Positions 1 through 64,000 of a DNA stretch of 64,000 nt are shown here, piece by piece. The translations under genes and the position numbers were made by a program. Within the stretch, counting starts at the first letter, position 1. Each line of letters begins with the position of its first letter. The notes beneath the pieces are model-generated. The model saw nothing but the letters and a program-made list of their open reading frames with translations. It searched no databases and was not told the DNA's origin. Source of the stretch: Botryococcus braunii (lineage: Eukaryota > Chlorophyta > Trebouxiophyceae); assembly GCA_002005505.1 (NCBI GenBank), contig KV908601.1, positions 63,538-127,537 of the forward strand. Direction: 5' to 3'.

Positions 1-362
1 TCCTTGGGTACGGCACGGCCTGGGCCGGTGGCCTGTCTGGATCACGATCTGCGGGCCCCACAATGCAAGATAACCTCAAGAGATCCGAAAGGATAACGTG
101 AGCAGTATCGGCTCTGCGTCACATTTCTGTATAATACAATTGTACCAAGTTAGCCCTAGATTGAATCGTGTGGTCTTGTGGATAAGCGTGCGCCTGCAGG
201 AGAAGTTCCTGATGAACCCTTCACGGTGTCGGTACTCAGGTAAGACGCACTGATGAATTTACATCGGAATCAAGCGAAAAGTTGTTCAATAAGAGGAAAT
301 CAAACCCCAAAAACCCACAAACCCCCCCCCCCCCCCCCACCTCTAGCCCTAGAAAGTGAAGA
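1..362. other. Outer arm sequence without a recognised gene
   Basis: Mirrors 47244-47591. It holds the 3' flank of the endonuclease-type LINE end at 363-1435, with a poly-C run near 327-341 that differs in length from the mirrored poly-G run near 47269. The words around 284-306 (TTCAATAAGAGGAAATCAAA) recur near 52736, perhaps a remnant of the same element's 3' tail. I see no coding signal. Confidence 0.5.
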
Positions 363-1435
363 CTACCCGCCACAAGGGAGGCGCGTTGCCAGCTGCTGCC
401 CAACCGCCCGCGCTATCACGAAACTAACCCTCCGCTGTAGTGAGAACCACACAAAATCCTCATGGGCAACCGCAGCCTGGTTTACGAGGCCCGGAAGCCT
501 CGACAGAAGCTCCTCTGCCGCCGCCCCCAACCCTCCAAGAGTTTCAAAGGAGAAAGGACGGAAGATCACCCGAGGCGGCTGCCTGACTAAGACCTCCCGG
601 TACGACGCAAGCTTGCCAGCGGCAGCCCGCGCAGCAGCTCCACCAGGCACAAACCCGGCGCCCCCGCTTGCCCCGTCCTACGGCCACGGGGGCGCCGTTG
701 GTACTTTCCCGCGCGCGCGCGCGGGGGCGCAAGCTTAAGCGGGGAAGTACCGACGACATCGATGTAAAGATCCCGCCCACCCTCCCAATCCTGAAACATT
801 AAGTCAGGCCGACGGGCCTCGAACACCGGCACCCGTAGGAGCAAGGAAGGCTCACGGACCACCACAGCCTCAACCTCCTTCCCCACCCGGAACAGTATAT
901 TCTCTAACAGCATTGTGGCGATACGTATTTGCCACTCCTCGACCCACACGGCATTGAATGGCATGGCCCCCCATCGGTCCATGCACATACCACAACGAGG
1001 GCACGGGGTACCAGCCTGGAACATAGGAATCAACAGCTGATAACGTAGCCGGCACCGAAATTCTATATTGGACATGATCTGGCCCATCCGCTCTACTGGG
1101 AGCGCCTGAAGCCACTCCGAAGCATGGGGCCGGTCAGCGGATTCAAGCACTTCAACGACCCTCTCCTGAGCAGGCAACGCAAACAGGGCCTGCTGGCGCA
1201 TAGTTGAAAGAGGCAGGCCCAACTTGTGCTGCGCATCTGACTCAAGGAAAGCGTCGTCCACACCCTGCCACTCGAATTGTGGGCAAACCTCCCAAAACAC
1301 GACCCTGGCCTCCTCCCAAGATCGGGGGAAGGGAACCCCCCCACCCTGCTAAAATCTCATCCTGAACGCACTGGGTCTGGAGAACCGACGCAAGAAACGC
1401 CACAGGGACAATGTCAAACGCCACAGGGACAATGT
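363..1435 (-). pseudogene. C-terminal end of a LINE with restriction-like endonuclease, copy 2, left arm
   Basis: The minus-strand reading resembles the last part of the ORF at 2085-3959: a YQLLIP block, a damaged zinc motif (CPRCGMC then degenerate), an RRPDLMF...GRDLYIDVVG block typical of PD-(D/E)XK-like endonuclease domains, and a C-terminal FSFETLGGL...VNQA...VGQQLA block. The reading shifts frame near 1335 and again inside the run of GCGCGCGC near 712-722, so no protein can be made. It abuts a LINE fragment at 1441. Two near-identical copies of CGCCACAGGGACAATGT lie at the junction (1398 and 1419). Confidence 0.7.
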
Positions 1436-1440
1436 ACTCA

Positions 1441-2025
1441 TGTGCGGTGGTTTGCGCGCCCCACTAAGGCTCAGCGCTCCCGCCTCCTTTATCTGTCTCT
1501 TGATGTTGCCAAGGTCCGGCTCTTTCTCAGGTTTCGTCTTGGTGTTCATGGCCTCCCCTTTGACATGGGCCGCAGACAACGGCTTCCGCGCCTTCAGCGC
1601 CTGTGTGATATGGTGTGGCTCCTCTGTGGGTGATGAACACCACATTGTCTTTCACTGTCCCGCTCTTACTGCGGTGCGGGACCGTTATCCCCACTTGTTT
1701 GTGGGTCCTTCTAGATCTCTTCGGCAGTTCATTTGGCACGCTGACTTGCGTGCCGTCGTCTCCTTTATCTCGGATGCATTCCAGGCTCGTGCTGATTTAC
1801 GCCGGCTACGGTGACTTGGCCGCAGCCACGTCTGTGGCTGCCCCCCCCCCCCCTTATCCCCCCTTCCTTCCCCTTTTCGTTTGCTCAGTTATGCTTTCGC
1901 TCTTCGCTTGGCCACTTCTTGTGGTCAGTTCTTCCTAGTTTTGGCTTGTGTGTGTGTGTGTTGTGGACATCTCATCATGCCCTCGTGGCTGGACAGATGT
2001 AACTTCTTCTTCTGTTACAAGAGTG
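1441..2025 (+). pseudogene. LINE 3' end, group 2 (copy 1, left arm)
   Basis: Translation gives the C-terminus of an L1-like [16 protein letters not shown], then a zf-RVT-like zinc motif (C..C, GDEHH..FHCP), then an RDRYPHLF...[12 protein letters not shown] block ending at the stop at 1812-1814. A frameshift near 1612 splits the zinc motif between frames. The short 3' UTR ends in GGCTGGACAGATGTAACTTC followed by TTC-rich tail. The 5' part (endonuclease and RT) is missing, as expected from truncated target-primed reverse transcription. The mirrored copy is 45584-46168. Confidence 0.75.
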
Positions 2026-2084
2026 GAGTAAAGAAGACCAGCCCAATGTTCAGGGACCCAAACCCCAATGTTTCAAGCAATGAG

Positions 2085-3959
2085 TCACACCCGGCGAGCG
2101 GCCAGCTGGCGACCCACAGCCGCCGCAATGATGAAACTGACCAGACGAATGACAAAATATCCCTCCACATCTTCTTGAGCAATGATGGCTTGGTTCAAAA
2201 GCCCCTGGAGACTCTGCAACAAGGCCAGCGCATCAGCATGCAACCCTCCCAATGTTTCAAAAGCGAAGGCTTGGAAAGCCACAGGCGGCTGCTGACGCGA
2301 CAACAAGACAGCATAGCGGGTCTGCTTGTCTTGGGCAGCGCGCGTGGCGGCCCCACCCGGCACGAAGTGCTGCAAGTTGGCAACTGTGAGTGGGGAAGAG
2401 CCAACGATGTCGATATAAAGGTCACGCCCCTCCTCCCACGCATGGAGGCGGAGGTCTGCGCGACTGCGCTCCTGGCCAGGGACAGGGGTGGGAAAGGCGG
2501 GTTCCGGGGTGACCCGCTGACGAGCTGAGGTAAGGACAGCGTCCAGGCCGTTACGAACGGAGTAATGTCGGCCGACAAGGGCAACATTCTCCCCTGAGGT
2601 GCAGTGGACCGCGTGGTCGCCCCAGACATCCAACTCCCTCAAGCAGCACGGGCATTGGGAGCCAGGGTGGAAAATGGGGATCAAGAGCTGGTATTGAATG
2701 CGGCAGCGGAACGACTCAGGAGGCATGGTCTGCTGCAAATGGGGAACTGGGAGATCCAGCAGCCAATCAGACGCTCCCGGCTGTGTAAAAGATTGGAGCA
2801 CAGCACGGTCGCGATCCGAGGGAGCAGGGTCATCAAGAACCTCCCGGTATGCGCGGTGAGACAAGGGTTTGGACAGCCGGGCTTGCACTTTGCTGCGGAC
2901 AAAATCCGGATCCTCGAAGAGCGCCGCATCGAAATCAGGAACAAGGGCGCAGTAGTCAGCCTTGGCAGCTAGGGCAGCGGGGACAAGAGGGGCAGTGGAT
3001 GTCCCCAGAAGGCGGTCCTGAAGGGGGGCGGTCTGCGTGACGGAGGCGAGATAGGCATAAGGCAGAAGGGAAGTGGCCTTAGTGACCCCTAGACCCCCCT
3101 GGGCAATAGGCAAGCCAGCCAAGGTTTGCTGCAAAGGGCCAAAACCACCACCACCAGCTGTGACAATGGATTCGAGGACCTGGGTTTGGAGCATATCAAA
3201 GGTCACCAAAGCTTGCGCAGCTGCAGCTGGCGGCATGGTCCGAGCTGTGAAAACCACCTTGCAGGTCCCAAGGCAACTGCGAAGCAAGAGAAGCTCGGCT
3301 TGGGGGTTGCGGAGAATCGGCAAACGCTGGAGCGAGGCTGCCACGGCATCAACGTGCGCCTGGGCTACGGAAGCCGCGTACTCGACTGACACGGTGACCG
3401 CTGCCCCCAACACAATCAAACCAGCACGAGTTTCATTGACGAAGCCCAGAGGGAACCCATCCAAATGCTGAGGGTTCGGGCGCGGCGACCACACACGGCA
3501 CTTGTGAGGGTTGAGGCTCAAGCCATATGCGGGGGCCCAGTCAACAACCAACTGGACTGCCTGCTGTGCTGCGGGCACGGGACCAACAAACGTGCCGTCA
3601 TCCAGATACCACCCTTGGTGTACGTCGGGACACTCCCGATGAAGGTCTTCTTCCTTCGCCCTAGTAATCCCCAAACCCCCGCTCGACAACGGCAGGGAAG
3701 CAATGTCCTCTTGTAGGGGCCCAAAGCCTCCCTCCTCCCCCACAACGATTCTTCTAAGACCGGAGTGAAGCCCGTCATCGAAGACAGCCACCCCTACATC
3801 AACAGCCCGAGGGGGAGAGCATCTGAGCACATACACCATCCTACATAACCCCATACACGCCCGTAGCAGCAGGAGCTCTACTTGAGGATCATCTAGAACT
3901 GAAAGCCGATCCATCGTTCTAACCACCTCGACGCCCTTAGTACCCACAAAAGCTGACAC
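2085..3959 (-). CDS. Non-LTR retroelement ORF: partial RT palm and thumb, zinc motif, restriction-like endonuclease (left arm)
   Basis: An open 624-codon frame. Residues about 1-113 repeat the post-palm region of a related element (PQVELLLLRACMGLC, GGFGPLQ). Residue 118 starts YLDD, the RT active-site motif, followed by LSLNPHKC. A second, better-matching post-palm block follows (PQAELLLLRSCLGTC, GGFGPLQ). Near residue 436 is a CPCC...GDHAVHC zinc motif, then D502 and D517 in a RADLR...GRDLYIDIVG block like PD-(D/E)XK endonucleases of R2/CRE-type non-LTR elements. RT motifs 1-4 (fingers) are absent, so the ORF is open but cannot encode a full RT. The mirror is 43651-45525 with one residue change. 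Confidence 0.75.
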   Translation of the reverse strand: MSAFVGTKGVEVVRTMDRLSVLDDPQVELLLLRACMGLCRMVYVLRCSPPRAVDVGVAVFDDGLHSGLRRIVVGEEGGFGPLQEDIASLPLSSGGLGITRAKEEDLHRECPDVHQGWYLDDGTFVGPVPAAQQAVQLVVDWAPAYGLSLNPHKCRVWSPRPNPQHLDGFPLGFVNETRAGLIVLGAAVTVSVEYAASVAQAHVDAVAASLQRLPILRNPQAELLLLRSCLGTCKVVFTARTMPPAAAAQALVTFDMLQTQVLESIVTAGGGGFGPLQQTLAGLPIAQGGLGVTKATSLLPYAYLASVTQTAPLQDRLLGTSTAPLVPAALAAKADYCALVPDFDAALFEDPDFVRSKVQARLSKPLSHRAYREVLDDPAPSDRDRAVLQSFTQPGASDWLLDLPVPHLQQTMPPESFRCRIQYQLLIPIFHPGSQCPCCLRELDVWGDHAVHCTSGENVALVGRHYSVRNGLDAVLTSARQRVTPEPAFPTPVPGQERSRADLRLHAWEEGRDLYIDIVGSSPLTVANLQHFVPGGAATRAAQDKQTRYAVLLSRQQPPVAFQAFAFETLGGLHADALALLQSLQGLLNQAIIAQEDVEGYFVIRLVSFIIAAAVGRQLAARRV

Positions 3960-4052
3960 AAAGACACGAGAAGCCGACAGAGGACCCCCTAATAGCCGAA
4001 CACCTAAGTCCCGACATGGATATCAGCTGGAAAACCCTCTTTAGGACGAGGA

Positions 4053-6040
4053 TCATAGGTGGGCCACCATAAGAGATTCTGGGTCAGGAACAGCCGTCTG
4101 GGTTGGGAACTGGGGCGGCAGTTCCGTTGCGTGCAGGTCACGGACGGGACTAGGGCCGGGAACAGCACTTTGCAGACTCAGCGTTGGAATGAACTTATCT
4201 TTATGAATTACTGATAATGGCGCCGTCTCTGTGGCGCTCGATGCTTCCCGTGAGTGTCTGTCCGGTGCCGGCTCGGTGTCCGCTGCTGCACGGGCGCGGG
4301 CCCGTGTCATAGCAGCCAGGGTGTGTTCCTGGACTTGCTGTAAAAGATTTGAGCACCTTGACAATGGATCAGCAATATTGCAATATCAGCATTAATGTTC
4401 GTGTGCCCGGGTTCATATTTCCAAGTGAAATGAAGTCTTGAAGGGTTTCATACCATCTGGCGTGCCTCCTACTAAGCACAGGTGTGCTTTGGAAGAATGT
4501 GTTTGGGTGATGATCTGTAATAATTATTAATCCCTCACAACCTTCCAAACAATGTTTCCATGTTTTCAACGCATAAATTGTGGCACAGAGCTCTTATTCA
4601 GACACATAATAATTTAGTTCAGCACTATAAAATCTCTTGGACAGATAGGCAAGTGGTTTACTTTTTTGCATTAAGACAGCTCCCATCCCATATCCCGATG
4701 CATCAGTAACTAACGTATAAGGAAGGGAGGGATCAGGCGCCTGAAGTACTGGCGCTTCTGTGAGTGCTGCCAGAAGCCCTTCAAACCCCTCTTGGCATGC
4801 TGCTGTCCACTTGAAGGAGACGTCCTTCTTGGTGAGGTGAATCAGTGGCAATGCCAGTGCTGTAAATCCCTGCAAAAAACGCCTGAAAAAGGCTCTAACG
4901 TCAGACAATGACGTTGGGGGTAGCCCAAGCTTGCACTGCAGCCACTTTGGCTGGGTCAAGTTTGATCCCCTCTGGCCCCACATAAAACCCCAAAAACAGT
5001 GTCCATGTCTCCATGAAGGAACATTGTGACAGTTTCAGATGAAATCGATTGTCCCGCAATAGCTGCATGACAAGTTTCAGGTGTTGCACGTGCTCCTCTT
5101 TAGTTTTACTGTAAATCATGATATCATCTAAAAATATCACTCCAAACTTGTGCAAGTACCTAGCAAATACCTTATTCATTGCAGTTTGAAAAGTCGCAGG
5201 AGCGTTTGAAAGTCCGAATGGTAAGACTTTAAACTAGAGCTGTCCCATGTGTGTTTTGAAAGATGTTTTTGGGATATCCTGATCAGAAATTCTAAGTTGA
5301 TGATACCCACTATGTAAATCTAAAGACGTGAAATACTTAGCACCCGCAAGTTCATCAAATGTTTCATCTAAGCGGGGGATAGGAGCATTGTTTTTGATTG
5401 TCGCAGCGTTCAACCTGATATAATCAAGAACCATTCTTAAACAACCATATTTCTTTTCGACAAGTAATACAGGTGCAGAAAATGGGTTTATACTCTCCTC
5501 AATTAGCCCCAAAGCCAACAGCTGCCCAATTTGTGCTTCAATCGCTTGCCTCTCCTTTGGAGAGTGTCGTGACAAGTAGCAAGATTTTTTTGGGATCGTT
5601 GGGTCCAAATCAATTACATGTTGCGTCCCTCTGTATGGAGGTAACCCTGCAGGTAAACTCTCAGGAAACAAGTCCTGATACTCAGTCAGTAACTCGGCAA
5701 CCAAGGGGTTAGCCGATGCAAGCCTTTGATTCAAGTCTGCAGAACTATTTAATTTCAATGAACACAACACGGCATGGAGCGTCTGATTTGAATATAATTG
5801 TTCTTCAACAGCTTGATAGTCTACTTTGGTTTTTTCAATGCTTAATGAAAACGAACCATCCATGAAGTCGAGTTTGGCTCCCATAGTTCTCAACCATTCT
5901 CTTCCTAAATACAAAACATCCCTCGGTAGATCAGCAACAACAAATTGAACTTTTAAATTATGCCCATTAAGCGTGAAAGGGCACTGATATATGCCATAAA
6001 GTTTTGCCACGTGGTCTCTGTCGGGCATCGATGATATCAC
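4053..6040 (-). pseudogene. Decayed Ty3/gypsy pol fragment (protease end, RT, RNase H), uninterrupted by copia
   Basis: On the minus strand, 6040-5234 covers a protease C-terminus (VLYLGREWL), a connector and the RT start (SAPVLLVEKK, FTSLDLHSGYHQLRI). A TAG at 5232-5234 interrupts just before the PFGL block; RT then continues with FLDD. A frameshift near 4906 leads to RNase H (VTDASGYGMGAVL), a TAA follows YVSE, and a further shift precedes the EPGHTNINAD block. 4053-4364 may be the linker towards integrase; integrase itself is missing. FLDD and the lack of extra domains set it apart from the gypsy element at 8914-23062. The GTTGC at 5083-5087 is the empty site of the right-arm copia insertion. 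Confidence 0.85.
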
Positions 6041-7745
6041 TCCACTCCATTTTGCATTCCTGGACCTCTCTAAAGCTTATGACAGGGTATCGCGTCTTAA
6101 GTTAGGGCACATTTTTGAGCAGTTGGGAATCCAAGGGGATTTTCTTTATGCTACTCAAGCTGTAATATACAGTACAGTTTTGGCGATCAAGATTGAGGGC
6201 AAACATGGGGGTTGTTTGAATCAAGTGCAGGTGTTCCTCAAGGGTGCCCCATTAGCCCTACACTATTTGGAATTATGTCGGATGGACTCCCCCGATATCT
6301 TGCACACCATTGTCCCACGGCTGGCCTCAAGCTACCTGATGGCACACGTTTAAATAAAATACGCATCCAAGTGCTAGGTTTTGCCGACGATTTTGTTCTC
6401 GTCGCGCGTACAGTTGAGGACCTACAGGTGTTGGTGAATGCTACTCAAGAATGGTGTAAGAGTATGGACATGCGCCTAAATGGCGCCAAGACGCAATACC
6501 TTTCAGTAAATCCAGGCCCTCGGACACTCTCTACCTCTCTAGAGGTTGCAGGGGTTAGAATTGGTCCGGTACAGGAGGTTAAATACCTTGGATTACAGAT
6601 TCATGCCAAGAATGGCCTTCAAGCCGGCATCAAGAACCTCGAGCAGAGGTTCTGGATAGCATGGGAAGACCTTACTAGAGCTTATAGCAATATCGGTTGC
6701 AACATGTCAATGATGCTCATGACAGAACTGTACTTAGCTTGCCTACCACCCCTCATCTCCTATGGATGCGAAGTCTGGGCATTCATATGCTTTCAAGGCA
6801 GACAATTGTCTTCGGGAAAACCTAGTAGTATACCTCTATTGGATGCGCACAAGCGGGTCCTAGCTCAGATTTTGGGGGTGCGTCGGACAATCCCTGAGGA
6901 AAAAATCAATTGTGAATCAAACATATTCTCTTTGTGGTCAACTTGACTTGACTTGGTCTCTTTGTGGTCTTACGTACGGTCAGGTTTTGGAACAATACAG
7001 CGGTCATGAGACCTGATTCATTACACTACAAGGTCCTCATGCATGACATGAGGTTGGCAATAGTAGAAGGCCGAGAAACGTTTTCGGGTACCCTTATGCA
7101 ACAACTTAAGAAACTAGGATACTATATAGCTGACCATGTGCGATTTGATAGAGCCTTGCAGATTGACATTTCACAGGTAAAGGATCTGCTAGACCGTAAA
7201 AGTGACATGATATGGGATGACCTAGACATCTCCCCTCGCACTTGTGCATCCCCAAGAGCCTTATTCTGCAGACACCAAAGGTGGTTCGCATCTCCGCCTC
7301 ATGTGCCACGGCCTAAGAGTGCGCTCAAACTCCAGCTTCCCAATGGTACACTGCGGACCTTTCTGCGATTTAGATTAGGGTGTCATGACCTTCCTATTGA
7401 TAAAGGTGGACAACAAGGCATCCCTCGAGACCAGACGATTTGCACGAGGTGCTCCTTAGAGCTCGTTGGTGATGAACATAATCTGTTGTTCACTTGTCCG
7501 GCTGTACAACATGTACGGCGGTATATTATGCATCTCCTTCAAAAAAGGAGTCGATCTGTACAGACGTTTGTGTGGCAAGAAGACCTTGAAGGGGTTGCCA
7601 AATTTGTGACTAGAGCACTGGAGAGCTACCTCACTCTCCCAGGTGCTGTGTGACCTTAGTTGGCTAGATATGGGTCATTCATTGTACTGCCGTCCTCTTC
7701 AGCCCTAGTGGCTGGTCTTTGGATGTATACTTCCTTTCCTTTCTG
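6041..7745 (+). pseudogene. LINE B2, group 3, 5'-truncated RT and C-terminus (left arm)
   Basis: Begins inside the RT with LHFAFLDLSKAYDR, continues through FADDFVLV (the RT active site, about 6380-6403) and the thumb, then a C-terminal domain with LQLPNGTLRTFLRFRLGCHDLP and a CTRCSLELVGDEHNLLFTC zinc motif. The stop is at 7651-7653. One G is missing near 6212 relative to the right-arm mirror, causing a frameshift. A short repeat (CTCTTTGTGGTC) near 6928 and 6957 adds a second break. The 3' UTR ends in TGGCTGGTCTTTGGATGTATACTTCC plus a pyrimidine tail. The mirror is about 33500-35208. Confidence 0.8.
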
Positions 7746-7965
7746 TCGGTGGCAATTATAATGAATTAATCTCCCTTTGATCACATTACTATTGTGAAGG
7801 GAGACTGGGGTCCACTGATTAGAGACTGAGCTCAATCAATTGACTTGGATGATAGGCCTAGATTTGAACCTTAATCCAAAAGTGGACGTTAACGCGTATA
7901 TTAAATTGGTCGGCTAAGTCTGGTTTATGGCTTCGTCGACCGGGGCAGCAGGTCAGACATTAACT

Positions 7966-8043
7966 GGAGTATTCTCCAAGCAAGCTTGCTATGTGTCTCA
8001 CCTGCGCATACTTATGTTCGGCATGCGTTCGTAACTGCGTTGA
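7966..8043. repeat. 78-bp direct repeat, copy 1 of 2 (second at 8354-8431)
   Basis: Both copies start GGAGTATTCTCCAAGCAAGC and end in CTGCGTTGA with a few mismatches. They bracket the minisatellite and the 65-bp repeat in the gap between LINE B2 and LINE B1. Confidence 0.8.
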
Positions 8044-8105
8044 GAACTTTGCGGCATGCGTTCGTAACCGCGTTGAGAACTTTGCGGCATGCGTTCGTAA
8101 CCGCA
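8021..8105 (+). repeat. 33-bp minisatellite, about 2.6 units
   Basis: Units begin at 8021, 8054 and 8087 with GCATGCGTTCGTAAC and end GAACTTTGCG; the third is partial. The mirrored copy is 33143-33228. Units are contiguous without spacers. Confidence 0.85.
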
Positions 8106-8511
8106 TGCCCATTAAATCGGTAAGCCCCGACCAGTGGGAAGCGTGTATCACTTCGCCTTTAATCAGTTGTTAGGCCAAAGCATTGATAATTAGTACTGGT
8201 ACAGGTGATTGTGATTATGTCATTCGACATCTATCATCTGTGAATGGTAACAACATCGGCTTTGGGTTTCAGGTAAGAGTAGTTAAGTGGTGCACGTTTA
8301 GTTCATATCTTTATGTGCACGTCTAGATTCATTTCCTTGTAACAGACATTCAAGGAGTATTCTCCAAGCAAGCTTGCTATGTGTCTCACCTGCGCATACT
8401 TATGTTCGGAATGCGTTTGCAACTGCGTTGAAGTAAGGAAGATTACATCCAAAGACCAGCCACTAGGGCTGACGAGGACGGCAGTACAATGAATGACCCC
8501 TATCTAGCCAA

Positions 8512-8913
8512 CTAAGGTCGCACAGCACATGGGAGAGTGAGGTAGCTCTCAAGTGCTCCAGTCACAAATTTGGCAACCCCTTGAAGGTCTTCTTGCCACA
8601 TAACCGTTTGTACAGATCGAATCCTTTGTTGAAAGAGATGCATAATATACCGCCGTACATGTTGTACAGCCGGACAAGTGAACAACAGATTATGTTCATC
8701 ACCAACGAGCTCTAAGGAGCACCTCGTGCAAATCCTCTGGTCTCGAGGGATGCCTTGTTGTCTACCTTTATCAATAGCAAGGTCATGACACCCTAATCTA
8801 AATCGCATAAAGGTCCGCAATGTACTGTTAGGAAGCTGGAGTTTGAGCGCACTCTTAGGCCGTGGCACATGAGGCGGACATGCGAACCACCTTTGGTATC
8901 TACAGAATAAGGC
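8512..8913 (-). pseudogene. LINE B1 C-terminus (left arm), separated from its body by the gypsy insertion
   Basis: Minus-strand reading gives YQRWFACPPHVPRPKSALKL, the FMRFRLGCHDL block and the CTRCSLELVGDEHNLLFTC zinc motif down to the stop near 8512. The frame joins the fragment at 23063-25119; the break is exactly the gypsy 5' end, with AAGGC duplicated on both sides (8909-8913 and 23062-23066). The uninterrupted version is in the right arm at 30305-32830. Confidence 0.88.
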
Positions 8914-10273
8914 TGTCGTGTACTGGAGTGTGACCGTGTATATTGGTGGCCATCCGAATGATTTAAGTGATAATGTGTATATTTGGCGTAACCACAAAAG
9001 TGACTGGTATACGACCCTCAATCGGACTTGTACAGCTTTTATTATGGCTCTTATTTGACAATTCATAAAGTCGTGGAAAAATGGCGCTTGTCTTTACCCT
9101 TTTGTACCTGGGTTGGGGTATTTATCCCTGATTTAGGTCCTGAGGGCCAAATTGTGTATTCGGGTGACTTCATTCGAAGCAACGGTTGAAACTGAATGTT
9201 CGTGGAAACTTTGCTACTCGGTAGGTGCCATGCAGTCGGGCACCAGGAAATTTGTCTTTCAGCCGTCCGTTGATCAGTGAGTTGGCGACGCCTTAACCGC
9301 TCCTGATCAGGTGATGGGATGTGTTAATACGGCTGTCCGTATTACGAGAGGGGAGTGTATATTAGGGGCTCAGCCTCCGGCCCACAAGTTTACAGTTGTT
9401 TCCAAGTTTCCAACGTGCATGTAAGACTCTCGCACCAAGAACTGAACTCTGTCCGCGGCCCCCGGCGAATAGGGATGGTATTTGTTTGACCTGTTATTTG
9501 AATCGTAATTGTGACACTGCCCTTGCAGTATTATTGTGCTTTTGTGACACCACTGTCTTGCCGAGTTAGGCCATTGATCGTCCCGGTGATAACCGTTAAC
9601 TTGCATTGTAACACGTGAAATTGTATTTATTGTGAAAGAATATTGATAGAATTGACTTGTCATAGTAGAAATTCTGTGGGAACATTAAAATATCAAAGTA
9701 ATTTAGTCGTTATACAGACCCCCTCCGCGGGAATACCAACCACGCCACGAGATCAAACACACACCACCTTTCGACTCCACAGAAACCTCAAAATACTCAT
9801 ATTCTAGGTACTCACAACCGCAGAGCAATATCTGAACAATAGCCGCGACGTAGCCGTAAGCCGCCTAAACACTGATCCGCAAGACCCCGACGGACTTCAA
9901 GAAAACACAATAGGAAGAAAACACACATCTTGGAGAACAAAATCCTTTTGATAAAACCGTTAGTAAACTAATAACACTTAAATCACCAGACCCAGCACGA
10001 GTCCAACCCCGCAGCTCGGAGCCGAACGAGCCTGAAAGCCATCGGAGCCAACCTCCGGTTAACGTCCGGAAGACCGGTCGCAGGACCGAGAGCAGTCCAG
10101 TAAGTCCCTCTAACAGCTAGGTCTCAGGGCCGTAATCCCTGGGTGGCGATCCTGTCTAGACGTACCTTAACAATGGTTGACCGCAGCAGTACAACCCAGA
10201 ATCGAAACCCCGATAAAATTCAGCCATTTTAATCACGAAAAATTTGGATACCGTTGGGCACGGGTACCCTATA
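8914..10273 (+). repeat. 5' LTR of the gypsy element (last about 12 bp missing)
   Basis: Matches 21691-23050 over 1360 bp. The last bases present in the 3' LTR (23051-23062, AAGAATGCCACA) are absent because the nested LINE starts at 10274. The primer-binding site that should follow the LTR is not visible either. An apparent 97-codon minus ORF inside both LTRs is not supported as a gene. Confidence 0.92.
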
Positions 10274-12773
10274 TGGCTGCACCGTCCAGGGAGTCATTAG
10301 CGTGTTAAGTTTGTTAACCCTAGGCTCTTCGAATGCAATTGCGCAATTGTGGGGTTCCACATCTTCTTCATTGTGGGTTAAAGTGACTTTCATGGGTGCC
10401 CATTCCCCACCTCTGTATGTGGGAGGGGTGTATGTTCCCCCCGAGGGCTCTCCCCGTCTCCAAGAGGTTCCCATGCCTCATCGGATGGCTGAGCTTGAGG
10501 GTCGCATTCAGGAGGCTTTGCTCGATGGTTCAGTGGTGTTGGCGGGTGATTTCAATGCTCGAGTTTCTTTTGCATCCACGTCGTCTTCTTCAGTTGTCCC
10601 AGTGCCGGTTGGCCAAAATCCACATGGCCGTCGTTTAGTGGATTTGTCTGCGACAACAGGGTTGGTTCTCTGCACGGGGCGGGTCGATGGGGATCTCCAT
10701 GAGCCCCCTTCGTTTCCCACTCCTCGGGGAGGCACCCGTCCTGATCATGTCTTAGTCTCAGCGCCCCTTCTTCCTCATGTCACGAGTATTCGGGTGCAAG
10801 CTGACTTACGAGGTTCTGATCATTATTCTCTCCATGTTCGTCTTCAGATTCCAGTCTTGCATTGTTCATCGACTCCTCTCCCACTCCATAAGGTCTCTCG
10901 TGTCACGTGGAAAGGGACCCACCGTCGTGCCTATGTGCATGCCTTAGAAGGGGAGGAGCCCTCATTACGTACATGCGCAGAACTTGCTCAATCGGGTGAT
11001 CTCCCTGGGGCATCTTCTCTTCTTATGGCTGTCATTTCTCGGTCAGCTACACATGCGCATATGAAGGTGTCGCGGCGGGAACGTCCCCCTTCTCGGCCGC
11101 CGTGGAAGCCTTTCTTCACTCACCAGTGTTTTGCGTTAAAACGGGAGTGGAAGAGGTTGGGTAGGCAGCTAGGATGGCGGGCTCCCCCAGTGGTTCTCTT
11201 GGAACGCCGGTACCATTCCTTCGTGAGATCTCAAAAGAGGTCTTGGCTCCTGACTCAGCTTCAAGACGTTATTGCAATGTTCCATACGGAGCCCCGCCGG
11301 TTTTGGCGCCTGCTCAATGGCTCCCCACCCCCGCTCCCAGGTCCTCTGTGTCATCCCTCTGCATGGGAATCCTTTGCCGCAGGCCTCCAGGGCTCTTCGG
11401 TGGTGGATCATGCACCCCTCTCAGAGGTGGCTTTTCCACACCAGGTTGTGCAGGTCCTTAGTGATCTTCACAGGCCTTTCACTCCCGTAGAGGTGGAAGT
11501 TGCTTTGTCGGCATTGAAACCCGGTAGAGCAGCAGGGCTTGGTGGGTTCCCCTCTGAGTTCCTTCGGTTTGCGCAACAGTGTAGGACCCCGGAGGTGGTG
11601 GCTCCCCCTCACTTATTGGCCCCATCCCTCACTGCAATTTTGAATGCTATGTTAGGCGCTGGGTGTCTGCCCCCGGACCATGACATCCTCACAGTCACCC
11701 CGGTCCTGAAAGACTCCTCCCGGTCTGTGCTTGATACCACGAATTATCGCCCCATTGCTGTGCAAGACCCCTTAGTTCGCCTCTATGCCTCATTGTTGAA
11801 CACCCGACTCGTGCGGTATTTAGAAAAAAATCGCTTTCGCTGTCCTGAGCAATGTGGTTTCCGCCCTGGGTTCTCGACGTTACATGCGTTGTTTACTCTA
11901 CAGCATTTTGTTGACTTAGCTACGCCCACTGCCCCGTTGTATTTCTGTTTCTTAGATCTATCTAAAGCCTATGATCGTGTTCCTCGGCATTACTTATGGG
12001 AGGCCCTCAGGCGCCTCGGGGTGGCTGAAGGTTTTATCCGCGCGGTACGGTCCACGTATGATGGTGTTCGGTTTACGGTTGTTGCTGGGGGCATGGCTGG
12101 ATCTTTCCACGCTTCGGGTGCTGGGGTTACCCAGGGGTCTCCGATTAGTCCCACGTTATTCACGGTTTATGCTGATGGGCTCCTTAGGCAGATTCGGGCT
12201 ACTTGTCCTGGGGTTGGTCCCCAAACTCGAGATGGGACTCATGTCCCGGCTCAAATGTACGCTGATGATTTGATACTTCTTGCTGAAACGGCAGAGGGCT
12301 TGCAACAACTCATTGACGCCGTTGTTCATTGGTGTGGCTTTTCGTATATGCGTATTAATCCCATTAAGACCGATGTCATGGTCTTTCCATCGTCGCCCGA
12401 GTCGCCCCCTTCCTTTCAGTGGGTTTGTGACGGGGTCACGCTTCCCGTCGTATATACTAAGAAATACTTGGGTGTTGTTTTATCCTCGGTTGGGGGTGTG
12501 GGGGGCACCTTTGGCCTGCTGAATGGTAAAATGTGGGCCACGTGGAGCTCCCTTATGCGTAAGTATGGTAACCTGCAGTGCGCGGCCTCTATAGGTCTTC
12601 TTCTTAAGTTGATTCTCATGTGTGTTGTGCCCACGGCGTCATATGCATGTGAGATTTGGGGATGGCGTTCTTTTCGTTCACCGGCTGCGGCCCCTTCTGT
12701 TCAGCTCTTAGAGTCTAGTTACTTGGTCATGTTGAAGATGTTGTTAGGGGTGCGCCCACCCCGATTTTGTTAG
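10274..12773 (+). pseudogene. LINE group 1 ORF2: endonuclease remainder and reverse transcriptase
   Basis: The open frame runs from 10254 (first codons belong to the LTR) to 12773. The endonuclease part shows LAGDFNARV and GSDHYSLHVRL, carrying the catalytic Asp and His of the APE/EEP fold. A linker with LKREWKRLGRQLG follows, then RT: LKPGRAAGLGGFPSEFL, NYRPIAV, FLDLSKAYDRVPR, GVTQGSPISPTLF and the active-site YADD at 12258-12269. The frame ends early because about 10 bp (CTCGGTGGCC) present in the copy at 49488-50774 are missing near 12757. Confidence 0.88.
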
Positions 12774-13468
12774 CTGAGTTGGGGCTTCAACCCCTCGCTC
12801 ATCACTGGCTGAAGCGTATGGCCACCTTTTGGAACTCGTTGGTGTCTTTGCCTCATGATCATCTTTATGCCTTGATTCTTCGCGACTCGTGCTTTTATGG
12901 CGTCACTACCCGTACTCCCACTTGGGCAGGGTATTTCATGAAGGCCCTTATTAAGGTTGGCTATCCTTATCAGATAGATTGTCAAGCCCCTCATCCGATT
13001 GATATGCCGTCCCTTCGGGACCTCTTGCGTCGGCATGGCCGCCAACCCTGGGAGGGCTTGCATGTCTCTCCTCGTCTCTGCCCGTCTGAGCGGGCTCAGC
13101 TTTGCACATACTCTAGGTGGTTTAATAGACCGTCCCGCGCCACTCTCTCTAGGCTTTTGTGGTTACGTATGAGTGTTTCCAAGTTGAGGGTTTTCCATCG
13201 ATTCCGCATGGGGGTTCACAACCTTCCTATTGATGCTGGTCGTCGTCGGGGCATCCCCCGTTCCCACCGGTTCTGTGATCAGTGTCAGGCTGGTTTGGTG
13301 GGTGATGAACACCACCTTGTCTTTTCCTGTTCGGCCCTTCAGCCGATCCGGGACCGTTACCCCCATCTTTTTCGTTCCCCCTTTCGGTCGTTACGTCAGT
13401 TCGTCTGGCAAGATGACCTTCAGTCTGTGGTTAACTTCATTTATGATTGTTTTCAGTTTCGGTCTTAG
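12767..13468 (+). pseudogene. LINE group 1 C-terminal domain, frameshifted from the RT
   Basis: Continues the LINE protein after the 10-bp deletion: a long linker, FHRFRMGVHNLPIDAG, and a zf-RVT-like zinc motif CDQCQAGLVGDEHHLVFSC, then [20 protein letters not shown] to the stop near 13466. The copy at 49755-50774 reads through the same region in one frame, which shows where the break lies. Confidence 0.85.
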
Positions 13469-13740
13469 GTTTGTGTCTTGCCCTTTGCTGGCCCTTGCCC
13501 ACTCTTGGGCTGTGTCCTGGGGCTTTCCTGCCCCTTCCTTTGTGTCCTGGGGCTTTCATGCCCTTCCTTTGTGCTCTTGGCTCCCCACTCGGTACTTTGG
13601 GTTTGTGTTTGGCCTTGATTCTTAGGGTTTGTGTTTGGTTTCTCTCGGTGTCTTGCTGTGTCGGTGTTCGGTTTTCCATCTCATCAGCCCTTTGGGCTGG
13701 GTTGATGTAATTCCTTCCTTCCTTCCTTCCTTCGAATCTG

Positions 13741-15462
13741 GTCTTTCTGCGCAGAGTTTGCCGTGTTTCTTGTACAAAGTTGTACCGTAACTTGAATCAG
13801 TTGAGCTTTGTCCGCATATAGGACTGGGTATACCCCTTCAGGAGGGGCTTGATTGCATTCCGTTTGTCGCAGGAGTTGACAGCAGAAGCATCAGCATTAA
13901 CCGTTTGAAGCGAAACCATACTTTAGGAAAGTTCAGTTTATAGCACATCATCGTCTGTACTGCACAGTTAGTTGAGACAATTTGATTGATTGCAGCACTT
14001 GCTGTCTGTTTGTGTTAATCTTAAAAATATTTTAGACCATACTTTGCAAATCGCGATTGCTTGATTGTTTCTTTATCGAAGGTTCTGTAGCACCAAAGAT
14101 CGCGACAGTTTGATACAAATCTACAGAGATACAGTGGTACATGATCTGAGAGTCCGAAGAATTCATTGTCATAATTTTAAAAGCAGAATTAAAGTACTTT
14201 AGTGTTCTTTGCATTTGTTATTTGGGAGGTCCAAGGTTGCGCTTCAGGACCTCAATACCTAGAATTGGGTATACCCCTTTAGGAGGGGCCTGATTCCTTT
14301 CATTTTGTTGCAGGTACCAGCAGCACACCAACAGCAACAAAAATCAGCCGTAATACTACACATTAGGCATAAATCCGTTTATAGCATACAACCACCTGTA
14401 CTGCCAAGTTAGTTGGAGCAATATCAATACTTTGAGCAATTGATTTCTGTTTGACTGCTTCATATATTCATCCAAGAAAGTACAGTTTTCAATCGCGATT
14501 GTCTCACTGTTTCTTTAACGAAGCCCTTGCAGCATCAAAGATCGCGACAGTTAGACACATATCTATAGCAATACACCAGTAATCGATCTGAAACTTCGGA
14601 GAAGTGATTGCAAAATTATTTGAAAAAGTACCATAGTATTTCTGGGTTTAACTGCATTTGTTATTAGGAAAGACCAAGGCTGTGTGTGTCACCTTAGTGC
14701 CTAGAAGTTGGGTACACCCCTTCAGGAGGGGCTTGATTACATTCCGTTTGTTGCAGGTACCAACAGCCCACCGACAGCGACAATAACCAGCAGTGATACT
14801 ACACAGTAGGCATAGAGCACTTTATTGTACAACACCACCTGTCCTGCAGAGTTGATTGAAGCAAAATATACACCTTGAGCCCTTGCTTTCTGTCTGATTG
14901 ATTTACATATATACTAAGGGAGTAAATTTCCAATCGCGATTGCCTCACTGTTTCTTTAACGAAGTTCTTGCAGCACCAAAGATCGCGAGAGTGCAATACA
15001 AATCTGTAAGAAACACATTGGCAATTGACCTGAGCCTTTGAAAAAGTGATTGTTAATATATTAGAAGAGGTATTATAGTACTCCTGGTTTACCTGCATTT
15101 TGTAACTAGGAAAGTTCCAAAGGAGTAGCACATCGTTAGTGGAAACTTGAGTTACCGCATTGGTGGAAGCACCCATCATTAAACTGCTTATATTTGAAAT
15201 TAAATAGTGAGGAGGAATTAAGGAACACCTTGTTTGGGTGGAAATTTCGGTTTGCACCTGAGCAATTCAAGTTGTGGGTCCACCCCATTAGGAGGGGTCT
15301 GACTATACCACTGTTGTTTGAGCAGGTACCCTACAGCCCTCAGGACTGCACCAGCCACTACATTCTACAGTAAGTAAAGGCAACCGCTGTAACGAAACTT
15401 CACGAGCCTCATCTCTAAGTGTGTGTTAGGCCCATCTAGGTAGGACCACATCAAGCACTGAC
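13741..15462 (+). repeat. Gypsy leader built of imperfect tandem repeats with conserved hairpins
   Basis: Four imperfect units, each marked by a CCCC-TTCAGGA-GGGG hairpin (13833-13847, 14274-14288, 14717-14731, 15283-15297; spacings about 441, 443 and 566 bp), followed by a TTTGTTGCAGGTACC-like stretch. The first three also hold an AATCGCGATT palindrome (about 14048, 14490, 14931) and a GATCGCGA word about 50 bp later. No protein is encoded. It lies between the nested LINE and the gag start at 15463, so it would be the 5' untranslated leader of the genomic RNA, where packaging, dimerisation or internal initiation signals could sit. Confidence 0.8.
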
Positions 15463-18400
15463 ATGGCGGACGCGCAAGCCCCTGTTCGTTTAGAATTCTT
15501 CTATGGAAGGCCCACTGAGGATCCTTTTCAGTGGCTGGAATCGTTTGAGCTGTTCATAGAGGTTAACCGGGTAGAAGGAGATCGGGTATTGAGATTTGTT
15601 AAGCATGCAATGAGGGAAGAGGCCTATACTTGGTTTCGAGCAAATCAGGATGACATAATAGATTGGGAAGATTGTAAAGAGGCCTTTCTCGAACGGTTCG
15701 GCCTTGATGAAGACACACTTATGTCCAAAGTAGATTCTTGCATGCAGCAACCCAACGAAAATGTACGAAGTTATGCTGACAGATTTAGAAAACTGATGGG
15801 ATACCTGCAGAATCCATTACCAGTCAGGATGGTTACAAAATTATTTGTGAAAGGACTAGTTCCCCACCTTAAGGAGAGGGTACAAATGACATACCCAGGC
15901 AATGGAGCTTTGGCGGAAATTATACGTTTGGCTGCCAACTATGAGGAAACCTTTGGGCATGCCCCATTAGGAGGAATGTACCTTAATGAAAACACAGAAG
16001 TACCGGTGCGCGAGAGGATTGAGCAATGGAACCGCCGCGCCAATGACAATGTGGATCAGCGCGCAACACGCCCGCCGCAGCAGCAAAATCAAAGAGAGAA
16101 CAATAGAGATAATAGAGACAACAGGAATTGGTTCCGTCAGCGAGACTTTCCGGAGCGACGCAACCAGCAGCAAGCAGCACCGCCTAGACAAACTGCCCCA
16201 ATCAACCCACCAAGGGAGGCACCTGCGCTACCTCCGGCTAATGAAATTGACACCCTCACAAGGGAGATGGAGAGATTGAGAATTCAAATTGCAGAACTAC
16301 AGAGGCCCCCGCCAGCTGCTAATTTCACCCAATTTCAAGAGGATCGGACCATGGAAGATCAGCCCCAGGCCAGAATAATGTATGATGGGTTTACAGACCC
16401 ATTCCCGGTATACCCTATATATGCAACTAAGAGGCCTGCAGAAAATCCACCCGAAGCAGACCCCGCGCCGCTACGCCGTCGCCCCAACAATCTGGAGCAA
16501 ACTACAGTGGACCCAAGGAACCCACCTAGGCCTGCCGCCCCACGGCCTACCCCAGCACAACATCAACCACATGAACCAAGAACTCCAGCCGCACCTCAGC
16601 CAGTACCTGCGAGAGGGCCAGCAGCGCGCCCTCCAGTGGACCTAGGGGGACTGCCACCCCTACCTCATGTAGCTCGTCCCGCCGCGTATAGAAGACCAGG
16701 AGCTATCGCGCCGACAACCACGGAGCCTATTCAACAAATAAAAGGGCTGCCTATGAAGCTTACCGTGCAATCCTATTTGAACCACGTCAGTGAAGAAGAA
16801 TTTCAGAGGTCCATCCAGGAGCTCCAGGAGTCACGCCGCCATTTCCTTCAGGCCCGACAGAATAACCCACCACGACCTAGAGAGGTGGAAGCTGAAATGG
16901 TAGTGCTTTCCAGTGACACCTCAGAAGGTCCCTCAGCCAGCGACTCGCCTGAGGGGACACCACAGTTGCAACCCCCTCAATTGAACCTACAAAGGCACCT
17001 TGTAAACACTACTGTAGCTACTGTCCCTATTCTTATTAATGACTTGGTGTTTGAGGATGGAATCATTGACACTGGTGCCACAAACACCATGATTTCACAG
17101 TCAGCTGCGCGACAATTGAACTTGATGGACCAGATTGAGCCTTCTCGCCTTAGATATTCTTGCGCAGATGGTAAAATGTCCACTCCTTGGGGTATCATTC
17201 GCAAGTTACCTGTGGGAGTGGAAGGTTTAGTAATTCCTATTGATGTATTTGTTAGTGGGGCCACTTCGTACGATGTACTCTTAGGAACTGATTGGTTAAC
17301 TCAAGCCCACGCTGAAATAAGCTTTGCCAAGCAAGAGATGTCTTTCCGAATAGAACCACAAATCATGGGAAGGGTTCCCATCACTGTTATGCCTGCTAGC
17401 AAGAGTAGTAATCGATACTGTGTTGCTCGCCTCCCCGAGCTAGACCTTGGCGGTCCCGCGGGGCCTCCTGCGGGCCCTGGGGTACCGGAGGTACCCGATC
17501 TACCGGACGTTAATATGAACGACGGAGATGACCTACCAGGAGAATTAGAGGAGGACATGGACCTTAATGCCGCAAGTGACGAAGAAATAGAGAGTACTGA
17601 TCAATCTGAGGAAGAGTATTCGGGGGACGAGGAGGTCACCTCGTCCGAATCCGAAGTGGAGATCTTCAATGCCCTTGTTAGAGACGAGGGGGAGGAACTC
17701 ATGTTTTCTGCACATTCCTACTTAACTGAGGACTGGATGTTAGAAGTTAATATTTTTAAAGAGATTGAAGCTCAGTGGGGTCCCTTTGACATCGACGCAT
17801 GTTGTGACACCCAAGGCTACAACTCTCAACTTCCTTTGTATTGGTCTAGCGAAACCGACTGCTTAATGCAAAACTGGACCCACATGAGTGTATATTGCAA
17901 TCCTCCTTTTTCTTTAATTAGTAACATAGTTGAACATTGCCTTGCATGCTTCACGGCGAGTCCCTTCACCACTAGTGCCGTACTTGTTCTCCCATGGTGG
18001 CCTTCTGCCCCTTGGTTTCCAACGGTTATTGAGCAACTCGAAATTATCAGGCAATTCCCTCCTGGAGTACAGTTGTTCACGGCTCCTGGAGAGGATCCGG
18101 CAGGTCCCCGGCTTCGTATTGGCCCAACTAGATGGCCTGTCATAATCGTGCGAATACCCACTTCACTTAGAAAGGAAGATCCTGGTATGCAGAGGTTGAG
18201 AGAGATAACAAATACTGAAAAGATGAAACAGGACCCCGATCCCATGTTAAAAATCACCACCGGGATGCGAAAATTGGGTCCTAAGAGAGAAGAAGAGATT
18301 GAGAGATTAGTACAGGAGTATAAGGATGTATTTACCCCAGGTATAGTACAAGAAAGAACCACCTTAATGCACCACCGCATAGACACTGGGGATGCGGTCC

Positions 18401-19314
18401 CCATTAAAACACGCCCTTATCGCTTGTCCCGTTCGGAGGATCAGGTGATCGAGGAAGAAGTTCACAAAATGCTAGAGGCTGGAGTGATAGTGCCTTCCAG
18501 CTCTCCTTGGTCTAGTTCACCTGTGTTAGTAGGCAAGCCGGATGGCTCTGTCCGGTTTTGTATTGACTACCGTCCACTAAATGCAGTTACCAGACGTGAC
18601 AACTACCCCATGCCTAGGATAGATGAGACCCTAGATTCCTTAGGTCAGGGGGTGGAATATTTGAGTAAGATTGATTGCAAGTCAGCCTTTTGGTTAATAC
18701 CAGTAGCCCCAGAGGACCGTGCAAAGACCGCTTTTACTACCAAAGAAGGTTTATTCGAGTTTGTGTCAATGCCGTTCGGCTTGCGTAACGCCCCGGCTAC
18801 GCTTCAGAGATTTGTTAACACTCTATTGCAAGACTTAATAGGCAAGTGTTGTGTCATTTATTTAGATGATTGTTTGGTATACAGCCGCACATTCGAGGAC
18901 CACCTCACTCATTTGAAATTAGTGCTTGAACGCTTCCGTGCGGTGGGCTTTAGAGCCAACCCAGCCAAGTGTGAGTTATGTTGCAGTGAAGTGTTGTACT
19001 TAGGATACGTTATTACGCCTCAAGGCATAAAACCCAACCCTTCCAAGGTTGAGGCAGTTCTCAACGCAGCACCGCCGACGAACGTGACCAAAGTCAGGTC
19101 CTTTTTGGGACTTGCAAACTACTACAGGAGATTTCTGCACAACATGGCCGCCATATGTGCCCCATTGACGCGGCTTACGAAAAAGGGGATTGTTTTCAAT
19201 TGGATTACTGACTGCCAAGCCGCCTTCGAAGCCATCAAGGCTATGCTAGTGGATGCACCGCTTCTACGATACCCCGACTTCAGCAAGAAATTCACCCTAT
19301 ACACTGATTGGTAG
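15463..19314 (+). CDS. Gypsy Gag-protease-methyltransferase-like-RT polyprotein (1283 codons, ends at internal TAG)
   Basis: Residues about 1-170 match the Retrotrans_gag fold (PFQWLESFELF, EEAYTWFRANQDD, FLERFG). A basic and Gln-rich stretch (200-250) replaces a CCHC knuckle, none of which is visible. D536 starts the protease DTGA. An acidic linker (about 680-750) follows. Residues 760-880 match the phage Dam-like N6-adenine methyltransferase fold: FDIDACCD at 775, C812-NPPF-S, and LVLPWWPSAPWF near 842. RT follows: RFCIDYRPLNAV, MPFGLRNAPA and YLDD at 1133. The TAG at 19312 falls where RNase H begins; the same frame continues downstream. Start chosen as the first ATG before the gag homology. 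Confidence 0.9.
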   Translation: MADAQAPVRLEFFYGRPTEDPFQWLESFELFIEVNRVEGDRVLRFVKHAMREEAYTWFRANQDDIIDWEDCKEAFLERFGLDEDTLMSKVDSCMQQPNENVRSYADRFRKLMGYLQNPLPVRMVTKLFVKGLVPHLKERVQMTYPGNGALAEIIRLAANYEETFGHAPLGGMYLNENTEVPVRERIEQWNRRANDNVDQRATRPPQQQNQRENNRDNRDNRNWFRQRDFPERRNQQQAAPPRQTAPINPPREAPALPPANEIDTLTREMERLRIQIAELQRPPPAANFTQFQEDRTMEDQPQARIMYDGFTDPFPVYPIYATKRPAENPPEADPAPLRRRPNNLEQTTVDPRNPPRPAAPRPTPAQHQPHEPRTPAAPQPVPARGPAARPPVDLGGLPPLPHVARPAAYRRPGAIAPTTTEPIQQIKGLPMKLTVQSYLNHVSEEEFQRSIQELQESRRHFLQARQNNPPRPREVEAEMVVLSSDTSEGPSASDSPEGTPQLQPPQLNLQRHLVNTTVATVPILINDLVFEDGIIDTGATNTMISQSAARQLNLMDQIEPSRLRYSCADGKMSTPWGIIRKLPVGVEGLVIPIDVFVSGATSYDVLLGTDWLTQAHAEISFAKQEMSFRIEPQIMGRVPITVMPASKSSNRYCVARLPELDLGGPAGPPAGPGVPEVPDLPDVNMNDGDDLPGELEEDMDLNAASDEEIESTDQSEEEYSGDEEVTSSESEVEIFNALVRDEGEELMFSAHSYLTEDWMLEVNIFKEIEAQWGPFDIDACCDTQGYNSQLPLYWSSETDCLMQNWTHMSVYCNPPFSLISNIVEHCLACFTASPFTTSAVLVLPWWPSAPWFPTVIEQLEIIRQFPPGVQLFTAPGEDPAGPRLRIGPTRWPVIIVRIPTSLRKEDPGMQRLREITNTEKMKQDPDPMLKITTGMRKLGPKREEEIERLVQEYKDVFTPGIVQERTTLMHHRIDTGDAVPIKTRPYRLSRSEDQVIEEEVHKMLEAGVIVPSSSPWSSSPVLVGKPDGSVRFCIDYRPLNAVTRRDNYPMPRIDETLDSLGQGVEYLSKIDCKSAFWLIPVAPEDRAKTAFTTKEGLFEFVSMPFGLRNAPATLQRFVNTLLQDLIGKCCVIYLDDCLVYSRTFEDHLTHLKLVLERFRAVGFRANPAKCELCCSEVLYLGYVITPQGIKPNPSKVEAVLNAAPPTNVTKVRSFLGLANYYRRFLHNMAAICAPLTRLTKKGIVFNWITDCQAAFEAIKAMLVDAPLLRYPDFSKKFTLYTDW

Positions 19315-20856
19315 CCCGGAGCCGCCGCCGCTATTCTGGGCCAGGAGCTTGAGGATGGTGACCATGTGATCGCATACGCCAGCAAAACTCTACAAGGAGC
19401 AGAGCTCAACTACTCTCCAACGGATGGGGAGCTACTTGCCATAGTGTGGGCCGTGAAGCTATTCCGCCCCTACCTCTATGGAGTTCAATTTACTATAGTA
19501 ACAGACCACAAAGCTTTAAAGTGGTTACTCACCACACGCAACTTGTCCGGCAAGCTAGCCCGATACGCCATCGAACTGCAAGAATATGACTTTGACATCC
19601 AGCACCGCTCGGGGACCTTGCATGGGAATGTGGACTGCCTTTCTCGTCTACGCCTATTGCCGCCCCCTGAAGAAGACTACAGTGAAGAGCCGCCGCCGCC
19701 GCCGCTGCTAGAAGAAGAGAACATTGAGGAGAACCACATGCACTGCTGCTACACCATGACCCTTGACAAAGAGAATATGCCGCCCGTTGAGGACAGAATG
19801 GACTTGGACCAGCCCTACTTGCCGCCTACTCAAGACGCCACGCAACATGAAGAGATGATAGTACCACAACCTTTACGCCGACATTCGGAGACAAGGGTTG
19901 AACCCCCACCAATTCGAGACCTGCCGCTACCTCCGGAGACCTTATTTGGCCCTTCTGCCGCTCTGGCCAGCCAAGAACCTATGACTACACCGCGTACGCG
20001 TATCGACAGCCCGCCGCTTATGGAGGATGTACCGTGCCAAGTATGCACTGGAAGAGATGATGAGGAGACCATGCTACTGTGTGATCTCTGCAACCACGGA
20101 TACCACATCGACTGTTTGGAGCCTGCACTGTCCCGGGTACCCAGGGGACCCTGGCTATGCCCTTTATGTGACAACATTGCAGATGCCGTCCCCTCTCGTG
20201 ACATTGTGGACGATGAAGAAGTACTTGACTACCTAGCCGCCGACAAACGACACCAACCTGGGACAAGCCGCAAGGATGCTAAGCGCATAGCACGCCGGGC
20301 TCAGAACTACTACTTTGCCGCCGAAGAATTCCCTATTGAATGGAGGACCCGCAATTGGCCACTTGTAAGAAAGGCCACGAGAGGATTTGGCCCACGAACC
20401 GTACCATGGTACGAGGACAGACTTGACATTATTAAGGAGCTACACGATGACATGGGCCACTACGGAGTTAACCGCACAATTCATCTTATCAAGGAGCGCT
20501 TTTATTGGACGGATATGTCCCTCGACGTCAGACTATACATACAACATTGCCCTGGATGTCAGTTCAGGACCATTCAACTCACCAAACCAGTGGAGCTGAC
20601 TCCCGTAGCCGTCACGGGGGTCTTTCATATGATTGGAGTGGACCTGACAGGACCCATGGATGCGCCCTCGGGGCGAGGGAAAGTGTACATTGCCACCGCA
20701 ATAGATTACCTCACTAAATGGGTGGAGGCCAAGATTATCCCAAACAAAGAAGCATCGACTACCGCAAAGTTTTTCAAAGAAGAGATTCTGGCACGGCATG
20801 GATGCCCCCAGATTGTTATCACGGACAATGGCCAAGAATGGCAAGGAGAATTCTAA
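19315..20856 (+). CDS. Gypsy RNase H, PHD finger and integrase, same frame after the TAG
   Basis: RNase H begins right after the stop (YASKTLQGAELNYSPTDGEL, VTDHKALKWLL). After a proline-rich acidic linker comes a PHD finger at about 20035-20175: C..C, C..C, H..C, then W.C..C (CDLCNHGYHIDC, GPWLCPLC). The integrase H2C2 motif lies at about 20440-20562 (GHYGVNRTIH, CPGCQ). Core Asp residues are at 20641 (GVDLTGP) and 20824 (ITDNGQEW). A TAA at 20854 interrupts before the catalytic Glu. First ATG is 19366, but continuation from 19314 is in frame. A PHD finger could tie the integration complex to chromatin marks; this is inference. Confidence 0.87.
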   Translation, partial: PGAAAAILGQELEDGDHVIAYASKTLQGAELNYSPTDGELLAIVWAVKLFRPYLYGVQFTIVTDHKALKWLLTTRNLSGKLARYAIELQEYDFDIQHRSGTLHGNVDCLSRLRLLPPPEEDYSEEPPPPPLLEEENIEENHMHCCYTMTLDKENMPPVEDRMDLDQPYLPPTQDATQHEEMIVPQPLRRHSETRVEPPPIRDLPLPPETLFGPSAALASQEPMTTPRTRIDSPPLMEDVPCQVCTGRDDEETMLLCDLCNHGYHIDCLEPALSRVPRGPWLCPLCDNIADAVPSRDIVDDEEVLDYLAADKRHQPGTSRKDAKRIARRAQNYYFAAEEFPIEWRTRNWPLVRKATRGFGPRTVPWYEDRLDIIKELHDDMGHYGVNRTIHLIKERFYWTDMSLDVRLYIQHCPGCQFRTIQLTKPVELTPVAVTGVFHMIGVDLTGPMDAPSGRGKVYIATAIDYLTKWVEAKIIPNKEASTTAKFFKEEILARHGCPQIVITDNGQEWQGEF

Positions 20857-21427
20857 AATTTGATGGACCAATGCTTCATAGAAGTGAGAAAGACCAGCCC
20901 ATATCATCCCCAAGCCAACGGCCTCGTTGAGAGGTTTCACGGTACATCGAAGGAGAAGCTCGGGCTAGCCGCCCTTGAAAGCCCTGGTGCATGGGACCGC
21001 AAGCTACCTGACATTCTTCTGGGGTACCGGACGAGTCCCCAGGGTTCCACCGAGCACAGCCCCTTCCGGTTGTTGTACGGAAGAGCAGCCACCCTACCTA
21101 TCGACAATAAGACCCTACCAAGCACGACGCCAGACATGGCAGGCGGACCTCACCCGTCATTTCATTCTGGGGAAGCTGAAGGAGATCTCCGACCACGTTT
21201 CGGAAAGCGAGGGCTCTCCAACTACGCCCAGCGCGCTGCACCGCCCCCTGGGGTACAACCCCCGCGACCCCCGCATGGGCAAGACCGTCCCTTACCCTAC
21301 ACGGAGTGTATTGGCTGAGCCGCTTGTACCGTACTCCATTACGGAGTCCGAATCTGTCAAATATTCTGATTTGGTAAAAGTTGATGGGCTCTTCTCGTCT
21401 GACTCCACCTCTGATGTGGAGATTTGA
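20857..21427 (+). pseudogene. Gypsy integrase C-terminal part
   Basis: The same frame resumes after the TAA with the remainder of the integrase core. Its catalytic Glu is in PQANGLVERFHG (codon 20929-20931), close to the usual 35-residue spacing from the second Asp. The LLGYRTSPQGSTEHSPF block is typical of Ty3/gypsy integrases. Near 21120-21150 the likely coding frame changes: the frame ending at 21427 (HFILGKLKEISDHV to an acidic SSDSTSDVEI end) looks like the natural C-terminus, implying a one-base frameshift. Confidence 0.75.
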
Positions 21428-21690
21428 GTGATTGGTTGGGATGTCCGCGGTACAAACAAAACACCATTGTAGCAACAGCACCATGTATGTCCAAATGCAA
21501 GTTATTTGCGAAAAACTTGGTTCAATATGACTTAACGGATGTTCCTTGGGCAAAATCTTGACTAGTCCGATGACAATGTACCTTATGTTGAAGCACCTGT
21601 ACCTTATGTTTGGTAGTCTTGTGTCACTACTCTAGAAAGTCGTTCCAGACTTTCTCTCCTTTTAGGGGGGGGGGGGAAGAATGCCACATA
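21428..21690 (+). other. Gypsy 3' region with G-rich polypurine tract
   Basis: Noncoding. A run of G followed by AAGAA at about 21664-21680 lies just before the 3' LTR and is the likely plus-strand primer tract. The bases AAGAATGCCACATA between it and the LTR start repeat the final bases of the LTR, so the exact 5' LTR edge could be about 9 bp farther left than I placed it. Confidence 0.6.
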
Positions 21691-23062
21691 TGTCGTGTAC
21701 TGGAGTGTGACCGTGTATATTGGTGGCCATCCGAATGATTTAAGTGATAATGTGTATATTTGGCGTAACCACAAAAGTGACTGGTATACGACCCTCAATC
21801 GGACTTGTACAGCTTTTATTATGGCTCTTATTTGACAATTCATAAAGTCGTGGAAAAATGGCGCTTGTCTTTACCCTTTTGTACCTGGGTTGGGGTATTT
21901 ATCCCTGATTTAGGTCCTGAGGGCCAAATTGTGTATTCGGGTGACTTCATTCGAAGCAACGGTTGAAACTGAATGTTCGTGGAAACTTTGCTACTCGGTA
22001 GGTGCCATGCAGTCGGGCACCAGGAAATTTGTCTTTCAGCCGTCCGTTGATCAGTGAGTTGGCGACGCCTTAACCGCTCCTGATCAGGTGATGGGATGTG
22101 TTAATACGGCTGTCCGTATTACGAGAGGGGAGTGTATATTAGGGGCTCAGCCTCCGGCCCACAAGTTTACAGTTGTTTCCAAGTTTCCAACGTGCATGTA
22201 AGACTCTCGCACCAAGAACTGAACTCTGTCCGCGGCCCCCGGCGAATAGGGATGGTATTTGTTTGACCTGTTATTGGAATCGTAATTGTGACACTGCCCT
22301 TGCAGTATTATTGTGCTTTTGTGACACCACTGTCTTGCCGAGTTAGGCCATTGATCGTCCCGGTGATAACCGTTAACTTGCATTGTAACACGTGAAATTG
22401 TATTTATTGTGAAAGAATATTGATAGAATTGACTTGTCATAGTAGAAATTCTGTGGGAACATTAAAATATCAAAGTAATTTAGTCGTTATACAGACCCCC
22501 TCCGCGGGAATACCAACCACGCCACGAGATCAAACACACACCACCTTTCGACTCCACAGAAACCTCAAAATACTCATATTCTAGGTACTCACAACCGCAG
22601 AGCAATATCTGAACAATAGCCGCGACGTAGCCGTAAGCCGCCTAAACACTGATCCGCAAGACCCCGACGGACTTCAAGAAACCACAATAGGAAGAAAACA
22701 CACATCCTGGAGAACAAAATCCTTTTGATAAAACCGTTAGTAAACTAATAACACTTAAACCACCAGACCCAGCACGAGTCCAGCCCCGCAGCTCGGAGCC
22801 GAACGAGCCTGAAAGCCATCGGAGCCAACCTCCGGTTAACGTCCGGAAGACCGGTCGCAGGACCGAGAGCAGTCCAGTAAGTCCCTCTAACAGCTAGGTC
22901 TCAGGGCCGTAATCCCTGGGTGGCGATCCTGTCTAGACGTACCTTAACAATGGTTGACCGCAGCAGTACAACCCAGAATCGAAACCCCGATAAAATTCAG
23001 CCATTTTAATCACGAAAAATTTGGATACCGTTGGGCACGGGTACCCTATAAAGAATGCCACA
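21691..23062 (+). repeat. 3' LTR of the gypsy element
   Basis: Direct repeat of 8914-10273, complete at its 3' end (AAGAATGCCACA at 23051-23062). It is followed by AGGC, the target duplication, and then the interrupted LINE B1 frame. Confidence 0.92.
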
Positions 23063-25119
23063 AGGCTCTTGGGGATGCACAAGACCGGGGGGAGATGCCT
23101 AGGTCATCCCATATCATGTCACTTTTACGGTCTAACAGATCCTTTACGTGTGAAATGTCAATCTGCAAGGCTCTATCAAACCGAAAATGGTCAGCTATAT
23201 AGTATCCTAGTTTCTTAAGTTGTTGCATAAGGGTACCCGAAAACGTTTAAACGTAGAAGGCCGAGAAATTTCTCGGCCTTCTACTATTGCCAACCTAATG
23301 TCATGCATGAGGACCTTGTAGTGCAATGAATCAGGTCTCATGGCCGCTATATTGTTTCAAAATTTGACCATGCGTAAGATCCAAGTTGACCACAAAGAGA
23401 ATATGTTTAATTCACAATTGATTATTTCCTGAGGGATTGTCCGACGCACCCCCAAATTTGAGCTAGGACCCGCTTGTGCGCATCGAATAGAGGTATACGA
23501 TTAGCTTTTTCCCGAAGACAATTGTCTGCCTTGAAGGCATCTGAATGCCCAGACTTCACATCCATAGGAGATGAGGGGTCGTAGGCAAGCTAAGTACAAT
23601 TCTGTCATGAGCAACATTGACATGTTGCAACCGAGATTGCTATAAGCTCTAGTAAGGTCTTCCCAGGCTATCCAGAACCTCTGCTCGAGGTTCTTAATGC
23701 CGACTTGAAGGCCATTCCTGGCAAGAATATGTAATCCAAGGGATTTAACCTCCTGTACCGGACTAATTCTAATCCCTGCAACCTCTAGAGAGGTAGAGAG
23801 TGTCCGAGGGTCTGGATTTACTAAAATGTATTGCGTCTTGGCCTCATTTAGGCTCATGTCCATACTCTTACACCATTCTTGAGTAGCATTCACCAACACC
23901 TGTAGGTCCTCAACTGTAGGCGCGACGAGAACAAAATCGTCGGCAAAACCTAGCACTTGGATGCGTATTATATTTAAACGTGTGCCATCAGGTAACTGAA
24001 GGCCAGCCGTGGGGCAATGGTGTGCAAGATATCGGGGGAGTTCGTCCGACATAATTCCAAATAGTGTAGGGCTCATGGCGCACCCTTGAGGAACACCCGA
24101 ACTTGATTCAAACAACCCTCCATGTTTACCTTCAATCTTGATCGCCAAAACTGTACTGTAAGCTTGAGTAGCATAAAGAAAATCCCCTTGGGCTCGAGCT
24201 CCCATCTGCTCAAAAATATGCCCTAACTTAAGACGCGATACCCTGTCATAAGCTGTAGAGAGGTCCAGGAATGCAAAATGGAGTGGAGTGATGCCCGTTG
24301 CCCAATCTATGAAATGTTGTATAACAAAGAGTTGAGGGGTGGTGGACATTTCAGGACGGAAGCCTGTTTGGCAATCAACACGCAAACGGTACTTCTCCAA
24401 GTAAGATACTAAACGCGAGTTCAAGACGTTGGCATACAACCTTATAAGAGATTCGCCCACGGCAATGGGACGATAATTTCCTGTGTCATACGCGTCCCCT
24501 TTCTTATATACCGGTGTCACCAAACATACATTTGACTCCGCCGATATGGTACGTTGTCTAAGCGCCATAGTAAAAATGTCCGCAATGACATGACTTAACA
24601 TGTTTCGTGATTAAGGATCCCCCGGGTGTGTAAGAGTAAGACTGAGCATACCAAAGCAACTCTGTAGGGTAACCATCTTTCCCCGGGGATTTCCCATTGG
24701 CAAGTGCTCGGAGACCCAGGTCAATTCCCTCGACTGTTAAGGGAGCACTCAGCTCGTCGCACTGGTCGTGACCATGATCTTCAGGGACTTGATGGGGAGG
24801 ATATGCCCCAATAGGCAGACCATGCGCGGCTCTTCATTTCCAAGACCACTTGCATTGTATAAGAATCCCAAGCTGACACATCTCTGAGGGGTTCAGGCAG
24901 CCTATCTCTTTCACGCCGAAGGGTTTTCCAAAACCTATGGGGGTTGAAATGCTTCTGGTGTACCAATGTTTTTGGCTTTTGGGCCTGGTATGCCCTTTTC
25001 TTTTTCCTCACAATAGTATGGTACTTACGCTCTAACCTCCGGAACTCATTACCCCGCCATTTGGTTAACATTCCATACCTCCAGACTTCCCGTTTAAGGG
25101 CCCGTTGAGATCTTTTCAC
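23063..25119 (-). pseudogene. LINE B1 body, group 3 (left arm): RT N-terminus, RT and part of the C-terminal domain
   Basis: Minus strand. 25119-24781 is a linker (RALKREVWRYGML, YHTIVRKKKRAYQ). Frameshifts near 24784 and 24602 surround LANGKSPGKDGYPTELLW. 24601-23501 holds RT (NYRPIAVGESLIRLYANVLN, FLDLSTAYDRVSR, GVPQGCAMSPTLF, FADDFVLV). Another frameshift precedes the C-terminal part, which ends at the gypsy insertion (SPRAL). No endonuclease domain is present. The 32-bp palindrome at 23253-23284 breaks this copy further. Confidence 0.87.
23253..23284. repeat. 32-bp perfect palindrome from a fold-back insertion
   Basis: GTAGAAGGCCGAGAAA is followed directly by its reverse complement. The right arm at 32140-32166 has a single copy only, so about 25 bp were added on the left as an inverted copy of adjacent sequence. 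This is a left-arm-specific mutation. Confidence 0.85.
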
Positions 25120-25133
25120 ATGCCCTTTAAATC

Positions 25134-25198
25134 GGTGATTGTGATTATGTCATTCGACATCCATCATCTATGAATGGTAACAACATCGGCTTTGGGTT
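25134..25198. repeat. 65-bp repeat flanking LINE B1 (other copy 8204-8268)
   Basis: Both copies read GGTGATTGTGATTATGTCAT through CAACATCGGCTTTGGGTT with few differences and lie on the two sides of LINE B1. Mirrored copies are 30226-30290 and 32983-33044. It may mark a duplication at the time LINE B1 was placed, or an older repeat. Confidence 0.75.
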
Positions 25199-25497
25199 GC
25201 AGATACCACATTCAATACGATTGGGGCTAGGAGATGGGAGTCCTGTCTACGTGTTTGCAGGTTAGGGGGGCATAGGGCGAAGCGAGGAAATTCAGACGGT
25301 AAGCCCAGAAATCCAACACTCCTCCCCGTGTGCAAGGTACTAAGGGCATCCTCAATTTCCTGTAAGGTGAAGGGTTGATTAAGGGAGTCATCGGTGACAG
25401 GAGAAGGTGGATACGCCACATCCGACAAGGGCATAAGGGGTTTATCAGGGGTAGCAAGATCCTCCCGAGTGAACCCAGACATGAATTTGCTCCACAT
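25168..25497 (-). pseudogene. LINE fragment, RT N-terminal region (left arm)
   Basis: The minus-strand frame contains PFTLQEIEDALSTLHTGRSVG, LPSEFPRFA and LLAPIVLNVV, aligning with PFTPVEVEVALSALKPGRAAG, FPSEFLRFA and LLAPSLTAIL of the LINE at 10274. It stops where the 65-bp repeat begins. The frame is open but the fragment is isolated. Mirror 29927-30256. Confidence 0.75.
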
Positions 25498-25519
25498 GTC
25501 TCCCCTCGGTTAGCCCCTA

Positions 25520-26127
25520 CTGATCCCCAGCTATGTACTTATGTGTGTATGTGAAGTTTGCGCGCCCTACTAAGGCTCAGCGCTCCGGCCTCTTTCATCT
25601 GTCTCTTGATGTTGCCAAGGTCCGGCTCTTTCTCAGGTTTTGTCTTGGTGTTCATGGCCTTCCCATTGCCATGGGGCGCAGACACCGGCTTCCGCGCCTT
25701 GGGCGCCTGTGTGATATGTGTGGCTCCTCTGTGGGTGATGAACACCACTTTGTCTTTCACTGTCCCGCTCTTACCGCGGTGCGGGACCGTTACCGCCAAC
25801 TGTTTGTTGGTCCTTCTAGATCACTTCGGCAGTTCATTTGGCACGCTGACTTGCGTGTGGTTGTCTCCTTTATCTTGGATGCATTCCAGGCTCGTGCTGA
25901 TTTACGCCGGCTACGGTGACTTGGCCGCAGCCACGTCTGTGGCTGCCCCCCTTATACCCCTTCCTTCCCCTTTTCGTTTGCTCCCTTATGTCTTCGATCT
26001 TCGTTTGGCCACCTCTTGTGGTCCGATTTTCATAGTTTCGGCTTGTGTGTGTGTGTGTGTTGTGGACATCTCATCATGCCCTACTGGCTTGACAGATGTA
26101 TCTTCTTCCTTCCACATCTCATGGTCA
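25520..26127 (+). pseudogene. LINE 3' end, group 2 (copy 2, left arm)
   Basis: C-terminal LINE domain in one frame (25533-25919): [16 protein letters not shown], zinc motif [39 protein letters not shown], stop at 25917. The 3' UTR contains a TG run and ends GGCTTGACAGATGTATCTTCTTCC. It is closely related to the fragment at 1441-2025 but lacks that copy's frameshift. Mirror 29298-29905. Confidence 0.8.
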
Positions 26128-26440
26128 TGCAATGGCAGGGGCAAGGAAGGGGGGTTGCCACGGAGTGTCCGCCAAAATAGACGGGGGCAAGTATGAAAGA
26201 GAGCAACACACTCTTACAAGTGGGACATGAGCCACAACCGTTTACGGGAGCGCACATAAGAATGGTATTGCCGCTCAAGTCCACGCACTACAGGGTCGGA
26301 AAACCCATGCAAGCGACCTGCCCGCCGCCAGTCCCGCTTGAGTCTAACACATTCCTGGTCATAGAACGGCTGGTGTGGGCGAAACCTAGCATGATAAGCT
26401 AACCGATCAGTAGACATCCGCATGTCCGCCTCCTGAGCAG
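26128..26440 (-). pseudogene. LINE fragment, endonuclease-RT linker (left arm)
   Basis: Minus-strand reading [51 protein letters not shown] matches the linker of the LINE at 10274 (LKREWKRLGRQLG, LERRYHSFVRSQKRSWLL). A stop follows near 26214, but homology ([16 protein letters not shown]) continues a little. It meets the 3' tail of the LINE fragment 25520-26127 end to end. Mirror 28985-29297. Confidence 0.7.
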
Positions 26441-27375
26441 CACGGGACTACGACATGGGATAAGTGGTTCCTCCACGTTCGTCTTCTTCGTCTTCCTCCC
26501 CGTTACGTCTTACTTCACGGAGTGAACAGATCCTGTCCGAGTACTTCACGGAGTGAAGTTTAAGGGTACCACAAACAATCGACCCTTCGATGCGCGTGAA
26601 GAAGTAACAAAAATGTAACTTTTCTTCACGCGCATCGAAGGGTCGATTCTTTCGACCAAAAAGGGCAAAGATTGTGTCCTTCACCATCCACGAAATGGGC
26701 CAAAAGTCGCTCAAAGGATTGTCGCATCTTGTGCTGTTTACTAATTGCCTATCACGGTGTTTTGAAAACCGACCGTGTCACGGAGTCGAGCAATACTAGC
26801 GACTATACAGCCCGCTGAGGTCCCATGACCTTAGGGCCTACAAGTTGACGGCGATTGTCAATATGGCCTATTTTTGCCAAGGCTTTCAAGTGAGACTCGT
26901 GGGATTGAGTCGTGTTTCTCTACATGGAACCATATGAGACCAAGACTGCGTCTGTGTGTAGATCACCAGACTGCTCACAAGATCTGCAATCGGTAGAGCT
27001 TAATTATGTTTTGAACTTTGCCATGATTTAATTCCAGTATCTTTCTGACCGCTAAATGGTTGCTGCGATGCAAAGTTTTCTAGTAGCGCAGCCTCTCAGA
27101 TCACAGACGGCATCTGTCCACCGCGCATGCATTTCAGCATGAGCAGCAGTATCGGTGGTGGCATCACGGGGAGTAATCCCCAGGTACAAACGCACTGCGT
27201 GTCCTTAAGCCTGAAACGTTGGTGGCGTGGTAAAGTTCCGTAAAAACCGTTCTGCTATCGCCTTTTGGCGTTGCTTGGCAAGGCACCCGGTGCAAAGAAT
27301 GCGTTGAGCATACACCCGAATCCGTTGTTATTAATGCTGCAGAGGTATATGGCTCCAGACATTGACATTTGAGCT
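26441..27375. other. Subtelomeric sequence without a recognised gene, left arm
   Basis: Contains the 27-bp-stem hairpin (26577-26648) and two short TTCAC...GTGAA palindromes (about 26511-26559). Short ORFs at 26448-26714 and 27164-27427 match nothing I know, and the first includes the hairpin, so I do not call them genes. It is identical, as far as compared, to the right-arm mirror 28050-28984. Confidence 0.6.
26577..26648. repeat. Long perfect hairpin (27-bp stem, 18-nt loop), left arm
   Basis: The stem reads AATCGACCCTTCGATGCGCG and onward, with an exact reverse complement after 18 nt. The mirror is 28777-28848. Its neighbourhood has two smaller hairpins of ACTTCAC-TCC-GTGAAGT type. Confidence 0.9.
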
Positions 27376-27388
27376 TTGGACTTGCAGG

Positions 27389-27633
27389 CAAAACTTGAGT
27401 CAGACTTTCAGTTATGGTTGACATCAAAGCGGGTTTGCTGGGACCTTCTGTACCTCTTGGTCACCATATCTTATGCCATTGCTTACTTGAGAGAAGGGTG
27501 CCCTCGATTTTACCACCTGTGTGGGTATTCCAGCATTCTGATTATTCTATTGTGCCTGACTGGCATTGGCCTAATTGCTACAAACACAGCCTACCACGAC
27601 TTGAGGTCTCTAGGGTTTAGGTTTAGGGTATAG
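27389..27633 (+). pseudogene. Truncated exon of a membrane protein running into telomeric repeat (left arm)
   Basis: An open frame follows a plausible 3' splice site (TTGGACTTGCAG at 27377-27388): KLESDFQLWLTSKRVCWDLL, then two hydrophobic segments (LLYLLVTISYAIAYL; ILIILLCLTGIGLIA) joined by a short Cys-containing loop, then TNTAYHDLRSLG. From about 27609 the frame reads telomeric repeat and stops at 27633. I do not recognise the family. The break at the telomere suggests a gene cut by chromosome breakage and healed. Upstream exons were not found. It may not be an exon at all. Confidence 0.4.
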
Positions 27634-27816
27634 GGTTTACGGTTAAGGGTTAAGGGTAAAGGGTTAAGGTTTAGGGTTAAGGGTTTAGGGTTTAGGGTTT
27701 AGGTTTAGGAATTAGGGTTAGGGGTAAGGGTTAACCCTAAACCCTTAACCCTAAACCTTAACCCTTTACCCTTAACCCTTAACCGTAAACCCTATACCCT
27801 AAACCTAAACCCTAGA
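27611..27816. repeat. Head-on degenerate telomeric repeats, (TTTAGGG)n-(CCCTAAA)n
   Basis: From about 27611 to 27732 the plus strand is a run of TTTAGGG, TTAAGGG and similar variants; from 27733 to about 27816 it is the complementary CCCTAAA type. Both G-rich strands point at the centre, as at an end-to-end joined pair of chromosome ends. The exact inverted repeat stops at 27692 and 27733, leaving a 40-bp asymmetric spacer (27693-27732) that is also G-strand telomere-like. The units are degenerate, so this is not a fresh telomerase array. TTTAGGG is the usual telomere unit of land plants and many green algae. Confidence 0.93.
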
Positions 27817-28036
27817 GACCTCAAGTCGTGGTAGGCTGTGTTTGTAGCAATTAGGCCAATGCCAGTCAGGCACAATAGAATAATCAGAATGCTGGAATAC
27901 CCACACAGGTGGTAAAATCGAGGGCACCCTTCTCTCAAGTAAGCAATGGCATAAGATATGGTGACCAAGAGGTACAGAAGGTCCCAGCAAACCCGCTTTG
28001 ATGTCAACCATAACTGAAAGTCTGACTCAAGTTTTG
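27792..28036 (-). pseudogene. Truncated membrane-protein exon (right arm mirror)
   Basis: Exact mirror of 27389-27633: same translation, same acceptor-like TTGCAG and same run into the telomeric repeat. The absence of any residue difference this close to the centre contrasts with the differences farther out. Confidence 0.4.
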
Positions 28037-28049
28037 CCTGCAAGTCCAA

Positions 28050-28984
28050 AGCTCAAATGTCAATGTCTGGAGCCATATACCTCTGCAGCATTAATAACAA
28101 CGGATTCGGGTGTATGCTCAACGCATTCTTTGCACCGGGTGCCTTGCCAAGCAACGCCAAAAGGCGATAGCAGAACGGTTTTTACGGAACTTTACCACGC
28201 CACCAACGTTTCAGGCTTAAGGACACGCAGTGCGTTTGTACCTGGGGATTACTCCCCGTGATGCCACCACCGATACTGCTGCTCATGCTGAAATGCATGC
28301 GCGGTGGACAGATGCCGTCTGTGATCTGAGAGGCTGCGCTACTAGAAAACTTTGCATCGCAGCAACCATTTAGCGGTCAGAAAGATACTGGAATTAAATC
28401 ATGGCAAAGTTCAAAACATAATTAAGCTCTACCGATTGCAGATCTTGTGAGCAGTCTGGTGATCTACACACAGACGCAGTCTTGGTCTCATATGGTTCCA
28501 TGTAGAGAAACACGACTCAATCCCACGAGTCTCACTTGAAAGCCTTGGCAAAAATAGGCCATATTGACAATCGCCGTCAACTTGTAGGCCCTAAGGTCAT
28601 GGGACCTCAGCGGGCTGTATAGTCGCTAGTATTGCTCGACTCCGTGACACGGTCGGTTTTCAAAACACCGTGATAGGCAATTAGTAAACAGCACAAGATG
28701 CGACAATCCTTTGAGCGACTTTTGGCCCATTTCGTGGATGGTGAAGGACACAATCTTTGCCCTTTTTGGTCGAAAGAATCGACCCTTCGATGCGCGTGAA
28801 GAAAAGTTACATTTTTGTTACTTCTTCACGCGCATCGAAGGGTCGATTGTTTGTGGTACCCTTAAACTTCACTCCGTGAAGTACTCGGACAGGATCTGTT
28901 CACTCCGTGAAGTAAGACGTAACGGGGAGGAAGACGAAGAAGACGAACGTGGAGGAACCACTTATCCCATGTCGTAGTCCCGTG
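28050..28984. other. Subtelomeric sequence without a recognised gene, right arm
   Basis: Mirror of 26441-27375. Contains the hairpin at 28777-28848 and the short palindromes at 28866-28882 and about 28899-28914. No convincing gene seen. Confidence 0.6.
28777..28848. repeat. Long perfect hairpin (27-bp stem, 18-nt loop), right arm
   Basis: Stem halves 28777-28803 and 28822-28848. The loop contains AGTTAC...GTTACT-like words. A transcript could fold into a stable stem. No flanking target duplication or transposase was seen. Confidence 0.9.
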
Positions 28985-29297
28985 CTGCTCAGGAGGCGGA
29001 CATGCGGATGTCTACTGATCGGTTAGCTTATCATGCTAGGTTTCGCCCACACCAGCCGTTCTATGACCAGGAATGTGTTAGACTCAAGCGGGACTGGCGG
29101 CGGGCAGGTCGCTTGCATGGGTTTTCCGACCCTGTAGTGCGTGGACTTGAGCGGCAATACCATTCTTATGTGCGCTCCCGTAAACGGTTGTGGCTCATGT
29201 CCCACTTGTAAGAGTGTGTTGCTCTCTTTCATACTTGCCCCCGTCTATTTTGGCGGACACTCCGTGGCAACCCCCCTTCCTTGCCCCTGCCATTGCA
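28985..29297 (+). pseudogene. LINE fragment, endonuclease-RT linker (right arm)
   Basis: Mirror of 26128-26440: [14 protein letters not shown] and [17 protein letters not shown], stop at 29209-29211, then [16 protein letters not shown] in the same frame. It ends against the tail of the inverted LINE fragment 29298-29905. Confidence 0.7.
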
Positions 29298-29905
29298 TGA
29301 CCATGAGATGTGGAAGGAAGAAGATACATCTGTCAAGCCAGTAGGGCATGATGAGATGTCCACAACACACACACACACAAGCCGAAACTATGAAAATCGG
29401 ACCACAAGAGGTGGCCAAACGAAGATCGAAGACATAAGGGAGCAAACGAAAAGGGGAAGGAAGGGGTATAAAGGGGGGCAGCCACAGACGTGGCTGCGGC
29501 CAAGTCACCGTAGCCGGCGTAAATCAGCACGAGCCTGGAATGCATCCAAGATAAAGGAGACAACCACACGCAAGTCAGCGTGCCAAATGAACTGCCGAAG
29601 TGATCTAGAAGGACCAACAAACAGTTGGCGGTAACGGTCCCGCACCGCGGTAAGAGCGGGACAGTGAAAGACAAAGTGGTGTTCATCACCCACAGAGGAG
29701 CCACACATATCACACAGGCGCCCAAGGCGCGGAAGCCGGTGTCTGCGCCCCATGGCAATGGGAAGGCCATGAACACCAAGACAAAACCTGAGAAAGAGCC
29801 GGACCTTGGCAACATCAAGAGACAGATGAAAGAGGCCGGAGCGCTGAGCCTTAGTAGGGCGCGCAAACTTCACATACACACATAAGTACATAGCTGGGGA
29901 TCAGT
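29298..29905 (-). pseudogene. LINE 3' end, group 2 (copy 2, right arm)
   Basis: Mirror of 25520-26127. The C-terminal frame 29891-29505 is intact with zinc motif [19 protein letters not shown]. One-base and CA-unit length differences in the 3' UTR relative to the left arm shift the pairing sum from 55425 to 55424. Confidence 0.8.
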
Positions 29906-29926
29906 AGGGGCTAACCGAGGGGAGAC

Positions 29927-30256
29927 ATGTGGAGCAAATTCATGTCTGGGTTCACTCGGGAGGATCTTGCTACCCCTGATAAACCCCTTATGCTCTTGTC
30001 GGATGTGGCGTATCCACCTTCTCCTGTCACCGATGACTCCCTTAATCAACCCTTCACCTTACAGGAAATTGAGGATGCCCTTAGTACCTTGCACACGGGG
30101 AGGAGTGTTGGATTTCTGGGCTTACCGTCTGAATTTCCTCGCTTCGCCCTATGCCCCCCTAACCCGCAAACACGTAGACAGGACTCCCATCTCCTAGCCC
30201 CAATCGTATTGAATGTGGTATCTGCAACCCAAAGCCGATGTTGTTACCATTCATAG
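29927..30256 (+). pseudogene. LINE fragment, RT N-terminal region (right arm)
   Basis: Mirror of 25168-25497 with two residue differences (P/L near 29992 and L/P near 30163). Same PFTLQEIEDALSTLHTGRSVG block. Ends at the 65-bp repeat 30226-30290. Confidence 0.75.
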
Positions 30257-30290
30257 ATGATGGATGTCGAATGACATAATCACAATCACC
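30226..30290. repeat. 65-bp repeat flanking LINE B1, right arm (other copy 32983-33044)
   Basis: Reverse complement of 25134-25198; the copy beyond LINE B1 lies at 32983-33044. Both sides also carry GATTTAAAGGGCATG / GATTTAATGGGCATG nearby (30293 and 33131). Confidence 0.75.
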
Positions 30291-30304
30291 GATTTAAAGG
30301 GCAT

Positions 30305-32830
30305 GTGAAAAGATCTCAACGGGCCCTTAAACGGGAAGTCTGGAGGTATGGAATGTTAACCAAATGGCGGGGTAATGAGTTCCGGAGGTTAGAGCGTAAG
30401 TACCATACTATTGTGAGGAAAAAGAAAAGGGCATACCAGGCCCAAAAGCCAAAAACATTGGTACACCAGAAGCATTTCAACCCCCATAGGTTTTCGAAAA
30501 CCCTTCGGCGTGAAAGAGATAGGCTGCCTGAACCCCTCAGAGATGTGTCAGCTTGGGATTCTTATACAATGCAAGTGGTCTTGGAAATGAAGAGCCGCGC
30601 ATGGTCTGCCTATTGGGGCATATCCTCCCCATCAAGTCCCTGAAGATCATGGTCACGACCAGTGCGACGAGCTGAGTGCTCCCTTAACAGTCGAGGGAAT
30701 TGACCTGGGTCTCCGAGCACTTGCCAATGGGAAATCCCCGGGGAAAGATGGTTACCCTACAGAGTTGCTTTGGTATGCTCAGTCTTACTCTTACACACCC
30801 GGGGGATCCTTAATCACGAAACATGTTAAGTCATGTCATTGCGGACATTTTTACTATGGCGCTTAGACAACGTACCATATCGGCGGAGTCAAATGTATGT
30901 TTGGTGACACCGGTATATAAGAAAGGGGACGCGTATGACACAGGAAATTATCGTCCCATTGCCGTGGGCGAATCTCTTATAAGGTTGTATGCCAACGTCT
31001 TGAACTCGCGTTTAGTATCTTACTTGGAGAAGTACCGTTTGCGTGTTGATTGCCAAACAGGCTTCCGTCCTGAAATGTCCACCACCCCTCAACTCTTTGT
31101 TATACAACAATTCATAGATTGGGCAACGGGCATCACTCCACTCCATTTTGCATTCCTGGACCTCTCTACAGCTTATGACAGGGTATCGCGTCTTAAGTTA
31201 GGGCATATTTTTGAGCAGTTGGGAGCTCGAGCCCAAGGGGATTTTCTTTATGCTACTCAAGCTTACAGTACAGTTTTGGCGATCAAGATTGAAGGTAAAC
31301 ATGGAGGGTTGTTTGAATCAAGTTCGGGTGTTCCTCAAGGGTGCGCCATGAGCCCTACACTATTTGGAATTATGTCGGACGAACTCCCCCGATATCTTGC
31401 ACACCATTGCCCCACGGCTGGCCTTCAGTTACCTGATGGCACACGTTTAAATATAATACGCATCCAAGTGCTAGGTTTTGCCGACGATTTTGTTCTCGTC
31501 GCGCCTACAGTTGAGGACCTACAGGTGTTGGTGAATGCTACTCAAGAATGGTGTAAGAGTATGGACATGAGCCTAAATGAGGCCAAGACGCAATACATTT
31601 CAGTAAATCCAGACCCTCGGACACTCTCTACCTCTCTAGAGGTTGCAGGGATTAGAATTAGTCCGGTACAGGAGGTTAAATCCCTTGGATTACATATTCT
31701 TGCCAAGAATGGCCTTCAAGTCGGCATTAAGAACCTCGAGCAGAGGTTCTGGATAGCCTGGGAAGACCTTACTAGAGCTTATAGCAATCTCGGTTGCAAA
31801 ATGTCAATGTTGCTCATGACAGAATTGTACTTAGCTTGCCTACGACCCCTCATCTCCTATGGATGTGAAGTCTGGGCATTCAGATGCCTTCAAGGCAGAC
31901 AATTGTCTTCGGGAAAAAGCTAATCGTATACCTCTATTCGATGCGCACAAGCGGGTCCTAGCTCAAATTTGGGGGTGCGTCGGACAATCCCTCAGGAAAT
32001 AATCAATTGTGAATTAAACATATTCTCTTTGTGGTCAACTTGGATCTTACGCATGGTCAGGTTTTGAAACAATATAGCGGCCATGAGACCTGATTCATTG
32101 CACTACAAGGTCCTCATGCATGACATTAGGTTGGCAATAGTAGAAGGCCGAGAAACGTTTTCGGGTACCCTTATGCAACAACTTAAGAAACTAGGATACT
32201 ATATAGCTGACCATTTTCGGTTTGATAGAGCCTTGCAGATTGACATTTCACACGTAAAGGATCTGTTAGACCGTAAAAGTGACATGATATGGGATGACCT
32301 AGGCATCTCCCCCCGGTCTTGTGCATCCCCAAGAGCCTTATTCTGTAGATACCAAAGGTGGTTCGCATGTCCGCCTCATGTGCCACGGCCTAAGAGTGCG
32401 CTCAAACTCCAGCTTCCTAACAGTACATTGCGGACCTTTATGCGATTTAGATTAGGGTGTCATGACCTTGCTATTGATAAAGGTAGACAACAAGGCATCC
32501 CTCGAGACCAGAGGATTTGCACGAGGTGCTCCTTAGAGCTCGTTGGTGATGAACATAATCTGTTGTTCACTTGTCCGGCTGTACAACATGTACGGCGGTA
32601 TATTATGCATCTCTTTCAACAAAGGAGTCGATCTGTACAAACGGTTATGTGGCAAGAAGACCTTCAAGGGGTTGCCAAATTTGTGACTGGAGCACTTGAG
32701 AGCTACCTCACTCTCCCATGTGCTGTGCGACCTTAGTTGGCTAGATAGGGGTCATTCATTGTACTGCCGTCCTCGTCAGCCCTAGTGGCTGGTCTTTGGA
32801 TGTAATCTTCCTTACTTCAACGCAGTTGCA
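30305..32830 (+). pseudogene. LINE B1, group 3, uninterrupted copy (right arm)
   Basis: The undisturbed counterpart of the split left-arm LINE. Linker (30305-30643), RT start LANGKSPGKDGYPTELLW in another frame (about 30640-30822), RT body 30823-31923 with FLDLSTAYDRVSR, GVPQGCAMSPTLF and FADDFVLV, a frameshift, then the C-terminal domain 32083-32736 with CTRCSLELVGDEHNLLFTC. Three or more frameshifts make it inactive in both arms, so they predate the duplication. The gypsy target GCCTT is intact at 32335-32339. The 3' end is TGGCTGGTCTTTGGATGTAATCTTCC. Confidence 0.88.
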
Positions 32831-33499
32831 AACGCATTCCGAACATAAGTATGCGCAGGTGAGACACATAGCAAGCTTGCTTGGAGAATACTCCTTGAAT
32901 GTCTGTTACAAGGAAATGAATCTAGACGTGCACATAAAGATATGAACTAAACGTGCACCACTTAACTACTCTTACCTGAAAGCCAAAGCCGATGTTGTTA
33001 CCATTCACAGATGATAGATGTCGAATGACATAATCACAATCACCTGTACCAGTACTAATTATCAATGCTTTCGCCTAACAACTGATTAAAGGCGAAGTGA
33101 TACACGCTTCCCACTGGTCGGGGCTTACCGATTTAATGGGCATGCGGTTACGAACGCATGCCGCAAAGTTCTCAACGCGGTTACGAACGCATGCCGCAAA
33201 GTTCTCAACGCAGTTACGAACACATGCCGAACATAAGTATGCGCAGGTGAGACACATAGCAAGCTTGCTTGGAGAATACTCCAGTTAATGTCTGACCTGC
33301 TGCCCCGGTCGACGAAGCCATAAACCAGACTTAGCCGACCAATCTAATATACGCGTTAACGTCCACTTTTGGATTAAGGTTCAAATCTAGGCCTATCATC
33401 CAAGTCAATTGATTGAGCTCAGTCTCTAATCAGTGGACCCCAGTCTCCCTTCACAATAGTAATGTGATCAAAGGGAGATTAATTCATTATAATTGCCAC
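32831..33499. repeat. Spacer with direct repeats and minisatellite, right arm
   Basis: Mirror of 7746-8511. Holds the 65-bp repeat copy (32983-33044), the 33-bp minisatellite (33143-33228) and the two 78-bp direct repeats. No gene seen. Confidence 0.65.
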
Positions 33500-35208
33500 C
33501 GACAGAAAGGAAAGGAAGTATACATCCAAAGACCAGCCACTAGGGCTGAAGAGGACGGCAGTACAATGAATGACCCATATCTAGCCAACTAAGGTCACAC
33601 AGCACCTGGGAGAGTGAGGTAGCTCTCCAGTGCTCTAGTCACAAATTTGGCAACCCCTTCAAGGTCTTCTTGCCACACAAACGTCTGTACAGATCGACTC
33701 CTTTGTTGAAGGAGATGCATAATATACCGCCGTACATGTTGTACAGCCGGACAAGTGATCAACAGATTATGTTCATCACCAACGAGCTCTAAGGAGCACC
33801 TCGTGCAAATCGTCTGGTCTCGAGGGATGCCTTGTTGTCCACCTTTATCAATAGGAAGGTCATGACACCCTAATCTAAATCGCAGAAAGGTCCGCAATGT
33901 ACCATTGGGAAGCTGGAGTTTGAGCGCACTCTTAGGCCGTGGCACATGAGGCGGAGATGCGAACCACCTTTGGTATCTGCAGAATAAGGCTCTTGGGGAT
34001 GCACAAGTGCGAGGGGAGATGTCTAGGTCATCCCATATCATGTCACTTTTACGGTCTAGCAGATCCTTTACCTGTGAAATGTCAATCTGCAAGGCTCTAT
34101 CAAATCGCACATGGTCAGCTATATAGTATCCTAGTTTCTTAAGTTGTTGCATAAGGGTACCCGAAAACGTTTCTCGGCCTTCTACTATTGCCAACCTCAT
34201 GTCATGCATGAGGACCTTGTAGTGTAATGAATCAGGTCTCATGACCGCTGTATTGTTCCAAAACCTGACCGTACGTAAGACCACAAAGAGACCAAGTCAA
34301 GTCAAGTTGACCACAAAGAGAATATGTTTAATTCACAATTGATTTTTTCCTCAGGGATTGTCCGACGCACCCCCAAAATCTGAGCTAGGACCCGCTTGTG
34401 CGCATCCAATAGAGGTATACTACTAGGTTTTCCCGAAGACAATTGTCTGCCTTGAAAGCATCTGAATGCCCAGACTTCACATCCATAGGAGATGAGGGGT
34501 GGTAGGCAAGCTAAGTACAGTTCTGTCATGAGCATCATTGACATGTTGCAACCGATATTGCTATAAGCTCTAGTAAGGTCTTCCCATGCTATCCAGAACC
34601 TCTGCTCGAGGTTCTTGATGCCGGCTTGAAGGCCATTCTTGGCATGAATCTGTAATCCAAGGTATTTAACCTCCTGTACCGGACCAATTCTAACCCCTGC
34701 AACCTCTAGAGAGGTAGAGAGTGTCCGAGGGCCTGGATTTACTGAAAGGTATTGCGTCTTGGCGCCATTTAGGCGCATGTCCATACTCTTACACCATTCT
34801 TGAGTAGCATTCACCAACACCTGTAGGTCCTCAACTGTACGCGCGACGAGAACAAAATCGTCGGCAAAACCTAGCACTTGGATGCGTATTTTATTTAAAC
34901 GTGTGCCATCAGGTAGCTTGAGGCCAGCCGTGGGACAATGGTGTGCAAGATATCGGGGGAGTCCATCCGACATAATTCCAAATAGTGTAGGGCTAATGGG
35001 GCACCCTTGAGGAACACCTGCACTTGATTCAAACAACCCCCCATGTTTGCCCTCAATCTTGATCGCCAAAACTGTACTGTATATTACAGCTTGAGTAGCA
35101 TAAAGAAAATCCCCTTGGATTCCCAACTGCTCAAAAATGTGCCCTAACTTAAGACGCGATACCCTGTCATAAGCTTTAGAGAGGTCCAGGAATGCAAAAT
35201 GGAGTGGA
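33500..35208 (-). pseudogene. LINE B2, group 3, 5'-truncated (right arm)
   Basis: Minus strand, RT from FAFLDLSKAYDR (about 35200) through GVPQGCPISPTLF and FADDFVLV. The frame 35126-34302 is intact here, while the left copy is frameshifted near 6212. The C-terminal frame 34284-33595 has CTRCSLELVGDEHNLL. It is joined at 35208/35209 to the gypsy fragment, so B2 was probably inserted into, or broken together with, that element. B1 and B2 form an inverted pair inside the arm. Confidence 0.82.
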
Positions 35209-36166
35209 GTGATATCATCGATGCCCGACAGAGACCACGTGGCAAAACTTTATGGCATATATCAGTGCCCTTTCACGCTTAATGGGCATAATTTAAAAGT
35301 TCAATTTGTTGTTGCTGATCTACCGAGGGATGTTTTGTATTTAGGAAGAGAATGGTTGACAACTATGGGAGCCAAACTCGACTTCATGGATGGTTCGTTT
35401 TCATTAAGCATTGAAAAAACCAAAGTAGACTATCAAGCTGTTGAAGAACAATTATATTCAAATCAGACGCTCCATGCCGTGTTGTGTTCATTGAAATTAA
35501 ATAGTTCTGCAGACTTGAATCAAAGGCTTGCATCGGCTAACCCCTTGGTTGCCGAGTTACTGACTGAGTATCAGGACTTGTTTCCTGAGAGTTTACCTGC
35601 AGGGTTACCTCCATACAGAGGGACGCAACATGTAATTGATTTGGACCCAACGATCCCAAAAAAATCTTGCTACTTGTCACGACACTCTCCAAAGGAGAGG
35701 CAAGCGATTGAAGCACAAATTGGGCAGCTGTTGGCTTTGGGGCTAATTGAGGAGAGTATAAACCCATTTTCTGCACCTGTATTACTTGTCGAAAAGAAAT
35801 ATGGTTGTTTAAGAATGGTTCTTGATTATATCAGGTTGAACGCTGCGACAATCAAAAACAATGCTCCTATCCGCCGCTTAGATGAAACATTTGATGAACT
35901 TGCGGGTGCTAAGTATTTCACGTCTTTAGATTTACATAGTGGGTATCATCAACTTAGAATTTCTGATCAGGATATCCCAAAAACATCTTTCAAAACACAC
36001 ATGGGACAGCTCTAGTTTAAAGTCTTACCATTCGGACTTTCAAACGCTCCTGCGACTTTTCAAACTGCAATGAATAAGGTATTTGCTAGGTACTTGCACA
36101 AGTTTGGAGTGATATTTTTAGATGATATCATGATTTACAGTAAAACTAAAGAGGAGCACGTGCAAC
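35209..36166 (+). pseudogene. Decayed gypsy pol fragment, first part (protease end to RT active site, right arm)
   Basis: Mirror of the 6040-5083 part of the left fragment, with two residue differences (R/T and P/R). Protease C-terminus VLYLGREWL, RT FTSLDLHSGYHQLRI, TAG at 36013-36015, then PFGLSNAPATFQ and FLDD at 36115-36126. Interrupted after KEEHV by the copia element; TSD GCAAC at 36162-36166. Confidence 0.87.
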
Positions 36167-36532
36167 TGTGAAAGGTTATGGGCAATCGGCTTTCCCTGTA
36201 CAAAGCAGACAGGTCGTCAATAGACGAAGTTACTCCAGCTACAGTCCGTACGACTGTCTGCTGAGTGCCACACACAACTGTCGGACAAGACTAGCATCTG
36301 GTGATGCCCAGCATCTTTCACAACCAGTTGGTATTCACTCCGGTGGGGCAGCCTTAAGAGTTCATCCGACAAACGTGTGATCTAGATAGGATTGTACCTT
36401 ATGTTCGAAAACGTCCAGAATCTGCCGTGTCTCAAGGTACCTTATGTTCTCAATGGACCCATATCCTAATAGTGCACACATGAAGATCACTTAAAGCACA
36501 AGGCATTCAATAATAATGTTCAGAACTCAACA
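36167..36532 (-). repeat. Copia 3' LTR
   Basis: 366 bp, TG...CA. The purine tract just inside it (complement of CTTCCCCTTGCC at 36533) is shared with the second copia element at 59135, showing the two are related. Confidence 0.95.
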
Positions 36533-36552
36533 CTTCCCCTTGCCTGCATGCT

Positions 36553-39500
36553 TTAAGTGTATCTTCTCAAACCTAGTGAATCACGATGACCAACAAACAC
36601 GGGCTTGGCAAGTGGCTTGGTCATAATGTCAGCCACATTGCGAGCAGATTCCACATAGAGGATATCTACCTGCCCAAGTGCCATAGCTTCCCTAGCGTAG
36701 TGGAAGCTTACTGCAACGTGCTTTGTGAATTTGGAATACAGGGGTTTCCGTAAATTAGAAATGCATCCTTGGTTGTCACAGAAAATTTTGACCCTCCAAG
36801 GTGCAGCCCCTATCTCTTCCAAGAAGCCCCTTAGCCAGTTGGCTTCCTTCACAATATGGCCAGCTGCCATAAACTCAGCTTGCACAGTTGAGGTAGCAAC
36901 TGAGCTCTGCTTCTTGCTTCCCCAAACCACGGCACTACCATAGACTGATAGAACATAGCCAGTGGTGGAATACCTGTGGTCCAGGTCCCCAGCATAGTCG
37001 GCATCAACATAGCCTTCTAGCTCAGGGCCCTTTCCACCCAGAGTAAGAGCTAACTCTCTGGTATCTCTCAAGTACTTCAGCACTCGAATGGCCTCATTCC
37101 AGTGTGAGGTAGTGGGTGTCATTCTATACCTTGACAACACTCCAACAGCCTGAGAAATGTCAGGCCGGGTCGTATTGGCTATGTACAGTAACGATCCAAT
37201 TAACTCGCAGTATCGATGACCAGGTGGCAGAGGGGTACCAGCCCCATGTGACATACCATCTGAGGACTCGGGTCTGCTGCTAGCCACGAAGTCCTTGGAC
37301 ATGGGGGTATCAACCCCACGTCCATCATCAGCAACGCCAAACTTCTCCACAAGAGCATCAATCTTGGGAGTGCAACTCATGGAAATAGTGCCCTGAACTC
37401 TATTGCGTAGGACCTGACACCCCAGGAAATCATTCACCTCTCCCAAATCATGGATGGTGAAGTCCTTCTTCAATAACTCTTTCCCCCACTCAATCTCTGC
37501 AACCACTCTGGCAACTATGAGAAGATCATCGACATAAACAAGAATAAACGACAGATTACCATCAGGGGCCCTCCTGATGTATACCCCAGCGTCGCTCTTG
37601 CACACACTATACCCCATCACGCTCAACTTGTCGCTCAAGGTCTTGTGCCAAGCCCGTGGGGCTTGCTTAAGACCGTAGAGTGCCTTCCTGAGCTTGCACA
37701 CAACTCTCGTGTTGCCATTCTCAAATCCTGGTGGTTGGGTCACATAGACCTCTTCCTCCAACTCCCCATTGAGAAAAGCTGTCTTGATATCCACTTGGTG
37801 GATCTCAAGATTTTGTGTGGCAGCCACTGCCAGCACAGCTCTCCTAGCACCATAGCTGCTGGTAGGTGCAAAAACCTCACCAACATCTATACCAGGAATC
37901 TGTCTGCAACCCTGGGCAACCAATCTTGCTTTAAACCGAGTGACATTCCCATGTGCATCGTTTTTTGTAGAAAAAATCCAATGAACAGGGATAACTTTCT
38001 GCCCATGGGGTCTTTCCACATACTGCATAACCTCATGGGTGTCTAAAGACTCCATCTCCTCTTGCATTGCCTGCTGCCAAAACTCCCACTGAGGTGAGCG
38101 CTGGGCTTCCCTCAAGTTTGAGGGCACGTGAACTTTTCCCAACCTGACAGAAGGTACACTCTGTACCTTATGCTGTGGTGCAGCAGGGCTGTCAGCCTTA
38201 CTGGTGCTGTTCCCTTCTCTCTCTCTCTCTCCCTGGTTGCCAGAATAAGGTACATTATGTACCTTATGCTGGGACTGGGCAGTACTGCCGGGATTATCTG
38301 ATTCCTTCTCAAGTCTCTCTCTCTCTCCTTGACTACTGGACTCATGTGCAGCACCCTTACATTCTCGCACCTTCCGCAATGCAGAGGGGAGCAGCAGCTC
38401 TCTCTCTCTCCTGGACTCACACTTGGGCACACTACCCAGACTTGCCTGAGCTGCGCCTACAATGTCAGCCTGCACACCATAAGCATGACTAGCCAGTGAC
38501 TGGGATTGGGCACCAGCTTCCCCTACTGCTGGCATGTCTAACCCACTGCTCTCATCTCTTACATCTGCACCGAACATAGCCTCGACTGTCTCAACCTGCC
38601 CCTGCATATCAGGGAGACCAGCCATGTTTGGCTCACTCACAATTGCCTGACCTGGGTCAGGGGCATGCAATGGGATGTCAGAATGCTCTCTCCTAGCCAC
38701 GCGCTGTACATAACGCTGCTCCCTTGTAAGGGTGGTCCCTGGAGGAAGGGGAATTTGTGACTTCCCCTGCATTCGCAACCCCTCTTGTACCTTCTGCATT
38801 TTTTCTACCTGGGATTGAGTTTCTACACCCCCCCTGGCCAGATTCTGCATATGCTCAAGCACCGACCACGAGTGCTGAGATGGTTCTGGGGTCCCAACAG
38901 TAGAATCCAGGCTGGTGGGGGTTCCTTGGTCATGTGCTGCTATGGTCCCGTCTCCAGACTGATCCCCAGCACAAAGTCCAGAGGTCCCAGGAGCCCCAGT
39001 GGAAAGCGTCTCCACTCCATGGTCATCCTCCTCATCCCAGAACGTGGGTGGAGCAGCAGAGGGAATTGCTTGAGGCGTTGCCAGATTCTCACTGCCAAGG
39101 GGGGGTGATATCCTAGAATCATAGACAGACCCAGGCTGGACCTTTGATAGACCCACTCTCTCAGCCCCCCTCAAGTGCTCGATAAAGCTGACGTCCCTAC
39201 TCTCCTTCCACACTCCATTCCCCACGTACACACGATACGCTTTAGACTGGGGACAATAACCAGTAAACATCCCAGGGATGGTCTTGGGCCCAAAAACAGA
39301 CCTTTGGCCACTGGGAATGTGCACATGGGCTACACAGCCAAACGTGCGCAGCACCGACACATCAGGTTTGACACCAAAGAATAATTCCATGGGGGTCAGG
39401 GACCTGCCTGAAGTAGGACCCACATTGTAGAGGAGGGTAGCTGTCTCGAGCGCCTCCTTCCAAAGGGAAGGGTCTGCTGCAGCATGGACCAACAGAGTCC

Positions 39501-41766
39501 TTGTTCGCTCCTTCAGGGTCCTATTCATCCTCTCCGCCACCCCATTCTGCTGAGGCGTGTAGGGCGCTGAGGACTCCATCTTAGTGCCCTGCTGAGCACA
39601 AAACTCTTTGAATTGCTGGTTCAGGAACTCTGAACCCCTGTCAGTCCTCACACACTTCACAACCGTGCCTCGTTGGGTCTGCCAAAAACGGAGCAGGTCT
39701 ATCACAGCCTTTGGGATGCAATCCTTTGACTTCACAGGCAGGGAGGCAACTTGGTGTGAACTTTCATCCACTACAGTGACCCAATATCGTTCACCTGTGA
39801 TGGCAGGAGGTGATATGGGACCCACAGTATCCACATGGACTCTATCGAGTGGGTGATGTGCAGGCCTGGAAGATACAGGGAAAGGAGGTCTGGAGTGTTT
39901 CCCTTGTATACACGATTCACAGTGCTTGGGGCACTCAGAGCAGGGAGCAAGGGAGATATTGATTCCTGTAACCAGATCTTCCTTGGAGAACCTCTGCATG
40001 CTGCTGGCACCAGGATGACCTAACCTAGCATGCCACAGAGATCTCTCGCTACACACGTGTCCTTTCCTAAGATGAGACGCCTCAGCCATGTGATCAATAT
40101 GTCTGCAGCCAACTTGCTGCCCTCTGACAGGACTAACAAACTCCAAAAAAAACAGACCTCGTGCGCGGGTGATATCTCCACACCACCCTTCAGGTCCCTT
40201 CATGGCTGTGTAACCACCTGCAGTGTCAGTCAGGAAAGATGCTCCATCCTGAATTGCACCAGTGACTGAAATGAGGTTGGTATGCGCAGAAGGAACACAC
40301 TGCACATTGTGCAGCCAGAATACTTCGTGCCTTGCATTCACAAGGCATACAGACCCAGATGCAATGATTCCTCCCTTGGCGTCTGAGGTTGCCAAGTGCA
40401 GAGGAAGAGGCTGTCTATGCATAACTGGATTATGGAGCAATGAGAGATCATTGACTATATGCACAGAGGCACCACTATCTATTAACCAAGATGTGCTGCT
40501 AGCTCCATGCGAAGTTGGGGCAAGCACATTGAGAGAGATAAACATCGCCTCACCAGAAGGAGGGGGTGGAGGTGGTAAATGCCACCCCGGAAACGTGTGT
40601 TGACTTGTTGGATAGTTATATGCTGAAGGTGGTCCAGGGCTGGAAGCGGATGAAGGCGGGCCACCCCGGCCAAATCCATGGTCCCACCAGGCTTGAGGAG
40701 ACGACTGTGGGCCTCCCTGGCCCCAGTAAGCTGCAGGCCCAACGCTTGCCGCTTGCATGTTTTGATGCAGAGCCTGCAGCTGCCTGAGCGGTCCGCAGTC
40801 AGTCATGAAGTGGCCCTTTGCCTTGCAGAAGTGGCATGTAAGCTCCTCTCTGGGCCTTCTTGCCCTGCCAGGTCCACGCCCCCTGCCACCAAAAGTAGTT
40901 GCAGAGGGGCCAGCGGGAGGCTGTTCGTTTGCTGGTAGTGCTGCTCCAACTCCCGGTACTGCTCCCACTCCTGGTGCAGCTCCAGCGCTTGATGACGCTC
41001 CAGCTACCCCCCCAGAGGGACCAGCCACTGCTGCAGCTGCCATGGCCTGAGGTGTTCCCTCTGCAGGTGGGTCCTTGTACCCACGGCTGGCTGCGGCGCG
41101 CAGGATTCTTTGAATCAGCTCCAATGGCGGCTTGTCGGTTGCCATAACCTCCAGGGACTCGAGCCTCAGCACAGGAGGGAGGCCCTTCACCATCAGCTCC
41201 CCAACATTGTGGTCCAAGAGGATGAACGCGTTGTTTCTGAGACTTGTAGCCAGATCCATCATTCTGTAGAGGTAGACCTTGAGTGTCTCCCCTGTCTTGA
41301 TGCCCTGCTCCATTTCCTTGTACCACTCAAGGTTGATGTCTTGGTTGCTCCCTCCAGTATGACTGTTCTTCACCCACGTGATGAAGTCGAACGCTGCTTT
41401 GTGGCATGAGATCTGAGAATGCCAGATGACTGGAACTGACTGGATCAGCCACTGCTTGATGGCTGAGTTCTCCACCGACCCTGGCATTGGCCTCTCCAAA
41501 GCCGCTCTGACCCCCTTGGTGTTTGCGCACGCCTCCAAAGCTTCATACCAAAATTCAAAATTGCGCCCTCCATCATCAAGCATGACAGTCATCTTTGGAT
41601 TAGAGGTATTGGGGATGTAGGCTGCCTTGTCAATCTCCACCTTTGGTTCTGCAGTGGCTGATTGTGTCCCGGTCATAGACTGCCCTGGAGTGGCCCCACT
41701 GACTTCTCCAGGTTGAGACATTGCTGTTTCACTGCTACTTTCCTTTTCTTTGCCCCTTTTTGTCAT
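36553..41766 (-). CDS. Copia Gag-Pol polyprotein, 1737 residues, intact
   Basis: Residues about 40-240 are a UBN2-type Gag (WYKEMEQGIKTGETLKVYLY, HNVGELMVKGLPP). A CCHC knuckle CHFCKAKGHFMTDC lies near 310. D430-SGA is the protease motif. A gag-pre-integrase block follows (LWHARLGHPG), then integrase with HVDTVGP, RTDRGSEF and PQQNGVAERMNR for the D, D, E triad. A long low-complexity, Arg/Glu/Ser-rich linker precedes RT (VHWIFSTKND, VDIKTAFLNGELEEEVY, YVDD at 1411). RNase H has GYVDADYAGD, and the C-terminus ends in RNVADIMTKPL. The order integrase before RT is Ty1/copia. Start is the first ATG after the leader; no stop or frameshift. Confidence 0.95.
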   Translation of the reverse strand: MTKRGKEKESSSETAMSQPGEVSGATPGQSMTGTQSATAEPKVEIDKAAYIPNTSNPKMTVMLDDGGRNFEFWYEALEACANTKGVRAALERPMPGSVENSAIKQWLIQSVPVIWHSQISCHKAAFDFITWVKNSHTGGSNQDINLEWYKEMEQGIKTGETLKVYLYRMMDLATSLRNNAFILLDHNVGELMVKGLPPVLRLESLEVMATDKPPLELIQRILRAAASRGYKDPPAEGTPQAMAAAAVAGPSGGVAGASSSAGAAPGVGAVPGVGAALPANEQPPAGPSATTFGGRGRGPGRARRPREELTCHFCKAKGHFMTDCGPLRQLQALHQNMQAASVGPAAYWGQGGPQSSPQAWWDHGFGRGGPPSSASSPGPPSAYNYPTSQHTFPGWHLPPPPPPSGEAMFISLNVLAPTSHGASSTSWLIDSGASVHIVNDLSLLHNPVMHRQPLPLHLATSDAKGGIIASGSVCLVNARHEVFWLHNVQCVPSAHTNLISVTGAIQDGASFLTDTAGGYTAMKGPEGWCGDITRARGLFFLEFVSPVRGQQVGCRHIDHMAEASHLRKGHVCSERSLWHARLGHPGASSMQRFSKEDLVTGINISLAPCSECPKHCESCIQGKHSRPPFPVSSRPAHHPLDRVHVDTVGPISPPAITGERYWVTVVDESSHQVASLPVKSKDCIPKAVIDLLRFWQTQRGTVVKCVRTDRGSEFLNQQFKEFCAQQGTKMESSAPYTPQQNGVAERMNRTLKERTRTLLVHAAADPSLWKEALETATLLYNVGPTSGRSLTPMELFFGVKPDVSVLRTFGCVAHVHIPSGQRSVFGPKTIPGMFTGYCPQSKAYRVYVGNGVWKESRDVSFIEHLRGAERVGLSKVQPGSVYDSRISPPLGSENLATPQAIPSAAPPTFWDEEDDHGVETLSTGAPGTSGLCAGDQSGDGTIAAHDQGTPTSLDSTVGTPEPSQHSWSVLEHMQNLARGGVETQSQVEKMQKVQEGLRMQGKSQIPLPPGTTLTREQRYVQRVARREHSDIPLHAPDPGQAIVSEPNMAGLPDMQGQVETVEAMFGADVRDESSGLDMPAVGEAGAQSQSLASHAYGVQADIVGAAQASLGSVPKCESRRERELLLPSALRKVRECKGAAHESSSQGERERLEKESDNPGSTAQSQHKVHNVPYSGNQGEREREGNSTSKADSPAAPQHKVQSVPSVRLGKVHVPSNLREAQRSPQWEFWQQAMQEEMESLDTHEVMQYVERPHGQKVIPVHWIFSTKNDAHGNVTRFKARLVAQGCRQIPGIDVGEVFAPTSSYGARRAVLAVAATQNLEIHQVDIKTAFLNGELEEEVYVTQPPGFENGNTRVVCKLRKALYGLKQAPRAWHKTLSDKLSVMGYSVCKSDAGVYIRRAPDGNLSFILVYVDDLLIVARVVAEIEWGKELLKKDFTIHDLGEVNDFLGCQVLRNRVQGTISMSCTPKIDALVEKFGVADDGRGVDTPMSKDFVASSRPESSDGMSHGAGTPLPPGHRYCELIGSLLYIANTTRPDISQAVGVLSRYRMTPTTSHWNEAIRVLKYLRDTRELALTLGGKGPELEGYVDADYAGDLDHRYSTTGYVLSVYGSAVVWGSKKQSSVATSTVQAEFMAAGHIVKEANWLRGFLEEIGAAPWRVKIFCDNQGCISNLRKPLYSKFTKHVAVSFHYAREAMALGQVDILYVESARNVADIMTKPLAKPVFVGHRDSLGLRRYT

Positions 41767-42156
41767 ACTATTGTCACTTCACCAGCCAAACTTACTCATA
41801 AACTTCTGGAATGCAGCAATACCCTACAATTCCCTCCATGTCATGGAAATTTACCAGCCAGTCTTGCACAGTAGTAGCAGATATGTTCCCCTCAGAAGTT
41901 TGCGCCGGAGTCCGGCCCGACTCACTCAGTGCTTCTAGACAACGTCTATGAATGATAAAGCACAGCTAAAACTTCAATTATGAATTTCCCAGAAAGGTAA
42001 ACTGTGAGTAAGATAATGGTCCTGGTACACTCGAGTTCCCTTGCGCCGCTGCGCCATGCTCGAGCTCCTTTGTTGACGCTTACGTCTGACCCATCCGTAG
42101 ACGACCTTCACTCCTGCTTTTACTTGGCTCAGCTGGAAGGGCGTGGGCCCATAACC

Positions 42157-42522
42157 TGTGAAAGGTTATGGGCAATCGGCCTTCCCTGTACAAAGCAGAC
42201 AGGTCGTCAATAGACGAAGTTACTCCAGCTACAGTCCGTACGACTGTCTGCTGAGTGCCACACACAACTGTCGGACAAGACTAGCATCTGGTGATGCCCA
42301 GCATCTTTCACAACCAGTTGGTATTCACTCCGGTGGGGCAGCCTTAAGAGTTCATCCGACAAACGTGTGATCTAGATAGGATTGTACCTTATGTTCGAAA
42401 ACGTCCAGAATCTGCCGTGTCTCAAGGTACCTTATGTTCTCAATGGACCCATATCCTAATAGTGCACACATGAAGATCACTTAAAGCACAAGGCATTCAA
42501 TAATAATGTTCAGAACTCAACA
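42157..42522 (-). repeat. Copia 5' LTR
   Basis: Matches 36167-36532 except one base. At its inner edge the bases 42147-42157 and 42163-42173 form an 11-bp perfect inverted repeat (GCCCATAACCT / AGGTTATGGGC, loop 5) that spans the LTR end and the presumed primer-binding site. The leader 41767-42156 is noncoding. Confidence 0.95.
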
Positions 42523-43557
42523 GCAACACCTGAAACTTGTCATGCAGCTATTGCGGGACAATCGATTTCATCTGAAACTGTCACAATGTTCCTTCATGGA
42601 GACATGGACACTGTTTTTGGGGTTTTATGTGGGGCCAGAGGGGATCAAACTTGACCCAGCCAAAGTGGCTGCAGTGCAAGCTTGGGCTACCCCCAACGTC
42701 ATTGTCTGACGTTAGAGCCTTTTTCAGGCGTTTTTTGCAGGGATTTACAGCACTGGCATTGCCACTGATTCACCTCACCAAGAAGGACGTCTCCTTCAAG
42801 TGGACAGCAGCATGCCAAGAGGGGTTTGAAGGGCTTCTGGCAGCACTCACAGAAGCGCCAGTACTTCAGGCGCCTGATCCCTCCCTTCCTTATACGTTAG
42901 TTACTGATGCATCGGGATATGGGATGGGAGCTGTCTTAATGCAAAAAAGTAAACCACTTGCCTATCTGTCCAAGAGATTTTATAGTGCTGAACTAAATTA
43001 TTATGTGTCTGAATAAGAGCTCTGTGCCACAATTTATGCGTTGAAAACATGGAAACATTGTTTGGAAGGTTGTGAGGGATTAATAATTATTACAGATCAT
43101 CACCCAAACACATTCTTCCAAAGCACACCTGTGCTTAGTAGGAGGCACGCCAGATGGTATGAAACCCTTCAAGACTTCATTTCACTTGGAAATATGAACC
43201 CGGGCACACGAACATTAATGCTGATATTGCAATATTGCTGATCCATTGTCAAGGTGCTCAAATCTTTTACAGCAAGTCCAGGAACACACCCTGGCTGCTA
43301 TGACACGGGCCCGCGCCCGTGCAGCAGCGGACACCGAGCCGGCACCGGACAGACACTCACGGGAAGCATCGAGCGCCACAGAGACGGCGCCATTATCAGT
43401 AATTCATAAAGATAAGTTCATTCCAACGCTGAGTCTGCAAAGTGCTGTTCCCGGCCCTAGTCCCGTCCGTGACCTGCACGCAACGGAACTGCCGCCCCAG
43501 TTCCCAACCCAGACGGCTGTTCCTGACCCAGAATCTCTTATGGTGGCCCACCTATGA
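42523..43557 (+). pseudogene. Decayed gypsy pol fragment, second part (RT end, RNase H, linker; right arm)
   Basis: Resumes directly after the copia target duplication: HLKLVMQLLRDNRFHLKLSQ and FLGFYVGPEGIKLDPAKV, a frameshift near 42705, then RNase H VTDASGYGMGAVL, a TAA at 43014-43016, TDHHPN and a shifted EPGHTNINAD block. A further open stretch to 43557 (LAAMTRARARAA) may be the linker towards integrase, which is lost. Stops and shifts are shared with the left arm, so decay predates the palindrome. Confidence 0.83.
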
Positions 43558-43650
43558 TCCTCGTCCTAAAGAGGGTTTTCCAGCTGATATCCATGTCGGG
43601 ACTTAGGTGTTCGGCTATTAGGGGGTCCTCTGTCGGCTTCTCGTGTCTTT
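43558..43650. other. Short junction between gypsy fragment and endonuclease-type LINE
   Basis: No recognised coding or regulatory signal. The open frame of the next ORF extends slightly upstream of its first ATG. Mirror 3960-4052. Confidence 0.5.
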
Positions 43651-45525
43651 GTGTCAGCTTTTGTGGGTACTAAGGGCGTCGAGGTGGTTAGAACGATGGA
43701 TCGGCTTTCAGTTCTAGATGATCCTCAAGTAGAGCTCCTGCTGCTACGGGCGTGTATGGGGTTATGTAGGATGGTGTATGTGCTCAGATGCTCTCCCCCT
43801 CGGGCTGTTGATGTAGGGGTGGCTGTCTTCGATGACGGGCTTCACTCCGGTCTTAGAAGAATCGTTGTGGGGGAGGAGGGAGGCTTTGGGCCCCTACAAG
43901 AGGACATTGCTTCCCTGCCGTTGTCGAGCGGGGGTTTGGGGATTACTAGGGCGAAGGAAGAAGACCTTCATCGGGAGTGTCCCGACGTACACCAAGGGTG
44001 GTATCTGGATGACGGCACGTTTGTTGGTCCCGTGCCCGCAGCACAGCAGGCAGTCCAGTTGGTTGTTGACTGGGCCCCCGCATATGGCTTGAGCCTCAAC
44101 CCTCACAAGTGCCGTGTGTGGTCGCCGCGCCCGAACCCTCAGCATTTGGATGGGTTCCCTCTGGGCTTCGTCAATGAAACTCGTGCTGGTTTGATTGTGT
44201 TGGGGGCAGCGGTCACCGTGTCAGTCGAGTACGCGGCTTCCGTAGCCCAGGCGCACGTTGATGCCGTGGCAGCCTCGCTCCAGCGTTTGCCGATTCTCCG
44301 CAACCCCCAAGCCGAGCTTCTCTTGCTTCGCAGTTGCCTTGGGACCTGCAAGGTGGTTTTCACAGCTCGGACCATGCCGCCAGCTGCAGCTGCGCAAGCT
44401 TTGGTGACCTTTGATATGCTCCAAACCCAGGTCCTCCAATCCATTGTCACAGCTGGTGGTGGTGGTTTTGGCCCTTTGCAGCAAACCTTGGCTGGCTTGC
44501 CTATTGCCCAGGGGGGTCTAGGGGTCACTAAGGCCACTTCCCTTCTGCCTTATGCCTATCTCGCCTCCGTCACGCAGACCGCCCCCCTTCAGGACCGCCT
44601 TCTGGGGACATCCACTGCCCCTCTTGTCCCCGCTGCCCTAGCTGCCAAGGCTGACTACTGCGCCCTTGTTCCTGATTTCGATGCGGCGCTCTTCGAGGAT
44701 CCGGATTTTGTCCGCAGCAAAGTGCAAGCCCGGCTGTCCAAACCCTTGTCTCACCGCGCATACCGGGAGGTTCTTGATGACCCTGCTCCCTCGGATCGCG
44801 ACCGTGCTGTGCTCCAATCTTTTACACAGCCGGGAGCGTCTGATTGGCTGCTGGATCTCCCAGTTCCCCATTTGCAGCAGACCATGCCTCCTGAGTCGTT
44901 CCGCTGCCGCATTCAATACCAGCTCTTGATCCCCATTTTCCACCCTGGCTCCCAATGCCCGTGCTGCTTGAGGGAGTTGGATGTCTGGGGCGACCACGCG
45001 GTCCACTGCACCTCAGGGGAGAATGTTGCCCTTGTCGGCCGACATTACTCCGTTCGTAACGGCCTGGACGCTGTCCTTACCTCAGCTCGTCAGCGGGTCA
45101 CCCCGGAACCCGCCTTTCCCACCCCTGTCCCTGGCCAGGAGCGCAGTCGCGCAGACCTCCGCCTCCATGCGTGGGAGGAGGGGCGTGACCTTTATATCGA
45201 CATCGTTGGCTCTTCCCCACTCACAGTTGCCAACTTGCAGCACTTCGTGCCGGGTGGGGCCGCCACGCGCGCTGCCCAAGACAAGCAGACCCGCTATGCT
45301 GTCTTGTTGTCGCGTCAGCAGCCGCCTGTGGCTTTCCAAGCCTTCGCTTTTGAAACATTGGGAGGGTTGCATGCTGATGCGCTGGCCTTGTTGCAGAGTC
45401 TCCAGGGGCTTTTGAACCAAGCCATCATTGCTCAAGAAGATGTGGAGGGATATTTTGTCATTCGTCTGGTCAGTTTCATCATTGCGGCGGCTGTGGGTCG
45501 CCAGCTGGCCGCTCGCCGGGTGTGA
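43651..45525 (+). CDS. Non-LTR retroelement ORF with restriction-like endonuclease (right arm)
   Basis: Mirror of 2085-3959; one residue differs (Q instead of E in QTQVLQSIV). Y118-LDD lies at 44002-44013, the CPCC zinc motif at about 44956, and the RADLR...GRDLYIDIVG endonuclease block at about 45145-45210. Two copies of a post-palm block flank the YLDD segment, indicating a chimera of two related elements or internal loss of the fingers. Retention of a long open frame in both arms is notable, although an RT without its N-terminal motifs should be inactive. Confidence 0.75.
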   Translation: MSAFVGTKGVEVVRTMDRLSVLDDPQVELLLLRACMGLCRMVYVLRCSPPRAVDVGVAVFDDGLHSGLRRIVVGEEGGFGPLQEDIASLPLSSGGLGITRAKEEDLHRECPDVHQGWYLDDGTFVGPVPAAQQAVQLVVDWAPAYGLSLNPHKCRVWSPRPNPQHLDGFPLGFVNETRAGLIVLGAAVTVSVEYAASVAQAHVDAVAASLQRLPILRNPQAELLLLRSCLGTCKVVFTARTMPPAAAAQALVTFDMLQTQVLQSIVTAGGGGFGPLQQTLAGLPIAQGGLGVTKATSLLPYAYLASVTQTAPLQDRLLGTSTAPLVPAALAAKADYCALVPDFDAALFEDPDFVRSKVQARLSKPLSHRAYREVLDDPAPSDRDRAVLQSFTQPGASDWLLDLPVPHLQQTMPPESFRCRIQYQLLIPIFHPGSQCPCCLRELDVWGDHAVHCTSGENVALVGRHYSVRNGLDAVLTSARQRVTPEPAFPTPVPGQERSRADLRLHAWEEGRDLYIDIVGSSPLTVANLQHFVPGGAATRAAQDKQTRYAVLLSRQQPPVAFQAFAFETLGGLHADALALLQSLQGLLNQAIIAQEDVEGYFVIRLVSFIIAAAVGRQLAARRV

Positions 45526-45583
45526 CTCATTGCTTGAAACATTGGGGTTTGGGTCCCTGAACATTGGGCTGGTCTTCTTTACT

Positions 45584-46168
45584 CCACTCTTGTAACAGAA
45601 GAAGAAGTTACATCTGTCCAGCCACGAGGGCATGATGAGATGTCCACAACACACACACACACACAAGCCAAAACTAGGAAGAACTGACCACAAGAAGTGG
45701 CCAAGCGAAGAGCGAAAGCATAACTGAGCAAACGAAAAGGGGAAGGAAGGGGGGATAAGGGGGGGGGGCAGCCACAGACGTGGCTGCGGCCAAGTCACCG
45801 TAGCCGGCGTAAATCAGCACGAGCCTGGAATGCATCCGAGATAAAGGAGACGACGGCACGCAAGTCAGCGTGCCAAATGAACTGCCGAAGAGATCTAGAA
45901 GGACCCACAAACAAGTGGGGATAACGGTCCCGCACCGCAGTAAGAGCGGGACAGTGAAAGACAATGTGGTGTTCATCACCCACAGAGGAGCCACACCATA
46001 TCACACAGGCGCTGAAGGCGCGGAAGCCGTTGTCTGCGGCCCATGTCAAAGGGGAGGCCATGAACACCAAGACGAAACCTGAGAAAGAGCCGGACCTTGG
46101 CAACATCAAGAGACAGATAAAGGAGGCGGGAGCGCTGAGCCTTAGTGGGGCGCGCAAACCACCGCACA
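45584..46168 (-). pseudogene. LINE 3' end, group 2 (copy 1, right arm)
   Basis: Mirror of 1441-2025: C-terminal [13 protein letters not shown], frameshifted zinc motif, [10 protein letters not shown] block, stop at 45795-45797. The 3' UTR ends near 45584 with the complement of GATGTAACTTCTTCTTC. Confidence 0.75.
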
Positions 46169-46184
46169 TGAGTACATTGTCCCT

Positions 46185-47243
46185 GTGGCGTTTGACATTG
46201 TCCCTGTGGCGTTTCTTGCGTCGGTTCTCCAGACCCAGTGCGTTCAGGATGAGATTTTAGCAGTGTGGGGGGTTCCCTTCCCCCGATCTTGGGAGGAGGC
46301 CAGGGTCGTGTTTTGGGAGGTTTGCCCACAATTCGAGTGGCAGGGTGTGGACGACGCTTTCCTTGAGTCAGATGCGCAGCACAAGTTGGGCCTGCCTCTT
46401 TCAACTATGCGCCAGCAGGCCCTGTTTGCGTTGCCTGCTCAGGAGAGGGTCGTTGAAGTGCTTGAATCCGCTGACCGGCCCCATGCTTCGGAGTGGCTTC
46501 AGGCGCTCCCAGTAGAGCGGATGGGCCAGATCATGTCCAATATAGAATTTCGGTGCCGGCTACGTTATCAGCTGTTGATTCCTATGTTCCAGGCTGGTAC
46601 CCCGTGCCCTCGTTGTGGTATGTGCATGGACCGATGGGGGGCCATGCCATTCAATGCCGTGTGGGTCGAGGAGTGGCAAATACGTATCGCCACAATGCTG
46701 TTAGAGAATATACTGTTCCGGGTGGGGAAGGAGGTTGAGGCTGTGGTGGTCCGTGAGCCTTCCTTGCTCCTACGGGTGCCGGTGTTCGAGGCCCGTCGGC
46801 CTGACTTAATGTTTCAGGATTGGGAGGGTGGGCGGGATCTTTACATCGATGTCGTCGGTACTTCCCTGCTTAAGCTTGCGCCCCCGCGCGCGCGCGCGGG
46901 AAAGTACCGACGGCGCCCCCGTGGCCGTAGGACGGGGCAAGCGGGGGCGCCGGGTTTGTGCCTGGTGGAGCTGCTGCGCGGGCTGCCGCTGGCAAGCTTG
47001 CGTCGTACCGGGAGGTCTTAGTCAGGCAGCCGCCTCGGGTGATCTTCCGTCCTTTCTCCTTTGAAACTCTTGGAGGGTTGGGGGCGGCGGCAGAGTAGCT
47101 TCTGTCGAGGCTTCCGGGCCTGGTAAACCAGGCTGCGGTTGCCCATGAGGATTTTGTGTGGTTCTCACTACAGCGGAGGGTTAGTTTCGTGATAGCGCGG
47201 GCGGTTGGGCAGCAGCTGGCAACGCGCCTCCCTTGTGGCGGGT
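46185..47243 (+). pseudogene. C-terminal end of endonuclease-type LINE, copy 2 (right arm)
   Basis: The frame 46185-47021 is longer here than on the left because the G-run shift near 1335 is absent. Shows SNIEFRCRLRYQLLIP, a degenerate zinc region and RRPDLMFQDWEGGRDLYIDV, then loses frame in the GCGCGC tract near 46886-46898. The C-terminal FSFETLGGL block follows in another frame with a TAG at 47096 where the left arm has GAG. Related to but distinct from the ORF at 43651. Confidence 0.7.
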
Positions 47244-47830
47244 AGTCTTCACTTTCTAGGGCTAGAGGTGGGGGGGGGGTTTGTGGGTTTGATTTCCTCT
47301 TATTGAACAACTTTTCGCTTGATTCCGATGTAAATTCATCAGTGCGTCTTACCTGAGTACCGACACCGTGAAGGGTTCATCAGGAACTTCTCCTGCAGGC
47401 GCACGCTTATCCACAAGACCATACGATTCAATCTAGGGCTAACTTGGTACAATTGTATTATACAGAAATGTGACGCAGAGCCGATACTGCTCACGTTATC
47501 CTTTCGGATCTCTTGAGGTTATCTTGCATTGTGGGGCCCGCAGATCGTGATCCAGACAGGCCACCGGCCCAGGCCGTGCCGTACCCAAGGATGGACGGTG
47601 AAGGGACCTTCTGTGGTATGGTGCTGGCCATCAGGGGTTCCACCCAAACTTTCAGTTACAGGTACGGCACTACCACCGCTATAATCGTATATAATAAAAA
47701 ATCCATTACACTGGATGTTGTGGGGGTGATAGGGGGAAAGGGGGGGCTTGGCCAAGCCCCCCTTGGGGGGGGGGGGGGGGGAGGGGGGCAGTTTTTTCAA
47801 TATCGAGATAGACCGGAAGTTTTTTGTTGG
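47244..47830. other. Outer edge of the palindrome and unique flank
   Basis: 47244-47591 mirrors 1-347. Beyond 47591 the mate would lie outside the window. 47591-47830 holds G-rich runs (about 47727-47788, one of the longest near 47766-47780). No gene seen. Confidence 0.5.
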
Positions 47831-48201
47831 AGCAGTGCAATCTGCGTCACATTGGCTTGGACCCAAGCAGGAATGACTTTGGAGAGTGCCTTTCGGGAGG
47901 CGGTCCAGCCGGCAGTGCGGACTTCGCAGCCCTCATGACTCTGGGCATCCAATTCTGGATTGATGAGGGTCCAGGTGGTGGCCACTACGACATTATGGTC
48001 AATCCTGACTATAAGGTGCTTGGCTGTGCCACCCACTTGGGCCGTGACGCGGGGGGCCCTGATTGCTGGGTAGTAACCTGCAATTACGGCTTCCAATTGC
48101 AACCCAACAAAATATTTTGTTGGGTCGTGATTACTGGGGGGTCACGTGCACCTACGGCTTCGAAATGCAACCCAGAAACATGGTCGTGTTTTTTTGGGTA
48201 G
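47831..48201 (+). pseudogene. Duplicated last exon of a CAP/PR-1-like gene
   Basis: Translation CNLRHIGLDPSRNDFGECLS, then GGGHYDIMV, LGCATHLGRDAGGPDCWVVT and CNYGF closely matches exon 2 of the gene at 54356-56130. Upstream of the homology (T-rich, then GTTGGAGCAG) an acceptor-like site remains, but no first exon with signal peptide is seen, so I call it an orphan exon. The TAG that ends the other copy is CAA here, so the frame runs on into the downstream repeats to 48201. Part of a roughly 860-bp duplication (47831-48690 with 55863-56720). Confidence 0.7.
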
Positions 48202-48315
48202 TCGCCTGCAACTGCGGCTTCAAGTGCAACCCAACAAAATGGTCCTGACCAGCTAGTACCGTGCTTGCTGGTAGTCACCTGCAACCACAGCTTCTAAATG
48301 CAACCCAATAAAATC
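48060..48315 (+). repeat. Imperfect tandem repeats of the CAP exon end (copy 1)
   Basis: About four units of 59-80 bp, each with a CCTGCAACTACGGCTTC...TGCAACCCAACAAAA-like core. The first unit is the coding end (TCNYGF, LQPNK). The same array follows the gene copy at 56096-56345. Confidence 0.75.
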
Positions 48316-49125
48316 GTAAACAAGGTCCAGGTGGATATCTACCTAGGTGCAATACAGGTGTTTCGGCACTTTTGATATGATTACTGCGTTGGTGCTTCGT
48401 GCTTCAAACTCACTTCTGCAGAGTCATTGAGTAGTCTGGGTGAATGTTGTCTTCACAAGGACCTGCATGCTATCTACGAATGCAACTAGGTTATAAACAC
48501 GCATGCTCTACTTGAGGCAGGCGCGCCTTCAGCTAGACTAAGCACCAATAACAGCGGATATATCTATTTAGGTGGTTATAACAATATTACAGTGACATTA
48601 TGTGTTCATGTGTGACGGTTTGTATCTACGTACACGATAATCTACTAGAGTGTGCTTGTAGACCCTTGTTATGCCAGCTGTGGGATTTGTTGAAGATTGC
48701 CTTGCGTTTGTAAACGGGCCACTCTGGATTTTCGGGGCACCCTTGTTGGCGTCCCAAGGGGCACTCCCAAAGGTTTCAAAATAAGGGACTCCAAAACACT
48801 TTCCCATAAGCCTCCCAAACATGGGACGAAAGACTCACAAAACCACACAGCCGTACACTCCCAAACCGGTGTTCCCAAAACCTCCTAAAACTCACCCCAA
48901 GTGACTCCTAAAACCTTTCTTTTGGGTGCGTTTTGGGGACTCGGTGGGATAATTTATTTTTTACTCGTATGGTACAAGTGTTGTAGAACATGGATGCACC
49001 TGTACATCCTCTAAAGGGCTGACTTGAAAGATCGATCGGTAATAGTCCGAGGTTTGAACTTGGCCTAGTGGCTATTCAGGTGTGTTCCTTTCTTTTTCTT
49101 GTCTTTTTCATTTTTCTTTTTCTTT
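48316..49125. other. No recognised gene
   Basis: Up to about 48690 it is the downstream half of the duplication shared with 56345-56720 (common words such as AACACGCATGCTCTAC). The rest is unique, with CCCAAA-rich stretches at 48745-48900. Confidence 0.5.
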
Positions 49126-49126
49126 T

Positions 49127-49188
<62 letters not shown>

Positions 49189-49201
49189 GGGGGGGGGGGG
49201 A
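49126..49201 (+). repeat. (TG)n microsatellite followed by poly-G
   Basis: A TGTGTT-interrupted TG run from about 49126 to 49186, then about 14 G. Translated ORFs here are repeat artefacts. Confidence 0.95.
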
Positions 49202-49487
49202 GGGGTGCTTGTACGTGTCGTGTGTCCTCTCAGAGCAGAGTAAGTGCGGGATTAGGTAATTCCGCACTTATGCTGCTCCGTAAATTATCTCAATTTGCGT
49301 GTGCATGGCCATATGCATACCAACATATGTTGTAGCACACGTTGTTTGGTGGTCATCGCTTGAGAGCAGCGGGCTGTAGGAGCGGCCTGTTACATGTGCC
49401 GTCATGCGGGGTCCATTCAGGCGTGACTGCTAACACAGGTGTAGCCATCATCTGAAGGAGCTTCGTGAAGTAATTCCAGCACAGAGC
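49202..49487. other. No recognised feature
   Basis: Unique sequence between the microsatellite and the LINE tail. No coding or RNA signal seen. Confidence 0.4.
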
Positions 49488-50774
49488 AGGAAGGAAGGAA
49501 GGAAGGAAGGAATTACATCAACCCAGCCCAAAGGGCTGATGAGATGGAAAACCGAACACCGACACAGCAAGACACCGAGAGAAACCAAACACAAACCCTA
49601 AGAATCAAGGCCAAACACAAACCCAAAGTACCGAGTGGGGAGCCAAGAGCACAAAGGAAGGGCATGAAAGCCCCAGGACACAAAGGAAGGGGCAGGAAAG
49701 CCCCAGGACACAGCCCAAGAGTGGGCAAGGGCCAGCAAAGGGCAAGACACAAACCTAAGACCGAAACTGAAAACAATCATAAATGAAGCTAACCACAGAC
49801 TGAAGGTCATCTTGCCAGACGAACTGACGTAACGACCGAAAGGGGGAACGAAAAAGATGGGGGTAACGGTCCCGGATCGGCTGAAGGGCCGAACAGGAAA
49901 AGACAAGGTGGTGTTCATCACCCACCAAACCAGCCTGACACTGATCACAGAACCGGTGGGAACGGGGGATGCCCCGACGACGACCAGCATCAATAGGAAG
50001 GTTGTGAACCCCCATGCGGAATCGATGGAAAACCCTCAACTTGGAAACACTCATACGTAACCACAAAAGCCTAGAGAGAGTGGCGCGGGACGGTCTATTA
50101 AACCACCTAGAGTATGTGCAAAGCTGAGCCCGCTCAGACGGGCAGAGACGAGGAGAGACATGCAAGCCCTCCCAGGGTTGGCGGCCATGCCGACGCAAGA
50201 GGTCCCGAAGGGACGGCATATCAATCGGATGAGGGGCTTGACAATCTATCTGATAAGGATAGCCAACCTTAATAAGGGCCTTCATGAAATACCCTGCCCA
50301 AGTGGGAGTACGGGTAGTGACGCCATAAAAGCACGAGTCGCGAAGAATCAAGGCATAAAGATGATCATGAGGCAAAGACACCAACGAGTTCCAAAAGGTG
50401 GCCATACGCTTCAGCCAGTGATGAGCGAGGGGTTGAAGCCCCAACTCAGCTAACAAAATCGGGGTGGCCACCGAGGGGCGCACCCCTAACAACATCTTCA
50501 ACATGACCAAGTAACTAGACTCTAAGAGCTGAACAGAAGGGGCCGCAGCCGGTGAACGAAAAGAACGCCATCCCCAAATCTCACATGCATATGACGCCGT
50601 GGGCACAACACACATGAGAATCAACTTAAGAAGAAGACCTATAGAGGCCGCGCACTGCAGGTTACCATACTTACGCATAAGGGAGCTCCACGTGGCCCAC
50701 ATTTTACCATTCAGCAAGCCAAAGGTGCCCCCCACACCCCCAACCGAGGATAAAATAACACCCAAGTATTTCTT
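49488..50774 (-). pseudogene. LINE group 1, 5'-truncated second copy
   Basis: On the minus strand it starts at KYLGVILSSVGGVGGTFGLL, after the RT active site, and reads uninterrupted through the thumb, FHRFRMGVHNLPIDAG and zinc motif CDQCQAGLVGDEHHLVFSC to the stop near 49755. The tail is GATGTAATTCC plus TTCC units (49488-49510 on the plus strand as GGAA). It retains the bases deleted in the copy at 10274-13740. The 5' truncation point lies about 45 bp from the (CA)n tract. Confidence 0.88.
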
Positions 50775-50811
50775 GAGCAGGCGTGAACGCGAGGATACAC
50801 TCAGACGCACC

Positions 50812-50841
50812 CACGCACTCACGCACTCACACACACGCACA

Positions 50842-50908
<67 letters not shown>

Positions 50909-50955
50909 CCGCCCCCTCACTCACCCGCGCACACACGCACACACACACACACCCG

Positions 50956-51019
<64 letters not shown>

Positions 51020-51128
51020 CGCGCGAATGTACCCATGCAAACGTGCGCGTGGGCTTGCACCACACGCACGCACACAAATACACGCACACGCACACACACA
51101 CCCACACACACATGGGCACGCACACACG

Positions 51129-51175
<47 letters not shown>

Positions 51176-51182
51176 ACAGACA

Positions 51183-51242
<60 letters not shown>

Positions 51243-51290
51243 CTCGCACGCTTGCACACACGCACGCACACATGCTCGTACGCACGCACA
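50812..51290 (+). repeat. Long interrupted (CA)n microsatellite
   Basis: Nearly 480 bp of CA repeats with CG, CCCGC and TGCAAAC interruptions, about six CA blocks. Long ORFs through it in every frame (His-Thr or Cys-Val repeats) are not genes. Confidence 0.97.
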
Positions 51291-52112
51291 ATCGTAGGAA
51301 TGCATGCGCAAACCCTTCCCTCCAATGTCCTGCACTCCCTCTGTCGACGGGAAGATACCGACGTCACTCTATGACCACTCTTTTTTATCCCTCCATTACC
51401 TCTAAAAACATCTCGCCTCCCAGCTTGTTCCTTCTTCCCCCACTTTCTCATATGTTCCTCAAACGTTTCCCTTAAGACACGCACACAAGCCAGGGGGGAG
51501 AGGCTGAAGCATCAGCCCACGACCTAGAGGAGAGATGGTTGTGTCCGGCCTGCCGGTCCGGATCCCTTTCAGCCTCCATCCTCTTATAAGCTTGTAAATT
51601 TCCGAACAAGGAACTGTTAGAGGATTTCGACTTAAATTGAGGCTATCTATCTTACGGACCTGCGCCAAACACCCCCCCCCTCCAAACAAGAAAAATAAGC
51701 TTCCTGTAAGACTCTCCATAACTTGAGACAAGTAAGCCCCCATCCAATTTTTTGAGCCAATTCATTGGGATCATATACATTGGAACCCATGAGCATGATT
51801 CAATACTACAATTGGACCCTTGTGCGAAATACCATACTTTAAACCAAGAACAATTGGCTCGGGGAGCGGCACCTCGTCCCCAATAACGGGCTGGGCGGCC
51901 TGCATGCCGAGTTCGTCCAGGCGAGCCAAGCCGGATTTCAGTGTCTCCTCTGTGACCGGCGCTGAGCTGCTGGGCCCCATCGCGGCTTCCTTCTCAGCAC
52001 CCCTCCTCAAGTAACCCGTGAAGAGGGTCCCTGCCTGTCCCCCCCCCCCCCCCCCACAAACAAATCCCCAGGACAGGATTACATGCCATCGGCAACAAGT
52101 GCTTCCGTTCAC
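51291..52112 (-). other. Unassigned region with one possible exon (about 51838-51980, minus strand)
   Basis: A minus-strand frame from an ATG at 51980 (MGPSSSAPVTEETLKSGLAR, then LDELGMQAAQPVIGDEVPLP) has protein-like composition and is followed by a GTATGG donor-like site at 51837. I do not recognise the product and see no convincing partner exon. A poly-C run at about 52040-52055 disrupts the frame upstream. Treat as tentative. Confidence 0.25.
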
Positions 52113-52393
52113 TGTTCGACCTCCCTCCGGATCCCAACCGGTGGTACCAGGGAGTATCGCTACAAGTTTACAGATTTAAATCTAGGTGTAGAATTGAATG
52201 TTTCCGAAGTAAGATTTCTTCCCCTGCAGCGGAAGACGCAAACAGCTTTTCGGGCCTGTGGGGCCCTAGGGGAGTTCTGTGGTGACCATCGGTTTTCATT
52301 TAAACACAGTTTAGACCTTGCTTTCCGCAGAAATGCCAAGTACGAACTGGTCCACCCTACTTCATCCGGTCTGGTCGGCGCCGATATATATTT

Positions 52394-52451
52394 CAGTGGC
52401 AGACGCCGCCATCTTCTCCATACCTGGAGAAGATGGCGGCGTCTGCCACTG
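52394..52451. repeat. Perfect 27-bp hairpin with 4-nt loop
   Basis: 52394-52420 (CAGTGGCAGACGCCGCCATC and onward) is the exact reverse complement of 52425-52451. A second small hairpin (TCCGGTGCT / AGCACCGGA, 52467-52486) follows 15 bp later. It could be an RNA-level structure, a fold-back insertion or a very short MITE; no target duplication seen. Confidence 0.92.
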
Positions 52452-52486
52452 TAAGATCACGTCTTCTCCGGTGCTACAGCACCGGA

Positions 52487-54240
52487 AATAACCTTTGAAG
52501 TACTCAATCCCCATGCTGGCAAAACCCACAACACAGTCACAATATCACAAGTCTTCAGTACTAGTAGACAACGCTTCACAAGGCTACAGTAGTGCTTTGA
52601 AACCAAAAGGACTCACGATACTGTACAAGGGTTACATGCAGCCCTAGGGCCTTGCCAGCGAACACATTTCAATCCAAAGCCATCCCACCCAAACCAGTTC
52701 ATCCAAAGTTGGATGGATTTAAATTCATCCATATTTCAATAAGAGGAAATCAAACCCAACAAGAAACAAAACAAAGCCCCATATTTCAATGCAAATTTGA
52801 GATGCCCAATGCAATACACACTTGATACAAATCCGAATAATTTATTGAACCTCTACTAATTACCCATTACTCAACCCTCCCCTTACTTTTAAGCTCTCTT
52901 TGTCAACACAGGTGCATAGTGGTCTACCCTATAGGTCCCACGGTCTCGGTGGCGCCGATATTTCAGTGTCCAAAGTCAAAGTTTAAGTCCACACTTCAGA
53001 CTGTGAACTCCCGGGACCATTCAGGACGAGGATCGACGGTCCACCCACCGTGGACCACTTCTAACTTCAAAGTTCGTAGTTGGAGTTCAAAATTTAAAAT
53101 TTAAAATTAAATAAAAAAAGAAAGAAAAAAAGAAAACAAACAAAAAAATAGAACACAAAACAAAACAAAACGACATATTTAGATATTACAGAATAGAAAT
53201 CACAGATTTTCACGACGATCCAGGAGTAGAATGGGACGGTCCAAACACCGTGGAACACGCATAAACTTTTCGAGTTCTTTCTGCTGAAAAATGACAGTCA
53301 CCGCGTGTGCACAGAGGCCCCCTGGATTATCCGTGTGCATCTTCCGCTGTGGTTCCGAGTTCAGAAACATTCGAATTTCTAACCCGGGTGTGGAGCGAAT
53401 ACTGTACCACAAGCCTTCCTGACCATGAGAGATCAATGAGAGGAGACTACATCTCTAGAAAAAAATCAAACATATCCTGGTTGCTGATACACAACCCTCC
53501 AACTCCTTCAGGTACGCCAAGGTTTATCGATAATACTCAGTGCATCGGTCCGAACTTTGACTAGTTCACACCTGTCAGCTAGTAAAATTGAAACTAAATT
53601 CTATTGAATAATTTATTCAAGTCGTGATGGTGGCTTACCGAAGTTGCTTCGACCGTGGACGTCTCTAATTACTTCTTTAGTGTCCGATCAATCCAACGGA
53701 ACCATGGTCGTTAAGATTCGTTCCTACGGAATTTTGTCAAATACCGTAGGGTCTTACTCTCAAAATACGCTCAATAAAGGTACCCATCGTGAACATCCTA
53801 GTAGTCATGTTGTTCTTGCAGCGTCTCGTTGAATAGTAAAGACCTTTTGGATACAGAAGACGATCTTACTCAAAAAGGTAACTGGGTCTCAGAGGACCCG
53901 TTAATGTTTCCCATTCTTGGACTTTTGATCCAATGCGAAGCGCCTGTTGCCCTGGAAGGCACATATTCGTGCAGCGAGGCCTTTCTGGAATGTCGAGTAG
54001 CTACTTAACGTTACCTTCAATCAATAGTTTTGGAATATGCTGCACGGTGCATAGGACTTAACAGGACATTATACATTTACCCCTTTCCTCCCCGAGCTTC
54101 AAGGTTCAGAAGACTTGTCCCTTCTGGCTTCAAGGTACACATGGGAACTCGCAATTTGTTTGCAATCAACCTAAAAGTTATTTGCTCGTTGAAAAAACAA
54201 CGGTGAGTTTGAACGTTGTTTGGTCGTCACAATTAATTAT
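52487..54240. other. Long stretch without a recognised gene
   Basis: A/T-rich, with an A-rich low-complexity run (53090-53175) and two related GGTCCA...CCGTGGA words (53038-53057 and about 53238-53252). Short ORFs at 52919, 53307 and 53644 show no family resemblance. Confidence 0.5.
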
Positions 54241-54355
54241 CATGATTCATGACTGCCTGAGCAAGGTGATTTGTAACATGGGAGATTGAAGCTTCAGGCT
54301 TCCGGAGCTGGAGGTTTCTAAATTCTGCACGTTGGAATGCTTCTTTGCAGGCTGA

Positions 54356-56130
54356 ATGACTCCGTCAGATAAAATGTACATGAAAGCGCTGCTAACAGCG
54401 GCACTCACCGTTTGGTGCATCGGGCTCGTCAATGCAAACGTGATTCGCCTGCCAACATCCAACCTTTCTTCTCCAACTAGAACGGGAAATGTGATTAACG
54501 AGACCACCCTGGCTTTTGGGAGAAGAATGACATCTCCAACTGGAATTCCTGACTGGGATCGTGCATTAGAGATTCACAACAATCTCAGAGCGAGTCGGGG
54601 CGTAGGCCCACTCCAGTGGCAAAACGGCCTTCGTCAGGTGTGCACTTGAAGGCAAGCTGAAGGGAAAGCATGCAGATGCATGCATACAGCACGGTTTGAG
54701 CGTATGGATTCATGTTCATTCATGTTCTAGAATGAGGGATGGCTCGGGTGGATCTAAAAATTTGAGCAAACCATGCATTCTTGGTATACAAAATATAGTA
54801 TGTTGTACTTTTAACTGCTGAAACCCCTGTGAAGGATCACTGATTCCAACAAATGAAACAGAACAGATCGTCTGAGCTTTACAATATACAACACATGCAA
54901 CAAACTGAGCTACTTGCCTTCTGTAGCACGCGTTTGAGAATTTGCGGTGTCACCGGATGCGGCGTTGTATCTATTTGGATATAACGATGTCGGGGTACCC
55001 GGTGTAATGCCGAAGCTGAAACTACAGTCTGAATAGCAGTTAGAAATCTGCTTGCTGTTTCTGTGTTTGTGCCATCATACAGCAAGCTTGTAGGCAAATG
55101 GGCACCCCCAGGGTTAACTGAAAGTTGAAATAAGAATGCAACAGGGTAAACTTCAAATCAGCAACACATGAGCACAGATATTTGTAGCATCGATTTGCAT
55201 ATTGGAACCCATGCTTGACCTTGGTGAATCAAAGGAAATGTATACGTAGTGATACAGGAAATGCCTGGTATTCAAGGATTATATTGCATCCAGCAGTTAC
55301 TGTCCCACATGCATGCTTTTCTCGGGAACTACGATGTATGTTGCTCCCTTACAATTGTCGCACAAGTTTAAAGAAATGGTTCCCATAACGATGCCTTATA
55401 CAAAAGTTAAGCATCACAGGGTCTCTGGAAACCTCATGTGATGCTCCAATGTTTCCTCCACTGCAAATGCATTCACGTACTTCTACAGTAATGTTGCATA
55501 CGTTCGTAGTTGCTGTTCCCAGATGGCCTCATGCAAGATTGATATACCACTTGTAGCTTCGATTCTATCTCTGCAAAAACTAATACTTGAGGTAAGGATC
55601 AATTGATTTGCAAGCTTCTGCAACAAGTCCTCTCTGAAGCAAGCGGACATGCATACTAGTACGCATGCATACAGTACTGCAAGTAGGTAGGCTAACCGCT
55701 TTACAAGCAAAGCGAGGGTAGAACTGATGTAGACTCGACAGCACAACTACTTCCCGCTTGTGGAGACGTGCCGTAGGGCACTTCAATTCTCCTGAAATTG
55801 GCGAAATCAGAGAGTATGGTGCTGCAGATTTCTGATGAACATGGACAGCAGCTTGCGTGGCGCGAGCAATGCAATCTGCGTCACATTGGCTTGGACCCAA
55901 GCAGGAATGACTTTGGAGAGTGCCTTTCCGGAGGCGGTCCAGTCGGCAGTGCAGACTATGTAGCCCTCATGACTCTGGGCATCCAACTCTGGATTAATGA
56001 GGGTCCAGGTGGTGGCCACTACAACATTATGGTCAATCCTGACTATAAGGTGCTTGGCTGTGCCACCCAGTTGGGCCGTGACGCGGGGGGCCCTGATTGC
56101 TGGGTAATAACCTGCAATTACGGCTTCTAG
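54356..56130 (+). CDS. Secreted CAP/SCP/PR-1-like protein, two exons
   Basis: Exon 1 (54356-54637) begins with a short leader and a hydrophobic signal peptide (ATGs at 54356, 54374 and 54380; MKALLTAALTVWCIGLVNA), then DWDRALEIHNNLRASRGVGP, the first CAP helix. Intron 54638-55848 starts GTGTGC and ends AG; phase 0. Exon 2 (55849-56130) continues QLAWREQCNLRH, then FGECLSGGG, WINEGPGGGHYNIMV, LGCATQLGRD and CWVITCNYGF, the CAP GHY and CNY motifs. The spliced product is about 187 residues, somewhat short of many PR-1 proteins, with paired Cys residues. CAP proteins are mostly extracellular; substrate unknown. The first conserved CAP His seems to be the H of IHNN or LRH. Best-supported cellular gene here. 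Confidence 0.8.
54638..55848 (+). other. Intron of the CAP gene (1211 bp)
   Basis: GT-AG bounded, phase 0. Small ORFs inside (54879-55097 and 55483-55746, both minus) show no family resemblance and are probably chance. Confidence 0.65.
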
Positions 56131-56345
56131 TTGCAACCCAACAAAATGGTCCTGATTGCTGGGGGGTCAACTGCAACTACGGCTTCGAATTGCAACCGAG
56201 AAACATTGTCCTGATTGCTAGGCAGTCACCTGAAACCACGGCTCCTTAATGCAACCCAACAAAACGGTTCTGACCAGCTGGTACCATGGTTGCTGTGTGG
56301 TCACCTGCCACTACAGCTTCCAAATGCAACTCAGTAAAATGGTAA
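56096..56345 (+). repeat. Imperfect tandem repeats of the CAP exon end (copy 2)
   Basis: Units of about 59 bp begin at 56096, 56155 and 56214, with a diverged fourth. Each repeats the ATTGCTGGG...ACCTGCAATTACGGCTTC core that encodes the last residues (CW, TCNYGF). The TAG stop lies in the first unit, so the others are 3' UTR here. Confidence 0.75.
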
Positions 56346-56879
56346 GCAAGCTGGATATCTACCTAGGTGTAATACAGGTTTAATGGTAATACAGGTGTAA
56401 TACAGGAGGCAATTTGATATCGCTGTTGCGTTGGTGCTTCATGCTTTCAACTCATACTCTATGAAGAAATTAACTTGGCTGGGTGCATCTTGACATCATA
56501 AGGATCTACATGCGATTTAAGAATGCAACCAGGTTATAACCACGCATGCTCTACCTGAGGCAAGCGTGCTACCAGCTAGAATTAGCTCCAATAACAGCGG
56601 GTATACCTATTTAGGTGGTTCGCTACATCATGAGTGTACGTGTACCGGTTGTATCTATGTAAATGAAAATTTACTAGAGAGTGCATGTAGACCCTCGTTA
56701 CTCAGCTGTACAGCTGTTATGCTGTTGTGCTAGGTGGGGCATGATAATGACGTCTTAGCTATTTATCATGCATGTCTTGTCATATACCCTTATGAGATCT
56801 TAGCTATATTTATCATGCATGTCTGGGCATATACCCTTATGAGGTGGTTCTAAATCTATCATCTACCTATCAATTGGTG
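56346..56879. repeat. CAP gene downstream region with a 47-bp tandem duplication
   Basis: Up to about 56720 it matches 48316-48690. A tandem pair lies at about 56752-56798 and 56799-56846 (TCTTAGCTAT, TTTATCATGCATGTCT, CATATACCCTTATGAG). No gene seen. Confidence 0.65.
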
Positions 56880-58376
<1,497 letters not shown>

Positions 58377-58467
58377 CTGCATCCCCGTGGCCACGACTCA
58401 TTAGTGCATAACGGAGTCAGGAAGTCGGCTGCCGTGGGCATATTGAAATATTCTGGGCTTGGCGTAT

Positions 58468-58610
58468 CCTGCATGGTGGCGGCACGGAGGGTGTTAGACG
58501 ATGTCCTCCTACTTGTGCGTTGTTAAGTAGGCACGGACATATACAAGTCAAGGACTGGTTAGCAACTGATTGATAGACACCCGGAGTGCCACTATAGTTC
58601 CAACCAAGTG
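58468..58610. repeat. 143-bp direct repeat, copy 1 (copy 2 at 58789-58931)
   Basis: Both copies read CCTGCATGGTGGCGGCACGG through CAACCAAGTG without a difference I can see; the offset is 321 bp. The 178-bp gap is unique. Copy 2 ends where the putative copia LTR starts. Confidence 0.9.
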
Positions 58611-58929
58611 TTACAATATCTCTCATCTCTCCTAACAAGGTGACGCAGTTCAAACACGCCTAACCTGCTCTCACCCAGGTCGTGTTCATTACTTTGTCCG
58701 ATGAGCTAAACTCAACTCTATATGTCTAACATGTTCTAACAATGTTCATCTGAGTGCTAAATCCAGGAATACAATAAGGATTAAGTCACCTGCATGGTGG
58801 CGGCACGGAGGGTGTTAGACGATGTCCTCCTACTTGTGCGTTGTTAAGTAGGCACGGACATATACAAGTCAAGGACTGGTTAGCAACTGATTGATAGACA
58901 CCCGGAGTGCCACTATAGTTCCAACCAAG

Positions 58930-59134
58930 TGCCTTCCCTATCCGTGCTTGCCCCATATGCCTCCTTTCTACAAACGTGTCTGTAACTTGCGTTATGATAG
59001 TCTTCGTTCAAATGCATGTATTGCCTGGCAGAACTCAGGGTTCTGCCTCTCTTTCCTAATTGGTATTGTCTTCATACGGAGACTTGCCATTATTACTCCT
59101 CTGAGGGAAAGGCATAAAATTAATTAACACAACA
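58930..59134 (-). repeat. Putative 3' LTR of the second copia element
   Basis: Its right edge (AACACAACA, then CTTCCCCTTGCC) matches the LTR/purine-tract junction of the first copia element at 36532/36533. The left edge is guessed from TG at 58930, where the 143-bp repeat ends. The partner LTR lies beyond 64000, so length and target duplication cannot be confirmed. Confidence 0.35.
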
Positions 59135-59152
59135 CTTCCCCTTGCCTTTACC

Positions 59153-62100
59153 TCACAGAAACTTGGCCAGTCCCAGTGAGTTACGATGTCCCAGAAACAC
59201 TTGTCTAACTAGTGGTTTGGTAAAAATGTCAGCCACATTTCTAGCAGATTGAATGTACTTGAATTCAACCTGCCCCTTTGCAATAGCTTCACGTGCGAAA
59301 TGACAGCTAATTGCAATATGCTTTGTGTGTTTGGAGTACACCGGATTCCTCAGGTGGTTTATACACCCTTGGTTGTCACAATGAATCTTCACTATCCACG
59401 GTAACACTCCAATTTCCTCCAGGAAACCTCTCAGCCAATTTGCTTCCTTCACAACAGCACTTGCTGCCATGAATTCAGCCTCCACTGTTGAAGTGGCAAC
59501 AGCAGATTGCTTTTTACTTCCCCACACTACTGCTCCTCCAAACACAGTGAGGACAAAGCCAGTGGTAGAGAAGCGATGATCCTGATCACCTCCATAGTCG
59601 GCATCCACATAGCCTTCTAGCACTATCTCCCCCCCTCCGAGAGTTAGAACCAAATCTCGGGTTCCTTTCAGATACTTCAACACACGGATGGCTTCATTCC
59701 AATGTGCTGTGGTGGGAGATATGCGATAACGAGACAATACACCTACTGCCTGAGCTATATCGGGACGTGTGGTGTTGGCTATATACAGAAGAGACCCTAC
59801 TAACTCACAGTAACGGTGACCTGGAGGTAGTGGACTGCCAGCACCAATGCTGTCGCTCCCATCTCTCGGTGCAGGCCTTTGGGACATTACGAAATCTTTT
59901 GTCATGGGAGTATCAGGTCCCACTGACTCAAGATCCAAGCCAAATTTCTCTACAAGTGCATCGATTTTAGGGATGCAACTCAGGGTGATCAGCCCTTTAT
60001 CTCTATCTCTCATCACTTGACATCCCAAGAAATCCTTCACTTCCCCAAGATCATGGATGGTGAATTCTTTCTTGAGAAGTCCCTTCACTCTCTCGATTTC
60101 TGACATGCCCTTGGAAACTATCAGAAGATCATCAACATAGATCAGCACATAGGACTTTCCTCCATCAGTAGAGCATCTCACATACACTCCCGCATCACTC
60201 TTGCACACCTCATACCCCATGACTTCAAGTTTGTCATTCAGGGTTTTGTGCCAGGCACGTGGAGCCTGCTTCAGGCCATACAACGCCTTTCTCAATCGGC
60301 ACACAATATTCTTATCACCATTCTCAAAGCCAGGAGGTTGCGTTACATATACTTCCTCCTCGAGCTCACCATTCAGAAAGGCGGTCTTAACGTCCACCTG
60401 ATGAATTTCACAGCCCTCTCTTGCAGCAACAGCAAGCAGAGCTCTTCTAGCTCCATAGCTACTAGTAGGAGCAAAGACCTCCATCACATCCACTCCAGGG
60501 ATTTGTCTGCATCCCTGTGCCACTAATCTGGCCTTGAATCTCACAACATTGCCATGTGCATCCATTTTCACTGAAAATATCCAGTGAACTGGAATAACCT
60601 TATGTCCACGAGGTCTCGGAACATACTCCATGACCTCATGAGTATCTAGAGAATTTTGCTCTTCCTGCATAGCTGCCTTCCAGTATTCCCACTGGGGAGA
60701 CATCTGTGCTTCTCTCAAATTAGAGGGAACGTGAATTTTCCCAAATCTGACACCTGTGTGCTTTTCCTCTGAATTGCCTGATTTTCTCTCACTTTGTCCA
60801 GAACCCACTACTCTTCCACTGACACTCGCTGAGTTACACATCACAGGCTCTCCAGTAGAAGTAGAATGCTCTCTCATAGCACGCTCTCGCTTGGACTCAC
60901 ACTTGGCTTTGCACAAGTTACTCTGCTCATCCCTCACATCATCCTCCCATGCACAGGTACCTCTCGGACAGTCTTTGTAATTTGGAATCCCTTCACATTG
61001 TCCAGACTTCCGATTCACCTCCTCAGACACACTCTGACATGCCTGCAAGAGTTCAGACTCTTCAGGTCTCTCACAAGCAACATCGGGATATGGCAGAGTG
61101 TCTGCATACTTCCCCTGATTTATGTGATCCACATGCCTCTCAGACCGACTGCATGTCACTGTTGGGAGTGACCTCACATCTCTGACATCACTCTCCCAGG
61201 CACAGGTACCTCTCAGTGAGCACTTGTAATTTGGTCTGTCTCCACAATGTCTGTGCTCCTGATTCACCTCCTCCTCTCGTCCCTTACATGGAGTCAAGGA
61301 TGCAGATCCTGTCTCCCGCTCACAATCATGTTTGGCTGGTGCAGAGAAAGCATATGATGCTTCCTCTGACCGGTGGCTGCCACCACAGTCCCGTCCAGGA
61401 GTGCTCTGACTGGACGGGTTGCCAGAAGAACTCTGCATGGTCACATCTCTTACATTTCTCTCAGTCACTGAACAAGACCCACCCATACTGCTCAGCTCCC
61501 CGGGACCATTTGCAGCTTTGCATGTAGCTGCCCCCCTCACTGCACTCACATGCAATTCATGCCCCTCATGTGAATCACCCTCTAGCTGCACTTCCCCTGG
61601 TCCCTGTGACAGAGAGTCACATTCAGTCAACCCCTCTCGCTCTCTGCTCTCTCCCTTCTCCTGTGGCAGCAGGAGGTCTTTGGCGGCAGTGCGTTGTTCG
61701 TGTCGTTGAGCCCGGGTCAGGCCATCCAATTGGTGGTTGCGGCAATCAGACCTAGTTGGTCTGAGGACCTCCTGGGCTCGCTCCATCTGCGGTCGAAGGT
61801 GGGAGTCCTGTCTCACTCCTCTGGCTAAGTCCTGTACTGCCTCCAGGGTTTGATCCATCTCCACTGGGTCACACAGTCTTCTGGATTCAGGCTCGGGCTC
61901 AGCCTCACTGGGGGGTCCTGTGACAGGCTGTGCGGGGAGGTTGCTGGAGGCTGGCAGGTACTCAGGCTCACTGTGTGGGTCATCAAGATCTGTCTCAAGG
62001 CTGATGTTGGTTGTGCCAGGGGAGGTGCCGGGAAAGACTGGGGGAGTGTCACTTGCAGAGGGCTCAGGACACAGAAACTCTGTAGACTGTGTTGAGGAAA

Positions 62101-64000
62101 CGCTCATGCCAACCCGAGAGGCTCCCCTGAGGTGCTCCACGAAAACCACATCTCTGCTCTCCTTCCAGATACCCCCTCCCACATAGATCCGATAGGCTTT
62201 GGAGGAGGCTGAGTAACCAGTAAGCATCCCTGGCACAGTTTTAGGGGAAAACACAGAGCGCTGGACATCAGGAATGTGCACAAAGGCCAAGCAACCCCAG
62301 GTACGCAGTGGGGTTACATTTGGTTTGTAGCCAAAAAATAATTCTGATGGCGTGCGGTCCCTCCCGGTACTGGGACCCATGTTCAGTAGGGTGCATGCAG
62401 TTTCCAGGGCCTCCTTCCACAACGTTGGACTGGCAGCTGCAAAAGCCAGAAGAGTCCTGGTACGTTCCTTGAGGGTGCGATTGGCTCTTTCAGCCGCTCC
62501 ATTCTGTTGCGGGGTGTAAGGAGCTGAGGTCTCCAATTTAGTCCCCTGGGATGCACAAAATTCTTTGAACGTGGCATTCAGAAATTCAGTTCCACGGTCA
62601 CACCGGACACACTTCACTTTGGTTTTCTTCTGGGTCTGCCAGTATAGAATGAGGTCCCTCACAGCAGCACTGATGGCATCTTTGGACTTCACAGGCAGGA
62701 CCGCCTTTAACTGAGATGACTCATCCAAAGCAGTCACCCAGTAACGTTCACCAGTTACTGCAGCAGGAAAAATGGGGCCCACAGTGTCAATATGTACTCT
62801 GTCAAGTGGTTCAACAGCTGGTCTACTGCTTATTCCAAATGGAGGCCGAGACGTCTTTCCCTCAATACATGCTTCACAGTAGACTGGACAATTGGAGCAG
62901 GGACATAGGGATGTATCAAGTCCCGAGACCAGGTCCTCATTGGTTAGGCGCTGCATCCATGTTTCACCTGGATGTCCCATTCTGCTATGCCAGAGGTATC
63001 GTCTGGCACAGTTGTGTGAGTTTTGGGTGGGGGTTTTGGACTTCACAGCAGCTGAAATTCTTCTGTGGTTAACACTGGGACTCAGAGCTACAACTTGATG
63101 AATATAAAATAGCCCTTTCTCTGCACTGATCCGAGACCTCCAGCTGTTTGGACCACAGACTTCAGTGAACGCTCCAACATCATCTGTGCGAAAGACTGCC
63201 CCATCCCGCAATGCTGCAGATACTGACAGTATGTTTGAGGTTGCAGAAGGAACACACTGAACATGATGTATCCACAGGGGAACTCCCACTCGACTGAGGA
63301 TGCAGACAGAGCCTGATGCTACAATTCCTCCAGTGGCATCTGAAGTGGCCAGATGTAATGGGATGGGTTTGGCATGCACAGTTGGATTATGTAGTAGGGT
63401 CACATCATTCACCAGATGTACAGATGCTCCACTGTCCACCAGCCAGGATTGCAGAGACGAATTTCTGACAGGAGTCTTCAGGATGTTGAGGGAAATTATG
63501 TATGGCATACCTCCAGGTGGTGGAGGTGGGGGAGCTGGGGGTTGGAACCATGCCGGAAAGGCATCCAGTCCAGGGTGCGCCAGCTGGGCTGCAGGAGGGT
63601 GTGGGCCACCCATATGTGGAGGTCCCTGTGGCCACATTCCCTGCAATTGTTGGACCGCTGCCACTACGTTCCGTTGGGTCTCCTCGTCCCGCTTCCTCTT
63701 TCGACAGTCCCTCCAGTAATGCCCCTTCTTATTGCAGTAGTTGCAGATGCCCTTAGTCTCGGACTTGGCCTCAGAGACAGTTGGTTGGGCCTGCTGATGG
63801 ACTGCACTGGCAGCTGGTGGGGTATTGGCTCCACTGGAGCCTTGTCCAAGAGCCAAAACCCTTGGTTGGCGAGGAGCATATTCATCAAAACCCACTGCAG
63901 CTGCTGTGTTGCGCAGAAGTCCAGCCAGCTTCTCCAGGGGTTGTGCTGCAGCAGTTGTGATCATTCCTGGCTCTTTAGCTGCATCAGGCAAGCCCTGCAC
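59153..64000 (-). CDS. Second Ty1/copia Gag-Pol polyprotein, N-terminus outside the window
   Basis: About 1615 codons open to the right edge. From the edge inward: end of Gag, a CCHC knuckle (CNYCNKKGHYWRDC, about 63745), protease DSGASVH (about 63437), LWHSRMGHPG, integrase HIDTVGP, RCDRGTEF, PQQNGAAERANR, RT VHWIFSVKMD, VDVKTAFLNGELEEEVY and YVDD (60127-60138), RNase H GYVDADYGGD, and RNVADIFTKPL near the stop. Same family as the element at 36167-42522 but clearly diverged. The integrase-RT linker is much expanded and holds a duplicated Cys-containing module. No stop or frameshift within view. Confidence 0.93.
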   Translation of the reverse strand: MQGLPDAAKEPGMITTAAAQPLEKLAGLLRNTAAAVGFDEYAPRQPRVLALGQGSSGANTPPAASAVHQQAQPTVSEAKSETKGICNYCNKKGHYWRDCRKRKRDEETQRNVVAAVQQLQGMWPQGPPHMGGPHPPAAQLAHPGLDAFPAWFQPPAPPPPPPGGMPYIISLNILKTPVRNSSLQSWLVDSGASVHLVNDVTLLHNPTVHAKPIPLHLATSDATGGIVASGSVCILSRVGVPLWIHHVQCVPSATSNILSVSAALRDGAVFRTDDVGAFTEVCGPNSWRSRISAEKGLFYIHQVVALSPSVNHRRISAAVKSKTPTQNSHNCARRYLWHSRMGHPGETWMQRLTNEDLVSGLDTSLCPCSNCPVYCEACIEGKTSRPPFGISSRPAVEPLDRVHIDTVGPIFPAAVTGERYWVTALDESSQLKAVLPVKSKDAISAAVRDLILYWQTQKKTKVKCVRCDRGTEFLNATFKEFCASQGTKLETSAPYTPQQNGAAERANRTLKERTRTLLAFAAASPTLWKEALETACTLLNMGPSTGRDRTPSELFFGYKPNVTPLRTWGCLAFVHIPDVQRSVFSPKTVPGMLTGYSASSKAYRIYVGGGIWKESRDVVFVEHLRGASRVGMSVSSTQSTEFLCPEPSASDTPPVFPGTSPGTTNISLETDLDDPHSEPEYLPASSNLPAQPVTGPPSEAEPEPESRRLCDPVEMDQTLEAVQDLARGVRQDSHLRPQMERAQEVLRPTRSDCRNHQLDGLTRAQRHEQRTAAKDLLLPQEKGESREREGLTECDSLSQGPGEVQLEGDSHEGHELHVSAVRGAATCKAANGPGELSSMGGSCSVTERNVRDVTMQSSSGNPSSQSTPGRDCGGSHRSEEASYAFSAPAKHDCERETGSASLTPCKGREEEVNQEHRHCGDRPNYKCSLRGTCAWESDVRDVRSLPTVTCSRSERHVDHINQGKYADTLPYPDVACERPEESELLQACQSVSEEVNRKSGQCEGIPNYKDCPRGTCAWEDDVRDEQSNLCKAKCESKRERAMREHSTSTGEPVMCNSASVSGRVVGSGQSERKSGNSEEKHTGVRFGKIHVPSNLREAQMSPQWEYWKAAMQEEQNSLDTHEVMEYVPRPRGHKVIPVHWIFSVKMDAHGNVVRFKARLVAQGCRQIPGVDVMEVFAPTSSYGARRALLAVAAREGCEIHQVDVKTAFLNGELEEEVYVTQPPGFENGDKNIVCRLRKALYGLKQAPRAWHKTLNDKLEVMGYEVCKSDAGVYVRCSTDGGKSYVLIYVDDLLIVSKGMSEIERVKGLLKKEFTIHDLGEVKDFLGCQVMRDRDKGLITLSCIPKIDALVEKFGLDLESVGPDTPMTKDFVMSQRPAPRDGSDSIGAGSPLPPGHRYCELVGSLLYIANTTRPDIAQAVGVLSRYRISPTTAHWNEAIRVLKYLKGTRDLVLTLGGGEIVLEGYVDADYGGDQDHRFSTTGFVLTVFGGAVVWGSKKQSAVATSTVEAEFMAASAVVKEANWLRGFLEEIGVLPWIVKIHCDNQGCINHLRNPVYSKHTKHIAISCHFAREAIAKGQVEFKYIQSARNVADIFTKPLVRQVFLGHRNSLGLAKFL
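60890..61290 (-). repeat. Duplicated module in the copia integrase-RT linker
   Basis: Two versions of EEVN...(C)...PNY...RGTCAWE.DVRD lie about 250 bp apart (around 61265-61165 and 61020-60925). Both keep the frame. Adjacent Arg/Glu-rich runs occur as well. The linker is otherwise low complexity. Confidence 0.7.

Follow-up and report, generated by a model that had tools for sequence, protein, structure and literature searches.

Opposed telomere-like arrays at the centre of a 13.4-kb mirror repeat in Botryococcus braunii: a candidate relic of chromosome end fusion

The window, a stretch of 64,000 nucleotides from contig KV908601.1 of the green alga Botryococcus braunii, contains a large inverted repeat centred at about position 27733 (Table 1). 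Each arm comprises 13,412 aligned bases, and the mirror is interrupted only by one gypsy-type insert, one copia-type insert, 33 substitutions (0.25%) and 8 small indel events. The earlier note had described everything as mirrored to the left window edge, and the alignment confirms this, with position 1 on the left pairing with position 47591 on the right. A 13.4-kb inverted repeat at 99.75% identity is far beyond chance. The arms are alike, and the flanks beyond them are unlike each other. The left window edge still lies inside the mirror and is preceded in the genome by 2,500 bp of N. Because the next 10 kb beyond this N stretch (−12,499 to −2,500) show no mirror of the right side, the outer end of the mirror lies at most 2.5 kb past the left edge. 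Counting outward from 27692/27733, the arms mirror each other without a difference for 1,647 bp, a run that looked suggestive of gene conversion near the centre. Since the arms contain another long substitution-free stretch, of about 2.2 kb, at 3173-5376, we make no claim of gene conversion for the centre.

Each arm carries a retrotransposon of its own. The gypsy-type element in the left arm has LTR-like repeats at 8914-10273 and 21691-23050 that differ by 5 substitutions in 1360, and its Pfam domains are gag, protease, reverse transcriptase, RNase H, integrase and a PHD finger. The copia-type element in the right arm has 366-bp LTRs that differ by 1 substitution and a single open frame of 1741 aa. 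One relative matches this frame at 99% across 65% of the frame; among named sequences, those of Closterium and land plants match it at 24-37%. Elsewhere in the genome, the rbcL family could not be found by a family search, and PF00494 had 5 matches, on two contigs. In both elements, the divergence between LTRs is comparable in order of magnitude to that between the arms. As each insert is bounded by a target-site duplication and the partner arm retains the empty site, the arms represent two sequences that evolved apart, not a single read folded back on itself. The private inserts, together with the substitutions between the arms, likewise rule out a hairpin read with an unsplit adapter.

Table 1. 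Coordinates of features in the window (strand where assigned)
Feature	Position	Strand	Remarks
Left arm, outer part	1-8913	+	Mirrors 47591-42523 and 36166-32335; contains dispersed repeats
645-aa frame, left arm outer part	2085-4022	-	Dispersed repeat; relatives at dozens of places
Empty copia site, left arm	5083-5087	-	GCAAC once (- strand reading)
Gypsy target-site duplication	8909-8913 and 23062-23066	+	AAGGC (5 bp)
Private gypsy-type LTR retrotransposon, left arm	8914-23061	+	
LINE-like frame	10233-12773		Nested inside gypsy insert
Left arm, inner part	23062-27610	+	
LINE-type reverse transcriptase frame, left arm inner part	23501-24610	-	
Left-arm stretch beside array	26613-27597		One other relative (C361, 83%)
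Left telomere-like array	27611-27732	+	122 bp of TTTAGGG variants; G-rich strand faces join
Extra 40 bp of array	27693-27732	+	Left side only (asymmetric spacer)
Join GGGTT/AACCC	27728-27737	.	G-rich strands of two arrays face each other
Right telomere-like array	27733-27814	-	82 bp; identical to the reverse complement of 27611-27692
Right arm, inner part	27815-36166	-	Mirrors 27610-23062 and 8913-5083; carries empty gypsy site
Empty gypsy site, right arm	32335-32339		AAGGC once
Copia target duplication	36162-36166 and 42523-42527		GCAAC (5 bp)
Private copia-type LTR retrotransposon, right arm	36167-42522	-	
Right arm, outer part	42523-47591	-	Mirrors 5087-1

At the centre, degenerate TTTAGGG units meet CCCTAAA units and a 40-bp asymmetric spacer separates the arms, both as previously described. 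The units are variants of TTTAGGG, the telomere repeat of the organism itself as found in arrays at contig ends. Perfect units make up 23-26% of the centre; in the left array they account for 23% of bases, and the longest perfect run is 2. The 82-bp identity between the two arrays includes the variant units. Inverted microhomology at the edges of the spacer amounts to 0 bp. The opposed orientation of the arrays follows in part from the mirror itself. A genome-wide search for the head-to-head pattern found 8 matches distributed over 7 places, with this centre accounting for two of these matches, and a backwards control gave 0; the other six places, with 461-481 bp read at each, displayed few units and no long array. 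Between the central array and any of 11 other arrays, the longest common exact stretch is 22 bp.

Seven strong TTTAGGG arrays among the matches listed (that of contig C324 included) all lie within 14 bp of contig ends. They are 417-481 bp long and 80-91% perfect, with 33-83% perfect in the first 84 bp versus 89-97% beyond 122 bp. The lowest perfect share in any 122-bp window of these terminal arrays is 40%, as compared with the 23-26% of the centre, while the four internal arrays that were fetched are 3%, 10%, 30% and 60% perfect. The variants of the central array are common to both arms, and its degeneration is older than the split of the arms. In four of the seven terminal contigs, the array follows after at most 5 bp on the interior of a retrotransposon that is found in this scaffold too, and a fifth array adjoins what was judged by eye to be a reverse transcriptase frame; some ordinary ends of this genome resemble breaks that healed inside retrotransposons. 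The arms are built in a similar way, with ordinary repeat sequence followed by telomere-like repeats. The relative of the left-arm stretch beside the array, on C361, continues without such repeats.

Both arms contain the same array junction and the same run of variant units and so descend from one sequence, which supports the suggestion of the earlier note that the locus is an inverted-duplicated subtelomere or fusion relic. On balance, we lean toward a genuine fusion, of which the locus would be the relic, in which two copies of one worn chromosome end were joined end to end. The copies meet G-strand tip to G-strand tip, one side being 40 bp longer. The array would correspond to the variant-rich 80-120 bp at the inner end of a telomere, which may have shortened and lost its cap before end-joining took place. 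On the evidence of the aligned arms, the copies diverged by 0.25% after their separation, and each gained its own retrotransposon. The copies could be sister chromatids, in which case breakage and rejoining to unrelated DNA would have followed no more than about 16 kb away; alternatively, they could be separate chromosome ends with a common duplicated subtelomere, as at human 2q13. A dicentric product would require the loss or silencing of one centromere. We put forward only tentatively that an eroded end joined its own sister copy, suffered a break no more than about 16 kb away, was rescued by unrelated DNA and has been inherited since; just as tentatively, that inheritance would have lasted long enough for two retrotransposon insertions and the 0.25% divergence. 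Several observations speak against a fusion relic. The central array was already more degenerate than terminal arrays before the arms split, which fits an old internal array better; the sequence beside it was found in none of the seven terminal contigs, which leaves no further sign of a subtelomere there; the opposed array orientation is in part a product of the mirror; and the outer mirror end falls in the N stretch.

A less probable explanation is that the inverted duplication arose around an old array of internal (interstitial) telomere-like repeats and involved no chromosome end. The 23-26% of perfect units at the centre lies inside the span covered by the four internal arrays, and the common variants are older than the duplication. 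It is similarly doubtful, but conceivable, that a break inside such an array was followed by the joining of sister copies there, or by a fold-back of the strand, and then by replication, which would give the same mirror. In human, inverted duplications of the fold-back type that leave an unduplicated spacer are described (PMC3907307), with spacers of 766-70,466 bp in the cases given there; the present spacer is shorter, and the short inverted homology that the fold-back form predicts at its edges is absent. This absence bears on the fold-back and not on a joining of two sisters that both broke inside the array. An internal origin also requires the break to have fallen in an array of about 120 bp.

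Repeats in mirror arrangement are well known to cause misjoins in assemblies. The assembly may have erroneously joined two ends with a common subtelomere, or two alleles, through their arms and arrays, so that no molecule spans the centre; we consider such an error unlikely, to about the same degree as an internal origin. The assembly is in 989 pieces, and runs of N in the scaffold (571 and 41,074 bp, for example) may be scaffolding gaps; the window itself, however, contains no N. An unsplit hairpin read is incompatible with the differences between the arms, as set out above. The earlier note had named, as the alternative to a real structure, an assembly join of two haplotypes through their telomeres, which the flanks disfavour: haplotypes of one end should stay homologous inward, and the 10 kb of left flank has no match in the right flank. 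When copies of pieces from both flanks were sought, one search (16 of 16 candidates scored) returned no full-length second copy, the best partial match being 2.5 kb at 98% on C119, and the other (best 40 of 2,212 candidates) returned no full-length second copy and short repeat matches only. The C119 match belongs to a repeated cluster. With flanks that are not allelic to each other, an allelic join was rejected as the leading reading. A join through intact telomeres is disfavoured as well, since normal telomeres would contribute about 400 bp of mostly perfect repeats per side, and 122 and 82 bp of degenerate units were found.

A large mobile fold-back element with telomere-like repeats at its centre is very improbable: parts of the arms are dispersed repeats, but among the best 40 of 105 candidates the full-length matches to a 1,451-bp arm stretch beside the centre are the two arms themselves, followed by a match covering 985 bp at 83%, and this is the only one of the seven head-to-head places with long arrays.

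An end-to-end fusion site is a known kind of locus, of which the present one would be a new case. If reads confirm the fusion, a single place would preserve the arms, the exact join and the private insertions that came later, all in readable form. The arms would then serve as a clock, with 33 substitutions and two datable insertions, and the common variant units would demonstrate a single source sequence for both tips. The locus would offer a natural case for how a lineage survives telomere fusion, and the genome around it has at least some terminal telomeres that directly abut truncated retrotransposons. Were the sister-chromatid form true, it would record, at base resolution and with dates, a single breakage-fusion-bridge cycle in a natural lineage.

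A literature search of titles and abstract openings gave no case of this organism or structure, from which we do not claim absence from print. In the Indian muntjac, internal telomere repeats mark old chromosome fusions; in the account cited, they all run in one direction beside satellite I, with no head-to-head case among those described (PMC2760882). In yeast, palindromes arise near chromosome ends after telomere loss, as inverted duplications from telomere failure; those summarized in the cited report have short inverted repeats between the arms and occur in cells without telomeres (PMC4981268), whereas at the present locus telomere-like repeats separate the arms and the spacer edges show no inverted match. 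The fold-back inverted duplications of human patients resemble the present locus in their mirror arms and unduplicated spacer, and some are joined to unrelated DNA; as reported in the cited text, their junctions show inverted homology of 2-8 bp in 13 cases and of about 300 bp in three others (PMC3907307), in contrast to the short, telomere-like spacer without edge microhomology found here. The head-to-head (TTAGGG)n of human subtelomere 5p belongs to another organism and is another repeat. At human 2q13-2q14, head-to-head degenerate telomere repeats lie internally in a region enriched in subtelomeric duplications, according to the cited descriptions (PMC6410037, PMC2323237). That site marks the fusion of two ancestral primate chromosomes; the present centre has the same head-to-head arrangement of degenerate telomere repeats, built of TTTAGGG-like units and flanked by arms that are 99.75% mirror copies.

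The window corresponds to bases 63538–127537 of a scaffold 203,454 bp long, from a eukaryotic assembly of 176 Mb in 989 pieces, and has a GC content of 50%. Comparison of the window with itself revealed a single large inverted repeat about 27733 (1–27732 against 27733–47591), whose arms, with the two inserts and the array excluded, align over 13,412 bases and differ there at 33 substitutions and 8 indel events (1–23 bp each); the larger indels are 16 bp at 313–328 and 23 bp at 23246–23268. At the centre, two TTTAGGG-like arrays meet in the sequence GGGTT/AACCC. The right array, 82 bp long, repeats 27611–27692 exactly in reverse complement, including the variant units TATAGGG, TTTACGG, TTAAGGG, TAAAGGG, and others, and the left array has 40 bp more of like repeats. 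Since the longest exact match to this stretch in 11 other arrays of the genome is 22 bp, the variants predate the separation of the arms, and the two arrays derive from one source. Perfect units make up only 23% of the bases of the left array and 26% of the right. The large palindrome with a telomere-like centre, the degenerate units, and the 40-bp asymmetry described in the earlier note are all recovered, as are its private gypsy and copia inserts; each insert has a flanking word, and the partner arm has an uninterrupted site.

Features of the mirror and neighbors of terminal TTTAGGG arrays on other contigs
Feature	Position	Location	Description
Left array	27611–27732	centre	G-strand toward right array
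Right array	27733–27814	centre	G-strand toward left array
Gypsy-type element	8914–23061	left arm	flanked by AAGGC; mirror position uninterrupted, AAGGC once
Copia-type element	36167–42522	right arm	flanked by GCAAC; mirror position uninterrupted, GCAAC once
C324 terminal array			adjoins LINE
C559 terminal array			adjoins LINE
C743 terminal array			adjoins copia-type
C577 terminal array			adjoins copia-type
C682 terminal array			adjoins frame like gypsy-type reverse transcriptase (by eye)

The LTR copies differ at 5 of 1360 bases in the gypsy-type element and 1 of 366 in the copia-type element, the same order as the divergence between the arms. Given these private inserts with their uninterrupted partner sites, the arms have separate histories and cannot be a double reading of one molecule. 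The true ends of the gypsy insert are odd, since 11 extra bases (AAGAATGCCAC) that follow its second LTR-like repeat (23051–23061) also stand directly before that repeat, just before 21691. This insert harbors a nested LINE-like frame (10233–12773), and 12459–13733, starting in that frame, recurs inverted at 99% in the right flank (49490–50774).

The likeliest origin of the mirror is a join between the telomere-like tips of two copies of the same sequence; these would be sister chromatids or two ends with a copied subtelomere in common, both of which fit. A pattern search of the genome found head-to-head TTTAGGG repeats at seven places including the centre, the six others showing only short runs across the 461–481 bp covered at each. 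One of these, on C15 (677700–678170), has an 88-bp mini-mirror at 93% with TTTAGGG and CCCTAAA units and a shared flank. For a segment of 1,451 bp next to the centre, 40 of 105 candidate matches were scored, and only those at the two arms covered its full length.

At least seven strong TTTAGGG arrays exist elsewhere (from at least 46 matches), and all seven fetched lie within 14 bp of a contig end. They span 417–481 bp (the start for C324 being set about 35 bp too early), and their longest uninterrupted series comprises 12–29 perfect units; perfect units make up 80–91% of their bases overall, 33–83% of the first 84 bp and 89–97% beyond 122 bp. By this measure the centre is poorer than any 122-bp stretch of these arrays (lowest 40%), comes close to the innermost 84 bp of the array with the lowest share there (33%), and falls inside the range of four internal arrays (3%, 10%, 30%, and 60%). 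Its degeneration speaks against a recent fusion of active telomeres and allows a serious rival, in which an old internal array broke and was then duplicated in mirror, with no chromosome end involved; this rival is serious because wear of the array preceded the split of the arms.

In four of the seven terminal contigs (C324, C559, C743, and C577), alignment places the array 0–5 bp from sequence matching retrotransposons of this scaffold, and a copy elsewhere extends past the join point; for C389 and C326, no retrotransposon was found as direct neighbor. By eye, the bases GGG in C559, TAG in C743, and G in C577 could belong to either the element or the telomere repeat, and a few filler bases lie at the C324 join. 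Such 1–3 shared bases or filler are the usual trace of a broken end healed by telomerase, and these four ends and C682 look like healed breaks inside truncated retrotransposons. The window arms are similar in build: 26613–27597 matches C361 at 83%, C361 continues without telomere repeats beyond this stretch, and the few bases directly adjoining the array (about 27598–27610) have no counterpart there.

Fold-back replication is a less likely origin: the spacer edges show 0 bp of inverted match, and the loop would be 40 bp, against 766–70,466 bp in human fold-back inverted duplications (PMC3907307). Yeast palindromes formed after telomere loss have short inverted repeats between their arms (PMC4981268). 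Two alleles joined end to end, the haplotype join raised in the earlier note, are disfavoured by unlike flanks with only partial copies elsewhere: beyond 2,500 bp of N directly outside the left arm, the following 10 kb has no match in the right flank, all visible flank sequence shares four short matches only (45–186 bp), a 6-kb left piece has only short repeat matches elsewhere (40 of 2,212 candidates scored), and a 6.5-kb right piece (51500–58000) belongs to a repeated cluster that has relatives on C119, C3, and C32, at best 2.5 kb at 98% on C119 (16 of 16 candidates scored). Long AC/CA microsatellites lie at 50797–51240 and 58072–58188, and similar simple repeats occur in many flank frames. 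Matches to the phytoene/squalene synthase family are present in the assembly; these and the GC content would be compatible with an alga but are no proof of one.

Fusion arrays have been described at human 2q13–2q14 and 1q41 (PMC6410037), and a possible fusion relic at the human 5p subtelomere (PMC2323237). The muntjac fusion sites described in PMC2760882 are not head-to-head, unlike the window's centre. If real, the join would add another case to known fusion arrays such as that at human 2q13–2q14.
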